The position numbers and the translations under genes are program-made. Positions 1 through 64,000 of a DNA stretch of 64,000 bases are shown here, piece by piece. The notes beneath the pieces are model-generated. The model saw only the letters and a list, made by a program, of their open reading frames with translations. It did no database searches and had not been told where the DNA came from. Source of the DNA: Robiginitomaculum sp. GTDB taxonomy: Bacteria; Pseudomonadota; Alphaproteobacteria; Caulobacterales; Maricaulaceae. Each line of letters begins with the position of its first letter. Position 1 is the stretch's first letter. The stretch is from the NCBI GenBank assembly GCA_021776565.1, contig JAJFFQ010000034.1, forward strand, positions 1 to 64,000, in the 5' to 3' direction.

Positions 1-1
1 T

Positions 2-649
2 GATCCCTTGTTTGTTGACAAGGTACGGGACATTGTTGGCCTGTATATGTCACCGCCCAACCGGGCTATCGTGTTGTGTGTGGATGAGAAGTCCCAAATT
101 CAGGCGCTGGATCGCGAACAGCCGGTTCTGCCAATGATGCCCGGTGTGGCCGAGCGGCAGACCCATACTTATATCCGCCATGGTACAACCTCTTTGTTTG
201 CTGCGCTGGATATTGCCACCGGTGCGGTGATCGGCACGTGTTACAAACGCCATCGCTCGGTTGAATTTCTGGGCTTTCTCAAACAGATTGATACCCGGAT
301 GCCAAAGGGTTCGGATGTGCATCTGGTGATGGATAACTACGCCACCCACAAGACCAAAGAAGTCAAGGCATGGCTGGCGCGTCGCCCGCACTGGCATGTG
401 CATTTTACGCCCACGTCCGCATCCTGGATCAACCAGGTCGAACGCTGGTTTGCCGAACTGACCCGCAAGAAGCTTAAAAGAGGCGTTCACCGATCAAGGC
501 GTGAACTCGAAGCGGACATACTCGCCTTCATTGAGATACACAATGAAAACCCAAAGCCATACAAATGGGTCAAATCCGCCGATGAAATCCTTGCCTCCGT
601 AAAACGCTTCTGCCACAAAACCCAAACAAACCTATGTGCCGAACTTTAG
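2..649 (+). mobile_element. IS630-family transposase, 5' end cut by window edge
   Basis: The open frame runs in from the left edge, so the N-terminal part and the left end of the element are missing. What remains is the DDE catalytic region of an IS630/Tc1-type transposase. The first Asp lies in VDEKSQ, the second in VMDNYATHK, and the Glu in NQVERWFAE about 35 residues after the second Asp, as this family requires. It cuts and joins DNA, usually at TA dinucleotides. The frame closes at TAG 647-649, and the right end of the element probably lies in the next few tens of bases (TA at 661-662), but without the left end the terminal repeat cannot be defined. Sure of the family; activity cannot be judged. 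Confidence 0.85.
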
Positions 650-696
650 ATTCTGGTGACTAGGGCCAGACCTCAAAAATATGAGTCATGATTCGC

Positions 697-1902
697 TTAA
701 TAAGCAGGATTGGCAAGATCAAGAGCCTCGCCTGCATCAGGCATGGGATATTTGAGGCCGGTGGCGCAGTTAAACAAGACCACACGTTCATCCGCGCTGA
801 CCTGCCCGTTTTTCCTGGCGGCCAGATAGGCGCCATAGGTTGCTGCGCCTTCCGGGCAAAGCAATAATCCTTCCTTACGGGCCACGCTTTGGCGGGCGTT
901 TTCTATGGCTTCATCATCAACGGCAATGGCAAAACCACCGCTTTGGCGAACCGCATCCAGTATCAGAAAATCACCCACGGCTGCAGGAACGCGAATACCG
1001 GCGGCAAAGGTGTGCGCATCTTCCCAGGGCGTGGCAAAACGCTCCCCGGCATCCCAGGCACGCACAATCGGGGCGCAGCCACTGGCCTGTACGGCAACCA
1101 TGCGCGGCAAGTCATTGCGCGCCAGCCAGCCCAGTTCGATCAACTCATAAAAGGCTTTCCACATGCCGATAAGGCCGGTACCGCCGCCAGTGGGGTAGAA
1201 AATGACATCGGGCAGTGCCCAGTCCAGTTGCGCGGCCAGCTCCAGCCCCATGGTTTTTTTACCCTCAATCCGGTATGGCTCTTTCAGGGTGGAAAGGTCA
1301 AACCACAGACCCTTGTCCGCCCCCGCCTTTACCCAGGCACCGCAGGCATTGATGAGGCCATTGGCCTTGAGCACCCGCGCGCCTTGCAGGGCGGTTTCCT
1401 CTATGTTGATACTCGGTGTGTCATCGGGACAAACCACGGTTGTTTGCAGGCCGATGCGGTTGGCATAGGCAGACAGTGCCGAACCGGCATTGCCATTGGT
1501 GGGCATGGCCAGATGGGTCAGGCCCAGCTCTTTGGCCATGGCGACCGCAAGCGCCAACCCCCGCGCCTTGAATGACCCTGTGGGCAAACGGCCCTCATCC
1601 TTGACGATAACAGTGCTGTTTTTATGCAGATTATTAAGCGCGATCAGCGGGGTATCCACCTCACCCAGTGCGCAGACATTTTTGCTATGGCGCACCGGCA
1701 ACAGCTCGCGCCATTTCCAGAACCCCCCGTTTCGCGCCCAAAGCTGGTCACGATCTACCGTGTTTTTAATGACCGTCAGGTCATAACGAGCCAGAAGGGG
1801 TTTGCCCGCCTTTGAAAGTCCATGAACAATTTGTCTCTCGTGGCGCTCGCCCGTAAGGCCACAGTCCAGATGGGTAAGAAAATTTTCGTATTCATCGCTC
1901 AT
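697..1902 (-). CDS. thrC: Threonine synthase (PLP-dependent)
   Basis: This 401-residue protein belongs to the fold-type II PLP enzymes. The PLP lysine is K112 in TGSFKARG, an asparagine loop PTNGNAG follows, and the phosphate-binding glycine loop is PTGGGTGL near residue 240. The N-terminal pattern (LDCGLTGERH, then KPLLARYDL) is that of threonine synthases, which convert O-phosphohomoserine to threonine, rather than of cysteine synthase or threonine dehydratase. The ATG at 1900-1902 has a purine-rich GAGA just upstream and lies inside the first copy of a 75-bp repeat that also occurs on the far side of parDE. It is divergent from the acyltransferase gene. A related carbon-oxygen lyase acting on another phosphorylated substrate is a less likely alternative. 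Confidence 0.82.
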   Translation of the reverse strand: MSDEYENFLTHLDCGLTGERHERQIVHGLSKAGKPLLARYDLTVIKNTVDRDQLWARNGGFWKWRELLPVRHSKNVCALGEVDTPLIALNNLHKNSTVIVKDEGRLPTGSFKARGLALAVAMAKELGLTHLAMPTNGNAGSALSAYANRIGLQTTVVCPDDTPSINIEETALQGARVLKANGLINACGAWVKAGADKGLWFDLSTLKEPYRIEGKKTMGLELAAQLDWALPDVIFYPTGGGTGLIGMWKAFYELIELGWLARNDLPRMVAVQASGCAPIVRAWDAGERFATPWEDAHTFAAGIRVPAAVGDFLILDAVRQSGGFAIAVDDEAIENARQSVARKEGLLLCPEGAATYGAYLAARKNGQVSADERVVLFNCATGLKYPMPDAGEALDLANPAY

Positions 1903-1972
1903 AACGGTTCTCTTGTATTACGGTTTCTACGTCCATAATGAGGCCGGGCGATAAAAGCACAAGGAAGGATGG
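1898..1972. repeat. 75-bp direct repeat, copy 1 (thrC side)
   Basis: This segment is nearly identical to 2619-2694, with two substitutions and one inserted C in the second copy. It contains the thrC start codon and upstream region. The two copies flank the parDE module in direct orientation, as expected if the module arrived with duplication of the intergenic region. Confidence 0.9.
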
Positions 1973-1998
1973 TATCAAAAACAATAAGGGCCAGGGTG

Positions 1999-2286
1999 TT
2001 AAAAATGTAGTTTAACATCCATCATCTTGTGCAAAATGCGAATAATATCGATCTGGTGATTGGCCACACGGTAATAAATAAAATGCGCCCCCACTGGGTA
2101 TTTTGAATAACCCTCTCGAATATCTGTTTTTCGACCAACAAGTGAACCATCCGCAAGATTCATACAAACATCTCTAATATTCTCAGTATAGATGATTGCT
2201 TGCTTTACGCCCCATTGTGACGCTGTGTAATCCCAAATATCATTTACATCATTTTGCGCTAATCGAGAAAGAACAAAGCTCTTCAT
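1999..2286 (-). CDS. parE: ParE/RelE-type toxin
   Basis: This 95-residue protein has the RelE/ParE superfamily pattern: an N-terminal helix with [12 protein letters not shown], the central strand [16 protein letters not shown], and the C-terminal strand [11 protein letters not shown]. ParE proteins of this group usually poison DNA gyrase, while RelE members cleave mRNA; the sequence alone favours ParE because of the ParD partner. The start codon overlaps the antitoxin stop (ATGA at 2283-2286), so the two are translationally coupled. The pair sits between two copies of a 75-bp repeat, which indicates insertion between thrC and the acyltransferase gene. Confidence 0.85.
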
Positions 2287-2528
2287 TTTGTAAATTCTGC
2301 TTGTTTACGGGCACTGAATTTATCAAAATCAAAAGGAATAGATTTCCCTGATTTTTCGCCTGCAATCAAAGCGGCTTGCAGAGCGTGGACTTTGGTCTCG
2401 TGATCTTCCAACAAACGCAGACCTGCCCGTATTACATCACTGGCCGAGCCATAGCGCCCGGTATGAACCTGTGCGCTGATAAAGCCAGAAAAATGATCGC
2501 CTAGCGAAATAGAGGTGTTATGAGCCAT
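2283..2528 (-). CDS. parD: ParD-type antitoxin (CC2985-like)
   Basis: This is an 81-residue ribbon-helix-helix antitoxin. The first residues [17 protein letters not shown] form the DNA-binding ribbon and first helix, followed by [17 protein letters not shown], a typical ParD second helix. The C-terminal tail (about residues 50-81) is charged and would wrap the toxin. I chose ATG 2526-2528 because AAGGAG lies 8-10 bases upstream (2539-2544); a longer frame from 2579 has no ribosome binding site and adds a tail unlike the family. It forms an operon with parE through an ATGA overlap and probably represses its own promoter in the region 2545-2618. Confidence 0.85.
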
Positions 2529-2618
2529 AATACTTAGTCTCCTTGCTTGTTTATAACAATGTACCAAAAATAGGTACATTGCAACATTTTTCTTATTATC
2601 TATGCCTTAGGGTTCAGA

Positions 2619-2694
2619 CTCATAACGGTTCTCTTGTATTGCGGTTTCTACGCTCCATAATGAGGCCGGGCGATAAAAGCGCAAGGAAGGATGG
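2619..2694. repeat. 75-bp direct repeat, copy 2 (acyltransferase side)
   Basis: This is the second copy of the 1898-1972 repeat, 76 bp with one extra C. It ends with AAGGAAGG, which serves as the ribosome binding site of the acyltransferase at 2698. Each neighbour of parDE therefore keeps its own copy of the former shared intergenic region. Confidence 0.9.
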
Positions 2695-2697
2695 CTC

Positions 2698-3789
2698 TTG
2701 GCCAGATCACACCCTGAAAAAACGAACCTGCCCGGCGGCGCACCGCGCCTTGCCAATATACAGGCCTTGCGTGCCTTTGCTGTTTTACTGGTTGTTGGTG
2801 TGCATTTGCAATTTAACGAAGCCCTCTACTCGGCCCAGACCGTGCTTTCGCCATGGCTGTATCACGGTGTGTCGGGGGTTGATGTTTTTTTCGTCACCTC
2901 CGGTTTTATTATGGTTTATATTTCGCGGCATAGATTTGGCACAGCCAGTAATGCTCGGTTTTTTTTACTGAACCGGGCCGCCCGCATTTACCCGCCTGCC
3001 TTACTATTTACCAGCCTTGCTGTATTGGGCATGGTTCTGGCCGGATCAACGCAAAAATGGTTGTCAGACCATAACGTTCTTTATTCCTTTTTGTTGCTGC
3101 CACAAAAGCAACAGCCCTTGCTCGGGGTTAGCTGGACACTGATCCACGAGTTATATTTTTATCTGATTTTTGCTGTTTTTCTGTTGGGGCGTTTTCGCCA
3201 CCTTCTTGTCTGGCTGCTGGTCTGGGCGCTGGTTATTACCTATGCCCATTACAAGGGTATTTGGGGTTATAACCCCTGGAGCCTGATTGCGTTTCACCCC
3301 CTGACCTTTGAGTTCATACTGGGTGCGCTTACCGGACTGGTAATCGTGCATTTTCGGCCAAGATACGGCGGTCTTGCCTTGGCAGTCGGGATCGTTTCAT
3401 TGCTGGCTGGTGCGTTCTGGATAGGTGCTCCGGTCGAGACAGACTATCCCACCGGCTGGGGCCGGGTTGTGGCCTTTGCTCCTGGCGCTGCACTAATGCT
3501 TTATGGCTTGCACGGGCTAGAGGTCAGTGGGCGTTGGCATGCGCCCGGGTGGTTGGTGAGACTGGGCGACTGGTCTTATAGCCTCTATCTTTCACATATA
3601 TTGGTTATATCTGCTTTAGCACATATTTGGGCACCGTTTGCGCGACCGGGCATTGTTGATAACATCATTTTTATTCTTGTTGCGCTTATCGCCATTCTGG
3701 TTTTTTCGGCTTTGGCATATTACGGGTTTGAACGACCGGTTCTGCGTTTGTTAAAAACGGCAATACACCGCCAGAAAGCCAGGCCCTGA
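2698..3789 (+). CDS. Acyltransferase 3 family membrane protein (OafA/YrhL-like)
   Basis: This 363-residue integral membrane protein has about ten hydrophobic segments. It opens with the family signature NIQALRAFAVLLVVGVHL, in which the Arg after ALRA is typical, and continues with GVDVFFVTSGFIM. Such proteins transfer acyl groups, mostly acetyl or succinyl, onto sugars of surface polysaccharides, lipopolysaccharide or glucans. The TTG start at 2698 is preceded by AAGGAAGG at 2681-2688; the nearby ATG at 2691 is in another frame and stops at once. The DksA-like gene follows 1 bp after the stop codon, so the two are probably cotranscribed. The acyl acceptor cannot be told. Confidence 0.85.
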   Translation: MARSHPEKTNLPGGAPRLANIQALRAFAVLLVVGVHLQFNEALYSAQTVLSPWLYHGVSGVDVFFVTSGFIMVYISRHRFGTASNARFFLLNRAARIYPPALLFTSLAVLGMVLAGSTQKWLSDHNVLYSFLLLPQKQQPLLGVSWTLIHELYFYLIFAVFLLGRFRHLLVWLLVWALVITYAHYKGIWGYNPWSLIAFHPLTFEFILGALTGLVIVHFRPRYGGLALAVGIVSLLAGAFWIGAPVETDYPTGWGRVVAFAPGAALMLYGLHGLEVSGRWHAPGWLVRLGDWSYSLYLSHILVISALAHIWAPFARPGIVDNIIFILVALIAILVFSALAYYGFERPVLRLLKTAIHRQKARP

Positions 3790-3790
3790 A

Positions 3791-4114
3791 ATGGCGATAG
3801 ACCCCAAAAAACACCTGCAACAATTACGTGATGAAATTGAAGATTTACGCCGGGCCGCGCGCAGCGATCAAAAACCTGTGGCACTGGATCAGCAATCTGT
3901 CGGTCGGCTTTCGCGCATGGATAGTTTGCAGGTTCAGGCTATGGCGCAAGCCAAAGATGCCCGCCGAGTTCAGGAATTGCGCCGTATTGATGCCGCTCTT
4001 GTGCGAATACATGCGGACGAGTATGGCGATTGTGTGCGTTGCGGCGAAAAGATTGCCAAGGCCCGCCTCAACTCAGACCCGGCAACACCGTTTTGTGTTT
4101 CCTGCGCCGGTTAG
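3791..4114 (+). CDS. DksA/TraR-type C4 zinc-finger protein
   Basis: This 107-residue protein has an N-terminal coiled-coil hairpin (about residues 5-70, rich in Gln, Arg and Asp) and a C-terminal zinc finger CVRCGEKI ... FCVSC. Proteins of this family insert the coiled coil into the RNA polymerase secondary channel, and DksA works with ppGpp. The chain is shorter than DksA (about 150 residues) and nearer to the TraR/YbiI-like short members, so I do not assign dksA. It starts 1 bp after the acyltransferase stop. Confidence 0.8.
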   Translation: MAIDPKKHLQQLRDEIEDLRRAARSDQKPVALDQQSVGRLSRMDSLQVQAMAQAKDARRVQELRRIDAALVRIHADEYGDCVRCGEKIAKARLNSDPATPFCVSCAG

Positions 4115-4151
4115 GGTATGATCTTCGATCAAAGGTCAAAGGAGATACAAT

Positions 4152-5210
4152 ATGGATACGGCAACACGGACGGGCGTTCTCATTCTGGCAACGGCAACTG
4201 TCATTGCCGGTCTTTACTGGTTCCGTGACGTTCTGGCACCCTTTGCCCTGGCCGTTTTTTTGTGGCTGGTCATAGATAGTGTTGCCGAGGAGATTGAGCA
4301 CCGTCTGCGCATTATTCCGCGCTGGTTTGCCTTAACCATTGCCTTGGGTGTTGTGGGGTTTTCTGTGGCCATAATCGGTGCTGTCCTGGCCACTACCGCC
4401 AGCAGCATAGCTTCCAATGGCAGCGGGTACGGGCTGCGGCTGGATCAATTGCTTCACGACGCCTATGCCGTGATCGGCAGGAGTGACGCGCCGACCGTTG
4501 GTCAGCTTCTGGATCGGATCAATCCGGGTGCATTTTTGGCAGACCTTGCCCAATCGGTGCAAAGCCTTGCCTCTGATGCTTTGTTTGTCTCCATTTACGT
4601 GGCGTTTTTGTTTGCTGCGCAAAGCAATTTTCCCAAAAAACTGGATGCACTTTTCCCTGACCCTGATGCTCGCGCCCGCGCCGAGGCCATCAGTACCTCC
4701 ATGCGTAATGCCATGGGAACCTATTTGTGGGTGCAAACCTTTACCGGCGCAATCACCGCCATTGGCTGTTATGTCACCATGAAACTGGTGGGCATGGATC
4801 AGGCGCTGTTTTGGGCGTTTGTGATTTTTCTTTTGGGCTATGTACCCACCATCGGGCCATTGGTCGGCACGTTGTTTCCTGTGCTTTTTGCACTGGTACA
4901 GTTTCCAAACTACTGGCAACCGGCAGTGATTTTCCTGGGCGTTGGGTTCTGGCAGTTTTCTATCGGTACATTCATGGTGCCACGTATGCAGGGCGACAGT
5001 ATGAACCTGTCCACACTGGTGGTCATTCTTATGCTGTCACTATGGGGAGCTATCTGGGGCTTGCCGGGCATGTTTTTATCGGCGCCGTTAACCGTTATGT
5101 TGATGATAATACTGACACAATTTCCCAGCACCCGGCCAGTCGCAGTATTATTGTCGCAAGATGGCCATCCGGAAAAAGGCCTGGCCCGCACCCCGCAACC
5201 GGGAATGTAA
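4152..5210 (+). CDS. AI-2E family transporter (PerM/YdiK-like)
   Basis: This 352-residue protein has the AI-2E exporter family layout: two N-terminal membrane spans (residues about 5-50), a third near 65-90, a soluble segment (about 95-150), then five or more spans with the signature GYVPTIGPLVGTLFPV in the centre. Members export autoinducer-2 or other small solutes, or act as Na+/H+ antiporters, and the substrate is mostly unknown. The ATG has AAAGGAGATACA directly upstream. It lies 37 bp after the DksA-like gene in the same direction. Confidence 0.8.
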   Translation: MDTATRTGVLILATATVIAGLYWFRDVLAPFALAVFLWLVIDSVAEEIEHRLRIIPRWFALTIALGVVGFSVAIIGAVLATTASSIASNGSGYGLRLDQLLHDAYAVIGRSDAPTVGQLLDRINPGAFLADLAQSVQSLASDALFVSIYVAFLFAAQSNFPKKLDALFPDPDARARAEAISTSMRNAMGTYLWVQTFTGAITAIGCYVTMKLVGMDQALFWAFVIFLLGYVPTIGPLVGTLFPVLFALVQFPNYWQPAVIFLGVGFWQFSIGTFMVPRMQGDSMNLSTLVVILMLSLWGAIWGLPGMFLSAPLTVMLMIILTQFPSTRPVAVLLSQDGHPEKGLARTPQPGM

Positions 5211-5332
5211 ACCGAACTATGTAGCCAATTTAATTATGCTCACGCTCTTGTGACAGGGTGTGTGGTGCAAACCGGTCATAACCTGTCTTATATGGGAGAT
5301 GCAATGACGCACGCCAAACACAGGAGATCATC

Positions 5333-5431
5333 ATGAAAGGTATAGGAGCGGCGGTTTTTGCGCTTGGCATACTGGTGGTAACGGGATGTCTGGCGCTCGG
5401 CATGCACGCAACTGGGCTATTTATAAGCTAA
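5333..5431 (+). CDS. Small single-span membrane peptide (32 aa)
   Basis: This short frame begins with ATG after a clear ribosome binding site (CAGGAG, 5321-5326). It encodes a lysine near the N-terminus and then about 25 almost wholly hydrophobic residues, including VVTGCLALG, so it could be a membrane peptide or, less likely, a tiny lipoprotein using the Cys at position 19. It stands alone between the permease and NAD-GDH genes, with a hairpin downstream at 5491-5523. Support comes only from the start context and composition; I recognise no family. Confidence 0.45.
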   Translation: MKGIGAAVFALGILVVTGCLALGMHATGLFIS

Positions 5432-5490
5432 AAGAATTGATTTCAGACCTGCGCGTGCGTCCCCCCAGCCTGCAAAGCGGGGTCTGACAC

Positions 5491-5523
5491 GGGCCGCCGG
5501 ACACTGTCCCCGTTCGGCGGCCC
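5491..5523 (+). terminator. GC-rich hairpin, probable terminator
   Basis: GGGCCGCCG at 5491-5499 pairs perfectly with CGGCGGCCC at 5515-5523 around a 15-base loop, followed by a moderately T-rich stretch. It lies after the small peptide gene and before NAD-GDH. The U-tract is weak, so a structured 3' end or a bound-protein site is also possible. The rest of 5211-5672 shows nothing else. Confidence 0.5.
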
Positions 5524-5672
5524 ACCTTATTTATTCTCACACATTGTGGCCGCTATTTACCTCTTCATAATTGTTCTTGCGCTAGGCATGTTAGAAGCCT
5601 AATACGCGGCCAATTCCGCTTGGTGTTGAGACCCTTGTTCATCCTCGACACAGCGGCACAGGGAGGATCGCC

Positions 5673-8600
5673 ATGAACAAGGCGAACGGCTCAATCAAAC
5701 ACGATCCTGGTAAACATGCTTTTGGTGTTGAAGAATTTCTCGCCCTTGCCGAAGGATCGGCAGGGGCGTCTTTGCATGCTAAGGGCAAGATACCACGGGT
5801 TGTCAGGCGCTATCTTAAACTGGTGCATGAAGATGCGGTCACCGAGGATATAGAAGGCCTTAGTATCGAAGATGTTCTGGCCTGTGCGGTACGGTTCTGG
5901 GATTATGGTGATTTGCGCAAACCGGGGCAAACCCTGGTGCAGATCAGAAGCGGGGAAACGGCCAATGGTGCGCCATTGGGCCGTGATGTTATGGAAATCA
6001 TTGCCGGAGACAAACCGTTTCTTGTTGATTCGGTTATGGGCGAGTTAGGTCAATGGGGGGTCAACACCCTGGCCATGTTCCACCCGGTGATTGATCTGGG
6101 CCGTAGCGAAAGCGGCGAACGTGATGCCAATGCGCCGGCTATTCGCGAAAGCATGATCCAGGTTCAGTTTGAACCGTTGAGCCAGAAACGTCGCGAAAAA
6201 GTGCTGGACGGTGTACGGGCCACCTTGCGCGATGTGGAAATGGCCGTTGATGACTGGATGGGCATGCGTGCGGAAATGAACCGTTCCATAGAGGAATTGC
6301 ATGAAGCCCCCTCATCTGCACCCGAAGAAGAAGTAGCGGAAAGTGTTGAGTTTCTGCGCTGGTTACGCGACGAACATTTCGCCTTTTTAGGTTCTCGCCG
6401 CTATACGTTCCCAGTAGGGGAAGATGGAGAAATGTTACATGCCGAACCCGAAATAGTGCCGGGAAGCGGTCTGGGCCTTTTACGTGATGACGATGCCAAC
6501 GTATTGCGACGCGGATCTGAACCAAGCATGCTGGCCCCCGCCATTCAGGATTTTTTGAACGAACCCGCACCCTTGATTGTTGCCAAGTCAAATATGCGCT
6601 CACGCGTGCATAGACGGGTTTATATGGATTATATTGGCGTAAAGCACTGGCGCGAAGATGGGCAGGTCATCGGAGAAACGCGCTTTGTCGGCCTGTTCAC
6701 CGCCGAAGCCTATGACCGTATGGCACGCGATGTGCCGCTCATTCGTCGTAAAGTGCGCCGGGTGTTGATGCGGGCGCAACGCGGCCCGGGTACGCACAAC
6801 GCCAAAAAACTGCAAAATATTGTCGAAAACTACCCTCGTGACGAGCTTTTCCAGATCAGTGAAGATGAGTTATTGCGCATCAGTCGTGGCATTTTGCATC
6901 TTAATGACCGGCCCCGGCCAAAACTGTTTGTGCGTCGCGATCGCTTTGACCGTTTTGTTTCTGTTTTTGTGTTTATTCCCCGTGAACATTACAATACCCA
7001 GTTGCGTGAAGATGTTGGTGCATTGGTCAGTTCATCGTTTGGCGGGCGATTGTCGGCCTATTACCCGCATTTTGGTGATGGGCCATTGGCCCGTGTACAT
7101 ATAGTTATTGGCCTTGACCCGCATAACCATCTAAAGCCGGATCTGTCAGAGCTGGAACATCAGATCGCTCAATTGGCGCGCACCTGGCATGATCGTCTGG
7201 AGGGTGCCGCACGCAGTTCGGGTGCTAAGGCCTCTTTACAAAAAGCACTTGGTGACTATCGGGGTGCCTTTTCTGTTGGCTACAAGGAAGCTTACAACGT
7301 TGACGAAGCCCTGGTAGATATTGCCCAGATCGAAAATTTAGACGAGACACCCGGCCTGTCTGCACGACTGTTCAGGTTTAAAGACGATGCCCCTGACCTC
7401 ATTCGGATAAAGCTTTATAAAACAGACGGCTGTCTGCCGCTTTCCGATGTGATGCCTATTTTTGAAACCATGGGGTTTGAAGCTCTGACTGAGGCGAGTT
7501 TTCCTGTGCGGCCCAAAACCCGCGATCAGATATGGGTACATGCTTTTGAGATGCGTTGCCTTGATGGTGAAGCACTGGATATGGCACGTATTGCCGGGCC
7601 GGTCGAAGAGGCATTGGTGGCAATTTGGAGTGGGCGTTCGGAAAATGACAGATTTAACCGGCTGGTGCTGCGTCTTGGCGTCAACTGGCGCAGTGCTGCC
7701 TTTTTGCGCACCTGTGCGCGCTACCGTGCGCAATCGGGTCTTGATCCGTCGCAACGGGTTCAGGAAGAGGCCTTGGCGGAAAACCCCGCCATTGCCAGTC
7801 TGTTACTGGAATTGGCGCGTACGCGCTTCAAACCAGGTGTCTATAAAACAATCAAGGCCCGCATGGGCGCGCAGGAAAAAGTATGCGCACAAATTATTGA
7901 GCAACTCGACAAGGTGCCCAGCCTCGATCATGACCGAGTTTTGCGCCGCCTGATGCGGCTTGTTTGTGCCGTGCAACGAACCAGTTTTTATCAACGCGAT
8001 GCTGATGGTAACCCACTTAACCGTATCTCCATCAAAATTGCCAGCCGGGAGCTGGAAACCCTGCCTGCCCCCAAACCATACCGTGAGATATTTGTCTGGG
8101 CGCCCAATGTGGAAGGCGTGCATTTACGCTTTGGCCCGGTGGCCAGAGGTGGATTGCGCTGGTCTGACCGGCGTGATGATTTTCGCACCGAAGTACTGGG
8201 GCTGGTCAAGGCCCAGCAGGTCAAGAACAGTGTGATTGTGCCAGTAGGCTCCAAAGGCGGGTTTTTCCCAAAGCTGCTGCCACGTGGAGGGTCTCGTGAT
8301 GATATCCAGGTCGAAGGCATTGCCGCCTACAAGACATTTATTCGCGGTCTGCTGGATATTACTGACACACTGAATGTCAAAGGCGCGGTAACCCATCCGG
8401 ATGATCTGGTGATCTGGGATGAGGATGACCCTTATCTGGTTGTGGCTGCCGACAAGGGTACCGCGACTTTTTCTGACATCGCCAATGCCATGGCCAGCGA
8501 ATATGGTTTCTGGCTTGATGATGCGTTTGCATCGGGTGGTTCGGTTGGCTATGACCACAAGAAGATGGGCATTACCGCACGTGGTGCCTGGGAAGCGGTT

Positions 8601-10598
8601 AAGCGACATTTTCGCGAAATGGACAAGGATATTCAGGCCGAACCGTTTAGCGCCATCGGCGTCGGTGATATGTCCGGCGATGTGTTTGGCAATGGTATGC
8701 TTTTGTCAAAACAAACACGCCTTCTGGCCGCTTTTGATCACCGGGATATTATTATTGATCCTGACCCTGACGACGCATCCGCCAACTGGAACGAGCGCAA
8801 GCGTCTGTTTGACCTGCCGCGCACCTCCTGGCAGGATTATGACAGTAAGCTTATCTCAAAAGGTGGCGGTATTTTCAGCCGTAGTGCCAAATCCATTTCC
8901 CTTTCTGATGAAATGCGCGCCCTGACTGGTATTAAGGACAAGGCCGCGACCCCCAACGACATCATCAATGCCCTGTTGCAAGCAAAATGTGAGCTTTTAT
9001 GGTTTGGCGGTATTGGCACCTATATCAAAAGTGCAGAAGAGCAGGACTGGCAGGTTGGCGACAAGGCTAATGATGCGATTCGCGTTAACGCAGGCGCGGT
9101 GCGCGCCAACGTAATCGGCGAAGGTGCCAATCTGGGCATAACCCATGCGGGGCGTATTGAATTTGCCAAAAATGGCGGGCGCGTCAATGCTGATTTTGTC
9201 GATAACTCCGCAGGCGTTGATACTTCGGATCATGAGGTGAATTTGAAAATTCTTCTCAACACTGCCATCCGTGCTGGCAAACTGACCATGGAAGGTCGCA
9301 ATGAGGTTCTGGCCTCCATGACCGATGATGTGGCCAGGCATGTGCTTACCCATAATTACGACCAGACCCTGGCGCTTTCCATGGCACAATTAACCGCGCC
9401 CTATGATATGGAACCTTTTGAGCGGTACATGGAAAGTCTGGAAGCCAAAGGCCAGCTTGATCGAGTGGTGGAAGGACTGCCTTCAAGCGATGAAATGCTG
9501 ACCCGGCGCGAGGCAGGTGAAACCCTGACCCGCCCGGAGATTGCCACGCTGATGGCCTATGCCAAAAACACCATGGTCGAGGATTTGCTGGATAGCAATG
9601 TTCCCGATGACCCGCATTTTGAACCGGTGCTCAAGCGATACTTTCCAAAAGCGGTGCATAATTTCCAGCACGAGCGCGAACATCACCGGCTACGCCGGGA
9701 GATCATATCGACGATTTTGGTCAATGACATTGTCAACCAGGGCGGCCCAACCTTTATTTACCGCCTGGCTTCAGGTGCCGGATCAAGTATTGCAGATTGT
9801 GCGCGCTCGTTTGAGGCAGCACGGCATTTATTTGGCTTTGATGACCTGATCGCCCGGATCAACTCTTATGATAACCGCGCCCCGGCAGCCGGGCTTTATG
9901 AGTTGCATCGCGAAGTGATGCGCCTTGTGCGCCGCGAATCCTATTGGCTGGCCCGGCGCTTTGGCAACACTGATACTGGCGGCCTCTCTGGCTTTATTGC
10001 CAAATACCAGCCCGGCATTGCAACTTTACGCAAAGAGGTCAGCAATTTCATTTCAATCTATGAACAGGACAGAATTACCAGACGCATTGCACGATTTGTT
10101 GACGATGGTGTCCCCGAATATCTGGCACACGATATTGCCATGCTGCGGCCTCTCATATCGGCAACAGATGTGCTGGATATTGCCGATAAGGAAAATTGGT
10201 CGGCCTTGTCAGTAGCAACGCTTTATCATGCCTTTGGCGATACCTTTCGCTTTGACCGGCTGCGCGGTGCAGCAGGGCAACTGGATACAGACCAAAGATG
10301 GGATCGCCTTGCAGTACGACGCCTGATCGAAGACCTCTATAGCGCCCAGCGTGGCCTGACCAGTTCGGCCATTATCCATGCGGGCAAAACGGACAAACGC
10401 CCCAAAGGTAATGGTGAAACCCCGGATCGCGCCTGGGCGCAAGGCCTGGTACAATCCTGGAAAGAGGAAAATGGTGAACTGGCCGAAAAAACCATGCTGA
10501 TCTTCGATGAACTGGATGCCACTGGCGGCTGGACACTGGCCAAACTGGCCATCGCCAACACCCAGATGAGCGAACTGGCCGCACAGATCGTAACGTAA
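5673..10598 (+). CDS. gdhB: NAD-specific glutamate dehydrogenase, large type
   Basis: This 1641-residue protein is a full-length member of the roughly 180-kDa NAD-GDH class, which oxidises glutamate to 2-oxoglutarate and ammonia in the cytosol. The long N-terminal regulatory part (to about residue 700) carries ACT-like segments. The catalytic core follows with GPVARGGLRWSDRRDDFRTE, then VPVGSKGGFFPK containing the substrate lysine, and VGVGDMSGDVFGNGM in the dinucleotide-binding domain. The ATG at 5673 is preceded by GGGAGGATCGCC. No frameshift is seen. The gene stands alone, and the class is typical of alphaproteobacteria and pseudomonads. In this window it links amino-acid nitrogen to the TCA cycle. 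Confidence 0.95.
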   Translation: MNKANGSIKHDPGKHAFGVEEFLALAEGSAGASLHAKGKIPRVVRRYLKLVHEDAVTEDIEGLSIEDVLACAVRFWDYGDLRKPGQTLVQIRSGETANGAPLGRDVMEIIAGDKPFLVDSVMGELGQWGVNTLAMFHPVIDLGRSESGERDANAPAIRESMIQVQFEPLSQKRREKVLDGVRATLRDVEMAVDDWMGMRAEMNRSIEELHEAPSSAPEEEVAESVEFLRWLRDEHFAFLGSRRYTFPVGEDGEMLHAEPEIVPGSGLGLLRDDDANVLRRGSEPSMLAPAIQDFLNEPAPLIVAKSNMRSRVHRRVYMDYIGVKHWREDGQVIGETRFVGLFTAEAYDRMARDVPLIRRKVRRVLMRAQRGPGTHNAKKLQNIVENYPRDELFQISEDELLRISRGILHLNDRPRPKLFVRRDRFDRFVSVFVFIPREHYNTQLREDVGALVSSSFGGRLSAYYPHFGDGPLARVHIVIGLDPHNHLKPDLSELEHQIAQLARTWHDRLEGAARSSGAKASLQKALGDYRGAFSVGYKEAYNVDEALVDIAQIENLDETPGLSARLFRFKDDAPDLIRIKLYKTDGCLPLSDVMPIFETMGFEALTEASFPVRPKTRDQIWVHAFEMRCLDGEALDMARIAGPVEEALVAIWSGRSENDRFNRLVLRLGVNWRSAAFLRTCARYRAQSGLDPSQRVQEEALAENPAIASLLLELARTRFKPGVYKTIKARMGAQEKVCAQIIEQLDKVPSLDHDRVLRRLMRLVCAVQRTSFYQRDADGNPLNRISIKIASRELETLPAPKPYREIFVWAPNVEGVHLRFGPVARGGLRWSDRRDDFRTEVLGLVKAQQVKNSVIVPVGSKGGFFPKLLPRGGSRDDIQVEGIAAYKTFIRGLLDITDTLNVKGAVTHPDDLVIWDEDDPYLVVAADKGTATFSDIANAMASEYGFWLDDAFASGGSVGYDHKKMGITARGAWEAVKRHFREMDKDIQAEPFSAIGVGDMSGDVFGNGMLLSKQTRLLAAFDHRDIIIDPDPDDASANWNERKRLFDLPRTSWQDYDSKLISKGGGIFSRSAKSISLSDEMRALTGIKDKAATPNDIINALLQAKCELLWFGGIGTYIKSAEEQDWQVGDKANDAIRVNAGAVRANVIGEGANLGITHAGRIEFAKNGGRVNADFVDNSAGVDTSDHEVNLKILLNTAIRAGKLTMEGRNEVLASMTDDVARHVLTHNYDQTLALSMAQLTAPYDMEPFERYMESLEAKGQLDRVVEGLPSSDEMLTRREAGETLTRPEIATLMAYAKNTMVEDLLDSNVPDDPHFEPVLKRYFPKAVHNFQHEREHHRLRREIISTILVNDIVNQGGPTFIYRLASGAGSSIADCARSFEAARHLFGFDDLIARINSYDNRAPAAGLYELHREVMRLVRRESYWLARRFGNTDTGGLSGFIAKYQPGIATLRKEVSNFISIYEQDRITRRIARFVDDGVPEYLAHDIAMLRPLISATDVLDIADKENWSALSVATLYHAFGDTFRFDRLRGAAGQLDTDQRWDRLAVRRLIEDLYSAQRGLTSSAIIHAGKTDKRPKGNGETPDRAWAQGLVQSWKEENGELAEKTMLIFDELDATGGWTLAKLAIANTQMSELAAQIVT

Positions 10599-10764
10599 AG
10601 TCGAAGCTCTTGTTATAAGCGCCGCAGATGGCTTTGCACCATCTTAACATATTCTATGAGGACATTTTCGGCTATACGCTCATCGGCGACCATAAAGCAA
10701 AGTCGTGTCACCGAACCCCATAGGTGGCAGAGCAAGATCATGCTCAGAAAAGCAGAGGAAACTC

Positions 10765-10908
10765 ATGGTTTGCGATAGTCTTGTCATAGGCGGTGGCCCG
10801 GCGGATTTGGCGTTTTCCAGCCTGATGGCGAATGCGAGCCAAAAGTTGCGGTTTTCCCGATACAGCCGCTTTTTAGGCTTTATGCGCAAATTAAGCTCCA
10901 ACTCCTAA
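10765..10908 (+). pseudogene. N-terminal remnant of an FAD-dependent oxidoreductase
   Basis: The short frame starts with ATG after AGAGGA and encodes DSLVIGGGPADLAFSSLM, a slightly damaged Rossmann FAD-binding start; the usual motif is GGGPAGLA. The fold is lost within about 25 residues and the frame stops after 47. It is best read as the start of a decayed flavoprotein gene. With the neighbouring epimerase tail it shows that 10.7-11.1 kb is a region of gene loss. Confidence 0.5.
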
Positions 10909-10934
10909 CGCTAACCATATGACATCAATAATTT

Positions 10935-11108
10935 TTATCTGCTATCTATGTCAGCATTATATTTTTTATACCACGCCACAAACTTGTTAATACCCTCTTG
11001 AATTCCCGTCTTTGGCTGGTATCCAGTCAGTCGTTTTAAAAGTGATGCATCTGCCCATGTTGCAGGTACGTCACCTTTTTGCATATCCATAAAATTCTTA
11101 CCCTCATG
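10935..11108 (-). pseudogene. C-terminal remnant of a nucleotide-sugar epimerase
   Basis: The last 57 codons of this frame read FMDMQKGDVPATWADAS, then LTGYQPKTGIQEGINKFV and AWYKKY before the stop. This is the C-terminus of UDP-glucuronate epimerase-like NAD-dependent epimerases of the extended SDR family. Upstream of about 11108 the similarity ends and the frame runs into the 3' end of the VWA-protein gene, so about 280 N-terminal residues are missing. It is a truncated, presumably dead gene, left by a deletion or by arrival of the neighbouring gene. Confidence 0.65.
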
Positions 11109-11181
11109 GCCCGTAAACAGTAAAAAACCGGAACATGGTCGTCGGCAAATTCCATAAATGGGCGTATGCTCTGACCTCAAC

Positions 11182-14100
11182 TCATGGTGAGGCGACGGTT
11201 TTGACAGCAACACTGGTGGAGCCAACCAGTACATCAGCCGCGTCAAAAAACTCCAGGAAAACCCGGTTTGTTGCGGCGTTATTGGCTATGTTGCCGGCAC
11301 CGGCGACAAAAACCCCAAAGGTAGGCGTTGCGCCATTGTCGATGTTTACATCAACTAGCGACGCTGGTGGAGCCATACACGCACCGACAACATCGGTCTG
11401 GCAGATACTGATGGTCAGGGGCAAAACCGCATCGCCGGTATTGGCCTTGACTGTTACCAGTCCGCCAAGGCCCAGATTGGAAGTTGCGGCGGCAAACACT
11501 CCGGTTGCACTGGTGCCGGGAATGTTGACAAAACCGTCATTGTTCAAGGTTGCGGCCAGGGCAATCAGGTCGGTAACCGGCGTGGTCGAGGCACGCAATT
11601 GCAGGGTATTGACGCCGCGTATCGGGGTGATGGGCGCAGCGTTGAAACTGGAAGCATCAATTTCCACATTGACCGGCGCGATAGTGTTAAACGGCCTGAA
11701 CGATACCAGATAGGTCTGACCCTGCAGACCATCCAGAAATGCCGGTGTATCCTTGTTGCCAATCGGGGCATTGGTCAGTGGTGAGGTGATCTGGTACGAA
11801 AAATCTGCGATGGGCAGGCCCAGGGTTTTCAAGGCCACACCGATGTCAAAGGCCGGATTGTCTGTGGCGTTCAATATGGTCATGAAAATGGTGACGGTTT
11901 GCTGTGTTTGCACGGATCGGCTTGAGGGCAAAATGGCGGAGACTAATACCGGTGCCGGGGTAATGGTGTCGCCTTCAATGGCACCGCCGGCGCTGATCTC
12001 GAAATTACCCAAAGTCGCGCTCGGATCTGTGTGCTCAACTATAATGAAAATCCCGCCGGGCAAGTTTTCCTTGGGGATGGTCAGGCTGATATAACCATTT
12101 TGGCTTTGCGAGGTCGCCACAGTTCCCGAGGCCAGCTCGTTGACTGCAGCACTATCCAGCACTGTGACTTTGGGGGTCATGCCAAGCGCCATGTTGAAGA
12201 CGCGCACGCTTAGGTCGCGGCTGGTATCCGGACTTGCGATTTGAAATACATCAAGATCACCGGCGCTATCGATCCGGCCCTTGATGGGGACATTATCATC
12301 CAAGAGCGCCGTTGCCGCGCCGGTATTATCGCCATGATTGTCATTATCAAAGTCCAGAAGTTCGATTTGTGTCAGGCCAGTGCGGACAAAGTTTTCGCCG
12401 ACCGGCGTGCTGGTAGCACTAAATATCCCTCCCGTTTCTCCTATTGTATGGGGTGCAGAAAAAAACGGGTAACCATGGGCGGGACTGAAGCCAGTATCGG
12501 TAAACACAGCATTGTTGTTTGGATTGGATGCTGTAACTTCAAAAGTATGGGCACCCTGTGCAATACTGAATTGACCACCGGCATAGTTCACCAGCGCCGT
12601 ATAAATGCCATCACCAGGCACCGCATCACCATCAGTGCCCTGGTCGTTCATGATAAAACTTTCAGAGGTTCTGTTGGCAAATGTGTGCAGGGCTTCAATA
12701 TCGACACCGGTGATCGCCCGTCCGCCTTTGGATATTGCTGCTGTTACCGGAACAGGGCCAGGGTAAGACAGCTCATTGATGCCTGATGCGTCCACTGTCA
12801 CTTCAAAACTTTCACCAGGCTTTGGTGTGGATAGTGTCAGAAAATCAAAAACAACATCAGACCCGGTATTGTTTTGGGCGGTAAATGTCCAGTCGCCTGT
12901 ACCACTGGCATCAAGCGTTGCGGCATCTACAAACAATCTGCAGGCGGTTTCCCCACCGCCGGAAACACAGTCAAAAGGGTTGGCCAGCGCGCCCGAAGGG
13001 GTGTTCAGCCCCAGGACAATATCAGTTGTGTCATTGCGGTTAAATGTCACCACCAGGTTGAGCGATTCAACAGTACTATCCACCGGAAGTGGCAAAGTGG
13101 CATTGATACCGGGGCTACCCGGAAAACCTGTGCCGGTGAAGATGTTTTTTAGCTTCAAGGCTTGAAAATGTGTGGTTTGCGCCAGCATTTTTACAAATGC
13201 CTTATGCACGTCAGCCATAGTGGCTGGCGTGTCAAAACCGCCAGGCGACTGATAGTAAAAGCCATTCGTGGCCAGCGACATACCTCTGATTGTTGCTACG
13301 GCTTCGCCATAACCAATGGCACTGAGACTGACCACGGCACCCTGATAATCATTGACAACCTGAATATCAGTGAAATTTTTACTGTTGGTGTCATCGCCAT
13401 CACTAAGCACAATAACCATACGAAATGCTTTGGTTAAATTTGCGGCCAGATAATCCTCAAGCAGTTGTAACGCTTGTTGAGCGCCGTCAAAAAATGCGGT
13501 GGAACCGGTGGCATTGAATCCATCAATTGCGGTTTTTAGCTGGTTGCGTGTAGCAGCACCGGCACCGGGTGGTTCGGTAATCGGCGTGACAGCCATATCG
13601 GTAGAAACATTGGTAGCAAAATGCACCATACCCATGGCCGTGTGATCCTCTGGCACCAGATCAACCAGTAATTTTGCCGAAGCCTTGGCATCAGCCAGAT
13701 TAAAATTCATGCTGGTGGAGGTATCCACCGCCAAAACCAGTTCAATATCATCTTGCATCCAGATAATTTCCAGGTCAGTACGACACGCGGCCTGCCCTGC
13801 GGGCAGCTGAATACTGTAGTTCGGATTTGCCTGATTGGCCGGTGTGGGCGGTGGTGCCTTGCCATCCAGCGTCGTATAATGCACGCGGCCTTTAGCGCCG
13901 TCGGCTGTTTTTTTGGCATCTTTTGGATCTAAATCTGTTGATTGGCCAATGATTTCCCAGGCGCTTTTTTTATAGACTCTGCCCTGGGCGGTTTTTATGG
14001 AAGAATTGTCTTTTTGTGAGAAATTCAAAAACCGGAAACGATCTGATTGCCCCGCATTGGCCGCAGACCACTGGTTGTTCATAATCGCGGGGAACGGCGG

Positions 14101-14802
14101 AACCCTGTCGCTTAGTCTGGGTGACGAATGACCGCCAGTATTGTTTGCACCTTCATATTCATCATAAAGGCCCAGCGTATAATGTCCCCATTCATGAGCC
14201 AGGGTGTAGCCAGAGCCTTCACGATTGCCTTGTGATAAAGCGTCATAGGGTATTGGGTTTGGTGGTGTTGCACCATCTGTAAACGGGAATATATCCCCAA
14301 ACAGTATGGTTTTGCCATTGACGCCAAACCCGCTTGGATTGGCTTGCGGCCACTCTGATGGTTTCCAGATAATATCAGCACTGGAGGCCATTTTCCCACG
14401 TTTGAAAATGCGTACCTCGCCCAGATGGTGCGCGCCATTGGTGCTTTCACAAACCCCGTCAGCAAAAAACCGGATAATATCCTCATAGGCATTTTGTTCG
14501 TCATCGCTGGTTCCGGCATTCACATCTGCATCATTATCACCGCTTGGATAATTGGCGTCAGACGTCTTGAAATGCAAGCTGACCACAATATCAAAAACGG
14601 CCCTGGAACTGGCATTGTCGGTGAGAGGTTTTCCAGCACCCGTTGTGTCCAGCACAGCGCCTTGCGGTGATATATGTCGAACCCGCGAATATTGAGAATT
14701 TCCGGCCATGCCTGGGCCAGGCAATAGCAAAGCCAATGCTCCAACAGCCGTAATGATACCATTACGGAAACCCGTATGTTTGTTATGAACCCAGTCAGTC
14801 AC
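11182..14802 (-). CDS. Large secreted protein: CLCA-like metallopeptidase motif plus VWA domain
   Basis: This 1206-residue protein has an N-terminal signal-like stretch (hydrophobic residues about 17-33, then MAGN). At 203-207 it carries HEWGH followed by YTLGLYDEYEG, which matches the zinc-binding region of calcium-activated chloride-channel-regulator (CLCA)-type peptidases. A von Willebrand A domain begins near 353 with the MIDAS motif DTSTS at 360-364, and GSTAFFDG and VLSDGDD supply further MIDAS residues. Beta-sandwich-like regions follow. The last roughly 240 residues are homologous to the C-terminus of the secreted protein at 42110-43984 and end GSTSVAVKT. It probably acts outside the cell or on its surface. 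Substrate unknown, and processing by itself is possible, as in CLCA proteins. Confidence 0.7.
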   Translation of the reverse strand: MTDWVHNKHTGFRNGIITAVGALALLLPGPGMAGNSQYSRVRHISPQGAVLDTTGAGKPLTDNASSRAVFDIVVSLHFKTSDANYPSGDNDADVNAGTSDDEQNAYEDIIRFFADGVCESTNGAHHLGEVRIFKRGKMASSADIIWKPSEWPQANPSGFGVNGKTILFGDIFPFTDGATPPNPIPYDALSQGNREGSGYTLAHEWGHYTLGLYDEYEGANNTGGHSSPRLSDRVPPFPAIMNNQWSAANAGQSDRFRFLNFSQKDNSSIKTAQGRVYKKSAWEIIGQSTDLDPKDAKKTADGAKGRVHYTTLDGKAPPPTPANQANPNYSIQLPAGQAACRTDLEIIWMQDDIELVLAVDTSTSMNFNLADAKASAKLLVDLVPEDHTAMGMVHFATNVSTDMAVTPITEPPGAGAATRNQLKTAIDGFNATGSTAFFDGAQQALQLLEDYLAANLTKAFRMVIVLSDGDDTNSKNFTDIQVVNDYQGAVVSLSAIGYGEAVATIRGMSLATNGFYYQSPGGFDTPATMADVHKAFVKMLAQTTHFQALKLKNIFTGTGFPGSPGINATLPLPVDSTVESLNLVVTFNRNDTTDIVLGLNTPSGALANPFDCVSGGGETACRLFVDAATLDASGTGDWTFTAQNNTGSDVVFDFLTLSTPKPGESFEVTVDASGINELSYPGPVPVTAAISKGGRAITGVDIEALHTFANRTSESFIMNDQGTDGDAVPGDGIYTALVNYAGGQFSIAQGAHTFEVTASNPNNNAVFTDTGFSPAHGYPFFSAPHTIGETGGIFSATSTPVGENFVRTGLTQIELLDFDNDNHGDNTGAATALLDDNVPIKGRIDSAGDLDVFQIASPDTSRDLSVRVFNMALGMTPKVTVLDSAAVNELASGTVATSQSQNGYISLTIPKENLPGGIFIIVEHTDPSATLGNFEISAGGAIEGDTITPAPVLVSAILPSSRSVQTQQTVTIFMTILNATDNPAFDIGVALKTLGLPIADFSYQITSPLTNAPIGNKDTPAFLDGLQGQTYLVSFRPFNTIAPVNVEIDASSFNAAPITPIRGVNTLQLRASTTPVTDLIALAATLNNDGFVNIPGTSATGVFAAATSNLGLGGLVTVKANTGDAVLPLTISICQTDVVGACMAPPASLVDVNIDNGATPTFGVFVAGAGNIANNAATNRVFLEFFDAADVLVGSTSVAVKTVASP

Positions 14803-14895
14803 ATTCAGCCTTCACCAGATTATTCTCCGGTGATATAGGCAAAAATTGGCCGTAAAATCAATGGTTCTCGCTTGATGAGCGTTTTCCGATATGAA

Positions 14896-15861
14896 TTACT
14901 CGTCTTCAAATAGCGGCGTAGAGAGATAACGCTCGGCAAAACTGGGTATGATAACCACGATACGTTTACCGCTCATGTCATCCCGTGCGCCCAGATCAAG
15001 TGCAGCCTTTAGTGCGGCGCCCGAAGAAATACCGCAGGGTAAACCTTCCAGTTTTGCAGCCAGTTGTGCCATTTCAAAAGCTTCACCAGAATTAACCGGG
15101 ATCACTTCATCAACCAGATCACGTTCCAGATTATCAGGAATGAAATTAGCACCAATGCCCTGAATTTTGTGCGGCCCCGGGTCGCCGCCGCCCAAAAGCG
15201 GGCTTTCGGCTGGCTCTACGGCCACAATTTTTAAGTCAGGCAGTCGCGGCTTTAATGTGCGTGCAACACCGGTTATGGTGCCGCCAGTACCAACACCTGC
15301 AACGAAATAATCAAGATGGCCGCCCGTGTCTGCCCAAATTTCTTCGGCGGTAGTGCGCTCGTGTATGGCCGGATTGGCCGGATTGGAGAACTGGCGGGCA
15401 AGAACTGCGCCTGGTACTTCCCTGACAATCTCATCGGCGCGGTCAAGCGCACCCTGCATGCCTTTGGGGCCGGGGGTGAGATCAATCTGCGCGCCTAAAT
15501 GGGAGAGCATTTTGCGTCGCTCGACCGACATGGTTTCAGGCATGGTCAGGATAAGTTTATATCCGCGTGCGGCGGCGACAAAGGCCAGGGCAATACCGGT
15601 ATTGCCCGATGTTGGCTCAACAATGGTACCGCCGGGCTTCAAGACGCCTTGCGCCTCCAGATCATCAATCATGGCAACGCCAATACGGTCCTTGACCGAG
15701 GCCAGCGGGTTGAAAAATTCCAGCTTGGCCAGAATTTCGGCCTGAACGCCTTTGGTCTGGGCCAGACGCGACAAACGCACCAGAGGGGTATTACCCATGG
15801 TGGCGGGCATATTGTCAAAAATGCGTCCCCGATTTGGAGTATGGGCGGGTGTGTCGGTCAT
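14896..15861 (-). CDS. cysK: Cysteine synthase A (O-acetylserine sulfhydrylase)
   Basis: This 321-residue PLP enzyme makes cysteine from O-acetylserine and sulfide. The PLP lysine is K57 in NPLASVKDRIG, the substrate loop is TSGNTG at 84-89, and the phosphate loop is GVGTGGTITG near 180. The serine motif SGISSGAA-like segment CGISSGAAL near 285 binds the PLP pyridine nitrogen. Length fits CysK (310-325). It is transcribed leftward with a 59-bp gap after dut. No regulatory site is evident. Confidence 0.93.
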   Translation of the reverse strand: MTDTPAHTPNRGRIFDNMPATMGNTPLVRLSRLAQTKGVQAEILAKLEFFNPLASVKDRIGVAMIDDLEAQGVLKPGGTIVEPTSGNTGIALAFVAAARGYKLILTMPETMSVERRKMLSHLGAQIDLTPGPKGMQGALDRADEIVREVPGAVLARQFSNPANPAIHERTTAEEIWADTGGHLDYFVAGVGTGGTITGVARTLKPRLPDLKIVAVEPAESPLLGGGDPGPHKIQGIGANFIPDNLERDLVDEVIPVNSGEAFEMAQLAAKLEGLPCGISSGAALKAALDLGARDDMSGKRIVVIIPSFAERYLSTPLFEDE

Positions 15862-15920
15862 GATAATTCTCCGTTAAAGCGTTAATATGGGGAGGTATAA
15901 TTTTGTTGCCAGACCCCTGC

Positions 15921-16388
15921 CTAAATCCCGGTGGAGCCAAATCCGCCCGTGCCCCGTTCTGATGCGGGCAGATCAGCCACACTCACCCAGTCCATTTGCA
16001 CCATGGGGGCAATCACCATCTGGGCAATGCGCATACCACGGGTGATTTCAAAGGGCATATCCCCATGATTTATCAGCATGATTTTCACTTCGCCGCGATA
16101 ATCCGCATCTATGGTGCCGGGGCTGTTGAGCACGGTAACGCCGTGTTTCAGTGCCAGCCCGGAACGGGGCCGAATTTGCGCTTCAAAGCCAGCCGGAATG
16201 GCAATGGCTAGCCCGGTGGGGATCAGTGTCCGCGCCCCCGGATCAAGCGTGACCGGTTTATCTTCTGGTACAGCGCCGCGCAGATCGGCACCGGCAGACA
16301 GGCTGGTTTCGTAAGAAGGTAATTCTAGTTCGCCAAAGTGAGCCAGTTTGTTGATGGCCATAGAGGGGCGCGATGTCGATTGTGTCAT
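15921..16388 (-). CDS. dut: dUTP diphosphatase
   Basis: This 155-residue trimeric dUTPase hydrolyses dUTP to dUMP and pyrophosphate, keeping uracil out of DNA and feeding thymidylate synthesis. The conserved motifs appear in order: AGADLRGAV (motif 1), [12 protein letters not shown] (2), [10 protein letters not shown] (3), RIAQMVIAP (4) and the flexible C-terminal arm [10 protein letters not shown] (5). The ATG overlaps the coaBC stop (ATGA, 16385-16388), so the two are one operon, a common alphaproteobacterial arrangement. Confidence 0.95.
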
Positions 16389-17581
16389 GAACTTGTTATA
16401 GCTTTCGTTAGTTGTGTGGCAAGGCGCGTTGCCATTTCGTCCTTGCTCATCAGGGGCCAGTTCTCCTCACCCTCGTCGCGTAGCAAGGTAATTTGATTAT
16501 TGGCCCCGCCCATGACATCCCCGGACACATCGTTGGTGATAAGCCAGTCACACTTTTTGCGCTTTTTCTTAGCCCGGGCATTGTCCAGGACATTATCTGT
16601 TTCGGCGGCAAACCCAATCACCAGAGCCGGGCGCGTCTGCTTTGGCAGGGCGCAGATATTTGCCAGAATATCCGGGTTCTCACAAAACGAGAATGATGGC
16701 AGCTTGCCCGCATTTTTCTTTATCTTTTTTGTGTCCGCGCAATCCACACGCCAGTCGGCCACGGCGGCAACAAAAATGGCCGCGTCAGCTGGCAATGCGG
16801 CTTTGACCGCATCAAACATTTGCAAGGCAGTCTCAACCTTTATCTCGGTAACTCCGGCGGGCGTGGGTACGCTCACCGGCCCGGTGATATAGCTGACGCT
16901 CGCCCCCAGTCTGACCAGTGCATTGGCAATGGCCGCGCCCTGTCTCCCGGACGAGCGATTGGCGATATAGCGCACCGGATCAATCGGCTCGTGTGTGGGG
17001 CCAGAGGTGATGAGAATATGTTTGCCGGTAAGTGGCCCGGGCGCACCCAGCGCGGCTTGTGCCGCCACAAAAATGGCCTCCGGTTCTTTCATGCGGCCAA
17101 AGCCAAATTCGCCGCAAGCCATATCGCCTTCATCGGGGCCAATGAGGGCAATACCATCGGCTTTTAATATCGCCAGATTGCGCATGGTTGCCGGGTGTTT
17201 CCACATACGCACGTTCATGGCTGGTGCGATGAGAACCGGTGTATCTGTGGCCAATAGCAGGGTGCTGGCCAGATCATTGGCCAAACCGCTGGCCATTTTT
17301 GCCATCAAATCAGCCGTTGCCGGGGCGACAATAATCAGATCAGCACTGCGCGATAGTTGAATATGGCCCATCTGCGCTTCATTATCCAGATCAAACAGGT
17401 TTTGATAAACCGGCTCACAGGTGAGCGCGCTTAACGAAAGCGGCGTAACAAATTCAGCCCCGGCACGGGTCAGCACCGCACGCACGCGAACACCGGATTT
17501 TTTTAATAACCGGATCAGCTCAAGCGATTTATAGGCGGCAATGCCCCCACCAATGATTATCGTTACAGATTTACTATTCAT
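16385..17581 (-). CDS. coaBC: Bifunctional phosphopantothenoylcysteine decarboxylase/synthetase
   Basis: This 398-residue protein catalyses two steps of coenzyme A synthesis. The N-terminal flavoprotein half (CoaC, residues about 1-185) shows [20 protein letters not shown], the active-site His-bearing region and the PAMNVRMW motif. The C-terminal half (CoaB, about 188-398) has [22 protein letters not shown] and the NDVSG segment. It overlaps dut by 4 bp. The start at ATG 17579-17581 fits the family N-terminus. Confidence 0.95.
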
Positions 17582-17651
17582 GCACCCACCTTACGCGTGT
17601 CATTGGCGTTCGCAAAGCAGGGCGGTGCAGAAGCTCTTGTAACTTGATGGT

Positions 17652-17681
17652 GTCATCACCCGGCTTGTCCGGGTAATCCAG
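17652..17681. repeat. Palindromic repeat unit R1 (GTCAT...ATCCAG type)
   Basis: This 30-bp unit has constant ends GTCAT and ATCCAG around a hairpin (CACCCGG / CCGGGTA, with one mismatch at the base). It is the first of five related units at 17.65-17.80 and 19.28-19.34 kb. Confidence 0.8.
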
Positions 17682-17715
17682 TCTGACTTAATGCCTTAAG
17701 GACAATCTCCAAACT

Positions 17716-17745
17716 GTCATTACCGGGCTTGTCCCGGTAATCCAG
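17716..17745. repeat. Palindromic repeat unit R2
   Basis: GTCAT, stem TACCGGG, loop CTTGT, stem CCCGGTA, then ATCCAG. It is in the same orientation as R1 and paired with the inverted unit R3 21 bp away, giving a larger cruciform-capable pair. Confidence 0.8.
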
Positions 17746-17765
17746 CCTTACCTGGCAACGCTGTT

Positions 17766-17795
17766 CTGGATTACCCGAATAAATCGGGTAATGAC
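17766..17795. repeat. Palindromic repeat unit R3 (inverted)
   Basis: Read on the minus strand it is GTCAT, stem TACCCGA, loop TTTAT, stem TCGGGTA, ATCCAG. The stem sequence differs from R2 but remains fully paired. Confidence 0.8.
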
Positions 17796-17823
17796 AGGCT
17801 AAGACAAACAAGAGAACCCACCC

Positions 17824-17959
17824 GTGTCACCCCGGAAATTTCGTAGAAATTATCCGGGGCTAATGGTGAATAGCCATGCTCACAATGGTTCCCGGATAAA
17901 ACATTTTATTTGCCCTATCGCTTCGCTATTTGAGGGCTCCCGTTTTTTCGGGATGACAC
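17824..17959. repeat. 136-bp MITE-like palindromic element
   Basis: The segment starts with GTGTCACCCCG (17824-17834) and ends with CGGGATGACAC (17949-17959), inverted repeats with one mismatch. Internal palindromes include CCCCGGAAATTTC pairing with GAAATTATCCGGGG. There is no coding content, and this looks like a non-autonomous repeat. It and R1-R3 fill the gene-free stretch between coaBC and the fadB fragment. Confidence 0.6.
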
Positions 17960-18015
17960 GAATGGTGAAAGGTCAAGAAAATTTGACCTGACTTTATCGG
18001 ACGACACTTGAGATT

Positions 18016-18123
18016 TTAAGCCGCCTTTTTCTCCTTGCCAAAGCGGCCATAGAATGTCTCGCCGTTTTTGGCCATTTCACGTAAGAGATCCGGCACGGCA
18101 TAGGCCGCGCCATATTTTTTCAT
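18016..18123 (-). pseudogene. Fragment: last 35 codons of a second fadB-type gene
   Basis: On the minus strand this frame encodes [16 protein letters not shown], then [18 protein letters not shown] and a stop. It matches the C-terminus of the intact multifunctional enzyme ending at 19354, with silent and a few replacement differences. The KKYG start is nearer the usual family sequence than the SSG of the intact copy, so the fragment comes from a different allele rather than a recent duplication. Everything upstream of it is replaced by unrelated, AT-richer DNA carrying the 18178-18765 methyltransferase gene. Confidence 0.8.
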
Positions 18124-18177
18124 TATACTTTACGGGCCATTTACCAAATCAGTGTCGTTTGTTGGTGGGAGAACAAA

Positions 18178-18765
18178 ATGCCAGATGTAGGTTATTCACT
18201 AAATAGGTCTTATCAACCTCCAGTGAAGAGGTATGCCGACCTAGATGGGCCAGATTTCTACCCAACACCTGAGTGGGCAACTCGCGCATTGATTGACAAT
18301 GAAAAATTCGTTGGTGAAATTTGGGAATGTGCCTGCGGTGATGGGGCGATATCTGAAACGCTTCTACAAAGCGGACATCAAGTTTACTCTTCTGATCTGT
18401 ATGACCGTGGTTATGGAAAAACGAATCTAGATTTTTTATTGTCTTCTCGAAAAGCTAAAAATATAATTACTAATCCGCCATATAACTCAGCCGAGCAATT
18501 CTTACATCATGCGCTTGAGCTGGCTGAACAAAAAGTAGCGTTGCTACTAAGGTTGGCATTTCTTGAAAGTGCAAAGCGATGCCGTAGTATTTTTCAAATA
18601 ACACCCCCAACTCGCGTATGGGTGTTTTCTGAAAGGATAACTTTCTATCCTAACGGTGTTAGAACTGGTGGCTCTGGGACAACAGCATATGCTTGGTTTG
18701 TTTGGGACAAGGCAACTTCCACAAATACCGAATTGAATTGGTTTCCCCCCGGTTACAAGTCTTAA
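18178..18765 (+). CDS. Orphan phage-type SAM-dependent DNA methyltransferase-like protein
   Basis: This 195-residue protein has the class I methyltransferase plan. WECACGDGAISETLL (near residue 43) resembles motif I, the acidic end of the second strand is in YSSDLYDRG, and NPPYNSAEQF (near 101) is the catalytic NPPY motif of adenine-N6 or related amino-methyltransferases. It is short for a DNA methyltransferase and lacks an obvious target-recognition domain, as in many phage and island-encoded proteins. The ATG follows GGGAG. It converges with the minus-strand gene at 18762, overlapping by 4 bp. Codon use is more AT-rich than the neighbours, which suggests transfer. RNA or protein methylation is not excluded. 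Confidence 0.65.
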   Translation: MPDVGYSLNRSYQPPVKRYADLDGPDFYPTPEWATRALIDNEKFVGEIWECACGDGAISETLLQSGHQVYSSDLYDRGYGKTNLDFLLSSRKAKNIITNPPYNSAEQFLHHALELAEQKVALLLRLAFLESAKRCRSIFQITPPTRVWVFSERITFYPNGVRTGGSGTTAYAWFVWDKATSTNTELNWFPPGYKS

Positions 18766-19070
18766 ACGTCATGCCCTAATGAACGGAGGCGATTGCGTCC
18801 GGTATTGGTTATTTTCATACCGTTCTTAATGTCCTCGACCAAGCCTTGTGCGATCGGATTGGCGGGACTCGTTTTATGCGATTTTATGTTTCGTACTTTT
18901 TGGGAAAAATATGTATCATTCCTTCCAGTAAGAATATTTGCGTCATGACCAGTGGGAAGAAAGTATTCTTCAAGCTCTTCAATTAAATCTGACGTAGTAA
19001 TCTCTCCGCTTTGGCGCTGAGCCATGGCAAGCATCGCTACATCATATAACTCGGATTCTGAAATCGGCAT
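18762..19070 (-). CDS. Small protein, likely winged-helix domain of restriction-associated type
   Basis: This 102-residue protein opens with SESELYDVAMLAMA and contains DTYFSQKVRNIKSHKT followed by GLVEDIKNGMKITNTGR. This pattern recurs as a DNA-binding accessory domain next to HNH or Mrr-type endonucleases. No catalytic residues are visible. It is tail-to-tail with the methyltransferase gene at 18178 and shares its AT-rich composition, so the two probably arrived together. The assignment is by pattern memory only. Confidence 0.4.
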   Translation of the reverse strand: MPISESELYDVAMLAMAQRQSGEITTSDLIEELEEYFLPTGHDANILTGRNDTYFSQKVRNIKSHKTSPANPIAQGLVEDIKNGMKITNTGRNRLRSLGHDV

Positions 19071-19217
19071 TTTTTACTCTCCATTTTAATTTCAAGACTC
19101 CGATATGGTTATTTGAAAATTAAAATCAAGAGGGCGCTCAAAAATTTAAGTATAGTTTTCATTTTTTACTAAATGATAGAATCAATGGGGAGTTATTCTC
19201 TTTGGTGGGAGGTAATT

Positions 19218-19255
19218 AAAAAAGGCATGGACACACGTGCTCTCATGCCTTTTTT
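19218..19255 (-). terminator. Rho-independent terminator, usable in both directions
   Basis: AAAAAAGGCATG (19218-19229) pairs perfectly with CATGCCTTTTTT (19244-19255) around a 14-base loop. The A and T runs let it work on both strands. It lies 98 bp after the fadB stop, beyond repeat units R4 and R5, so it probably ends the fatty-acid oxidation operon. Confidence 0.8.
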
Positions 19256-19275
19256 GATTGGTAACTTGCCCATTC

Positions 19276-19302
19276 GTCACACCGATGAAAATCGGTGTCC
19301 AG
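19276..19302. repeat. Palindromic repeat unit R4
   Basis: GTCAC, stem ACCGAT, loop GAAA, stem ATCGGT, GTCCAG: 27 bp, the same frame as R1-R3 but with a quite different, still fully paired stem. Confidence 0.7.
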
Positions 19303-19313
19303 AAAAAACTTTG

Positions 19314-19340
19314 CTGGATTCCGTTTTGCAACGGAATGAC
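19314..19340. repeat. Palindromic repeat unit R5 (inverted)
   Basis: On the minus strand it reads GTCAT, stem TCCGTT, loop GCAA, stem AACGGA, ATCCAG. Together with R4 it forms an inverted pair just after the fadB stop codon. Confidence 0.75.
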
Positions 19341-19353
19341 GACTATGACTGAG

Positions 19354-21555
19354 TCAAGCCGCTTTTTTCTCTTTGCCAAAGCGGCCATAGAATGTCTCGC
19401 CGTTTTTGGCCATTTCACGCAATAAATCTGGAACAACGTAAGCGGCACCACTGCTGGCTGCCAGTTCATCAGCGCGTTTAACAAAGGTGTCAGCACCTAT
19501 GGTATCAATATAGGAAAGCGCACCGCCGGTGTATGGGGCAAATCCCCACCCCAGGATCGAGCCAACATCAGCCTCACGCGGGTCTTGTACAATGCCTTCA
19601 GCCATGCATCGGGCGGCCTCTATGGCCTGGGCATACAAAATGCGTTCCTTGATATAGGCAGGGGTCGGTTGTTCGTCCTCTGCCAGCACGCCATCCACCG
19701 CGAACTGACCCAGTTCAGGCCAAAGCCGCTTTTTGCCATCATCGCTATAGTCATAAAAACCTTTGGCGTTTTTACGGCCCTTGCGGTCATACTTTTCAAT
19801 CATCGCCCGGATAATCGGTGCCGTTGGCCCGGCAATAGCCTCCGGGCCAAGATCATCCTCTGTCTGTTTGAGAATTTTATAACCAAGGTCAATGGCCACT
19901 TCGTCTTGCAAGGATAGCGGCCCGACCGGCATACCGGCCATGCGCGCTGCGTTTTCAATCAATGCGGGCAGCACACCTTCGGAAAGCAACGCCATACCCT
20001 GTTCGATATAACGCATGACACAACGATTGGCGTAAAAGCCCCGTGTATCGGAGACGACAATCGGGGTTTTGCGAATTTTAGTGACAAAATCGAGCGCCCT
20101 GGAAATTGCATAATCGGATGTTTGTTTACCCACGATCAGTTCGACCAGCATCATTTTGTGAACGGGTGAGAAGAAATGAATACCGATGAAGTTTTCCGGT
20201 CGGGCGCTGGCTTCGGCCAGACCAGTGATCGGCAGGGTCGAGGTGTTGGAGCCAAAAACAGCCGTTTTTTGCATGTGCTCTTCGGCCATTTTGGTGATTT
20301 TGGCTTTTAGTTCACGGTTTTCAAACACGGCCTCGACCACCAGATCAACATCGGCCAGAGCCGCATAATCCGTGGTCGGCGTGATCCGCGCCAAAATGGC
20401 ATCGGCCTTGGCCTGATCCATTTTTTTATAGCCGACACGTTTGGTCAGTTCTTTTTGCGCAAAGGCCTTGCCCTTTATCGCGGCGTCCTGATCCACATCA
20501 ACCAGCGCCACATCAACACCGGCCATGGCGGATACATAGGCAACGCCCGCGCCCATGAAGCCTGCACCAATAACGGCGATTTTTTTAATCGCGCCTTTGC
20601 TCTGTCCTTCTGGTCTGGCGCCGGCCTTGTCCAGCGCCTGTTTGGAGAGGAAGATCGAGCGGATCATATTGCGGCTTTCCGGGCGTTGCATCAGGCACGT
20701 GAAATAGCGGCACTCAATACGAAGACCCGCATCAATACCCACTTGCAAACCTTCATAGACGCACGACAGAATATAACGCTGCGCCGGATAATTCCCGTAA
20801 GTGTTTTTACGGATCATCGGCGCAACACCCATAAAGGTTTGCGCGCCCGCAGGGTGGTAGGGGCCGCCGCCCGGAATTTTGAACTTTTCCTGATCCCAGG
20901 GTTGTTTGGCGTCCGGGTTGGCCTTGACCCAGGCTTTGGCTTTTTCAATCAGTTCACTGGTAGGCGCGGTTTCATGAATAACGCCAAGGGCAAGTGCCTT
21001 GTCGGCGCTAATCATCTTGCCTTGCATCATCAGATCAAAGGCGTTCATGGCCCCGATCAGGCGCGGCAGACGCTGGGTGCCGCCGCCGCCCGGCAATACG
21101 CCGACCATGGCTTCGGGCAGACCCAGTTTCAGCTTGGCATTATCACATGCGGCAATGCGATAATGACAGGCCAGAGTGATCTCCAACCCGCCGCCAAGGG
21201 CCAGGCCATTGATCGCCGCTGCGATCGGTTTGCCACAGGTTTCCAGCTTTCTGAAATTTGTGTGGATGACGGTGAACTCTTTATAGAGCAGCGCGTTGCG
21301 TTCATCGTGTGAAAGCTTTTCGGCTTCGCTAAATATACTGCCAAGGCCAGAAAGATCTGCCCCGGCACAAAACGCATTGTCCTTGCCAGAGGTAATTACC
21401 GCGCCTTTGATGGCGTCATCATTGGCAATGGTTTGCGCCCATTGTCCAATTTCGTCCAGCACAGCGGAGGAAAGCACATTCATGCTCACATCGGGGCTGT
21501 TAAAGGTAATCAGCGCAATGCCGTCTTTGTCGATGTCTAGTGTGAAATGTTTCAT
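19354..21555 (-). CDS. fadB: Multifunctional fatty-acid oxidation enzyme (enoyl-CoA hydratase / 3-hydroxyacyl-CoA dehydrogenase)
   Basis: The 733-residue protein fuses a crotonase domain (about residues 1-280, with [19 protein letters not shown] forming the oxyanion hole) to an NAD-dependent 3-hydroxyacyl-CoA dehydrogenase (Rossmann start [16 protein letters not shown] near 330; [11 protein letters not shown] carries the catalytic His). It does the hydration and oxidation steps of beta-oxidation. I chose ATG 21553-21555 (MKHFTLDI) over the GTG 18 bases upstream because the family starts there and GCAGGACA precedes it. The thiolase gene lies directly upstream, as in fadAB/fadIJ pairs. A fragment of another allele's C-terminus sits at 18016-18123. 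FadJ-type naming would be equally fair. Confidence 0.92.
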
Positions 21556-21573
21556 TTTATTTGTCCTGCCCAC

Positions 21574-22779
21574 TTATATGCGTTCGATAATCGTTGCGGT
21601 GCCCATACCGCCGCCGACACACAAGGTGGCCAGCGCGGTTTGTTTGTCTGTGCGTTCCAACTCGTCCAGCACCGTGCCCAAGATCATTGCGCCTGTTGCA
21701 CCCAAGGGGTGACCCATGGCAATGGCACCGCCATTGACGTTCATAATCGCCGGGTCGATGTCAAAGGCCTGCATGTGGCGCAAGACGACTGAGGCAAAGG
21801 CCTCGTTCAGCTCAAAAAGATCGATGTCACTGACATTCATGCCGGCCTTGGCCAGCGCCTTTCTGGTCACCGCAACCGGCCCGGTCAGCATGATGGTCGG
21901 CTCCGAGCCAATAGAAGCCATAGAACGAAAACGCGCCCGTGGTTTCAGGCCGGCTTTTTCCCCGGCCTCTTTTGAGCCGATAAGAATGGCCGATGCACCA
22001 TCAACAATGCCCGATGAATTGCCGCCGGTATGGACGAAGTTAATGGCTTCAACTTCGGGGTATTTTTGAATGGCAACATTATCAAGGCCAACAAATTCAG
22101 ACAAAGCCTGAAAAGCGGAGTTCAGGCCACCGAGGCTCTGCATGTCGGTGCCGGGGCGCATGTGTTCATCATGGTCAAGTATGGTCAGGCCAAGCTGGTC
22201 TCTAACCGGTACGATTGATTTTTTGAACCGGCCCTCTTTCCATGCAGTGGCGGCGCGTTTTTGACTTTCCACTGCATAGGCATCCACGTCATCGCGTGAA
22301 AAACCGTACTTGGTGGCAATCAGATCTGCCGATACGCCTTGGGGCACAATGTTGTGGTCAAAGGTAATTTCAGGGTCGACGCCCATGGCACCGCCGTCTG
22401 ACCCCATGGGTACGCGGCTCATGGCTTCTACGCCGCCGGCAATTACAAAGTCGGCCTCGCCGCACATCACCTTGGCTGCGCCAAGATTACAGGCTTCGAG
22501 GGCCGAGGCGCAAAAGCGATTGACCTGAAAGCCAGCGGTGGTTTCAGCGTATTTTGCGTTAATCACCGCAGAGCGGGCAATGTCTGCGCCTTGCTCGCCA
22601 ACCGGGGTGACGCAGCCAAGGATCACATCATCAACCAGTGAGGTATCCAAGGCATTACGATCACGAATGGCCTGTAATTGCTGGGTAGCAAGCTGCAACG
22701 CCGTAATTTCGTGCAAACTGCCGTTTTTTTTCTTGCCACGCGGTGTGCGCACGGCGTCATATATATAGGCTTCAGTCAT
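21574..22779 (-). CDS. fadA: Acetyl-CoA C-acyltransferase (thiolase)
   Basis: This 401-residue thiolase has the three catalytic signatures: the nucleophile C90 in [10 protein letters not shown], the histidine in [15 protein letters not shown] near 350, and the second cysteine in [11 protein letters not shown] near 385. It splits 3-ketoacyl-CoA into acetyl-CoA and a shortened acyl-CoA, the last step of beta-oxidation. It lies immediately upstream of fadB. Its start codon overlaps the stop of the inserted DUF559 gene by 4 bp, and it was presumably preceded directly by the acyl-CoA dehydrogenase gene before the insertion. FadI naming is equally possible. Confidence 0.93.
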
Positions 22780-23201
22780 TGGGGCGTTCTCCTGTTGGGG
22801 AAATAGGTTTCCTCCTCCGCTTGCGGGGGAGGTGGCGGCGAAGCCGACGGAGGGGGGAGTTTGGAAGCAATGGTTTCCAACACACCAGAGAAATTTTCAT
22901 AAACGTCTAAATTGCCAACGCGCAAAACTTGCCACCCTTGATCTTTAAGGAATTTAGTTCGGCGTTCGTCATGCAAAACGTGTGCATCACTGGCATGGGT
23001 TGCACCATCCACTTCGACAATCAACTTTTGACCTCTGCAAGCAAAATCAGTAATATAGGAACCAATGGGGTGCTGTCTCTGAAATCTATGGCCATTCAGT
23101 TTTCGGCTCTTTAACTGTGCCCACAGAATGATCTCTGCTTTGGTCATTTCGGTACGAAGTTGCCGGGCTTGTTTTCTGGAGCGGGTTTCAGCTTCACGCA
23201 T
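22776..23201 (-). CDS. DUF559-domain protein (VSR-like endonuclease fold)
   Basis: The frame encodes about 141 residues from ATG 23199-23201, which has a purine-rich GGAGGGGGGG before it. The DUF559 pattern is clear: [20 protein letters not shown], then [19 protein letters not shown], then [10 protein letters not shown] and WQVLRVGN. The acidic residues in DFACR and EVDG match the active site of the very-short-patch-repair nuclease fold, though activity has not been shown for most members. The C-terminal proline-rich tail ([12 protein letters not shown]) is encoded by the left terminal repeat of the element and the last codons by the old fadA leader. It lies within the fad operon. Confidence 0.8.
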
Positions 23202-23253
23202 TCCCCCCCCCTCCGCCCCTCTGGGGCACCTCCCCCGTAAACGGAGGAGGAAA
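22808..23253. mobile_element. 446-bp element with inverted ends carrying the DUF559 gene
   Basis: Both ends read inward as TTTCCTCCTCCG, then CGGGGGAGGTG and, further in, CGGAGGGGGG (left 22808-22858, right 23203-23253 on the other strand), an imperfect inverted repeat of about 50 bp that is itself partly palindromic. The only gene inside is DUF559. The element separates an acyl-CoA dehydrogenase gene from fadA within one operon. I could not identify a target-site duplication. Confidence 0.6.
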
Positions 23254-23277
23254 GTAAAAGGAAGATTGGCATTAAAT

Positions 23278-24438
23278 TCACAATGACCTCGCAATAAGCA
23301 GTTTCATGATTTCGTTGGTGCCACCGTAAATGCGTTGCACCCGGGCGTCAGTAAACATACGCGCAATGGGGTATTCTTCCATATAACCATAACCGCCAAA
23401 CAGTTGCAGGCATTCGTCCATCACTTTTCCTTCCACGTCCGTGACCCAGTATTTGGCCATGGAAGCGGTGGTGGCATCCAGTTCACCTTTAAGCAGGCGT
23501 TCGGCGCAATGATAGGTAAAGGTTTTGGCTACCGTAGTCAGGGTTTTGCACTCGGCCAGTTTGAACTGGGTGTTTTGAAAGGCCATGATCGGTTTTTTGA
23601 ACGCGGTGCGTTCCTTGGCATACTCTATGGTCACGCGCAGGGCGTGCTCCATCGCCGCTACACCTTGCACGGCAATATTCAGGCGTTCCTGAGGCAATTG
23701 ATCCATAAGCTGGTAAAAACCCTGACCTTCTTCGGTGCCCAACAGTGCGTCGGCGGGCAGGTCTACACCGTCAAAGAACAGCTCGGACGTGTCTTGCGCA
23801 TGATTGCCGATTTTATCAAGATTACGCCCGCGCTTGAACCCATCCGCGCCGTCGGTCTCTACGATCATGAGCGAGACGCCTTTGGCGCCGCCACCATCTG
23901 TCTTGGCCACCACGATCACCAGATTTGCGGTGCCGCCATTGGTGATGAAGGTTTTGGATCCGTTCAGCACATAGCCATTGCCGGATTTTTTGGCCGTCGT
24001 GCGTATGCCTTGCAGGTCTGATCCGGCACCGGGTTCGGTCATGGCAATGGCACCGACCATTTCCCCGCTTGCCAGTTTAGGCAGCCATTTGCGTTTTTGC
24101 TCTTCGGTGCCGTAATGCAGGATATAGGGCGCAACAATGGCGTTATGCAGCGAGATGCCAAAGCCATCAACACCGGCACGGTGCAGCTCCTCCATAATAA
24201 TCATCTCATGGCGGTAATCACCACCAGCACCGCCATACTCTTCGGGCATGGAGGCACAGAGCAAACCCATGGCCCCGGCCTTGTTCCATGCTTCGCGGTC
24301 AACAATGCCAGCTTTACGCCATGCTTGCGAGTGAGGCGCACATTCGCGCTCGTAAAAGCCAAAGGTGGCATCGCGGAAGATATTGATGTCTTCTTCGGTG
24401 TACCAGGCAGGTAGCGGGAAATCCAAAGCTTCGGTCAT
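23278..24438 (-). CDS. Acyl-CoA dehydrogenase
   Basis: This 386-residue flavoprotein has the usual three-domain plan. [13 protein letters not shown] near 135 is the FAD-binding signature, [11 protein letters not shown] follows, and [32 protein letters not shown] near the C-terminus is the second signature. It introduces the trans-2 double bond of acyl-CoA and passes electrons to ETF. The exact chain length or branched substrate cannot be told; the family includes long-chain and isovaleryl-type enzymes. It starts 2 bp after the upstream dehydrogenase gene, so the two are cotranscribed. Confidence 0.9.
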
Positions 24439-24440
24439 GC

Positions 24441-26222
24441 CTAGAACTCACTCTCGTCCATAGCCATCAGATTTGTAGCACCGGCTTCAATCCGTGCCAG
24501 ATGCATGGCCGAGGCGGGCAGGACGTGGCTCAGGAAAAAGGCCCCGGTTTTCAGCTTTGCGGCATAAAATGGTTCATCACCTTTTTTTGCCAGAGCCACT
24601 TTGGCCATTTTCGCCCACATATAAGAGAGCGCCGTCAGGGCAAAAAGGTGCAGGAAGTCATGACTGCCCGCCCCGGCATTATCAAAATTGGACAGGCTGT
24701 TTTCCATCAACCAGGTGGTGGCGGTATTCAGGTCTGCACGTGTGCGTTTCATGCCCTCGATAAAGGGTTTCATATCGTCATCAGCGTCATTGTCGGCAAT
24801 AAAGGTGTCCAGCTCACCGATAAAGGTCATGATGGGTCTGCCGCCGTGCATGGCCAGCTTGCGGCCAACAAGGTCGAGCGCCTGAACGCCATTGGCTCCT
24901 TCATAGATCATGCCGATACGGGCGTCGCGGACAAATTGCGACATGCCCCATTCTTCGATATAGCCATGACCACCATAAATTTGCTGGGCGTTGGTGGCAT
25001 TTTGATAGCCGCGATCTGTAAGATAGGCTTTGATGACCGGGGTCAACAGCGCCATATAATCAGCGCCCTTTTCACGCACTTTTTCGTCCGGGGATACTTC
25101 TTCCAGATCGCCGTGCAAGGCTGTCCAGTACAAAAACGCCCGGCAGCCTTCGGTGGTGGATTTATGTTCCAGCAACATACGGCGCACATCGGGGTGAACA
25201 ATAATGGGGTCTGCCGGGCCATCGGGGTTTTTTGGCCCGGTTAGTGACCGTCCCTGAATCCGTTCCCTGGCGTAAGTAATGGCGTTTTGATAGGAGGCTT
25301 CTGACTGGCAAAGTCCCTGCATGCCGGTGCCAAGGCGTGCCGCGTTCATCATGACAAACATCAGACGCAGACCCTTGTTCTCCTCGCCAATGAGAAAACC
25401 GGTCGCGTCATCAAAATTCATCGTGCAGGTGGAATTGCCATGAATACCCATTTTGTGCTCGATAGAGCCGCAAGATACACCATTGCGCTCTCCCAGCGAG
25501 CCATCGTCACCCACCATAATTTTGGGAACGATGAACAGCGAAATGCCCTTGGTGCCCTGGGGTGCGCCTTCAATGCGGGCAATGACCATGTGGATGATAT
25601 TATCCGTCAGGTCATGTTCGCCCGATGAGATAAAAATTTTCTGGCCGGTGATAGCATAACTGCCGTCGGCTTGTGGCACCGCCTTGGTCTTGAGCAGCCC
25701 TAAATCCGTGCCGCAATGCGGCTCGGTCAAATTCATGGTGCCGCCCCATTCGCAAGACGTCATTCTGGGCAGGTATTTTTGTTTTTGTTTATCCGTTCCA
25801 CCGGCCAGAATGGCCTCGACCGCGCCGCGCGTCAGGCCTGGATACATGGCAAAGGCGGTGTTGGCCGTGCTCATCATTTCCGATACGGCAATGCCAAGAA
25901 CACTGGGAAGACCTTGCCCGCCAAACTCTGGCTCGGCCCCCAAAAGCGGCCAGCCATTTTCAACAAACTTGTCAAAGGCATCCTTAAACCCTGGTGGCGT
26001 GGTAACCGAACTATCTTCATTGCGGATGCAGCCTTTTTGATCGCCGACCTGGTTCAAGGGTTGCAATACCCCTTCGGCAAATTTGGCCGCTTCATCCATA
26101 ATGGCGTCTGCCAGGTCACGCGGTGCCTCGGAAAACTTTGGCAAGGCCTCATATTGTGAAATATCCAACACCTCATGGAGCAGGAATTTCATATCGCGGA
26201 CGGGCGGGGTATAGCTTGGCAT
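24441..26222 (-). CDS. Acyl-CoA dehydrogenase, long DmdC-like type
   Basis: This 593-residue protein is of the longer acyl-CoA dehydrogenase class, with an N-terminal extension (MPSYTPPVRDMKFLLHEV) and a C-terminal dehydrogenase-like domain. FAD-site residues are in MNLTEPHCGTDLGLLKT, and the C-terminal signature is YGGHGYIEEWGMSQFVRDARIGMIYEGANG. The class contains the methylmercaptopropionyl-CoA dehydrogenase DmdC as well as many medium- or long-chain enzymes, and the sequence alone does not separate them; the fad context favours ordinary fatty acids. It starts 9 bp after the MerR regulator gene. Confidence 0.88.
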   Translation of the reverse strand: MPSYTPPVRDMKFLLHEVLDISQYEALPKFSEAPRDLADAIMDEAAKFAEGVLQPLNQVGDQKGCIRNEDSSVTTPPGFKDAFDKFVENGWPLLGAEPEFGGQGLPSVLGIAVSEMMSTANTAFAMYPGLTRGAVEAILAGGTDKQKQKYLPRMTSCEWGGTMNLTEPHCGTDLGLLKTKAVPQADGSYAITGQKIFISSGEHDLTDNIIHMVIARIEGAPQGTKGISLFIVPKIMVGDDGSLGERNGVSCGSIEHKMGIHGNSTCTMNFDDATGFLIGEENKGLRLMFVMMNAARLGTGMQGLCQSEASYQNAITYARERIQGRSLTGPKNPDGPADPIIVHPDVRRMLLEHKSTTEGCRAFLYWTALHGDLEEVSPDEKVREKGADYMALLTPVIKAYLTDRGYQNATNAQQIYGGHGYIEEWGMSQFVRDARIGMIYEGANGVQALDLVGRKLAMHGGRPIMTFIGELDTFIADNDADDDMKPFIEGMKRTRADLNTATTWLMENSLSNFDNAGAGSHDFLHLFALTALSYMWAKMAKVALAKKGDEPFYAAKLKTGAFFLSHVLPASAMHLARIEAGATNLMAMDESEF

Positions 26223-26231
26223 GGAATTCTC

Positions 26232-26687
26232 CTAGTGTTCAAGTCGGGCGCGGGCCAGAGCCTCAAAGGCGCGGGCGCGGGATTTTAATTCTTCCGATGG
26301 TTCAAGGTTGGCATGGCGGGCTTCCATCCAGGCACAACCGGCTTGCAGTTCTTCAATGGCGTCTTCTATGTCGCGCCGTTGTTGTTTAAGCGCATCGATG
26401 CGTGCACGAAACCGTTTGAGCCACAAACCAAGATGTTGCGGGCTGTCAGAGGTTATAGCCTCAAGGTCTAGCATTTCACGAATTTCATCAAGCGAAAAAC
26501 CAACCCGTTTGCCGCGAAGGACAAGGCGAAGGCGTGCGCGATCCGCTGCAGAAAAGACCCGTGTTTGGCCATGCCGTGAAGGGGTTAGCAGCCCCTTGTC
26601 TTCATAAAAGCGCAGTGCTCTTGCTGTGACGGCAAATTCACCGGCCAGTTCGGAAATAGAATAGGTTCTGGATGCGCTTTGTGGCAT
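26232..26687 (-). CDS. MerR-family regulator of the fatty-acid/branched-chain catabolism type
   Basis: This 151-residue protein has a MerR winged helix at residues 8-75 (YSISELAGEFAVTARALRFYEDKGLL) followed by the dimerising antiparallel coiled coil. It lacks the metal-binding cysteines of MerR or SoxR; the single Cys near 118 is in the coil. It most resembles LiuR-like regulators that control acyl-CoA catabolism. It is the first gene of the acyl-CoA dehydrogenase-thiolase-fadB operon and divergent from an enoyl-CoA hydratase gene, with the palindrome at 26708-26723 in between, so autoregulation is likely. Confidence 0.82.
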   Translation of the reverse strand: MPQSASRTYSISELAGEFAVTARALRFYEDKGLLTPSRHGQTRVFSAADRARLRLVLRGKRVGFSLDEIREMLDLEAITSDSPQHLGLWLKRFRARIDALKQQRRDIEDAIEELQAGCAWMEARHANLEPSEELKSRARAFEALARARLEH

Positions 26688-26707
26688 AGGTGTGTTTGTA
26701 TATAACG

Positions 26708-26723
26708 TTTACGTTAACGTCAA
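26708..26723. promoter_or_regulatory. Probable MerR-regulator operator
   Basis: The sequence TTTACGTTAACGTCAA contains the perfect palindrome ACGTTAACGT (26711-26720) with TT/AA continuing beyond one mismatched pair. It lies 20 bp upstream of the MerR-type gene and in the divergent region with the enoyl-CoA hydratase gene. As I recall, LiuR-type sites have this ACGT-centred form; the match is from memory. Confidence 0.6.
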
Positions 26724-26887
26724 TGAAAAAGGCGTATGTTTTTGTTTCTCACATGACCAAATCATGAAGCCGTGAGTCAAAAGGGTGACGCGAGTGCGTT
26801 CCTGCGCTATGCCAGCGCCCGGATCGCCCCCGGATCGAACCGGGGACGAAAACGAAAACAGTATAACCAGGAACGGAGCCTGTTGGC

Positions 26888-27664
26888 ATGGCGTTTGAAA
26901 CACTTCAGGTAAGCACAGAGGGAAGGGTGGGGCTGATTACGCTCAACCGGCCAGAGGCCTTGAACGCCCTGTGCGCCCAACTCACCAGCGAACTGGCCGA
27001 GGCACTGGCGGCATTTGATGCTGATGAAGACATAGGGTGTGTGATCCTGACCGGATCAAAAAAAGCCTTTGCTGCTGGCGCAGATATTAAAGAACTACAG
27101 GAAGGTACTTTTGTTGACCTTTATATGAACGACCCTTTTGCCAAGACCTGGGAGGCCGTGTCGCGTTTCAAAAAACCGATCATCGCTGCCGTATCGGGTT
27201 ATGCACTGGGGGGTGGTTGCGAAGTTGCGATGATGTGTGATTTCATTATTGCGGCAGACAATGCAAAATTTGGCCAACCTGAAATCAATTTAGGTGTTAT
27301 GCCGGGATCAGGCGGTACCCAGCGTCTGCCGCGCGCAATTGGCAAAGCCAAGGCTATGGAGTTATGCCTGACAGGCCGGATGATGGATGCTGCCGAAGCC
27401 GAGCGCGCCGGTCTGGTAAGTCGCATTGTGGCAGTTGACGATCTGGCAGAGGATGCAATGAAAACCGCAACCAGCATTGCTGAAAAATCCCTGCCCGTCG
27501 CCATCATGACCAAGGAAGCCATCAATACGGCGTTTGAAACCACCCTTGCCCAGGGTATTCGATTTGAGCGACGTGTGTTTCATTCCCAGTTCACTTTGGA
27601 AGACCAAAAAGAAGGCATGGCTGCGTTTACAGAGAAAAGAGCGCCGCACTTCAAAAATCGCTGA
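26888..27664 (+). CDS. Enoyl-CoA hydratase
   Basis: This 258-residue crotonase-family protein has the oxyanion-hole segments [11 protein letters not shown] (near 65) and [16 protein letters not shown] (near 105). The catalytic glutamates are in CE of GGCEVAMM and [19 protein letters not shown] (near 133), as in mitochondrial short-chain enoyl-CoA hydratase. It hydrates 2-enoyl-CoA esters of about C4-C6. It is divergent from the MerR-headed operon and precedes rpsT and dnaA, a gene order kept in many alphaproteobacteria. The ATG follows GGAG. Confidence 0.92.
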
Positions 27665-27695
27665 AATTTAAGATAGGCTGACACACTTTACAGTG

Positions 27696-27724
27696 TTGAC
27701 GCCGGCGCCACCCAAGGCTATACG
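27696..27724 (+). promoter_or_regulatory. Sigma-70-type promoter of rpsT
   Basis: TTGACG (27696-27701) and TATACG (27719-27724) are separated by exactly 17 bp, about 60 bp before the rpsT start codon. Five of six -35 positions and four of six -10 positions fit the consensus. Confidence 0.6.
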
Positions 27725-27784
27725 CCCACGCCTTGGATCAGGGTATGTGCCATGGGGCACGACCAATTGTTTACGGAAATTGAA

Positions 27785-28051
27785 ATGGCCAATACTACTT
27801 CTGCCAAACGCGCCGTAAGGCAAATCGCCCGCCGCACTGAGGTTAACACGGCACGTCGTTCCCGGGTGCGCACATATTTGCGTAAAGTGGAAGAAGCCGT
27901 TGAGGCAGGTGATAGCAGCGCAGCCCGTGCTGCCTTAAAAATTGCCGAGCCGGAATTGATGCGTGCCGTTGGCAAGGGTGTATTTCACAAAAATACAGCC
28001 TCGCGCAAAATTTCCCGTCTGAGTCGCCGCGTAAAGGCACTGGGCAAATAA
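27785..28051 (+). CDS. rpsT: 30S ribosomal protein S20
   Basis: This 88-residue, very basic protein is bS20, which binds 16S rRNA early in 30S assembly. [21 protein letters not shown] and the C-terminal [19 protein letters not shown] are diagnostic. I chose ATG 27785 because the family begins MANT; the frame continues 33 bases upstream without a better site. It is followed by dnaA after a 413-bp leader, the usual alphaproteobacterial neighbour. Confidence 0.96.
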
Positions 28052-28464
28052 ATTATTCCACAAGACTAGTGGTTATTTATTAGCACGGTGAATCCATCTG
28101 GATTGCCTTGCGAAACTGTACCTTCTGACAGGTAAGTCATAGGAGTATTTTTCTGTTCCTGCGGCTTGATTTCCAGTATTTTGGTGCGGCATAACAGTAA
28201 ATATATGTCAACAGATTTTTTTTATTTTTTTTTGAAACGGGCAAACCAATTCCCTTCAATGGGTTAACCATTGTCAAGCGGGAACTTGCAGCGAATCAGC
28301 AGTTTTGATGTGTTGACGTCGCTCAATTCATGACTAGTTTAGGCGGTCTGGACATCGGCATTTCCTATAAGTTTTGTGTGCCGCGCATGTAGAACCATCT
28401 GCATGTGAGCGGGGGTTTTTGTCCATAAAAACAATAGAGTAGCGCACGGCTTTTCCGTGAAGCT
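28052..28464. promoter_or_regulatory. rpsT-dnaA intergenic region: dnaA promoter and AT-rich tract
   Basis: A candidate dnaA promoter is TTGACG at 28313-28318 with TAGTTT at 28335-28340 (16-bp spacing). There are two GANTC sites, the methylation target of alphaproteobacterial CcrM, at 28090-28094 and 28293-28297. An AT-rich stretch lies near 28200-28235. I found no cluster of DnaA boxes (TTATCCACA), so I do not call an origin here. Confidence 0.45.
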
Positions 28465-29943
28465 ATGGGTGATATGGCAAGAGTGGGTGCAAGAGAGGAG
28501 AGGGTGTTGGACGGACAACATGGTGGAGCAGAAAATCCCCCGCCACAGGTCTTGTGGGGGCAGACCTGTCAGCATTTACAAAGAGAAATCGGCACGGAGA
28601 AATTCGCCTCATGGGTGAAACCTCTGCATTTACTTGAGGTTAACACAGAGGCCGTTCACGTGGGTGCGCCAAACGCATTTTGCCGCGACTGGGTGCGCGA
28701 AAATCTGGGGCGTAAACTTACCCGTGCCTGGCAGACATTTGATCCACACAGACGTGCAATTTTTGTGCAACTTGCAGAGCACCATGATGTTTCATTGACA
28801 GCACCGCCTGCGGCTTTGCCTGAAGACAGGCCTGGGGCGGTCACGGGCACGACATTAGCGCCCCCAGCCGGTGGTGCGCAGACTAATGATGATAGTGGAC
28901 GTGATGGTGGTCATATCGCCACGGGGTTTGACGATTTTGTCGTCGATACCTCTAATGAAGTGGCCTATGCTGTGGCGCGCCAGATCAGTAATGGCAATAC
29001 GGTCGGTTTCAATCCGTTTTTTGTGCATGGCGGGTATGGTGTTGGTAAAACCCATTTGCTCAGGGCCATTGCCGAAAGCCGCCTTTGGGCGCAAGCGGGC
29101 AAACGGGTGCGCTATCTGACGGCCGAAGAATTTGTCTATGATTTTGTTGCCGCCGTGCGCGAACGTGAAACCCATAAATTCAAGTCGAAACTGCGCACTC
29201 TGGATTTATTGCTGCTGGATGACTTGCAGTTTATGGCCGGAAAGGATGCCAGTCAGGATGAGTTTTTTCACACACTGAACGCACTGACCTCTGCCGGTGC
29301 GCAGGTTGTATTAAGTGCCGATGGTGCGCCGGGTACGCTGGCGCGACTGGATCCGCGATTATTGTCGCGCATTTGCGGTGGTCTTGTGTGTGAGATTGGC
29401 CAATCGGGCCTGGCCTTGCGTCGGCAAATACTGGAACGCCGTGTTGATCTGTTGGCCCGCGAGTACCGGGGTTTGGCTATTCCACCTGCGGTTCTGGATA
29501 TGATTGCCGAAGAGGTTTGCACCAACCCACGTGAATTGATCGGGGCTTTGAATACTGTGTTGTCCCGCACCGCCTTGATTGGCCAACCCGTAAATGAAGA
29601 TCGCTGTCGTGAGATTTTGGGAGATATTATGCGTGACCCGTCTCGCAAAGTGAGCATTGCACAAATACAATTAGCCGTAGCAACTTTTTATGACCTGAGC
29701 GTAGAACAATTGCTCTCGCGCCGCCGCACCCGCAACATTGTGCGTCCGCGCCAGATCGCCATGTATCTGTCCAAGCACATGACCACCTGTTCATTGCCCA
29801 TGATCGGTGGTCGCTTTGAAGGCAGAGACCATGCAACGGTGATTCATGCAGACAAGCAGATCACCAAACTTATACAGGAAGACCATGCTCTGGCGGCGGA
29901 TGTAAAGACCATTCGACGTGAACTGATGTCACCGGGCGCGTAA
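28465..29943 (+). CDS. dnaA: Chromosomal replication initiator DnaA
   Basis: This 492-residue protein has all four DnaA domains. Domain I is near 25-100, an acidic/proline linker follows, and the AAA+ domain has Walker A GGYGVGKT at 189-196 and Walker B LLLDDLQF near 250. Domain IV ends with the DnaA signature GGRFEGRDHATVIHA. It binds DnaA boxes and melts the origin. Two positions differ from the usual form: GVGKTH instead of GLGKTH, and RDHATV instead of RDHTTV. I take ATG 28465, though ATG 28474 is an equally good start and neither has a strong ribosome binding site. Confidence 0.94.
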   Translation: MGDMARVGAREERVLDGQHGGAENPPPQVLWGQTCQHLQREIGTEKFASWVKPLHLLEVNTEAVHVGAPNAFCRDWVRENLGRKLTRAWQTFDPHRRAIFVQLAEHHDVSLTAPPAALPEDRPGAVTGTTLAPPAGGAQTNDDSGRDGGHIATGFDDFVVDTSNEVAYAVARQISNGNTVGFNPFFVHGGYGVGKTHLLRAIAESRLWAQAGKRVRYLTAEEFVYDFVAAVRERETHKFKSKLRTLDLLLLDDLQFMAGKDASQDEFFHTLNALTSAGAQVVLSADGAPGTLARLDPRLLSRICGGLVCEIGQSGLALRRQILERRVDLLAREYRGLAIPPAVLDMIAEEVCTNPRELIGALNTVLSRTALIGQPVNEDRCREILGDIMRDPSRKVSIAQIQLAVATFYDLSVEQLLSRRRTRNIVRPRQIAMYLSKHMTTCSLPMIGGRFEGRDHATVIHADKQITKLIQEDHALAADVKTIRRELMSPGA

Positions 29944-30026
29944 GTTTGGACTCTGGGACTGGACAGAGCGGGCTTTCTTGTTGAAACTCGCAAAACTTCT
30001 TTCGCCAGACGGGATTCGCCTGCATC

Positions 30027-31142
30027 ATGAAACTGACCATAGAACGCGCTGACCTGCTCAAGGCACTTAGCCATGTGCAAAGTGTGGTCGAGCGCCGCAA
30101 TACTATTCCCATCCTCTCTAATGTTCTGATGAGTACCGCGAACGGCCAAATCAGCTTTACCGCTACGGATCTTGATATTGAAATCATCGAGGCCATCAAT
30201 GCAGAGATAGACGAGGATGGCACGGTGACGGCCCCGGCACACACATTTTACGAAATTGTGCGCAAACTACCTGAAGGGGCGGAGGTGGAATTAAGCAAAA
30301 CCGCCGATGATCCACGCCTTGTCATCAATGCCGGTCGTTCGCGGTTTTCCCTACCCTCGCTACCCGATGATGAGTTCCCTGTATTAAACGCCGACGATCT
30401 GGGCCACACGTTTTCCGTGCACAGTTCTGATCTGGTTAAACTGATCGACAAAACCCGTTTTGCTGTCTCAACCGAGGAAACCCGTTATTACCTGAATGGC
30501 ATCCATTTACATGCTGCCCCGGACGATGCGCCCAAGCTGCGCACCGTCGCCACAGACGGTCACCGTCTGGCCCTGGCCGAAATTGATATGCCTGATGGGG
30601 CGGCAGGAATGAGCGGTATTATTATTCCACGCAAAACCGTGCAGGAGGTTCGCCGGCTTCTGGATGGTATTGATGATGATGTCACCGTATCGGTATCAGA
30701 GGCCAAAATCCGCTTCGCCATTGGCGCGGCAACCTTAACTTCAAAACTGATTGATGGCTCGTTCCCCGAATATGAACGGGTCATTCCGCGCACCAATGAA
30801 TACACTTTGAAAATTGAACGGGATGTGTTTGCCGCTGCGGTGGATCGGGTGGCGACCATTTCTGCTGAAAAATCGCGATCTGTCAAAATGACACTTGAGG
30901 CGGATACTCTGACCCTGACGGTTAATAACCCGGAGGCCGGCCTGGCGGTTGAGGAATTGTCGGTTAATTATGATGCCGAGCCTTTGGAAATCGGCTTTAA
31001 CGCCCGCTATCTTCTGGACATTCTGGGCCAGATTGAAACCAGCGAGGCAGTCTTTCGCTTTGCCGACGCCGCAGCACCATCCCTGGTCGAGGATGATAGC
31101 GAAACCGGGGCGCTCTATGTGTTGATGCCGCTTCGGGTGTGA
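30027..31142 (+). CDS. dnaN: DNA polymerase III beta sliding clamp
   Basis: This 371-residue protein is the ring-shaped clamp that holds Pol III and other proteins on DNA. The N-terminus MKLTIERADLLKALSHVQSVVERRNTIPIL and the C-terminus ALYVLMPLRV are characteristic, with three repeats of the clamp fold between. It lies 83 bp after dnaA and its stop overlaps the recF GTG start (GTGA at 31139-31142). Confidence 0.97.
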   Translation: MKLTIERADLLKALSHVQSVVERRNTIPILSNVLMSTANGQISFTATDLDIEIIEAINAEIDEDGTVTAPAHTFYEIVRKLPEGAEVELSKTADDPRLVINAGRSRFSLPSLPDDEFPVLNADDLGHTFSVHSSDLVKLIDKTRFAVSTEETRYYLNGIHLHAAPDDAPKLRTVATDGHRLALAEIDMPDGAAGMSGIIIPRKTVQEVRRLLDGIDDDVTVSVSEAKIRFAIGAATLTSKLIDGSFPEYERVIPRTNEYTLKIERDVFAAAVDRVATISAEKSRSVKMTLEADTLTLTVNNPEAGLAVEELSVNYDAEPLEIGFNARYLLDILGQIETSEAVFRFADAAAPSLVEDDSETGALYVLMPLRV

Positions 31143-32254
31143 GTGCGCTTAACCGCTTGCAGTTAACGGATTTTCGCTCTTATGCGGCGCTGGAAATGGT
31201 GCTGGATGATCGCCCAGTGGTGCTTTTTGGCGCAAATGGTGCCGGTAAGACCAATATATTAGAAGCCATTTCATTTCTGGCCCCGGGCCGGGGGATGCGC
31301 CGCGTAGCCATGGATGTACCGGTGCGTCATGACTGCCAAAGCGGGGTTTGGGCGCTTCATGCGGTGCTGAGCTGCGGCGAAGACGAGCCTTTTGCTCTGG
31401 GCACCGGGCTGGATCCGCAAAAACGCGCCCGACGGGTACGTATTGATGGGCAAAATACTAAAACCGGGGCATTGGCTGACCTCTTGCGGCTTGTCTGGCT
31501 AACTCCGGCGCAAGATCGATTGTTTGCCGGGCCGCGTGGTGCACGGTTGCGTTTTTTTGATCGCCTGGTGCTTAGTCTGCATCCGTTGCACGGGCGCGTG
31601 TCTACAGCCTATGAGCGGGCCATGCGTGATCGCCAGCGCCTTTTGGATGAAGGCAATGCCGACCCGGCCTGGCTGGACGCCTGCGAGCAGCAAATGGCCG
31701 AAGCGGGGGTGAAGATCATGCGCGCCAGAGCCGACACCATCACCCATTTACAAGATGAGATCGATGCTCGTGAGGCTAGCGCCTTTCCCCAGGCCGACCT
31801 GACCCTTGAGGCGCTCTATGATGATGCACCAAAAGCGGATGCGCCTGATTGTGTTGACGCTCTTACCTCCATATTTGCCGCGGCGCGTTCTCGCGATGCG
31901 ATGGCTGGTCGGGCGCTTTGCGGCCCGCACAAGGCCAATTTACAGGTGTTGTGGCGGGCCAAGACCATGCCGGCGGCCTTGTCATCAACAGGCGAGCAAA
32001 AGGCGCTGCTGATCGGCCTTACCCTGGCCCATGCCCGCGCCGTGGCCGCCGCCAAGGATACACCGGCCCCCCTGGTGCTGCTGGATGAGGCCTGTGCACA
32101 TCTGGATAAAGATCGGCGTGCGGCCCTGATTGACGAAGTATGTGCCATGCAAGGGCAGGGCTGGCTGACCGGTACTGACCGGGCTTTGTTTGATGCCTTT
32201 GGTGACCGGGCGCAGTTTTTTGAGGTGCGCGACAGTGTCGTAAAATGCGCATGA
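31139..32254 (+). CDS. recF: DNA replication/repair protein RecF
   Basis: This 371-residue SMC-like ATPase loads RecA at gaps together with RecO and RecR. Walker A is GANGAGKTN at 31-39, the ABC-type signature is LLSSTGEQKALLIGL-like (SSTGEQKALLIGL near 280), and Walker B is LVLLDEACAHLD near 315. The GTG start overlaps dnaN by 4 bp, which implies translational coupling. It stands in the conserved dnaA-dnaN-recF-gyrB order. Confidence 0.95.
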   Translation: MSALNRLQLTDFRSYAALEMVLDDRPVVLFGANGAGKTNILEAISFLAPGRGMRRVAMDVPVRHDCQSGVWALHAVLSCGEDEPFALGTGLDPQKRARRVRIDGQNTKTGALADLLRLVWLTPAQDRLFAGPRGARLRFFDRLVLSLHPLHGRVSTAYERAMRDRQRLLDEGNADPAWLDACEQQMAEAGVKIMRARADTITHLQDEIDAREASAFPQADLTLEALYDDAPKADAPDCVDALTSIFAAARSRDAMAGRALCGPHKANLQVLWRAKTMPAALSSTGEQKALLIGLTLAHARAVAAAKDTPAPLVLLDEACAHLDKDRRAALIDEVCAMQGQGWLTGTDRALFDAFGDRAQFFEVRDSVVKCA

Positions 32255-32308
32255 TAATCCCCTGATAAACACACCTTTTCTCTCGCCTCAAGCGCCCGTG
32301 CAGGGTAG

Positions 32309-34744
<2,436 letters not shown>

Positions 34745-34748
34745 GGCA

Positions 34749-35054
34749 ATGATTGTCAGAACCTGGCACGGGCGCACAAAACTGGCCGATGCGGATGCCT
34801 ATGAAACCTTCATGAAACAGCGCGCTGCGCCGGACTATGGCTCGGTTGAGGGCTTGAAACAGCTTTTCTTCACGCGCCGGGATGAAGGGAATGTCGCGCA
34901 TTTTTTGCTCATCACCGTATGGGACAGCATGGAGGCGGTAAAAAAGTTTGCCGGTGATGATCCGGCCTTAGCAAAATACTACCCAGAAGATGATGACTAT
35001 CTGCTTGAAAAAGAAGCTCACTCACTCAACCATCAGGTATTTTTTGCTGCATAA
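34749..35054 (+). CDS. Small ABM-domain (antibiotic biosynthesis monooxygenase-like) protein
   Basis: This 101-residue protein starts MIVRTWHGRTKLADADAY and contains LITVWDSMEAVKKFAGDD, the ferredoxin-like fold pattern of ABM-domain proteins, which include quinol monooxygenases, haem-degrading enzymes and stress proteins. The ATG at 34749 lies 4 bp after the gyrB stop; the longer frame from 34680 overlaps gyrB and is unlikely. No catalytic role can be assigned. Confidence 0.65.
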   Translation: MIVRTWHGRTKLADADAYETFMKQRAAPDYGSVEGLKQLFFTRRDEGNVAHFLLITVWDSMEAVKKFAGDDPALAKYYPEDDDYLLEKEAHSLNHQVFFAA

Positions 35055-35141
35055 TATGTAAAATTGAACAATGCCCAGATTGCCTTAAATTTACCGCATT
35101 GGTTTTCCTATATAATATATAGTTAAACAAAGGGGTGCGCT

Positions 35142-36353
35142 ATGAAAATTATATGCTTATTATTTGTTTTTATTGCTCTCTTTTCGTGTAGTGATAATAT
35201 TTTATATTTTACAGAGAGTACCCCGGAGGAAACAACAGAAAAACCAAAAAAACTTAGCGAAGACTATCTTGCAAACCAAAATCGTGGGTTTTTGTTTAAT
35301 TTCGTTGCCGGTATCGAAAACGGGGTCAATGAAGATAATGTCAGCAGGATGGCCCAAATGTTGGGAATGCTCGGGCGAGAAGATCTGACGAATTCTCTGC
35401 TTCCGCGAAACAAGAATTTACCAGAATGTGGCTCCTCCCTTGGTGACCCTGTTGCAGAAATTGTTAAGCAGGCTCGAAAAACATCAATTGTCATTATCAA
35501 TGAGGCCCACCATCAGCCTCGCGATCGGGACTTTATTCGTCAAGCCGTTCAGGCTTTGTATGGTGCCGGTTATCACATTTATGCTGCCGAAACTTTCAAC
35601 TTTGCCTTTAGAGGAAAACCTGATCCAAAATTACCAATTCTTCATGAAGGATTTTACAGTAGCGAGCCGATTTTTGGACGTTTAATTCGTGAAGTAAAAG
35701 CCTTGGAGTTTGAGTTGGTGGCCTATGAGCAAAAGCCAGAGCAAAACATTAGTCAAGATTTACCAATGGTTGAAAATATTAAAAACAGAGAAGCCGCGCA
35801 AACCGAGAACCTTATGGCAGCAATTTTTACTGAGAGATCTGATGCTAAAGTAGTCATTCATGTTGGCTTTCGTCACGCAGCAGAAGATCCTATTCGTGTT
35901 CAAGATGAATACATCCCTTGGATGGCGGCACGTCTGAAAGCAGCCACCGGCATTGACCCACTGACCATCAGTCTAACCGATTGCTATGCCAGTGATGATG
36001 AAATTGTTTTGAGCACTGCAACCAAAGATGGGCAAATTGGCAAGACAAGTACGGATTTAATGGTGGGTATGCCTTTATATTCTTTCACCAATAATCGCCC
36101 GGACTGGAGGCGTAAAGCGGGCGATATTGATGTCGCCATTCCTGAACAATTTCTTGGGCAATCTGAACTGGTAATTGTCGAGGCGCGCCGCTTGGGGGAT
36201 ACGGTAATCACGGTTCCTGAGGATAGAGTATTGCTACTGCCTGGTGATGTTATTCCGCTTTTATTGCCTTCAGGACAATATCAGGTGGAGGCGTGGACTA
36301 AAGGCGGAAAATTTTCAGAGAAACCCGTTATATTGACCGTCTCACAAAACTGA
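35142..36353 (+). CDS. Putative lipoprotein, ChaN/erythromycin-esterase-like fold
   Basis: This 403-residue protein has a lipoprotein signal peptide ending ALFSC with lipidated Cys16. The body contains IVIINEAHHQPRDRDFIRQ near residue 112 and VVIHVGFRHAAED near 238, the Glu-His and His pairs seen in the ChaN/EreA/TraB-like fold. This suggests a haem- or metal-binding or hydrolytic protein at the outer membrane. A TATAAT -10 box lies at 35111-35116. The gene is more AT-rich than its neighbours, which points to recent acquisition. No close family is recognised. Confidence 0.5.
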   Translation: MKIICLLFVFIALFSCSDNILYFTESTPEETTEKPKKLSEDYLANQNRGFLFNFVAGIENGVNEDNVSRMAQMLGMLGREDLTNSLLPRNKNLPECGSSLGDPVAEIVKQARKTSIVIINEAHHQPRDRDFIRQAVQALYGAGYHIYAAETFNFAFRGKPDPKLPILHEGFYSSEPIFGRLIREVKALEFELVAYEQKPEQNISQDLPMVENIKNREAAQTENLMAAIFTERSDAKVVIHVGFRHAAEDPIRVQDEYIPWMAARLKAATGIDPLTISLTDCYASDDEIVLSTATKDGQIGKTSTDLMVGMPLYSFTNNRPDWRRKAGDIDVAIPEQFLGQSELVIVEARRLGDTVITVPEDRVLLLPGDVIPLLLPSGQYQVEAWTKGGKFSEKPVILTVSQN

Positions 36354-36482
36354 TTTGCGTTTGTCTCCAAATATACAAAAAGCCTCAAATGGGTCATAGA
36401 GCGATAGCGCATTAAAGAGGAACACACGTGCTCATCTAGCGAGGCTTGCCGTCGCGATAGCACACTAAAAGAGAGATAAAAA

Positions 36483-36557
36483 TGGTGCCCGGGGGCGGAT
36501 TTGAACCACCGACACGAGGATTTTCAGTCCACTGCTCTACCCCTGAGCTACCCGGGC
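36483..36557 (-). tRNA. tRNA-Phe (GAA), CCA encoded
   Basis: On the minus strand the sequence folds as a cloverleaf of 75 nt. The acceptor stem GCCCGGG pairs with CCCGGGC, the D arm is AGCTCAGGGGTAGAGC, the anticodon loop CTGAAAATC gives GAA, and the T arm contains GGTTCAAATCC. Discriminator A and the CCA end are encoded. It lies downstream of yacG. The remaining bases of 36354-36670 hold only two imperfect copies of CGATAGCRCA-like sequence (near 36401 and 36455) and no gene. Confidence 0.95.
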
Positions 36558-36670
36558 GCCGGGTTTGCCACCAATATGTCTGCGGCAGGGTGCGGGGGTT
36601 ATAGGAAAGCGCACCGCCCCTGTCTATGGCTTTTCGTTGGTAGCAACACCTTGGGGACAGCAAAGCACAC

Positions 36671-36847
36671 CTAGCTGTCCTCGGCATCGGATGAAGGCAG
36701 ACCTTCTGTTTCGTCTATGGCCGGGCCGGGAACAACATAATTACCCTTTAGCCAGCGTCCCAGATCAATATCGGCGCAGCGTTTTGAGCAAAAGGGTTTG
36801 TGAACCCCGGACGCCGGTTTTTTACATAAAGGGCAGGGGGTGCTCAT
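36671..36847 (-). CDS. yacG: DNA gyrase inhibitor / zinc-binding protein YacG
   Basis: This 58-residue protein begins [14 protein letters not shown] and continues [18 protein letters not shown] and GNYVVPG. The four zinc ligands are C5, C8, C20 and C24, followed by the YacG signature D-LGRWL. In E. coli YacG binds GyrB and blocks DNA binding by gyrase. The ATG overlaps the rng stop codon (ATGA, 36844-36847), and infA-maf-rng-yacG is a familiar alphaproteobacterial order, so it should be cotranscribed with them. Confidence 0.92.
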
Positions 36848-37911
36848 TGGGCAATCACCTCAAATGTGTTGTGTTGCAGGCTTGGTTTTACCTCCAGTGA
36901 CAACCGCCCACCCAGGCGAGACATAAGCGGTTCTGCCCAATAAGCCTTATGGTTATCCAACCAGTCGATCAGGCTTGGCGGTGCGTGCAAGGTCAATGCC
37001 TTGGCCGGGGCGGCATTATGCTCGTTCTCTATGTAACGCAGGGCATTAAGGGCAACGGTCTCAGTGCTTGGCTGGCCAGTGTCACCCAGCATGACTTCGC
37101 TGATCGGTCTATGATTGCGCTGCATGGTTAAAACCGCAACGCCGAACCGGTTTAGCGGTGCCAGTTCCATCCGGCCATGTTGGGCGCTGACGGCCTGTGT
37201 GAGTATGGCTTCCAGTTTTCTGCGCTCTTTGGCACCCTTCATAGGGGCAAAATCAATGGCAATAATGCCGGCAAGACCGCGCAAGGCCAGTTGGCGAAAT
37301 ATAACCGGGATGGCCAGGGTATTCACATCCAGCGCCCGGCTGTTGTCGGCGGCGGTATCTACATCTACGGCGACAAGAGCGCGGGTTTGCTCGATCATCA
37401 GCTCACTCCCGCCCGGCAGAATAACATGGGGGTTTAGTATCTCGTCAAAAAGTGCATCCAGTGTTTCGCGATCCTGACGCGTTGCATCGCGAACATTTGC
37501 GTCGCGCGTGTTGATGCGGGTGATGAAGTCTGGTGCCGGGGCTATCAAGGACGGGCAGGTCAGTTTTGCATCGTTCTTGCCCTTCTCCTCCAGTGCCAAT
37601 AGCGGGCCTTTTTCGGCGAAGGCTTCACGGCGCACACGCACAATAATGGCGGCACCTTCAAACACATCAGAGTTTTTGCGCGCTTTGCCCAACGGCATAA
37701 AACCCGGTGCGCCAAAGCCAAGGTCAACAAAGGCAGCGTTCAGGCTGAGATCAAGTTTACGCACTCGTGCGCAATATCTTGCGCCGGTCAGGGCACGGGT
37801 TTGGTGCTCTGAAGCACGTTCAACAAAGAGGGCTTTGACTTGATGATTATCATCAAACAGGCCGGCGCGGGTTTCACCGGGCGCATGATCTACGATCAGG
37901 CTATCACTCAT
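36844..37911 (-). CDS. rng: Ribonuclease E/G-family protein
   Basis: This 355-residue protein keeps the catalytic core of the family: an S1-like region early ([17 protein letters not shown]), then the metal-binding aspartates in [10 protein letters not shown] (near 190) and [11 protein letters not shown] (near 222). It is shorter than E. coli RNase G (489) and has no Zn-link CPxC motif, as in several short alphaproteobacterial forms. It cleaves AU-rich single-stranded RNA in rRNA maturation and mRNA decay. It overlaps maf and yacG by 4 bp each. Confidence 0.88.
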
Positions 37912-38519
37912 AGTCCTGGAAAGGCGTGATAGCCCGCCCCTTCCAGCAATGATGCGGTTTCATAAAGCGGTAGGCCAACGACAGCAGAGTATGAGCCGTT
38001 AAGCGAGAGCACGAACACCCCGGCCAATCCCTGAATACCATAGGCACCGGCTTTGCCTTGCCACTCATCGGAGCGGATATAGCCCTCAATCTCGCCCGGG
38101 GTGAGGCGTTTGAACTTGATGCGCGCCTCAACCAGGCGGTGGGTCAAGGTGCCATCTGGTTGGTGCAGGGCAATGCCGGTATAAACCCGATGCGCCCGGC
38201 CAGATAACAGGTTCAGCATGGCCCGTGCATCGTTGGCATTTTCCGGCTTACCCAAAATACGCCGCCCGACACCAACCACCGTATCAGCGGCCAGATAAAG
38301 TGCATCGCTTCTGGATTTTGGGGCAGCCTTGGTAGCCGCATACGCTTTTTCCTGCGCCAGGCGTTTTGCCAACAGGCGCGGGGTTTCATCCGGGTTTGGA
38401 GTTTCATCAATGTCGGCGGCGTGTACGGCGTCCGGTACAATGCCAATGCCTGCCAGCAATTCAAGCCTGCGTGGACTTTTGCTGGCCAGAATGAGGTGAG
38501 GCCTGACCCTGGGTGCCAG
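37908..38519 (-). CDS. maf: Maf-family nucleotide pyrophosphatase, non-AUG start likely
   Basis: This is a Maf/YhdE-type pyrophosphatase that removes non-canonical or modified nucleoside triphosphates. The N-terminal signature LILASKSPRRLELL, which binds the substrate, is encoded upstream of the first in-frame TTG (38459), so that TTG cannot be the start. Between the in-frame stop within infA and the signature there is no ATG, GTG or TTG. CTG at 38517-38519 is the best candidate, giving 203 residues. LAADTVV and the central EWQGKAGAYGIQG further fit the family. It overlaps rng by 4 bp and starts just before the infA stop region. Confidence 0.82.
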   Translation of the reverse strand: MAPRVRPHLILASKSPRRLELLAGIGIVPDAVHAADIDETPNPDETPRLLAKRLAQEKAYAATKAAPKSRSDALYLAADTVVGVGRRILGKPENANDARAMLNLLSGRAHRVYTGIALHQPDGTLTHRLVEARIKFKRLTPGEIEGYIRSDEWQGKAGAYGIQGLAGVFVLSLNGSYSAVVGLPLYETASLLEGAGYHAFPGL

Positions 38520-38520
38520 C

Positions 38521-38739
38521 TTACTTATAGCGATAGGTGATGCGCCCTTTGCTTAAATCATAGGGCGTCATTTCTACCAGCACTTTATCACCAGCCAGAA
38601 CGCGGATACGGTTTTTGCGCATTTTGCCGGCGGTGTGGGCGATAATTTCATGATCGTTTTCCAGTTTCACGCGAAAGGTCGCGTTGGGAAGCAGTTCGGT
38701 TACTTCGCCCGGAAATTCCAATAGTTCTTCTTTTGCCAT
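38521..38739 (-). CDS. infA: Translation initiation factor IF-1
   Basis: This 72-residue S1-fold protein has the full IF-1 sequence pattern: [19 protein letters not shown], then [17 protein letters not shown] and the terminal KGRITYRYK. It occupies the ribosomal A site during initiation. I chose ATG 38737-38739 because the family begins MAKE; the upstream extension has no similarity. It is the first gene of infA-maf-rng-yacG. Confidence 0.97.
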
Positions 38740-38807
38740 GCAATTCTTCAAATTCTGTTTATCAGGTATGATTTGTGCCTGTATAAGCGTTTGCACCGCC
38801 CACGTCA

Positions 38808-40037
38808 CTAGATAATGCCGCGCTTGCGCAGACGGGCAATGTCTATTTCAGACAGGCCCAAAAGCGAGCCAAGAATATCATTGGTATCGGCGCCCAGTTT
38901 GGGCGGTGCTTTGCGCAGACCCGTAGATGTTTGTGAAAGTCGCAAGGGCGAGGCCGGTACACGCACCGGTTTTTTAAGGTCAGGCCGATCCATGGTATCG
39001 ATCATGTCGCGGGCGGTCACTTGTGGCTGGGCCAGGGCTTCAGCAACGGTATTAACCGGCCCGCAAGGTACGCCAACAGCGGCCAGCGCCTCAATCCAGC
39101 AAATGATGGGGCGGGCAAGGATCAAAGGAGCGATCAGACTTTCCAGCGCGCTGCGGTTTTCAATACGTGCCGCATTGATGGTAAAGCGCGCATCATGGTG
39201 CAGACCGTCAAGGCCTATGGCATTGCAAAGGCGTTCAAATTGCCCATCGTTGGCTACGGCAATAACCACTGGTGCGTCTGAGGCTTCAAAAACCTGATAG
39301 GGCGCAAGGGAGGGGTGGCGCGGTCCCATGCGTGTTGCATCATCACCGGTTAACAGGGTGTTGGCGGCCTGGTTGGACATTATCGCCATCTGGCAATCCA
39401 GCAGCGATATATCGATATGCTGACCTATGTCGGTCGCTTTGGCGTAGTGCAGAGCCGCTAATATAGAAGTGGAGGCATAAAGCCCGGCAACCAGATCAGA
39501 TATGGCAAGACCAACTTTGGTCGGTGATCCTTCTGCCTCGCCGGTAACAGACATAAGCCCGCTCATGGCCTGAATCAGATAGTCATATCCGGCGCGGGTC
39601 TTCATCGGCCCGGTTTGGCCAAATCCGGTGATTGAGCAATACACAAGACGCGGGTTCAGCACGCTGGCTGTTTCATAATCCAGATTATAGCGGGCCAAAT
39701 GTCCGGTGCGAAAATTTTCCACCAACACATCGCATTTGGGGATCAGGTCATGCAAAAGGCGCAGACCTTCAGGGGTAGAAAAATCCACACATATAGAAGA
39801 TTTATTACGATTAGTGACCATGAAATAGGCGGCATCACCGGGCGTGCCGTCGATAGATTGATGAAACGGCGGCCCCCATTCCCGGGTATCATCACCAACG
39901 CCCGGGCGTTCCACCTTGATAATTTCAGCCCCCAGATCAGCCAGGGTTTGCGTTGCCCATGGCCCGGCCAGAACGCGGCTCAAGTCCAGTACACGTATGC
40001 CGTCCAAGGCTCCTTTGGACTGAGTCGTTTCACTCAT
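38808..40037 (-). CDS. CaiB/BaiF-type CoA transferase
   Basis: This 409-residue class III CoA transferase opens with [18 protein letters not shown] and has [16 protein letters not shown] and [16 protein letters not shown]. The catalytic Asp lies in [14 protein letters not shown]. These enzymes move CoA between carboxylic acids. Close relatives are often encoded with glutaryl-CoA dehydrogenase, whose gene lies in the same orientation at 44078, so a glutarate or succinate-hydroxymethylglutarate CoA-transferase role is a reasonable inference. It overlaps the upstream acetyltransferase gene by 4 bp. Confidence 0.85.
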
Positions 40038-40495
40038 GATTTCAGGTTCATGGCAAAGGTGACCGCACGTCCGGTTTCTATAAAGCCCGCTTTCATGTGA
40101 GCAGACTGACTCATAACATTGTGCAGGTCAGTATCGGAAGCAAGGTGTTGATAGCCTTGGGCACGTGCCCAATTCACCGTTTTTTCAACAAGCATATGTC
40201 CTATGCCTCGCCGCTGAAATTCCGGTTCTACATACCAACCTTCCAGATAGGCCACAGGTTGATTGGAACAGCCTTCTGCATAATTACGCTCACTAACCTC
40301 TGCAAAGCCGATGGCGATTTGATCGTTAAATGCAAGAAAAACCATTTTTGTTGCACTGGTTTTCGCAACAAATTGTGCAAAGTCTTGCGTATTATCTTCG
40401 GCCAGACAGTCTGGCCATAATTTCGAGCGCATCATACCCCAAACAGACATTTCTTCTGGCAACATCACTTTGACGGTAATTGAATTCATGGCCAT
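40034..40495 (-). CDS. GNAT acetyltransferase resembling AAC(6') aminoglycoside acetyltransferases
   Basis: This 153-residue GNAT protein has the family's A motif in PEFQRRGIGHMLV. Its pattern also follows AAC(6')-I enzymes: RSKLWPD near the N-terminus, IGFAEVSERNYAEGC, VAYLEGWYVEPEF, and ASDTDLHNVMSQSAHMKAGF near the end. Such enzymes acetylate the 6'-amine of aminoglycosides, but chromosomal relatives may have other substrates. It overlaps the CoA transferase start by 4 bp. Confidence 0.75.
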   Translation of the reverse strand: MAMNSITVKVMLPEEMSVWGMMRSKLWPDCLAEDNTQDFAQFVAKTSATKMVFLAFNDQIAIGFAEVSERNYAEGCSNQPVAYLEGWYVEPEFQRRGIGHMLVEKTVNWARAQGYQHLASDTDLHNVMSQSAHMKAGFIETGRAVTFAMNLKS

Positions 40496-40543
40496 CAGTA
40501 TCGCGTGTTATTAAACTAACCGATCTTGCATTATGAATACCTC

Positions 40544-41200
40544 TTACGACTGGCTGTTCATATAATCAGTCAGCCCTTTTGCTATTTCGTCAAGGGTCTT
40601 GACGCTTAAAGGCTGAACTTTGGCCTCATTCCAGTATTTGATTACATTATCATGATTGTCAAAAACATTGTTAACCCCAAAAACCCCGGCCAGCATTTTC
40701 ACAAAATACAATATCGGCACCAGTGCACAATCTGCCGTACTCATCTGTGTCCCCACAGCCCACGGCCCGGGGCACAATTGGGCGTTGAGAAACCCAAGAC
40801 CATCATCAATGTTGGCAAAGCTGGTCTTGATAATCTGGCTATCCTTGTTTGCAGTACTCATTTGAGCAAACAGCGGGCGCATATGCTCGGCCACATGAAA
40901 GTCGGCAATACGGCAAAGAACACGCGCCCGGGCGCGCAGTTCCATATCTTGCGGGCGCAGGGAAGGTTCCGGGTAGAGGTCTTCGATATATTCAAGGATA
41001 ACTTCTGACTCAGGCAGTAAATATCCGCTTTCAAGTTCAAGTACGGGGATGCGTCCAGCGGGATTTATGGCCAGATATTGCGGCGATTTCAGGCCACCCG
41101 GTGGGGTTACGCTTTGCCAGTCTCCAATGTTCTTGAAGGCTAGCGCCATGCGTACACGGGCAGCAAAGGGGGAAAGGGAAGAGTCATAGAGCTTCATCAT
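40544..41200 (-). CDS. Glutathione S-transferase family protein
   Basis: This 218-residue protein has an N-terminal thioredoxin-like domain (MKLYDSSLSPFAARVRMALAFKN; the SPFAARVR stretch positions the catalytic Ser or Cys-equivalent) with NPAGRIPVLE and ESEVILEYIEDLYPE forming the glutathione site. An all-helical C-terminal domain follows. The class (zeta- or beta-like) and substrate are not clear. It lies 18 bp after the enoyl-CoA hydratase gene in the same direction, so they may act in one catabolic route. Confidence 0.82.
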   Translation of the reverse strand: MMKLYDSSLSPFAARVRMALAFKNIGDWQSVTPPGGLKSPQYLAINPAGRIPVLELESGYLLPESEVILEYIEDLYPEPSLRPQDMELRARARVLCRIADFHVAEHMRPLFAQMSTANKDSQIIKTSFANIDDGLGFLNAQLCPGPWAVGTQMSTADCALVPILYFVKMLAGVFGVNNVFDNHDNVIKYWNEAKVQPLSVKTLDEIAKGLTDYMNSQS

Positions 41201-41218
41201 TTTATCGTGATCCTTGTG

Positions 41219-42001
41219 TCAGGAAAAATCTGGTTTGCGCTTCTGGGTAAAAGCCGCAAAGCCTTCCTTGAAGTCTGCGCCGGAAAAGCTTTGTACGAAA
41301 ATTTCGCGGGCCTGGCGTTCAAGCGCCGGGTCATTGTTTGAGAGAGTATTGATGATGTTCTTCATGGCGGCTTGCGTATGGGGGGAACGCTGGCTCATTT
41401 GCCGGGCGTATTTATGAGTAAAACCAACCAAATCATCTGTTGGAATAACTTGTTCAACAAGGCCAATGCGCAGAGCGTCTTCGGCGTCAATCAGGCGTGA
41501 TGACAAGATAAGGTCTTTGGCCCGCGCCGGGCCAATCAGTGTCACCAGTCTGCGTGTATCGGCCAACGGATAGGTCAGGCCCAGCTTGGCCGGGGTGACG
41601 CCAAAGCAGGCAGATGTGCAGGCAAGGCGAATATCGCAGCAAAGCGCCAAAGCCAGACCCGCACCAATGCACGGGCCGTGCACGCGGGCAATAACCGGTT
41701 TTGGAAAAGTTGCAAGTGCACCAAGGGCAATACTCATCTCGGCAAGAAAACGCGCCGCTTCATCCGGGTTATCGGCCAGGGCGGAAAGCTCATTGATGTC
41801 TGCCCCGGCGCTAAACGCGCCCGTTTTCCCCCCATGGACAAGCAGTACATGGATACCCGGATCATTATCCGCGTCGCCCAACAGTGCAGGGATTTTACGC
41901 CACATGGATCTGGTTATGGCATTGCGTGTTTCCTGGTAGTTCAAAACAAGTTCGCCAATGGTATCGTACTTGATGAGGGAAATATCGGTTACTGTCATCA
42001 A
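41219..42001 (-). CDS. Enoyl-CoA hydratase/isomerase family protein
   Basis: This 260-residue crotonase-family protein has AFSAGADINELS near 62 and ARVHGPCIGAGLALALCCDIRLA near 105. The first catalytic Glu position (GGCE in true hydratases) is GAGLAL here, so the acid is missing and an isomerase or other crotonase activity is more likely than simple hydration. LGLTYPLADTRRLVTLIG continues the fold. It is in one direction with the GST and CoA transferase genes. Confidence 0.82.
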   Translation of the reverse strand: MMTVTDISLIKYDTIGELVLNYQETRNAITRSMWRKIPALLGDADNDPGIHVLLVHGGKTGAFSAGADINELSALADNPDEAARFLAEMSIALGALATFPKPVIARVHGPCIGAGLALALCCDIRLACTSACFGVTPAKLGLTYPLADTRRLVTLIGPARAKDLILSSRLIDAEDALRIGLVEQVIPTDDLVGFTHKYARQMSQRSPHTQAAMKNIINTLSNNDPALERQAREIFVQSFSGADFKEGFAAFTQKRKPDFS

Positions 42002-42109
42002 TTTACAGCCTTGGCTCCTGATCCAAAGACCCCATAAACAAAATCACAAAGGCACTGTAAACTGCTAAGTAATATCAAAAACAGGCTGTGATCCGAACCG
42101 ATGTCTGGT

Positions 42110-43984
42110 TTATTGCACCGTTGCAATACTCTGCATGGCCACACTGGTTGAGCCAACACGTTTTCCGGTGCTATCGGTAAATCGTGCATGGGCACGGGTC
42201 TGCGCGGGATCAAAGGGAATGGCAAATCCCTGACCACTGATAAAAACACCAAAGGTCAGTGTCTCGCTGGCATTGGCATGGGTTTGTATCTGTGCCGCAG
42301 GGGTGGTCAGACAAATGCTGGTAACGGGATCGGTCTGGCATACATTCAGGGTGACAGGTGTGCCTGCAAGGCCCGTATCTGCGGTTATGGTCAAGTCATC
42401 AGCTGCGCCGATATTGATGGCAGCAATGGTGAAAAATCCGGCACCTGCTCCATCACCGTCAATCCCGGCAACACCTGGAATATCTGGGGTTGCTGCAATA
42501 GCAAGTATATCAGCGGACGGAACGTTTGTTGCGCTCAAAAGAAGTGTATTGACGCCAGCACTTGCCGCAGCGGGTTTGGCATCATCACAGGTAAAGTCAA
42601 ATTCAACCTGTTGCGGCTCAAAAGATGAAAGTGGTGTCAGTCCAATGACATATCCCTGGGCCTGGCCCGCCAGTATGTCAGTTGCCGTATTGGCTGTTCC
42701 GCTCAGCTGGTTTGCCGAATCAACGCTCTGGAAGCTGAAACCTGTCACACCAGCCAATAATTCTGGCAGGGCAGGCGCACAGTTAACAAGGTCTTGACCA
42801 CTGATATTTATCAGTGTGGCAAAAACACTGGCAGTATCGTTTACCGATACAGCACGGGCTTGAGGTAATACGGCAGCAACCAGATCAGGAGTGGCCAAAG
42901 CCGCCAACTCACCGGCCTTTACTCTTAAGCTTTCATGCAAATTGGTGCTTTGAATATCGGGAAGGTATATCTCGAAATAGGTTGCGCCATATTGATCCTG
43001 CGCAAAGTCTATGCCCGTGATCGGTGTACCCGACGCCACCTTTTCTGCGGGGGTATTGGTGAAGGCCGGGTTCGTCCATGCCGTTAACGCCTGAAACAAA
43101 ATATAGGTCTGTGTGCTGGCTTCAAACAAAAATCTCCCAATACCATCTGTTGTTGGCCCTGAATCAGACAAGTTTTCCTGAAACAGTCCCAGATGCAATT
43201 GCCCGGGGTTATTATAATCGCGCATTAACTGGGTAAAAGCCTCTTGATCCAGATCATCACTGGTGTCGCCATTCGTGGCGGTACCCTCTGTATCGTTCAT
43301 CTTAAAAAATGAAATAAAGCCAAATTTGGAAGGAAAGGCCTCCCGGCTGGCACGAACAGAAACATTCATGGCGTTCAAAAATTTTTCACGGGTATAGTTG
43401 GGGGAGCCACTGACTTCACTGCCAATATCACGAATACTGGAAATGCCGACGATGGTGGCAGTTACGGTCTGCAATGACGGATGATCTGTCAGGCGTACGC
43501 TCAACACACGCCCGTCAGGTGCTGTCCATTGCACAGGCGTATTGGCCAGTGCGTCCAGCATCTGGGTATAAGAAATTTGGGCGTTGGTATCCCAGGGAGC
43601 GGGAATTTCTGTGACCGCCCCGCTTCTTGTGACTAAAACAGTTTCTACCGCTGCATCCAGCACATGCTGGGGTGGTGAAAAGACGATCAATTCCAGGGTG
43701 AGTTTATCACCATTGGCCTCAACGGCACGTATTTGTTCAATAACGCTTGAAAAATCAAAAATATCCGGGGCAGGGTGGAGGGTTGCCCAGGAGGCGCGGT
43801 GACTAAAACCGGCAAGAAAATCAACACCAGGTGTGTCCAGTGCCACTAAATAGCCATCACCGCTATCTTTACTGCCCAGCATATATATTCCGTGAGGGCC
43901 AGGAATATCTTTTGCTGTTGCGTTCACTATCCCGGCCAGGGTCAGGACGAGTGTAAATACTGTTAAAGCTGTTTTGGAATTCAT
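42110..43984 (-). CDS. Secreted protein with TIM-barrel-like N-terminal part and shared C-terminal module
   Basis: This 624-residue protein has a signal peptide (about residues 1-24, ending VNATA). The N-terminal half contains ASWATLHPAPDIFDFSSV, then LTLELIVFSPPQHVLDA and IPAPWDTNAQ, a pattern like beta-galactosidase-type TIM-barrel glycoside hydrolases, but I see no certain catalytic glutamate pair. The last roughly 245 residues match the C-terminus of the 11182-14802 protein, including GVNTLLLSA, DILAIAATPD, VCQTDPVTSIC, FGVFISGQG and a final VGSTSVAMQ. It is probably exported and works on the surface or outside. Confidence 0.6.
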   Translation of the reverse strand: MNSKTALTVFTLVLTLAGIVNATAKDIPGPHGIYMLGSKDSGDGYLVALDTPGVDFLAGFSHRASWATLHPAPDIFDFSSVIEQIRAVEANGDKLTLELIVFSPPQHVLDAAVETVLVTRSGAVTEIPAPWDTNAQISYTQMLDALANTPVQWTAPDGRVLSVRLTDHPSLQTVTATIVGISSIRDIGSEVSGSPNYTREKFLNAMNVSVRASREAFPSKFGFISFFKMNDTEGTATNGDTSDDLDQEAFTQLMRDYNNPGQLHLGLFQENLSDSGPTTDGIGRFLFEASTQTYILFQALTAWTNPAFTNTPAEKVASGTPITGIDFAQDQYGATYFEIYLPDIQSTNLHESLRVKAGELAALATPDLVAAVLPQARAVSVNDTASVFATLINISGQDLVNCAPALPELLAGVTGFSFQSVDSANQLSGTANTATDILAGQAQGYVIGLTPLSSFEPQQVEFDFTCDDAKPAAASAGVNTLLLSATNVPSADILAIAATPDIPGVAGIDGDGAGAGFFTIAAINIGAADDLTITADTGLAGTPVTLNVCQTDPVTSICLTTPAAQIQTHANASETLTFGVFISGQGFAIPFDPAQTRAHARFTDSTGKRVGSTSVAMQSIATVQ

Positions 43985-44077
43985 GACGATTTTCCTCTTG
44001 AAAAATCCAGCACCCTCTCCTTGAACGAGCCATCAACAATTATCCGTCGCAGATTATATAATATTTGAGACTGTAAC

Positions 44078-45256
44078 CTAGCTAAACGCCTGAAGGCCCG
44101 TCTGTGCGCGACCCAGGATCAGCGCATGGACATCATGAGTGCCTTCATAGGTATTGACGGTTTCCAAATTCACCATATGGCGCATGACATGGTATTCGTC
44201 CGATATACCGTTCCCGCCATGAATATCTCGCGCAACACGGGCAATATCCAGCGCCTTGCCGCAATTATTGCGTTTCATGAGTGATATAGCTTCGGGAATA
44301 TAGGCGCATTCGTCGATCAGGCGACCAAGACGCAATGCACCCAATAATCCCAGGGTGATTTCGGTTTGCATATCGGCAAGCTTTTTTTGTACCAATTGTG
44401 TGCTGGCAATGGGTTTGCCAAACACCACCCTCTCAAGGGCATATTCGCGCGCCGCGTGCCAGCAAAATTCTGCTGCGCCCATGGCCCCCCAGGCAATACC
44501 ATAACGCGCCTTGTTCAGGCACGAAAATGGCCCGCGCAGACCTTTGACATCCGGAAACAGGTTGTCTTCGGGTACGAACACGTCCGCCAAGGCCAACTCG
44601 CCAGTAATGGACGATCGCAAGGACATTTTGCCTTCAATCTTCGGCGTGGTGAAGCCATCCATACCGCGTTCAACCACAAAGCCGCGAATAACCCCGTCCA
44701 GCTTGGCCCAAACCACGGCAACATCAGCGATAGGCGCGTTTGAAATCCACATTTTGGAGCCGTTCAGCACATAGCCGCCATCAACCTTTTTGGCCACTGT
44801 GCGCATGGCACCCGGATCAGAGCCGCCGTCGGCCTCGGTCAGGCCAAAGCAGCCGATTTTCTCGCCACTGGCCAAACCGGGTAACCATTTGCGACGCATG
44901 ACTGCACTGCCAAACTCAAAAATAGGATACATAACCAGGGATGATTGCACGCTCATCACCGAGCGATAACCTGAATCCACTCGTTCAATCTCACGCGCAA
45001 TCAGTCCGTAAATAACGTGAGAGGTCTCCGCGCAGCCATATTCCTCTGGTAGGGTGGAACCAAGAAACCCCATCGCACCCATCTCGGTCATGATGTCAGG
45101 ATCAAAGCGTTCTTCGCGGTTGGCCGTGAGAATACGCGGCATCAATTTGTCCTGGGCATAGCTACGTGCCGCATCACGCACCATGCGTTCATCTTCGTTT
45201 AGCTCCAGATCAAGAAGCAGCGGATCCTGCCAGTTGAAAGTGAGGGGATTACTCAT
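44078..45256 (-). CDS. gcdH: Glutaryl-CoA dehydrogenase
   Basis: This 392-residue acyl-CoA dehydrogenase starts [16 protein letters not shown] and shows [29 protein letters not shown] and [36 protein letters not shown]; the last part with [15 protein letters not shown] is typical of GCDH. The catalytic Glu is in TYEGT. It oxidises and decarboxylates glutaryl-CoA to crotonyl-CoA in lysine, tryptophan and glutarate breakdown. I chose ATG 45254-45256; the longer frame adds 41 unrelated residues. The transposon-like element at 45394 sits just upstream and may have displaced its promoter. Confidence 0.9.
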
Positions 45257-45335
45257 GGGTTTGGCCTTTCCTACACCCGACCGGGTGAATAACGTTAGCC
45301 AAGCCTTATTGCCTTTTGCCCCAATGCACCAGTAT

Positions 45336-45349
45336 CCGGTTATAGCCAG
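45336..45349. repeat. Outer inverted repeat, left arm
   Basis: CCGGTTATAGCCAG here matches, with one mismatch, the complement of 46177-46190. The pair lies outside the terminal repeats of the 45394-46163 element and may mark an older structure into which that element jumped, or may be chance. Confidence 0.35.
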
Positions 45350-45393
45350 TGCAAAAAAACTGCACCATAGCCGCCACATAAACGCAGAGTTTC

Positions 45394-46163
45394 CGGTAAT
45401 GTCTCAATTTGAAGTTAGACGACGATTCTTTCGCCGAAATCGGACATCCGAGCATAACAGAACTATAGTGATGTCGTTGGCAACAGAGTTGGTATGACGA
45501 AGGGAGACTGTCTGTGCCTGAAGACATGTCGAATGGTTACGAAGCGGTCGCTGAAGAGTTCATGGCAGTACGGTCGAAATCCGGACTGGCAACCGTTCGT
45601 AGATGGGCGTCATCGCTTCCCCGCGGCGGTTCCGTCTTAGACGTCGGGGCCGGATCCGGTGAGCCGCTGACCGCGGCCCTGATTGAGCAGGGATTCGATG
45701 TGTCTGCGGTTGATGCCTCTTCGAAGATGGTAGCTGTGTTCCAGCGACGATTTCCCAACGTGGACGTCGCTTGCGAGCCTGCTGAACGCAGCACGTTCTT
45801 CAACCGGACTTTCGACGGAATATTGGCGATCGGATTGGTGTTCCTGCTGCCTGCGAACAGTCAGCGTAAACTGATCCGCCGAATGGCCGGTGCACTCAAA
45901 CCACGGGGGCGGTTGCTTTTCTCTGCGCCTCGCCAGGTTTGCACTTGGGACGATCTCTTGACCTGTCAGCCGTCATCATCCCTTGGCGCCGATGAGTATT
46001 GCCGCATCCTTGCCAGCTCTGGACTCTATAGCGTAGGCGAACATGTCAATGAGGGCGAGATCAATTACTACGAGGCTCGCATGAAATATCCTCGAAGAAC
46101 AGGTTTTTGAGCGTCCAAAATAAGCCAGTTCTGGCCCTCTAACTTCAAACTGAGACACTACCG
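45394..46163. mobile_element. 770-bp transposon-like element with 26-bp inverted ends and 6-bp target duplication
   Basis: The ends (45394-45419 and 46138-46163) are inverted repeats that match at 24 of 26 positions; both contain GTCTCA and TTTGAAGTTAGA. Immediately outside, AGTTTC occurs on both sides (45388-45393 and 46164-46169), as expected from a 6-bp target duplication. No transposase is encoded; the sole gene is the methyltransferase at 45514. It is therefore a non-autonomous unit moved in trans. The ends recall IS481-like termini, but I cannot confirm the family. Confidence 0.8.
45514..46110 (+). CDS. Class I SAM-dependent methyltransferase, passenger of a transposon-like element
   Basis: This 198-residue protein has motif I VLDVGAGSGEPL near residue 41, an acidic residue closing the next strand in VSAVDAS, and later motifs in FDGILAIGLVFLLP and LKPRGRLLFSAP. 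It is a small-molecule-type methyltransferase of the Methyltransf_11/25 kind; the substrate is unknown. The GTG start is supported by AGGGAG at 45501-45506 seven bases upstream. The gene is enclosed by terminal inverted repeats with target duplication and does not belong to the neighbouring catabolic or C1 genes. Confidence 0.8.
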   Translation: MPEDMSNGYEAVAEEFMAVRSKSGLATVRRWASSLPRGGSVLDVGAGSGEPLTAALIEQGFDVSAVDASSKMVAVFQRRFPNVDVACEPAERSTFFNRTFDGILAIGLVFLLPANSQRKLIRRMAGALKPRGRLLFSAPRQVCTWDDLLTCQPSSSLGADEYCRILASSGLYSVGEHVNEGEINYYEARMKYPRRTGF

Positions 46164-46176
46164 AGTTTCCTCGTTC

Positions 46177-46190
46177 CTGGCAATAACCGG
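46177..46190. repeat. Outer inverted repeat, right arm
   Basis: CTGGCAATAACCGG is the partner of 45336-45349 (13 of 14 paired). Confidence 0.35.
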
Positions 46191-46245
46191 TAAAATATGC
46201 TTTTATGCAGATCAATCACATTTGATGGTGCAATGGGGAACAGAC

Positions 46246-46675
46246 ATGAAAATGATAATTTTCTGGGTGATGAGTATCTTCACGTTGATATTCTGGGCCT
46301 TTGGCGGTGTGGATATGTATTTCACATTAACCGGTAATGAAACGTATCTGAAAGATTTCCCGCCGCAGATGATCGCCTGGATTCAGGAGTTTCCGGTTTG
46401 GCGCAAAATGCTATGGGGGCTGACTGTCCTTACCGGCACCATCGGCGGTGTGCTGCTTGTATTAAGGCGGGCATTGGCGCCTTCACTTTTGTGGGCTGCT
46501 GCAGTTTTGATGTTATTGGCCTTCGTTGGTCATGATATCTTGATGGCTGATGGCTGATGGCGTGACGTATTATGGCCAGGCCGGGCTGATCTCCAGTGCC
46601 GTGCTTATCGGGATTGCCATTATTGTGGCCTTGCATGCCAGCATGGCCATCAGGGCTAAAGGTAAAGACCGGTAA
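46246..46675 (+). pseudogene. Small membrane-protein gene frameshifted by a 7-bp tandem repeat
   Basis: The first frame (46246-46557) encodes MKMIIFWVMSIFTLIFWAFGG and two further hydrophobic spans, then stops at VGHDILMADG. The stop lies in three perfect tandem copies of TGATGGC (46541-46561). With only two copies the frame would run on through GVTYYGQAGLISSAVLIG and end at 46675, giving a four-span protein of about 140 residues. The gene therefore looks recently broken, or switched off, by one extra 7-bp unit. I recognise no family; it resembles small four-helix inner-membrane proteins. Lies between the transposon-like element and fdhD. Confidence 0.7.
46541..46561 (+). repeat. Three tandem copies of TGATGGC
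   Basis: This is a 21-bp perfect heptamer array inside the membrane-protein gene. Loss or gain of one unit shifts the reading frame, so it can act as a slippage switch. Confidence 0.95.
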
Positions 46676-46770
46676 GCAATGGTTCTGGGTGCGAGGGTGT
46701 TATTGCACCACAAGTGCTAATAGTAGAGATGATATAAATGAGGACTGGCCTTAATCCCATCGAAATTGCT

Positions 46771-47595
46771 CTAACCGTTCCAGACATTACCTGTAAAGAC
46801 CACCAGCGTGCCACTCCGACGATCCCATGAGGCCAGGCCCAGATTGGCTCGTTTTGCCGTATCTATGGCGCTGGCAGAGGGGGCGGAGAGCGTCAGTAGT
46901 GCATGAATACCCGCCAGCGCACATTTTTGTGCCAACTCAAACGTGCAACGGCTGGAAAGTAGGGCAAAACCCTCATGCAATTCAACGCCGTCACGGGCAC
47001 AGGCACCAATGAGCTTGTCCAGCGCATTGTGGCGGCCAATATCTTCACGCACATTGGTAATTTCACCAATGGCATTTACCCAGGCGGCACCATGAACGCT
47101 TTTATTGATGCGCCGCAAGGGTTGTTTTTTACCAAGGCTGACGGCTGCATTGCCAGCAATGTTATGTGAAATGCGCAATTGTGTATCGGGTAAGCGGGGC
47201 AGGGGCCGAATGGCATCGTCCAGGCGATCTACGCCACAAAGTCCGCACCCTGCGCGGCCAAAATGCGCTCGTCCTGATCCATGTAATTTCAAGCGTTCCA
47301 CGCGATTTTCGGGAATGGTCATATGTAGCTCTATCCCTTTTTCAAGAGAATGGATGCGTATATCCAGAAGCTCATCAGCCTGGTTGATGACCCCTTCTGC
47401 CAGGGCATAGCCAAGGGCAAAGTCATGCAAATCATCCGGGGTGGCCATCATCACAGCATGAGGGGTTTTATTATAAACCATGCCAACAGGCACTTCGGCG
47501 GGTGCGCACCAGTCAACTGTTTGCGGCTTGCCCGACCCCAGCCGGGTGGCGCGCACCATGCAATTGACCTCTTGATGCGTATTTTTACGCCCCAT
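46771..47595 (-). CDS. fdhD: Formate dehydrogenase sulfurtransferase FdhD
   Basis: This 274-residue protein delivers sulfur from IscS to the molybdenum cofactor and is needed for formate dehydrogenase activity. The catalytic cysteines are in GRAGCGLCGVD near residue 115, and DIGRHNALDKLIG and LLSSRCTFELAQKCA are family signatures. It is the last gene of the C1 cluster, 5 bp after fdsA, which makes its partner obvious. Confidence 0.93.
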   Translation of the reverse strand: MGRKNTHQEVNCMVRATRLGSGKPQTVDWCAPAEVPVGMVYNKTPHAVMMATPDDLHDFALGYALAEGVINQADELLDIRIHSLEKGIELHMTIPENRVERLKLHGSGRAHFGRAGCGLCGVDRLDDAIRPLPRLPDTQLRISHNIAGNAAVSLGKKQPLRRINKSVHGAAWVNAIGEITNVREDIGRHNALDKLIGACARDGVELHEGFALLSSRCTFELAQKCALAGIHALLTLSAPSASAIDTAKRANLGLASWDRRSGTLVVFTGNVWNG

Positions 47596-47600
47596 CGGGG

Positions 47601-50429
47601 TTATTCTGCCGCATCGATAATGGAGGGGTGATGCTCGTTATCGTGCGCGTTTTGCCAGTCTGAAAGATGGTTTGCCGGATGAATCTGAACGGCGGTGACT
47701 TTGTATTCAGGGCAGGATGTGGCCCAGTCAGATAGCTCTGTAGTGATAATGTTGGCCCCGGATTCGGGATGATGAAACGTGGTGTAGACCACGCCCGGCT
47801 GAACCCGTTCTGATATTTGCGCACGCAGGGTTGTCTCGCCCTTGCGAGAGCGGATAACCACCAGATCACCGGTGCGAATGCCGCGCATTTGTGCGTCCGA
47901 TGCATGAATTTCCAGCTCATCACGCTCGGCCCAACGCTGGTTTTGTGTGCGCCGGGTTTGCTGGCCGACATTATACTGGCTGAGCAACCGCCCGGTGGTC
48001 AGCAATAGCGGGAATTTGCGATTAGCCCTCTCTGGCGTCGGGGTGAACTCTGTCAGAATAAACAAGCCTTTCCCGCGCACAAATTCCTGTTCGTGCATAA
48101 TTGGTGTGCCATCAGGTGCATCTTTGGTGCAGGGCCATTGCACCGATCCTTTTTCATCCAGCATTGCAAAACTAACAGCACTTAAGGACGGTGAAAGACG
48201 GGCAATCTCGTCCATGATCTCAGATGCAGAGTTGTAATTCATTTCATAGCCCATGGCGGCGCTAAGGCCTGCCGTAGCCTCCCATTCGCTTAACCCCGTG
48301 GGCGAGGGGGCAACAGGACGAACGCGGTTTATGCGCCGTTCGGCATTGATAAAGGTGCCATCTTTTTCAAGAAATGACGTTCCGGGCAGAAAAACATGGG
48401 CAAAGCGAGCCGTCTCATTGAGGAATAAATCCTGAACGATAATACAGTCCATAGCGCGCAAGGCAGCCTCGACGTGCAAGGTGTTGGGGTCACTCTGGGC
48501 TATGTCCTCGCCCTGAATGTAAAGGCCTTTGAAGGTTCCACCGCAGGCGTCATCCAGCATGTTGGGGATGCGCAAACCCGGCTTGCCGTCCAGGGTGACG
48601 CCCCATTCGCCCTCAAACTGTGCCCGCGTAATGTCGTCGCTAACCGGGCGATACCCGGCGAACTCATGGGGAAAAGACCCCATGTCGCACGAGCCTTGCA
48701 CGTTGTTTTGTCCACGCATGGGGTTCACCCCAACGCCGGGCCGACCGATATTGCCTGTCGCCATGGCCAAATTAGCCATGCCCATCACCATGGTTGAACC
48801 CTGGCTGTGCTCGGTCACCCCCAGACCATAATAAATGGCAGCATTGGGTTCTTCTGCATACATGCGTGCGGCGGTGCGAATGTCCCGTGCTGCCACGCCG
48901 GTAATTTTGGCTATCGCTTCGGGTGCATTGTCTTCATGGGCAGCAAAGCGCCGCCATTGCTCGAATGATTGTGTATCGCATCGTGCCGCTACAAAATCCT
49001 CATCGACCAGGTTTTCGGTGACGATGACATGGGCGAAGGCATTGACCATGGCCACATTGGTGCCAGGTTTGAGTGCCAGATGATAATCGGCGCGAATATG
49101 CGGGGCGCTGACCAGTTCAATAGCGCGGGGATCCAGCACAATCAGTCTGGCCCCTTCGCGCAGACGTTGTTTCATCGCCGAGCCAAATACCGGGTGCGCC
49201 TCTGTGGGGTTGGCTCCGATGACCATAATGAGGTCTGCCTCGCGTACCGAGTCAAAGTTTTGTGTGCCGGCGCTCTCGCCAAATGTCTGTTTCAGGCCAT
49301 AGCCTGTAGGCGAATGACATACCCGGGCGCAGGTATCGACATTATTGTTACCAAAGGCAGCGCGGATCATTTTTTGTACCAGCCATACTTCCTCGTTGGT
49401 GCAGCGCGATGAGGTAATACCGCCAATGGCCCCTGCGCCATATTTTTCTTTTAAGGCCATCAGGCGTTTGGCAGCAAAGCTGAACGCCTTGTCCCAACTG
49501 ACCTCTTGCCAGTCATCGTCTATGGTTTCGCGGATCATTGGTTTGGTTTTGCGATCCGGGTGCGTGGCATAGCCCCAGGCAAAGCGGCCTTTGACGCAGG
49601 AATGACCATGATTGGCCTTGCCATCTTCGTCCGGCACCATGCGCACCACGGTATTGCCTTTCAGTTCTGCGCGAAACGAGCACCCAACCCCGCAATAGGC
49701 GCAGGTGGTTTTCACCACACGATCGGGAACGCCCAACTCTATGACTGACTTTTCCATCAAGGTGGCTGTGGGGCAGGCCTGTACACAGGCACCGCAGGAG
49801 ACACACTCACTATCAAAAAAGTCTGTGCCGCCAACGCTAACCTTGTTGGCAAAGCCGCGACCTTCAAGGGTTAGCGCCAGCGTACCCTGCACTTCATCAC
49901 AGGCGCGTACACAGCGGGCGCAAACAATACATTTGGCCGGATCAAAAGTGAAATACGGATTGCTCTGGTCTTTTTGGGCATCAAGATGGTTTTCACCAGC
50001 AATGCCATAACGCACATCACGTAGACCAACGCGCCCGGCCATGTCTTGCAACTCACAATCGCCATTGGCGGCGCAGGTCAGGCAATCAAGCGGATGGTCG
50101 GAAATATAAAGTTCCATCACCCCTTTACGCAAACGATTCAGGCGCGCCGTTTCAGTATGCACGACCATACCGTCCTCGGCTGGAGTGGTGCAGGAAGCTG
50201 GCGTGCCTTTGCGCCCTTCAATTTCCACCAGACAAAGACGGCAAGAACCAAGCGCCTTGAGGCTCTGGGTGGCGCACAGGCTGGGTACATCCGTGCCAAC
50301 AAGGCGTGCGGCACGCATCAATGAAGTGCCTTTGGGAACGCAAATTTCTATGCCATCAATGTTAAGCGAAACTGTTGCGACGGATGTTATTTCCGGGGTA
50401 CCCAGGTCAGTCGGTTTCAAAGTTCCCAT
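47601..50429 (-). CDS. fdsA: NAD-dependent formate dehydrogenase, alpha (molybdopterin) subunit
   Basis: This 942-residue catalytic subunit carries many cofactors. N-terminal 2Fe-2S cysteines lie in CATQSLKALGSCRLC, a His-Cys3 cluster in HPLDCLTCAANGDC, two 4Fe-4S ferredoxin clusters in CIVCARCVRAC and CVSCGACVQAC, and another in CAYCGVGCSF before the bis-MGD domain. The active site is RVCHSPTGYG with Cys, not selenocysteine, as metal ligand, so the enzyme should be the oxygen-tolerant Fds type. It oxidises formate to CO2 and passes electrons to FdsB for NAD+ reduction. In this cluster it finishes the oxidation of the methyl group. Confidence 0.94.
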   Translation of the reverse strand: MGTLKPTDLGTPEITSVATVSLNIDGIEICVPKGTSLMRAARLVGTDVPSLCATQSLKALGSCRLCLVEIEGRKGTPASCTTPAEDGMVVHTETARLNRLRKGVMELYISDHPLDCLTCAANGDCELQDMAGRVGLRDVRYGIAGENHLDAQKDQSNPYFTFDPAKCIVCARCVRACDEVQGTLALTLEGRGFANKVSVGGTDFFDSECVSCGACVQACPTATLMEKSVIELGVPDRVVKTTCAYCGVGCSFRAELKGNTVVRMVPDEDGKANHGHSCVKGRFAWGYATHPDRKTKPMIRETIDDDWQEVSWDKAFSFAAKRLMALKEKYGAGAIGGITSSRCTNEEVWLVQKMIRAAFGNNNVDTCARVCHSPTGYGLKQTFGESAGTQNFDSVREADLIMVIGANPTEAHPVFGSAMKQRLREGARLIVLDPRAIELVSAPHIRADYHLALKPGTNVAMVNAFAHVIVTENLVDEDFVAARCDTQSFEQWRRFAAHEDNAPEAIAKITGVAARDIRTAARMYAEEPNAAIYYGLGVTEHSQGSTMVMGMANLAMATGNIGRPGVGVNPMRGQNNVQGSCDMGSFPHEFAGYRPVSDDITRAQFEGEWGVTLDGKPGLRIPNMLDDACGGTFKGLYIQGEDIAQSDPNTLHVEAALRAMDCIIVQDLFLNETARFAHVFLPGTSFLEKDGTFINAERRINRVRPVAPSPTGLSEWEATAGLSAAMGYEMNYNSASEIMDEIARLSPSLSAVSFAMLDEKGSVQWPCTKDAPDGTPIMHEQEFVRGKGLFILTEFTPTPERANRKFPLLLTTGRLLSQYNVGQQTRRTQNQRWAERDELEIHASDAQMRGIRTGDLVVIRSRKGETTLRAQISERVQPGVVYTTFHHPESGANIITTELSDWATSCPEYKVTAVQIHPANHLSDWQNAHDNEHHPSIIDAAE

Positions 50430-50438
50430 AAGCTTTTC

Positions 50439-51974
50439 CTATTTCGCCGCTACGTTTTGCTTCTCGGCAAAATCGTCCGGAAAGTGCAGTATAGCAGATT
50501 TTACCGGTATCGGTGTCATTGAACCCATGGCACAGGCAGAGCCATCCACCATCACCTCGCAAAGATCATCTACAAGGGTCAGGTCAGGCGTATCACTGGC
50601 CAGAGCCTCAGCGCCCCGTACCGAACCAATGCGACATGGCGTGCATTTGCCGCAGCTCTCATGAGCACAAAATTCAAACGCATAACGGGCTTGCTGGCGC
50701 ATGTCGGTGGTTTCATTAAAGACCACAATGCCGCCATGACCAATGCCAGCACCAATCGCTGTCATGGCTTCATAGTCCAGTGGTGTATCGTACAGTGAAG
50801 GCGGCAGATAAGCCCCTAACGGGCCACCGACTTGTATGACCTTTACTGGCAGGCCGGAGCGGGTGCCACCACCAAAACCCTCTAGCAGTTCGCGTAAAGA
50901 GCGCCCAAAGGGTAATTCTATAAGCCCGCCAAATTTCACATCGCCCGCAAGCTGAAAGGGTAAGGTGCCGGTGGAACGACCCATGCCCAGACCTGCGTGC
51001 CATTGACCACCTTTTGCCAATATGTCCGCCGTAGCGCACAGGGTGATAACATTATTGATGAGCGTTGGTTTGCCATGCAGCCCTTCCAGGGCAGGTAAAG
51101 GCGGTTTTGAACGAACGATACCACGTTTGCCCTCTACGCTTTCCATTAGTGCCGTTTCTTCGCCGCACACATATGAGCCACCGCCAACAAACACGGTGAG
51201 GGTAAAGTCTTTGCCACTGCCTTGTATATCCTTACCCAGCCAGTTGTTTTGTGTGGCAATTATTATGGCTTTTTCCAACACCCGTATTGATACAGGATAT
51301 TCAGAGCGCAAATAGATGATGCCTTCACGCGCACCGGTTGCCAGGCCGGCAATGGTCATGCCTTCGATCAGGCGAAATGGATCACCTTCCATAATCAGGC
51401 GATCAGAATATGTGCCTGAATCGCCTTCATCAGCATTGCATAAAATATACTTTTGCGGCCCCTTCGCGCCCAAAACTGTGCGCCATTTTATCGCCGCCGG
51501 GAACCCGGCACCGCCCCGCCCGCGCAGGCCTGAAGTTTGTACTTGGTCAATGATAGCGTCTGGTTTCAAGCCAAGTGCAACGCGTAACCCGCTAAAGCCG
51601 TCATGGGATTCATAGGCCGCAATATCGCAAGGGTCATAAAGACCGCATGTCTTGAAAATATAACGCTCCTGGGCTTTCAAATAAGGAATATTCTCTGTGA
51701 GGCCAAGGCATTTTTCATGTTTTTTCCCTTGCAAGAAACCCGATATAAACAATCCCGATACGTCGTTCATTGTGATATTACCATAGGCCATGCGCCCGGC
51801 CTTGGTTTCCACCTCAACCAATGGTTCCGCCCAACAAAGACCACGTGAACCGTTGCGAATAATTTCTACTTTTTCACCTCGGCTTTTAGCGACATTGGCA
51901 ATGGTGATGGCTACATCATCGGCACCCAGAGCGATGGCTAGCATGTCAGCAGGAATGAAGATGCGCGTGGTCAT
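50439..51974 (-). CDS. fdsB: NAD-dependent formate dehydrogenase, beta (FMN/NADH) subunit
   Basis: This 511-residue NuoF-like subunit has an N-terminal thioredoxin-like part, then the FMN/NAD site SGLRGRGGAGFPAAIKW and CNADEGDSGTYSDR, GAYICGEE-type VGGGSYVCGEETALMES, and the 4Fe-4S ligands ESCGKCTPCRIG with a further Cys in DGSACAMG. It receives electrons from FdsA and reduces NAD+. It precedes fdsA by 9 bp; a palindromic repeat separates it from fdsG. Confidence 0.94.
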   Translation of the reverse strand: MTTRIFIPADMLAIALGADDVAITIANVAKSRGEKVEIIRNGSRGLCWAEPLVEVETKAGRMAYGNITMNDVSGLFISGFLQGKKHEKCLGLTENIPYLKAQERYIFKTCGLYDPCDIAAYESHDGFSGLRVALGLKPDAIIDQVQTSGLRGRGGAGFPAAIKWRTVLGAKGPQKYILCNADEGDSGTYSDRLIMEGDPFRLIEGMTIAGLATGAREGIIYLRSEYPVSIRVLEKAIIIATQNNWLGKDIQGSGKDFTLTVFVGGGSYVCGEETALMESVEGKRGIVRSKPPLPALEGLHGKPTLINNVITLCATADILAKGGQWHAGLGMGRSTGTLPFQLAGDVKFGGLIELPFGRSLRELLEGFGGGTRSGLPVKVIQVGGPLGAYLPPSLYDTPLDYEAMTAIGAGIGHGGIVVFNETTDMRQQARYAFEFCAHESCGKCTPCRIGSVRGAEALASDTPDLTLVDDLCEVMVDGSACAMGSMTPIPVKSAILHFPDDFAEKQNVAAK

Positions 51975-51982
51975 GACATATT

Positions 51983-52052
51983 CCTCATGCTGAGCTTATC
52001 GAAACATAGGGTGCGTATATTTCTTTCATCCTTCGATAAATTCAGGATGAGG
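51983..52052. repeat. Palindromic repeat inside the operon (CCTCATGCTGAGCTTATCGAA type)
   Basis: CCTCATGCTGAGCTTATCG at 51983-52001 pairs imperfectly with CGATAAATTCAGGATGAGG at 52034-52052 across a 32-base loop. It is like the abundant intergenic repeat with CTTCGAYAA...TCAGGATGAGG found in many alphaproteobacteria. It fills the 91 bp between fdsG and fdsB and could stabilise or attenuate the mRNA. Confidence 0.75.
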
Positions 52053-52065
52053 GCGGCTGCATAGA

Positions 52066-52545
52066 TCATTCGCTCATCTCCGCCAGCCTGGCATCAAACG
52101 CGGCGGCATCAAGATGCGCGGCGGGCTTGCCATCGATCAATGCTGCCGGGCCGTTGGCGCAAAGACCAAGGCAATAAACACCTTCCAGGGTCAGTTGGCC
52201 GTCATTTGAGGTTTCCCCCAGTGCCAGGCCGGTTTTTTTACAGGCGTGAGCGGTTGTCGTACGCGCCCCAACCGCCTGACAAGCCTCTGCCTGACACAGA
52301 CGAATTGTATGGCGCCCATGTGGGGATGTACGAAAATCTTCATAGTATGAGATTACGCCCAGTACTTCAGCGCGGCTGCGCGCATAGGTGTGCATAAGAG
52401 GGCCGATCGCTGCATCGTCCACATAGCCGAACGTGTCGACAAGCGCCCGCAAGGCAGAGGTTAACGCACCGCCTTGCCTCTGGCATTGCACCATCAGGCC
52501 CAAAGCTTTTGTTTCATCCCAATGGCCTGAATTTTTGGCCATCAC
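52066..52545 (-). CDS. fdsG: NAD-dependent formate dehydrogenase, gamma (2Fe-2S) subunit
   Basis: This 159-residue NuoE-like subunit has a helical N-terminus and the four 2Fe-2S cysteines in [10 protein letters not shown] (84 and 89) and CLGLCANGP (125 and 129). It relays electrons in the Fds complex. Its ATG overlaps the folD stop by 4 bp, so folD and fds genes are translationally coupled, a direct link between THF chemistry and formate oxidation. Confidence 0.92.
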
Positions 52546-53438
52546 ACACCCTCCGGTACAGGCCAGTTCATACGCGCACAGGCTGCCAATACCGTATTGC
52601 GCAACAAACAGGCAATCGTCATGGGGCCAACACCGCCTGGCACCGGGGTAATAGCCGCCGCATTTTTGCTGGCGGCATCAAAATCTACATCCCCAACAAG
52701 GCGCGTTTTACCTTCCCCGCGCTCTGGTGCATCAATCCGGTTGATACCCACATCTATAACACAAGCACCGGGTTTAACCCAATCGCCTTTTATCATTTGC
52801 GCGCGGCCCACCGCCGCCACCAGTATATCGGCTGAGTGGCATAATGCTGGTAAGTCCCGGGTGCGGGAATGGGCGATGGTGACGGTGCAGTTTTGTTCAA
52901 GAAAGAGGTGTGCAGCCGGTTTGCCAACCAGTATGGAGCGTCCGACAATCACACAGAATTTCCCGGTTAGATCGCCCAGCACATCACGCGCCAGTATGAC
53001 GCAACCGGTTGGCGTGCAAGGTCGCAGACCTGGCTTGCCCAGCACCAAGCGTCCGGCACTGGCCTCCGTCAGACCATCCACATCCTTGGCCGGGTCTATT
53101 TGTTCGATCACAATGGCTTCCTGAATGTGCTTTGGTAAAGGTAACTGTACCAATATGCCATCGACATCAGGATCAGCATTCAGGCTTTGCACGAGCGCGA
53201 TCAACGTTTCCTCAGAAGCATCGGCATCCAGACGGTGCTCAATGGAACGCATTCCCACCTCTTGCGTCTGGCGGGCCTTGTTGCGTACATAGACATGACT
53301 GGCCGGATCATCACCGACCAGCACTACAGCCAGCGCGGGTGCGCGACCATGATCGGCTTTTATTTTGGCAACCGCATCACCAAGGCGCGCCCGCAGTGCA
53401 GTGGCAACAGCTTTGCCGTCAATAAGATTTTCATTCAT
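52542..53438 (-). CDS. folD: Methylene-THF dehydrogenase / methenyl-THF cyclohydrolase
   Basis: This 298-residue bifunctional enzyme converts 5,10-methylene-THF to 10-formyl-THF with NADP+. The catalytic lysine is in [13 protein letters not shown] near residue 56, VQLPLPKHI is the substrate site near 100, VIGRSxxVGKP-type [15 protein letters not shown] is the NADP loop, and [13 protein letters not shown] is the C-terminal signature. In this cluster it links MetF to Fhs. It lies 56 bp after the mttB stop. Confidence 0.95.
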
Positions 53439-53494
53439 AAAAACATTTCCTTCATTGTGGCCAAAACCTATTCTGGGTTATCCTGCCAAGATGC

Positions 53495-55027
53495 TTAGCT
53501 TATGTTGGAATCTTCAAAGCTGCCCTTCCTGTCCTTCATGAACTGCAATAGCCTTGCATCCAGTTCCGGATCCAGTTCTGGCGGCACATAATCAGCAAGC
53601 ATTTGTTTGTATATTTTTTCTGCTCTCATTTGCGCGTCCTGCTCTCCGTCTTCCTGCCATTGTTCATAGCTGTTATTGTCTGAAATGGCAGAGCTGTAGA
53701 ATGCAGTCTTGAAATTGGCTTGCGTATGCTCACACCCCAGAAAATGCTGGCCCGGCCCAACTTCACTAATGGCATCAAGCGCCTGTCCGTTTTGCGACAT
53801 ATCAACACCATTGGCATAAACCGCCATCATGCCCGCCTGATCTGTGTCCATAATAAATTTTTCATAGCCCATGGCCAGCCCGCCCTCGAGCCAACCTGCG
53901 GTATGAAGCATGAAATTAACCCCGGCCATCAGCCCGGCCTGTAACGTATTAGCGGCTTCATAGGCGGCTTGCGCGTCAGGAACCTTTGATGAAGTAAATC
54001 CGCCTCCACTGCGAAACGGTACACCAAGTCTGCGTGCCAAAGCCGCACCGATATTTATCACCAATGAGGCCTCTGGTGTACCAAAGGTTGGTGCGCCGGA
54101 TTGCATGGACATTGAGCTGACAAAATTGCCATAAATAACCGGTGCACCAGGGCGTATCAGTTGTGTCAGTGCCATGCCGACCATGCCTTCGGCCAAACTC
54201 TGCGCGGCAACGGCGGCAACCGTTACAGGTGACATGGCACCGGCCACAATAAACGGGCTTACCATTGCCGCCTGATTATGCCGCGCATAAACCTTCAACG
54301 CGCCAAGCATTACAGAATCAAAGGTCAGCGGCGAATTGGCGTTAATCAGATTAACCAGCACACAATTATCTTCAACGAAGTCTTCACCAAAAACGATCTT
54401 GACCATGGACACAGAATCTTCGGCGCGCTGCGGCGCGGTAACTGACCCCATGAAGGCTTTATCAGAATACTTTATATGGCTGTAAACCATATCAAAATGG
54501 CGCTTGTTTACCGGTAGATCCACCGGCTCGCATACCGTACCACCTGAGTGGTGCAGGGTTGGTGACATATAAGCCAGCTTGATGAAATTTTGAAAATCAC
54601 TGATGGTTGCATATCGTCGCCCCTCTTCACGTGAGTAGATAAAAGGTGACCCATAGGCTGGCACAAGCACTGTATTGTTACCGCCTATGACAACGTTGTT
54701 GTCTGAATTTCGTGCATGTTGTGTAAAGAGAGCAGGTGCATTTTTTTGAATAATTTCTCGGCACATACCGCGCGGGAACTGCAACCGCTCACCATCGGCA
54801 CTGGCACCGGCAGCTACAAAAAGCTTAATGGTTTCCGGGTCTTCTTTTATGTCTACACCAACGGTCTCAAGTATGGTGTCGGCATTATGCTCAATTTGTG
54901 CCAGATCAGCCTTACCCAACACCTCATAGGGTTGAATTTTACGGACAATAAATGGTGCTAATTTTGGCTTAACCTCTACCCCCTGTTTTCTGCCCCGGCG
55001 TCCACCTCTTCTTGCTCTTTGTGCCAT
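53495..55027 (-). CDS. mttB: MttB-family corrinoid methyltransferase, non-pyrrolysine
   Basis: This 510-residue protein belongs to the trimethylamine methyltransferase superfamily (COG5598). Recognisable parts are GVDIKEDPETIKLF, YGSPFIYSREEGRRYATISDFQNF, GAPTFGTPEASLVI and SGGGFTSSKVPDAQAAYEA. The reading frame has no in-frame TAG, so it is of the pyrrolysine-free kind; the studied examples demethylate glycine betaine (MtgB), proline betaine or carnitine rather than trimethylamine. It should hand the methyl to the corrinoid protein at 60473. The first 22 residues are strongly basic (MAQRARRGGRRGRKQG). The ATG overlaps the RACo stop (TAATG), with AGGAG upstream. The exact substrate cannot be told. 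Confidence 0.9.
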   Translation of the reverse strand: MAQRARRGGRRGRKQGVEVKPKLAPFIVRKIQPYEVLGKADLAQIEHNADTILETVGVDIKEDPETIKLFVAAGASADGERLQFPRGMCREIIQKNAPALFTQHARNSDNNVVIGGNNTVLVPAYGSPFIYSREEGRRYATISDFQNFIKLAYMSPTLHHSGGTVCEPVDLPVNKRHFDMVYSHIKYSDKAFMGSVTAPQRAEDSVSMVKIVFGEDFVEDNCVLVNLINANSPLTFDSVMLGALKVYARHNQAAMVSPFIVAGAMSPVTVAAVAAQSLAEGMVGMALTQLIRPGAPVIYGNFVSSMSMQSGAPTFGTPEASLVINIGAALARRLGVPFRSGGGFTSSKVPDAQAAYEAANTLQAGLMAGVNFMLHTAGWLEGGLAMGYEKFIMDTDQAGMMAVYANGVDMSQNGQALDAISEVGPGQHFLGCEHTQANFKTAFYSSAISDNNSYEQWQEDGEQDAQMRAEKIYKQMLADYVPPELDPELDARLLQFMKDRKGSFEDSNIS

Positions 55028-56994
55028 TATAATGTCTCCTGAGTTTTAACACGGGTATGGCGCTGTCGCCGTCGTGTTCTGCTCTGCCCTGAGGCAGCCG
55101 GTGCCGTAGGGAAGCGCATTGCACCTACAAAATAGTCCTGAAATTTTGGCTCCATTGCCGTTTCAAGTTTTTCGATATGTTTGACCGCTTCAATGATGCG
55201 GGCTTTCTCGTCAATATTCAAAAGTGCCATGGCAGCACCCATGCCAGCGGCATTGCCAATAGAGTGAATGGTCTGTGCCGCAGCACCCGGAATAATGCCG
55301 ATCTGCGCCACATAGCGCGGGTCAAGGTGTGTTCCAAAAGCCCCGGCCAGTAATACCTCATCAAATTCAGCACATGATAAATGCTCAGACAATAGGCTGA
55401 CCCCGGCGCTGAGTGCCGCTTTGGCAAGTTGCACTGCGCGAATGTCGGTTTGCTTGATAATGATCGGATTATCATGCCGGTTCACCAACAGGTATTTCCA
55501 GCTTTTCCCGTCTTGTATAAACCGGTCAGGGGCAGCATCGGGGATAAACAAACCGCTTTCGTCAATCAATCCGGCACTGGCAAGTTCTACCATAACCTCA
55601 AAAATCCCTGATCCGCAAATCCCGGTGATGTTATGGGCAGAAAATTCAGGTGCGTTATCACAGAGCCATTCATCATGACCGATGATTTTGAACCTGGGTT
55701 GTTTGGTCTTGGCATCAATGCGTACCCGCTCAATGGCGCCAATACTGGCTCGCACACCATGGCTGATCTCGGCCCCCTCAAAAGCCGGGCCTGTGGGCGA
55801 GGAAGCCGCCGCCACCCGCCCATTATGGCTGAGCACAATTTCAGCGTTAGTGCCAATATCCACAAGCAGAACCGAACGGTCTTTCATTGCCTCTATTTGT
55901 GTCAGGTATGCCCCGGTTGTATCCGCGCCAACATGCCCGCCGATCAAGGGCAGAAAAGAAAGACGTGCTGCATCAGTCAGGCCAAGGTTAAAATTTTGCG
56001 CCGAAAACTCCACCCAATCCTTGACGGTCAGGGTAAATGGTGCCTGACCAAGTTCGACCGGGGGCAGGCCCAAAAAGAAATGATGCATGATCGGATTGCC
56101 CACGGCCACCAGTTCAAGCAATTGTTCTGACTTGATCTCAAGCATCGTGATGGCATCTTGAAGCATCAGAGCAATTTGCTCTCGAATGGCGGCGGTCAGT
56201 TTATGTTCGCCTCCCTTGTTCATCATGATGTAGGAGACCCGGCTCATCAGGTCTTCGCCAAAGCGAATTTGAGGGTTCATTGCCGCTTTTTCATAGACCA
56301 GAGTGCCGCAGGATAAATCATAGACATAAAGCGCAACTGATGTTGACCCGATGTCGATCGCGGCACCGTAAACATTGTAGGCCGATGGTGGCCAAACATC
56401 AATGATCTGGCAATCATCGCGCACCACAGCAATCAGAGATCGCTCGTTTTGTGCAAGGACGCTCTGTAGTTTGACAAGCACCCCGTGCACCGGTTTGGCA
56501 TGCACGCCAAAGGCTTCAAGAGCAAGGCTAAGCGCCTCGGCATCACTGGGATTGTCATCAAGTTCTGGTCGTGCCAGCTTGCACATCAGCAGTTTTACGG
56601 ATGGGTTGATGTCTGTTGTGATCTGCGTACTCTTTTTGGAAATACTGATCTGATGTTCCTGGCTGTCATCTGGCACTTCAACAACCAGATCACCACGTAT
56701 TTTTGCCCGACAAGCCAAACGCCGATCCTGTGGCAGCTGCCCTTCGGCAATCGCCCTCTTTTCTGTCGGTGTTAGCTCCCCAAGGTGGGTTTCTAATACA
56801 TTCAGCCTGAATTTTGCGTGCTTGCCCGATGAAAGCTTTATCTGACAACGTTTGCACAAACCTTTGCCACCACAGATCGAGCGCATATCCACCCCGGCCT
56901 GTAGTGCCGTGTCATAGAGATTTTCACCATCACTGACTTTGGTGCGAATACCTGACGGGGTGAAAATCACTGTATGTGAAGGCATCGCGTTCAT
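55027..56994 (-). CDS. RACo-like reductive activator of corrinoid proteins
   Basis: This 655-residue protein combines an N-terminal 2Fe-2S ferredoxin domain (C41, C47, C50 in CGGKGLCKRC, and C95 in RRLACRAK) with a middle linker and a C-terminal ASKHA ATPase (DUF4445/COG3894). ATPase landmarks are AAIDIGSTSVALYVYD, LLVDIGTNAEIVL and ITGICGSGIFEV. Such proteins (RACo, RamA-like) use ATP and a low-potential electron to bring oxidised Co(II) back to Co(I). They are needed because the corrinoid cofactor is regularly oxidised. The C-terminal tail is Arg-rich (SRTRRRQRHTRVK). It overlaps its neighbours by one base each. Confidence 0.9.
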   Translation of the reverse strand: MNAMPSHTVIFTPSGIRTKVSDGENLYDTALQAGVDMRSICGGKGLCKRCQIKLSSGKHAKFRLNVLETHLGELTPTEKRAIAEGQLPQDRRLACRAKIRGDLVVEVPDDSQEHQISISKKSTQITTDINPSVKLLMCKLARPELDDNPSDAEALSLALEAFGVHAKPVHGVLVKLQSVLAQNERSLIAVVRDDCQIIDVWPPSAYNVYGAAIDIGSTSVALYVYDLSCGTLVYEKAAMNPQIRFGEDLMSRVSYIMMNKGGEHKLTAAIREQIALMLQDAITMLEIKSEQLLELVAVGNPIMHHFFLGLPPVELGQAPFTLTVKDWVEFSAQNFNLGLTDAARLSFLPLIGGHVGADTTGAYLTQIEAMKDRSVLLVDIGTNAEIVLSHNGRVAAASSPTGPAFEGAEISHGVRASIGAIERVRIDAKTKQPRFKIIGHDEWLCDNAPEFSAHNITGICGSGIFEVMVELASAGLIDESGLFIPDAAPDRFIQDGKSWKYLLVNRHDNPIIIKQTDIRAVQLAKAALSAGVSLLSEHLSCAEFDEVLLAGAFGTHLDPRYVAQIGIIPGAAAQTIHSIGNAAGMGAAMALLNIDEKARIIEAVKHIEKLETAMEPKFQDYFVGAMRFPTAPAASGQSRTRRRQRHTRVKTQETL

Positions 56995-57395
56995 TACCGA
57001 ATACCACCTTCGGGGTATTGATCGTATTGAGGTAAATCATCTGAGATTTTGTAATAATTTGGCTTTTCGCCAACAAAGATGTGGCCCTTGACATCCAGGC
57101 CAACAGGGTCAGCAAAATTGCCGATGAGAATACTGATCGAGCCGCTATCTTTCTTGTTCCAGAACATAAGACTATTGCATGTTGTGCAATGCCCGGACTC
57201 TGTCTGGCTGGAAACAGGTGACCAGCTAATATCGCCAGCATATTCCAGATTGTTTTGCGAAACACCTGCAGCTGCAACAATATGACCGGAAAGGTGCTGG
57301 CATTGTTTGCAATGGCAATACCAGATATCCGAAACATCTTCGGCGGCAAACGTTACTTCGCCGCATAGACAGCTGCCATGGTAAATTTTATGCAC
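56994..57395 (-). CDS. GFA-family (glutathione-dependent formaldehyde-activating enzyme-like) protein
   Basis: From GTG 57393-57395 this gives 133 residues; the longer frame from 57488 overlaps the methyltransferase gene by about 100 bp and the added residues do not fit. The zinc-binding pattern of the GFA/CENP-V fold is present: GSCLCGEVTF, WYCHCKQCQHLSG and HCTTCNSLMFW. The founding member speeds formaldehyde-glutathione adduct formation, but most members have no known role. Its place inside a C1 operon suggests formaldehyde capture or a structural zinc role. It overlaps the upstream methyltransferase stop by 8 bp. Confidence 0.72.
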   Translation of the reverse strand: MHKIYHGSCLCGEVTFAAEDVSDIWYCHCKQCQHLSGHIVAAAGVSQNNLEYAGDISWSPVSSQTESGHCTTCNSLMFWNKKDSGSISILIGNFADPVGLDVKGHIFVGEKPNYYKISDDLPQYDQYPEGGIR

Positions 57396-58284
57396 TACGT
57401 CGGCCTCTGCGTCCACGCTGCCTGCCTTGGCCCTCGGCGGGTGGCTGGCGATAGGTTTTAATCCAGTTGGCACAATGCGGATCGACACCGTTCAGCATAT
57501 CAGCGGCCTTGATCGCTGGCACCAGCCCCTCATGCAACGGGTTCAGGATTGCTGATGTCATACCGGCGCTGGCCAGCATGGGCAGAAAGGCATTGTTGAT
57601 GGCATGGCGGTTCGGCAAACCAAAACCGATATTTGATGCACCGCAGGTTGTATTGACTTTAAGTTCCGATCGCAGACGGCGAATAAAATGGAAAACGTCC
57701 CGGCCAGCCGTGCTGATCGCCCCGATGGGCATGACCAGGGGATCAACCACAATGTCTTCGGGTTTAATACCATGATCGGCAGCCCGTTCAACAATGCGTT
57801 TGGCAATTTCAAAACGCTCATCGGGGTCTTCGGAAATGCCTGTTTCGTCATTTGATATGGCAACGACTGCGGCACCGTATTTTTTGACCAATGGTAATAC
57901 CTGCTCCATCACCTCGTCTTCTGCGGTGGTAGAATTGACAAGCGCCCGACCCTTATAAACCTTCAGGCCAGCTTCCAGTGCGTTGATGATCGATGAATCA
58001 ATACAAAGCGGTACATCTGTAATGGATTGAACCAGCTGGATCACATCGGCCAGAATTTTTGGCTCGTCCGCCAAAGGAATACCGGCATTAACATCCAGCA
58101 CCTGCGCCCCCGCCGCCACTTGCGCCAGCGCGTCTTGCTCGACCAATGAATAATCCCCCTCTTTCATCTGTGCCGCCAGCAATTTGCGACCCGTGGGGTT
58201 TATCCGCTCGCCAATCATGACAAAGGGCTGGTCAAACCCTATCACAACCTCTTTTGTGGCTGAGCTTATTACGGTTCTGGTCAT
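57388..58284 (-). CDS. Methyltetrahydrofolate:corrinoid methyltransferase (MtgA/MtrH/AcsE-like)
   Basis: This 298-residue pterin-binding TIM-barrel protein shows MIGERINPTGRK, GAQVLDVNAG, VPLCIDSSI, ALVNSTTAEDE, DIVVDPLVMPIG and CGASNIGFGLPNRHA, the family's THF-binding set. In Desulfitobacterium the equivalent MtgA takes the methyl from the corrinoid protein to THF; here it should do the same, giving methyl-THF for MetF. The C-terminal tail GRQRGRRGRRSA is strongly basic and not part of the fold. It follows metF by 34 bp and overlaps the GFA gene. Confidence 0.88.
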   Translation of the reverse strand: MTRTVISSATKEVVIGFDQPFVMIGERINPTGRKLLAAQMKEGDYSLVEQDALAQVAAGAQVLDVNAGIPLADEPKILADVIQLVQSITDVPLCIDSSIINALEAGLKVYKGRALVNSTTAEDEVMEQVLPLVKKYGAAVVAISNDETGISEDPDERFEIAKRIVERAADHGIKPEDIVVDPLVMPIGAISTAGRDVFHFIRRLRSELKVNTTCGASNIGFGLPNRHAINNAFLPMLASAGMTSAILNPLHEGLVPAIKAADMLNGVDPHCANWIKTYRQPPAEGQGRQRGRRGRRSA

Positions 58285-58318
58285 TATTTATTTCCTTGTA
58301 AAAAATATTTTGCCAGCA

Positions 58319-59350
58319 TTAACTGACAGTCCCGATAGAGGTTTCCATTTGCTCCGGTGCCCAGGGTTGTCTTGTCCCCAGCACACCCGAACGTTTTACG
58401 ACATCCGCAACGTATTTTTCCTGGCGGTATGCCATCACGTGAATACCGCTAATGCCGTTGATTTCTTTTATTTGCTGCATCAACTCGACACAGATATTGC
58501 GCCCTTCCTGTTTGGGGTCTTTGGCGGCATCCAGCCGGTGAATAATGGTATCTGGAATATGCACGCCAGGTACATTATCCCGTAACCATTGTGCGGTTCT
58601 TGCAGAAGCCAACACCCCGACACCGATGAGGATAAAGCGGCGCTCTGTCAGTCCCAAATCCACGGCCTGTGCCATGAATGATTTGAGTAAATCCAGGTCA
58701 AAGCAGTATTGCGACTGGATAAAATCAGCACCGGCCTCGATTTTTTTAGCCAATTGATCGACGCGGTTTTCAACGGGTGGTACGAACGGGTTTATTGTTG
58801 CACCCATAAAAAGGCTGGGAGAGGTATCCAGCGCCCGACCGCTTAAAAACCGCTGTTCATCACGCAGGGTTCTTACGGTTTGCAGCAATGAAATGCTATC
58901 AAGATCAAACACTGGCTTGGCTTCGGGGTGATCCCCCGCACTGACATCATCGCCAGTCAGGCACAGCAAATTGGTTACGCCAAGCGCCGCGGCACCTAGC
59001 ACATCACCCTGAATGGCGATTCGATTCCGATCCCGGCATGAGACCTGTATGACAGGCGAATAGCCAATGCGTGTCAAAATTGCACAAACAGCCAGACTGG
59101 ACATATGGCAGTGTGCGCCAGAGCCATCTGTGGCATTGATCGCATCAACATAGCCATCAAATAAATGCGCACGTTTTAGAATTTCATCTGGATCGGCAGA
59201 ATCCGGCGGGGCAATTTCCGTGGTAATGGCAAAATGTCCGGCACGCAAAACCCGCTCAAACCGACCATGAGAAACATGACCCGCCAGTTGCGGCAAGGGA
59301 TCCCCCGGGTTAAGGCCGTATTCAGCGGTTATGTTGGTAGGCTTACCCAT
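58319..59350 (-). CDS. metF: Methylenetetrahydrofolate reductase, MetF-like
   Basis: This 343-residue flavoprotein of the MTHFR TIM-barrel family has the catalytic Glu in ITTEIAPPDSAD near 40. The folate/FAD-site segments are DGSGAHCHMSSLA, QVSCRDRNRIAIQGD, LLCLTGDDVSAGDHPEA and FIQSQYCFDLD. In this pathway it should run toward oxidation, methyl-THF to methylene-THF. It overlaps the MetV-like gene by 8 bp, and the pair likely forms a MetFV complex as in acetogens. A second anabolic metF is presumably elsewhere in the genome. Confidence 0.9.
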   Translation of the reverse strand: MGKPTNITAEYGLNPGDPLPQLAGHVSHGRFERVLRAGHFAITTEIAPPDSADPDEILKRAHLFDGYVDAINATDGSGAHCHMSSLAVCAILTRIGYSPVIQVSCRDRNRIAIQGDVLGAAALGVTNLLCLTGDDVSAGDHPEAKPVFDLDSISLLQTVRTLRDEQRFLSGRALDTSPSLFMGATINPFVPPVENRVDQLAKKIEAGADFIQSQYCFDLDLLKSFMAQAVDLGLTERRFILIGVGVLASARTAQWLRDNVPGVHIPDTIIHRLDAAKDPKQEGRNICVELMQQIKEINGISGIHVMAYRQEKYVADVVKRSGVLGTRQPWAPEQMETSIGTVS

Positions 59351-59783
59351 TACGCGCCAGCCTCAACCATGCGGAAGAGCCACTGTCTCTATAATCCACA
59401 GCAAACTGAATGTCCTTGATCGCACCACCATCTTTCATCCGCGCCGCGCCATTCCAGGCCTCCACCCAGACACAGCGCATGTCAGGTTTTACCTCACACA
59501 TACCGTTTTCCCGCACCCCGCCACAGGGGCCGTTGCGGATGGTTTTTGGGCAATTCATCGGGCAACTCATGCCGGTTTTGGATAAAATACAATCGCCGCA
59601 CATTTGACAATCAAACAAAAAGCCTTTGGTCATGGCTTCCAATGCAGTGACGGGCCGATCAAGGTGGCGGCCAAATATTTTATTTATGCCGCGCAAAATC
59701 GACAAAAGAGCAGGGTTTACAGCATTGTAAATAATTTCAAGGCCACGCGAATGGCGAACTGACCATAGCCTAGCACGATACAT
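59343..59783 (-). CDS. MetV-like zinc/FeS partner of methylene-THF reductase
   Basis: This 146-residue protein carries the MTHFR C-terminal cysteine domain: CQMCGDCILSKTGMSCPMNC, then CPKTIRNGPCGG and MCEVKPDMRCVWVE, the pattern of MetV and of the C-terminal part of some MetF proteins. MetV forms a complex with MetF and helps electron entry or exit. I chose ATG 59781-59783, eight bases after AGGGA; an ATG nine bases upstream is the alternative. Either overlaps the DUF1638 gene slightly. The frame extending to 59864 would overlap it by 95 bp. Confidence 0.85.
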   Translation of the reverse strand: MYRARLWSVRHSRGLEIIYNAVNPALLSILRGINKIFGRHLDRPVTALEAMTKGFLFDCQMCGDCILSKTGMSCPMNCPKTIRNGPCGGVRENGMCEVKPDMRCVWVEAWNGAARMKDGGAIKDIQFAVDYRDSGSSAWLRLARNG

Positions 59784-60471
59784 GGTCTTCATCCCTGGTA
59801 TTTTCAGAATGTTTTTGCTGTTGTTGGCGCGCAGAAAAGCCCAGCCCTTGCGCGAAGGCCTCAAGGTCTATCGCAAGGTCACCATACCCCACTTTTTTGT
59901 AGACAAAATTCAGGCCAAGCAGATCGGCGGCCTCTGCAGCTTTTTTCTGCAAGTCCGCGTTTTCAGTCTGGGCCAGATAAACCACCTGCGTATAATTGCA
60001 AAAATAAACACTGGTCAGTTCCGGATAGCGATCCAGCCCCAGTCCCTTCATGACCAGGCGTTCAAAGTTTTTCACCAGATAATCGGTCAGAAAAAAACTG
60101 CCTATATCCGCATCAACAATGCGTTCAAATTGCGCAGCGCCCGCAAAAAATTCATAGCAATGTGCGCCTGGCAATCGCTCTGCATTGTATTGCTCTAATA
60201 CGGCGTCCAGTGCGCCGCCTGTACCGCACTCCCCATAGGCAACAAGCACCCGGTCATATTCATCCCGGCACTCTTTAAGCAAAGCGTCTACACCGGGGGC
60301 AATTTTTTGGGGCGTATTATGAAATGCGGCGGGCAGGCATCGCAGTTCAAGTGCCTCGTCTGGAATTCCAAGATGGCGGCGGAGATAAACAATTTCCTTT
60401 GCCAGAGCGCCGCAGGCGATGACAAGGCATTTATGACGCGCCGTTGTCATGATATGTGCGCGCCCGGACAT
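59770..60471 (-). CDS. DUF1638 protein, conserved with corrinoid methyltransferase systems
   Basis: This 233-residue protein of unknown function contains LVIACGALAKEIVYL, LRCLPAAFHNTPQKI, YGECGTGGALDAVL, HCYEFFAGAAQF and SVYFCNYTQVVYL. The repeated Cys, His and Glu could bind a metal or corrinoid. Family members are common beside mttB-like and mtbC-like genes in methanogens and bacteria, so a role in cobalamin handling or loading, or in corrinoid protein repair, is an inference from context. It starts 1 bp after the corrinoid-protein stop codon. Confidence 0.75.
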   Translation of the reverse strand: MSGRAHIMTTARHKCLVIACGALAKEIVYLRRHLGIPDEALELRCLPAAFHNTPQKIAPGVDALLKECRDEYDRVLVAYGECGTGGALDAVLEQYNAERLPGAHCYEFFAGAAQFERIVDADIGSFFLTDYLVKNFERLVMKGLGLDRYPELTSVYFCNYTQVVYLAQTENADLQKKAAEAADLLGLNFVYKKVGYGDLAIDLEAFAQGLGFSARQQQQKHSENTRDEDHVSC

Positions 60472-60472
60472 G

Positions 60473-61159
60473 TCAGGCGTTCTTGCCCATGATTACCTTG
60501 GCCAATTCGGCACTCATTGCTGCATCTCGACCGTAAGAGTGTGCGTTTATGGCATCGGAAAATTCCTGATTAAGTGGTGCGCCACCAACCATAACCGGCA
60601 GTTCTTTGAGGATATTGCGCTTGTCCAGCTCTTCAATCACAAGGCCCATATAGGGCATGGTTGTGGTCAAAAGAGCCGACATGCCAAGAATGTCCGGCTT
60701 GTGTTTGTCTATAGCCTCCAGATAATTTTCAACGGGATTATTGATCCCCAGGTCAATCACTTCAAACCCGGCACCTTCCAGCATCATGCCAACCAGGTTT
60801 TTGCCAATATCGTGGATGTCGCCCTTCACAGTGCCAATGACATATTTCCCGACGCTGGTCTGGGCATCGCTGGCGGCCAGTATCGGGCGAAGCAGACCCA
60901 TGCCATTTTTCATTGCCCCGGCGCACTGCAACACCTCGGGTACAAATAAAATACCGTCACGAAAGTCAACTCCGACAATACGCATTGCTTCTACAAGCAC
61001 GTCGCTCAGGATTAAATTGGCTGCCCACTTCCGTTCAAGAAGAATTTCAACACCCTCAAATACTTCATCCTTGAGACCATCATATAGATCATCCTTGATC
61101 TGGGCGACCAGATCATCGTCATTCAAATCCATAAGGATGATTTCTTCTTCGTCACTCAT
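60473..61159 (-). CDS. Cobalamin-binding (corrinoid) methyl carrier protein, MtbC/MttC/MtgC-like
   Basis: This 228-residue protein has an N-terminal helical cap domain (about 15-95) and a B12-binding Rossmann domain with VKGDIHDIGKNLVGMML, in which the His is the lower cobalt ligand, and later MSALLTTTMPYM and VMVGGAPLN. It carries the methyl group between the MttB-type enzyme and the THF methyltransferase. Its first 24 residues hold ten acidic residues and one lysine (SDEEEIILMDLNDDD), the opposite charge to the tails of its partners. It follows fhs by 22 bp. Confidence 0.92.
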   Translation of the reverse strand: MSDEEEIILMDLNDDDLVAQIKDDLYDGLKDEVFEGVEILLERKWAANLILSDVLVEAMRIVGVDFRDGILFVPEVLQCAGAMKNGMGLLRPILAASDAQTSVGKYVIGTVKGDIHDIGKNLVGMMLEGAGFEVIDLGINNPVENYLEAIDKHKPDILGMSALLTTTMPYMGLVIEELDKRNILKELPVMVGGAPLNQEFSDAINAHSYGRDAAMSAELAKVIMGKNA

Positions 61160-61181
61160 AGTTCATTCCTGTGCCTCAACA

Positions 61182-62882
61182 TTAAGATAGACCTACGATC
61201 TGGCCGGTTTCATCCAGACCGATATTCAGCGCCGATGGCTTTCTGGGCAGGCCCGGCATGGTCATGACGGTGCCACAAACGGCCACCACGAAGCCCGCCC
61301 CAGCTGATAACCTGACCTCGCGCACCTCAAGCGTATGGCCTTCTGGCGCGCCGCTAAGGCCAGGGTCTGATGAGAAACTGTAAGGGGTTTTGGCAATGCA
61401 AACCGGCAAATGGCCAAAGCCAAGTTTTTCAAATTCTTCAAGGCCTTTGGCTGCAGGCGCACTAATCGAAACATCCCCGGCACGATAAAATTGACTGGCA
61501 ACCGCCTCAATTTTGTCCTTCAGGCTGGCCTCGTCTTCGTACAAAAATTTGATCTTTGGTACGCCTTTCTCAATTTGTTTTATCACAGCATGGGCCAAAT
61601 CCTGGGCACCTTTGCCGCCTTCCGCCCAATGTCTGGAAACGGCCATAGATACGCCTTGTTCTGCACAAACGCGCTCGATTACCGCGATCTCTTCTTGGGT
61701 ATCGGCAACAAAATGATTGAGTGCTATGACCGGTGTTACGCCAATGTGTTTCATGTTTTCAATATGGCGAACAAGATTGACGCAGCCACGATCCACAGCC
61801 TCAGGGTTTGAAGCACCAAGGGCGTCTTTGGTAACGCCGCCCTGCATTTTCATTGCCCGGATAGTGCAAACCAATACGATAGCATCAGGGCGCAAACCGG
61901 ATTGTCGGCACTTAATATCAAGAAATTTTTCCGCGCCCAGATCTGCACCAAAACCCGCTTCGGTTACGACAACATCACAAAGCGACAATGCTGTTTTAGT
62001 AGCCATAACACTGTTGCAGCCATGGGCAATATTGGCAAACGGCCCCCCATGTATAAAAGCCAGATTGTGTTCTATGCTTTGAACCAGATTGGGCTGAAGC
62101 GCATCTTTGAGTAAAACGGCCATGGCCCCATCAGCGCCAAGATCACGCGCCGTAACCGGTGTCATGTCGTATGTGCGCGCAACAATTATATCGCCAAGTC
62201 GGCGTTGCAGATCTGCCATGTCAGTCGCAAGGCAGAATATCGCCATGATTTCTGACGCGACCGTAATGTCAAAACCATTTTCGCGCGGCACCCCATGCAC
62301 AGGGCCGCCAAGACCAACAACAATATTGCGCAATGCCCTGTCATTCATGTCTACAACCCGGCGCCAGCTGATACGGCGCGGATCAATACCCAGCTCGTTA
62401 CCCCAATGCATGTGATTATCAAGCATCGCAGAGAGCAGGCTGTGCGCCGCCGTAATGGCATGGAAATCACCATTAAAATGAAGGTTTATGTCTTCCATCG
62501 GGATAACTTGCGCACGCCCGCCGCCCGCTGCACCACCCTTCATGCCAAAGCACGGGCCAAGAGAAGGCTCGCGCAGACAAACCATGGATTTGACGCCAAT
62601 TGCGTTCAAACCGTCATTCAGGCCGACACTAGTGGTGGTTTTGCCCTCGCCAGCAGGGGTTGGTGTTACCGCAGTGACCAAGACCAGCTTGCCTTTGGGA
62701 CGATCTGCAAGCGATTGAATAAAAGCCAGCGAAAGTTTGGCTTTATGATGCCCATAAGGAATTAAAGCCTCTGGTGAAATACCCAGACGATCTTTTGCCA
62801 ATGACAAAACAGGCTTCATGTTTGCTGCACGGGCAATGTCAATATCTGGCGCACCCGGTGCGGGAAGATTATCTTGTGTCAC
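61182..62882 (-). CDS. fhs: Formate-tetrahydrofolate ligase
   Basis: This 566-residue enzyme interconverts formate + ATP + THF and 10-formyl-THF. The P-loop is [14 protein letters not shown], and [26 protein letters not shown] and [11 protein letters not shown] are family signatures. Working backward it releases formate and makes ATP, which suits a methyl-oxidation route. I chose GTG 62880-62882, which precedes [11 protein letters not shown] as in other Fhs proteins. It is overlapped by a 6-codon frame with a strong ribosome binding site (62879-62899). It is the first gene of the cluster. Names such as ftfL are also used. Confidence 0.93.
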
Positions 62883-62899
62883 GTTTCCCTGACGGCCAT
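62879..62899 (-). CDS. Possible 6-codon leader peptide (MAVRET) coupled to fhs
   Basis: ATG at 62897-62899 is placed eight bases after a perfect GGAGG (62908-62912), while the fhs start has only a weak site. The short frame ends in TGA that overlaps the fhs GTG (GTGA at 62879-62882). Ribosomes finishing the leader could restart on fhs. Real translation of the leader is untested. Confidence 0.4.
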
Positions 62900-62984
62900 T
62901 TGACCGTCCTCCCTTTTTGTGTGTGAGGCTTATGAATTGGGATTTTACCCGTACCCCATATCCTCTCAACATAGGGAGTAGAAA

Positions 62985-63013
62985 AATATAGTATTTTCTT
63001 CAAGCGACGTTAA
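62985..63013 (-). promoter_or_regulatory. Candidate promoter of the C1 operon
   Basis: On the minus strand TTAACG (63008-63013) and TATATT (62985-62990) are separated by 17 bp, giving a leader of about 95 nt before fhs. It lies in the region shared with the divergent GbdR-like gene, and the imperfect -35 suits activator control. No regulator site was identified. Confidence 0.5.
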
Positions 63014-63155
63014 GTTTAGTAATTACGACATTGCCGTGTGATTGTCTGAGAACAAATGGTATCAGCACTTGTAACAGGCAGGGCATGAAAAATGATGGTT
63101 CTTATCCGAGCTTATCAACACGTATCTGCTGTTCAAAATAATCTGGGACATTAAA

Positions 63156-64000
63156 ATGTTTGGCAATCATACTCAAAAAAAACCTCAAACCATCGGTTTT
63201 TTGCTGTTGCCGCATTTTTCGATGATCGCCTTCACATCTTGCATTGAGCCATTGCGTGCAGCCAATAGAATGAACGAGGGTAATCTCTATCAATGGAAAA
63301 CCTATAGCGTTGACGGTGACAAGGTGGCCGCCAGTAATGGGGTGAGTATTACAACAGATGCTGCCTTTACGGATACCATTGATGCTGATGTTGATGTTCT
63401 TTTTGTTTGCGCGGGCCTTCAAGCCAGGGATTACCGTAATTCGTCGATGACCGCCAAGCTGCAAGCCTATGCCCGGGCCGGTGTGCCCCTTGGCGGTGTT
63501 TGCACCGGTTCTATTGCGTTAGCTAATGCTGGATTGCTGGACAAGTGTCGTTGCACAATACACTGGGAGAACATTGAAGGGTTTGTTGAGGTTTATCCCG
63601 GGCTTGATGTGACCGCCACCTTGTTTGAAATTGATGGCGACAGGTATACCTGCTCTGGTGGCACGGCGCCGCTGGATATGATGATTTACTCCATTGCGAA
63701 GGATCATGGCAAACCCCTTGCCGCCAGTGTTGCAGAGCAAATGCTACACAGTCCGGTACGTCAGCCCCACGATCATCAACGCACGTCCATTCAATACAGA
63801 ACTGGTATCAGCCATCCAAAGCTATTAGCGGCCATTGCTTATATGGAGGCCTATATTGAAACGCCGCTTGGTCTGCCTGAATTTGCTAAACGCCTGAATA
63901 TTTCCCTAAGGCAGCTGGAAAGACTTTTTCGCTCCTTGTTGGGGACAACACCGTCCCGGTATTATCTGGCACTTCGCTTGCAGCGTGCCAGACAATTGTT
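63156..64000 (+). CDS. GbdR-like GATase1-AraC transcriptional regulator, 3' end cut by window edge
   Basis: The frame from ATG 63156 stays open to the window end, about 281 residues. The N-terminal DJ-1/PfpI-like domain (IGFLLLPHFSMIAFTSCIEPLRAAN; GGVCTGSIALANAG near the position of the nucleophile elbow) is the ligand-binding part of GlxA-type regulators. The AraC helix-turn-helix region begins near residue 230 (LPEFAKRLNISLRQLERLFRSLLG). The best-known member is GbdR, which senses glycine betaine or dimethylglycine in Pseudomonas; ArgR- and CdhR-type members sense other amines. Its divergent placement suggests it activates the fhs-to-fdhD cluster. Confidence 0.85.
   Translation, partial: MFGNHTQKKPQTIGFLLLPHFSMIAFTSCIEPLRAANRMNEGNLYQWKTYSVDGDKVAASNGVSITTDAAFTDTIDADVDVLFVCAGLQARDYRNSSMTAKLQAYARAGVPLGGVCTGSIALANAGLLDKCRCTIHWENIEGFVEVYPGLDVTATLFEIDGDRYTCSGGTAPLDMMIYSIAKDHGKPLAASVAEQMLHSPVRQPHDHQRTSIQYRTGISHPKLLAAIAYMEAYIETPLGLPEFAKRLNISLRQLERLFRSLLGTTPSRYYLALRLQRARQL

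Follow-up and report, generated by a model that had tools for sequence, protein, structure and literature searches.

The window analyzed here (64,000 nucleotides, forward-strand positions 1 to 64,000 of contig JAJFFQ010000034.1 in Robiginitomaculum sp. assembly GCA_021776565.1) carries a 14-gene cluster that very probably codes for an aerobic B12-dependent glycine betaine demethylase, together with a complete tetrahydrofolate (THF) route that would oxidize the released methyl group. The genes present, their order and conservation, and their linkage to and co-occurrence with other genes are observed; we infer the substrate and the direction of flux. The cluster is a new, unusually complete example of an already known aerobic B12-dependent route, and not a new system, because there are precedents in Ruegeria pomeroyi (Mausz et al. 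2025), in chloromethane degraders, and in SAR11. For the Robiginitomaculum/Hellea group of Alphaproteobacteria, it is a compact case of osmolyte demethylation by an aerobic, B12-dependent route, one operon being predicted to encode the functions that lead from the initial methyl transfer to CO2.

Gene content and predicted pathway

The open reading frame listing and Pfam and NCBIfam scans of the window show 14 co-directional frames on the minus strand (46771 to 62972), with the operon starting 46.8 kb from one end of the 206-kb contig. The transcription order is fhs, mtgC, DUF1638, metV, metF, mtgA, a GFA-family gene, RACo, mttB, folD, fdsG, fdsB, fdsA, and fdhD. The intergenic gaps are at most 91 bp and several neighboring genes overlap, and the 14 genes are therefore likely to form a single transcript. 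Each frame falls in its expected Pfam family, in agreement with the original prediction that 14 leftward genes form a corrinoid and C1 oxidation pathway; the 12 families named there are all confirmed, but the DUF1638 and GFA-family genes had been left unnamed. The divergent GbdR-like regulator proposed there is also present (plus strand, 63156 to 64000, with the gene continuing to 64133 beyond the window), although its whole-gene score against the GbdR model NF052371, 371.5 bits, is under the curated cutoff of 480.

In the proposed pathway, glycine betaine would be taken up by a BCCT transporter, and the MttB-family protein (MtgB; 53495 to 55027; PF06253, 719 bits), a pyrrolysine-free, predicted glycine betaine:corrinoid methyltransferase, would generate dimethylglycine by transferring one methyl group to the cob(I)alamin of MtgC. 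The mtgC product (60473 to 61159; PF02310 and PF02607) has a DIHDIG motif, which we take to be a corrinoid-binding signature, and its best NCBIfam match is the MtgC model NF047996 (186 bits, below the cutoff of 370). A MeTr-type methylcorrinoid:THF methyltransferase, the gene for which we name mtgA (57388 to 58284; PF00809, Pterin_bind; NF005719, 368 bits, cutoff 259), would convert methyl-MtgC to methyl-THF, and oxidized corrinoid would be re-reduced by a RACo/RamA-like reductive activator (55027 to 56994; PF14574, PF17651, PF17650, and Fer2) and the DUF1638 protein (59770 to 60471; PF07796, 96 bits). We place the latter two in corrinoid reactivation provisionally, from mutant fitness in Phaeobacter and proteomics in R. 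pomeroyi. In P. inhibens, it was methionine-related fitness that brought a RamA-like protein and DUF1638 to light (PMC5764234; the paper makes no specific proposal for DUF1638), and metF2, RamA, and DUF1638 are reported as induced in R. pomeroyi (PMC12478193).

Oxidation of methyl-THF to methylene-THF is assigned to MetF and MetV. The metF gene (58319 to 59350; PF02219, MTHFR, 114 bits) codes for a second, divergent methylene-THF reductase, predicted to act in the methyl-THF oxidase direction and sharing 23% identity with a MetF-like frame close to metH in the same genome; metV codes for a Cys-rich DUF5981 protein (59343 to 59864; PF12225, 93 bits; candidate starts 59864, 59792, and 59783). 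FolD, a methylene-THF dehydrogenase/cyclohydrolase (52542 to 53438; NF010785, 459.6 bits, cutoff 396), would then produce 10-formyl-THF, from which the formate-THF ligase Fhs (61182 to 62972; PF01268, FTHFS, 866 bits; NF010030, 882 bits, cutoff 652), running in reverse, would release formate, presumably with a gain of ATP. Formate and NAD+ would be converted to CO2 and NADH by FdsGBA, matured by FdhD. The catalytic subunit of this NAD-type formate dehydrogenase, FdsA (47601 to 50429; TIGR01591, 877 bits, cutoff 666), has formate dehydrogenase subunit alpha 6tg9 as its top PDB match (1395.6 bits, residues 7 to 929), and it is accompanied by a NuoF-like flavin/NAD subunit, FdsB (50439 to 51974; PF01512, Complex1_51K, and PF10589), and a NuoE-like, thioredoxin-like 2Fe-2S subunit, FdsG (52066 to 52545; PF01257, 104 bits), which scores 156.6 bits against the formate dehydrogenase gamma model NF004638, below its cutoff of 198. 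FdhD, the sulfurtransferase accessory protein, is encoded last (read from 47595 to 46771; PF02634, 192 bits; TIGR00129, 163.6 bits, cutoff 140.9). The two methyl groups remaining on dimethylglycine would be removed as methylene-THF by dimethylglycine dehydrogenase (DMGDH) and sarcosine oxidase and enter the route at FolD.

The MetF/MetV step is the weak step of the proposed pathway, because oxidation of methyl-THF with NAD+ is energetically uphill and the operon encodes no obvious electron partner for MetF/MetV; the cluster also offers a handle on the electron acceptor of this oxidation in an aerobe. Two strong COX1 matches in the genome, both above the cutoff, make aerobic respiration by the host likely. 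Together with the confirmed families, these matches agree with the earlier suggestion that corrinoid methyl transfer feeds THF-linked oxidation to formate. No CbiC match was found in the genome by a search that was positive in 7 of 14 controls, and the host may therefore depend on external B12, so that a B12-dependent energy route is tied to a genome with no detected CbiC gene. Two frames on contig C12 encode the reactivation domain of MetH and a domain for homocysteine binding, and the operon corrinoid set is thus probably dedicated to demethylation, unlike that of R. pomeroyi.

Evidence bearing on the substrate

The mttB frame has no internal stops and no in-frame TAG, it terminates in TAA, and its product aligns Phe with the pyrrolysine column of Methanosarcina MttB, all as expected of the pyrrolysine-free type that had been proposed. 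Identity with the pyrrolysine-containing trimethylamine MttB is ruled out by the absence of TAG from the frame and by a TIGR02369 score of 244 bits, less than half the cutoff of 525. A Pfam profile search finds a single MTTB gene in the genome, and the protein is 45% identical to Desulfitobacterium hafniense MtgB (DhMtgB) and 25% identical to pyrrolysine MttB (7xcl). Docking predicts that Y94, N199, R309, and H345 of DhMtgB bind glycine betaine (PMC6855144), and all four residues are kept in 81 of 81 aligned rows (the window protein and the best 80 of 284 loci); pyrrolysine MttB differs at these columns. At the position of DhMtgB F353, a residue discussed for its proximity to the substrate, the window protein has Gly. 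Seven of seven more distant, plasmid-borne homologues likewise retain R309 and H345, and these two residues may for this reason point to carboxylated quaternary amines as a class. Only five related PDB chains were found at an E value of 1e-5, and a 91-row MttB tree, built by a quick method with DhMtgB, 4yyc, and pyrrolysine MttB as its only solved references, places its outgroups on very long branches that join one another, so that only its inner alphaproteobacterial clade was used.

Genes for the uptake and later demethylation of glycine betaine are present in the same genome (2.9 Mb in 74 contigs, 96% complete), on a different contig from the operon. Profile searches identify a BCCT transporter, SoxG, SoxA, SoxB, and DMGDH on this contig (C35), where a small frame at the expected place is presumably SoxD, judging from its size and position. 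The DMGDH matches solved dimethylglycine dehydrogenases across nearly its whole length and adjoins a BetI-type regulator gene. In a second genome of the same genus (G017), the two sets of genes are united in one block of about 34 kb (C19:155378-189532), which contains all 14 operon genes as well as genes for a BetI-like regulator, DMGDH, sarcosine oxidase (sox), a sulfotransferase-like protein, a TonB receptor, BCCT, and GbdR. DMGDH is encoded directly behind mttB in a further locus, L003, the MttB of which is 84% identical to that of the window.

The two functions also co-occur. Among 61 genomes (the window genome and 60 relatives), MttB orthologues of at least 77% identity are present in five (G000, G017, G028, G035, and G036), and DMGDH orthologues of at least 79% identity are in exactly the same five; the G036 MttB is interrupted by a contig end, and G028 corresponds to locus L020. 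Two genomes depart from this pattern: in G046 a DMGDH-like match, split into two pieces (76% and 59%), is unaccompanied by MttB, and in G016 a distant MttB (37%) is unaccompanied by DMGDH. Counting G046, the association has a Fisher probability of 1e-6 over the 61 genomes, with relatedness ignored. Among the best 80 MttB loci, a DMGDH-type gene scoring at least 400 bits lies within the fetched stretch in 22, with at least 1000 bits in 12 of these; the other 58 fetched stretches, many of which are short, have none at that score.

No Ring_hydroxyl_A (Rieske-type) match is present in the 96% complete genome, using a search that was positive in 4 of 14 control genomes, and this is the family that includes the betaine monooxygenase GbcA. 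The first methyl group of glycine betaine therefore most likely exits through the corrinoid route, and the earlier claim that no monooxygenase takes part is upheld to the extent of this search. Glycine betaine, originally a guess, is now well supported as the predicted substrate of the operon, by four lines of support that are not fully independent: the BCCT, DMGDH, and sarcosine oxidase genes, the contiguous block, the 61-genome comparison, and the conserved predicted binding residues.

We note, however, that the MttB protein could demethylate a different carboxylated quaternary amine such as proline betaine, carnitine, or gamma-butyrobetaine, with the linkage to glycine betaine genes reflecting a shared C1 route. 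The persistence of two of the four conserved residues in all seven distant homologues is consistent with this, as is the finding that MttB paralogues of other clades adjoin mandelate-racemase-type genes. A sister-clade locus, L026, has such a neighbor too, an enolase-superfamily gene behind mttB of a type that we take to be linked to proline betaine catabolism, and the substrate may consequently vary among relatives. Published Eubacterium relatives also act on other betaines (PMC12478193). The window genome, however, has only one MTTB gene and also carries genes for glycine betaine uptake and later demethylation, which in G017 are contiguous with the operon; we regard a different amine as unlikely.

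Two further explanations give the operon another purpose and are less probable still. In one, MtgC and the THF methyltransferase would act chiefly as a split methionine synthase, like that of Phaeobacter, and demethylation would be a side role; R. pomeroyi MtgC and MtgD perform both jobs (PMC12478193), and the RamA-like protein and DUF1638 came to light through methionine-related fitness in P. inhibens (PMC5764234). A separate methionine synthase is probably present, though, as indicated by the MetH domains on C12, and the operon includes oxidation genes and lacks a homocysteine-binding module, which makes a primary role in methionine synthesis very unlikely. The pathway could also run in reverse, reducing CO2 or formate to methyl-THF for biosynthesis, since the reductive methyl branch of acetogens uses the same Fhs, FolD, MetF/MetV, and formate dehydrogenase functions. 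This is the least credible reading, and we give it almost no weight: the cluster lacks acetyl-CoA synthase, it contains a methyl donor enzyme and is linked to glycine betaine genes and a gene for a GbdR-like activator, and the genome has the two strong COX1 matches.

Conservation of the locus and comparison with known systems

The glycine betaine demethylation cluster is shared in part by many relatives. We kept the best 80 of 284 confirmed MttB relatives (62 to 90% identical) and divided them by record titles into 25 alphaproteobacterial (alpha-type) and 55 other loci; some pairs share one metagenome-assembled genome (MAG; L004/L005 and L021/L022), and the 80 are not all independent. The nearest loci belong to MAGs carrying the names Robiginitomaculum, Marinicaulis, Henriciella, Emcibacter, and Hellea, or to cultured Maritalea myrionectae (DSM 19524) and Hellea balneolensis (DSM 19091). 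Alpha-type loci repeat the order fhs-mtgC-DUF1638-metV-metF-mtgA-gfa-raco-mttB, which argues against a chance cluster. In the 15 alpha-type loci with at least 8.5 kb upstream of mttB, mtgC, DUF1638, and mtgA are each present in all 15, fhs in 14, metV, metF, and gfa in 13 each, raco in 12, and a gbdR match in eight. The folD-fdsGBA-fdhD genes, on the other hand, are directly behind mttB in only one of the best 80 of 284 loci (L002, 1 of 25 alpha-type), which is from the same genome as G017, and fdsA/fdsB-like genes are near mttB in 3 of the 55 other loci (L058, L063, and L070). The fully closed operon is thus seen in two genomes of one genus. Its acyl-CoA dehydrogenase flank is on a different contig in G017 and continues into other genes in G010, which has no cluster, and the operon is therefore at a variable site.

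The window and G017 share, letter for letter, a 28-bp block between gbdR and fhs. A shared operator or regulon marked by this block was considered and dropped: the C35 stretches contain no match at 10 mismatches or fewer, and matches elsewhere (9 to 10 mismatches) are no better than the best in 10 resampled 20-kb sequences (9 to 11). Two weak matches (L003 and L008) are near or within the gbdR-fhs gap.

The closest described system is that of R. pomeroyi, an aerobe in which the demethylation of glycine betaine has been shown by proteomics and mutants to require MtgC and MtgD; strains mutated in mtgC or mtgD fail to grow on this compound even when methionine is supplied, and colocated mtg clusters are reported in many marine bacteria (Mausz et al. 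2025; PMC12478193). The novelty implied by the original prediction thus does not hold, the B12-dependent route having already been shown in this aerobe and chloromethane degraders sharing the downstream logic (PMC3621897). As in the R. pomeroyi and marine MtgBCD systems described there, the window has a pyrrolysine-free PF06253 MtgB, separate corrinoid (MtgC) and pterin-binding proteins, a RamA-like protein, DUF1638, and a divergent second MetF, and the mtgA product is of the same family and in the same place as R. pomeroyi MtgD. THF-linked oxidation and an aerobic alphaproteobacterial host are likewise common to both, and the dimethylglycine and sarcosine steps, often encoded nearby in that system, are represented here by DMGDH and sarcosine oxidase genes elsewhere in the genome. 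In that system the proteins usually, though not universally, double in methionine synthesis and MetH has been lost, which differs from the situation here, with MetH domains on C12; membership is not excluded by this, as 28 of 239 metH genomes are reported to have MtgBCD genes also (PMC12478193). Compared with R. pomeroyi as described, the window cluster additionally has Fhs, FolD, FdsGBA, and FdhD in a single operon, retains a separate MetH, and includes MetV and the GFA-fold gene; a term search finds neither formate nor MetV in the main text of PMC12478193. We found no publication joining Robiginitomaculum with a glycine betaine methyltransferase in a literature search. The remaining differences from known systems, namely the formate dehydrogenase extension, the retained MetH, and a GFA-fold protein kept beside the corrinoid genes, are minor.

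Other systems are partly similar. Methyl transfer through a corrinoid protein to THF is also a feature of D. hafniense MtgBCA (PMC7154762), and the MtgB likeness, with the four predicted binding residues kept, bears out this part of the proposed Desulfitobacterium MtgB/MtgA logic. The second part does not carry over, in that the THF methyltransferase here is MeTr/MetH-like and not detectably similar to DhMtgA, the structures of which (6SJ8 and 6SK4) are absent among its 17 PDB matches at an E value of 1e-5; the host here also differs in having cytochrome oxidase genes. The chloromethane genes cmuA/cmuB/metF2/folD/purU of Methylobacterium extorquens CM4, an aerobic alphaproteobacterium, similarly pass a methyl group through corrinoid to THF and oxidize it to formate by a divergent MetF2 and FolD, but with CmuA as the methyl donor enzyme and with PurU hydrolysis where Fhs is found here (PMC3621897). 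SAR11 also oxidizes glycine betaine methyl groups and has THF, Fhs, and FdsB-type formate dehydrogenase genes (Sun et al. 2011; PMC3160333), although the first methyl group is predicted to be removed by a corrinoid-free Bhmt enzyme (PMC12478193).

A GFA-fold protein beside the corrinoid genes

The gene between mtgA and RACo codes for a GFA-fold protein with seven cysteines (56994 to 57488; PF04828, 56 bits), and its true start may be a later GTG codon (candidates 57473, 57416, and 57395). Of the 25 alpha-type loci, 21 have a GFA-family frame next to mtgA, RACo, or mttB, as do 11 of the 55 others; eight of these 11 have it between mtgA and RACo, and the other three are weak matches beside mttB. 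Each of the seven cysteines is kept in 27 to 29 of 30 aligned rows. There is no PDB sequence match at an E value of 0.01, and an AlphaFold model (mean pLDDT 73) matches the GFA fold in Foldseek, with hits to 8ajq (E value 1.5e-6), Gfa 1x6m (9.9e-4), and 3fac. Both the fold and the conserved cysteines of Gfa, the glutathione-dependent formaldehyde-activating enzyme, are therefore found in this protein. Because it adjoins corrinoid genes and the pathway should yield no free formaldehyde at this point, we tentatively propose, with considerable doubt, that it is a dedicated and not previously described component of aerobic corrinoid demethylation. It is possible, for example, that it is a thiol or zinc partner that protects or reloads the corrinoid center or assists the cycle of RACo and MtgC in cells that respire oxygen, and protection from formaldehyde is another candidate role. 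The cluster offers a handle on why a GFA-fold protein travels with corrinoid enzymes.

Chromosomal place and the gbdR-fhs gap

The operon is flanked in the window by an acyl-CoA dehydrogenase region (44078-46557), which was compared with stretches L121 and L122. The same-genus genome G017 has this flank and the operon on different contigs, and in the related genome G010 the flank runs on into other genes, so the operon occupies a variable chromosomal place. Within the gap between fhs and the divergent regulator gene gbdR, a 28-bp block (63004-63031) is identical in sequence in G017, and it was not found in the stretches of contig C35 from the source genome. This block may be an operator.

Gene order in corrinoid operons

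The GFA-fold protein with seven cysteines (56994-57488) is a neighbor of mtgA, RACo, or mttB, and this adjacency is conserved in corrinoid operons. The gfa gene immediately precedes mttB in seven loci of relatives (L007, L010, L018, L019, L020, L021, and L032), with no RACo seen in the interval between them.

B12 supply, possible other substrates, and neighboring receptors

CbiC has no match in the source genome although the demethylation pathway requires B12, and the organism is therefore probably dependent on B12 uptake. Among relatives, G035 codes for a second MttB (49% identical) immediately adjoining a DMGDH-like gene (35% identical; contig C13, 15459-19411); the two may be a paralogous pair that acts on a different methylated substrate. 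In locus L026, at 11920-13002, a gene of the enolase superfamily (MR/MLE) is located behind mttB (74% identical) on the opposite strand, which hints at possible use of other betaines by relatives.

We note that a TPR-sulfotransferase-type gene, together with one for a TonB-dependent receptor, separates the sox genes from the BCCT transporter both in the source genome (C35; stretch L094, 6368-10953) and in G017 (L123, 1-5840, and L125, 16052-17944). TonB receptors are likewise present in the mttB vicinity in loci L003 and L030.
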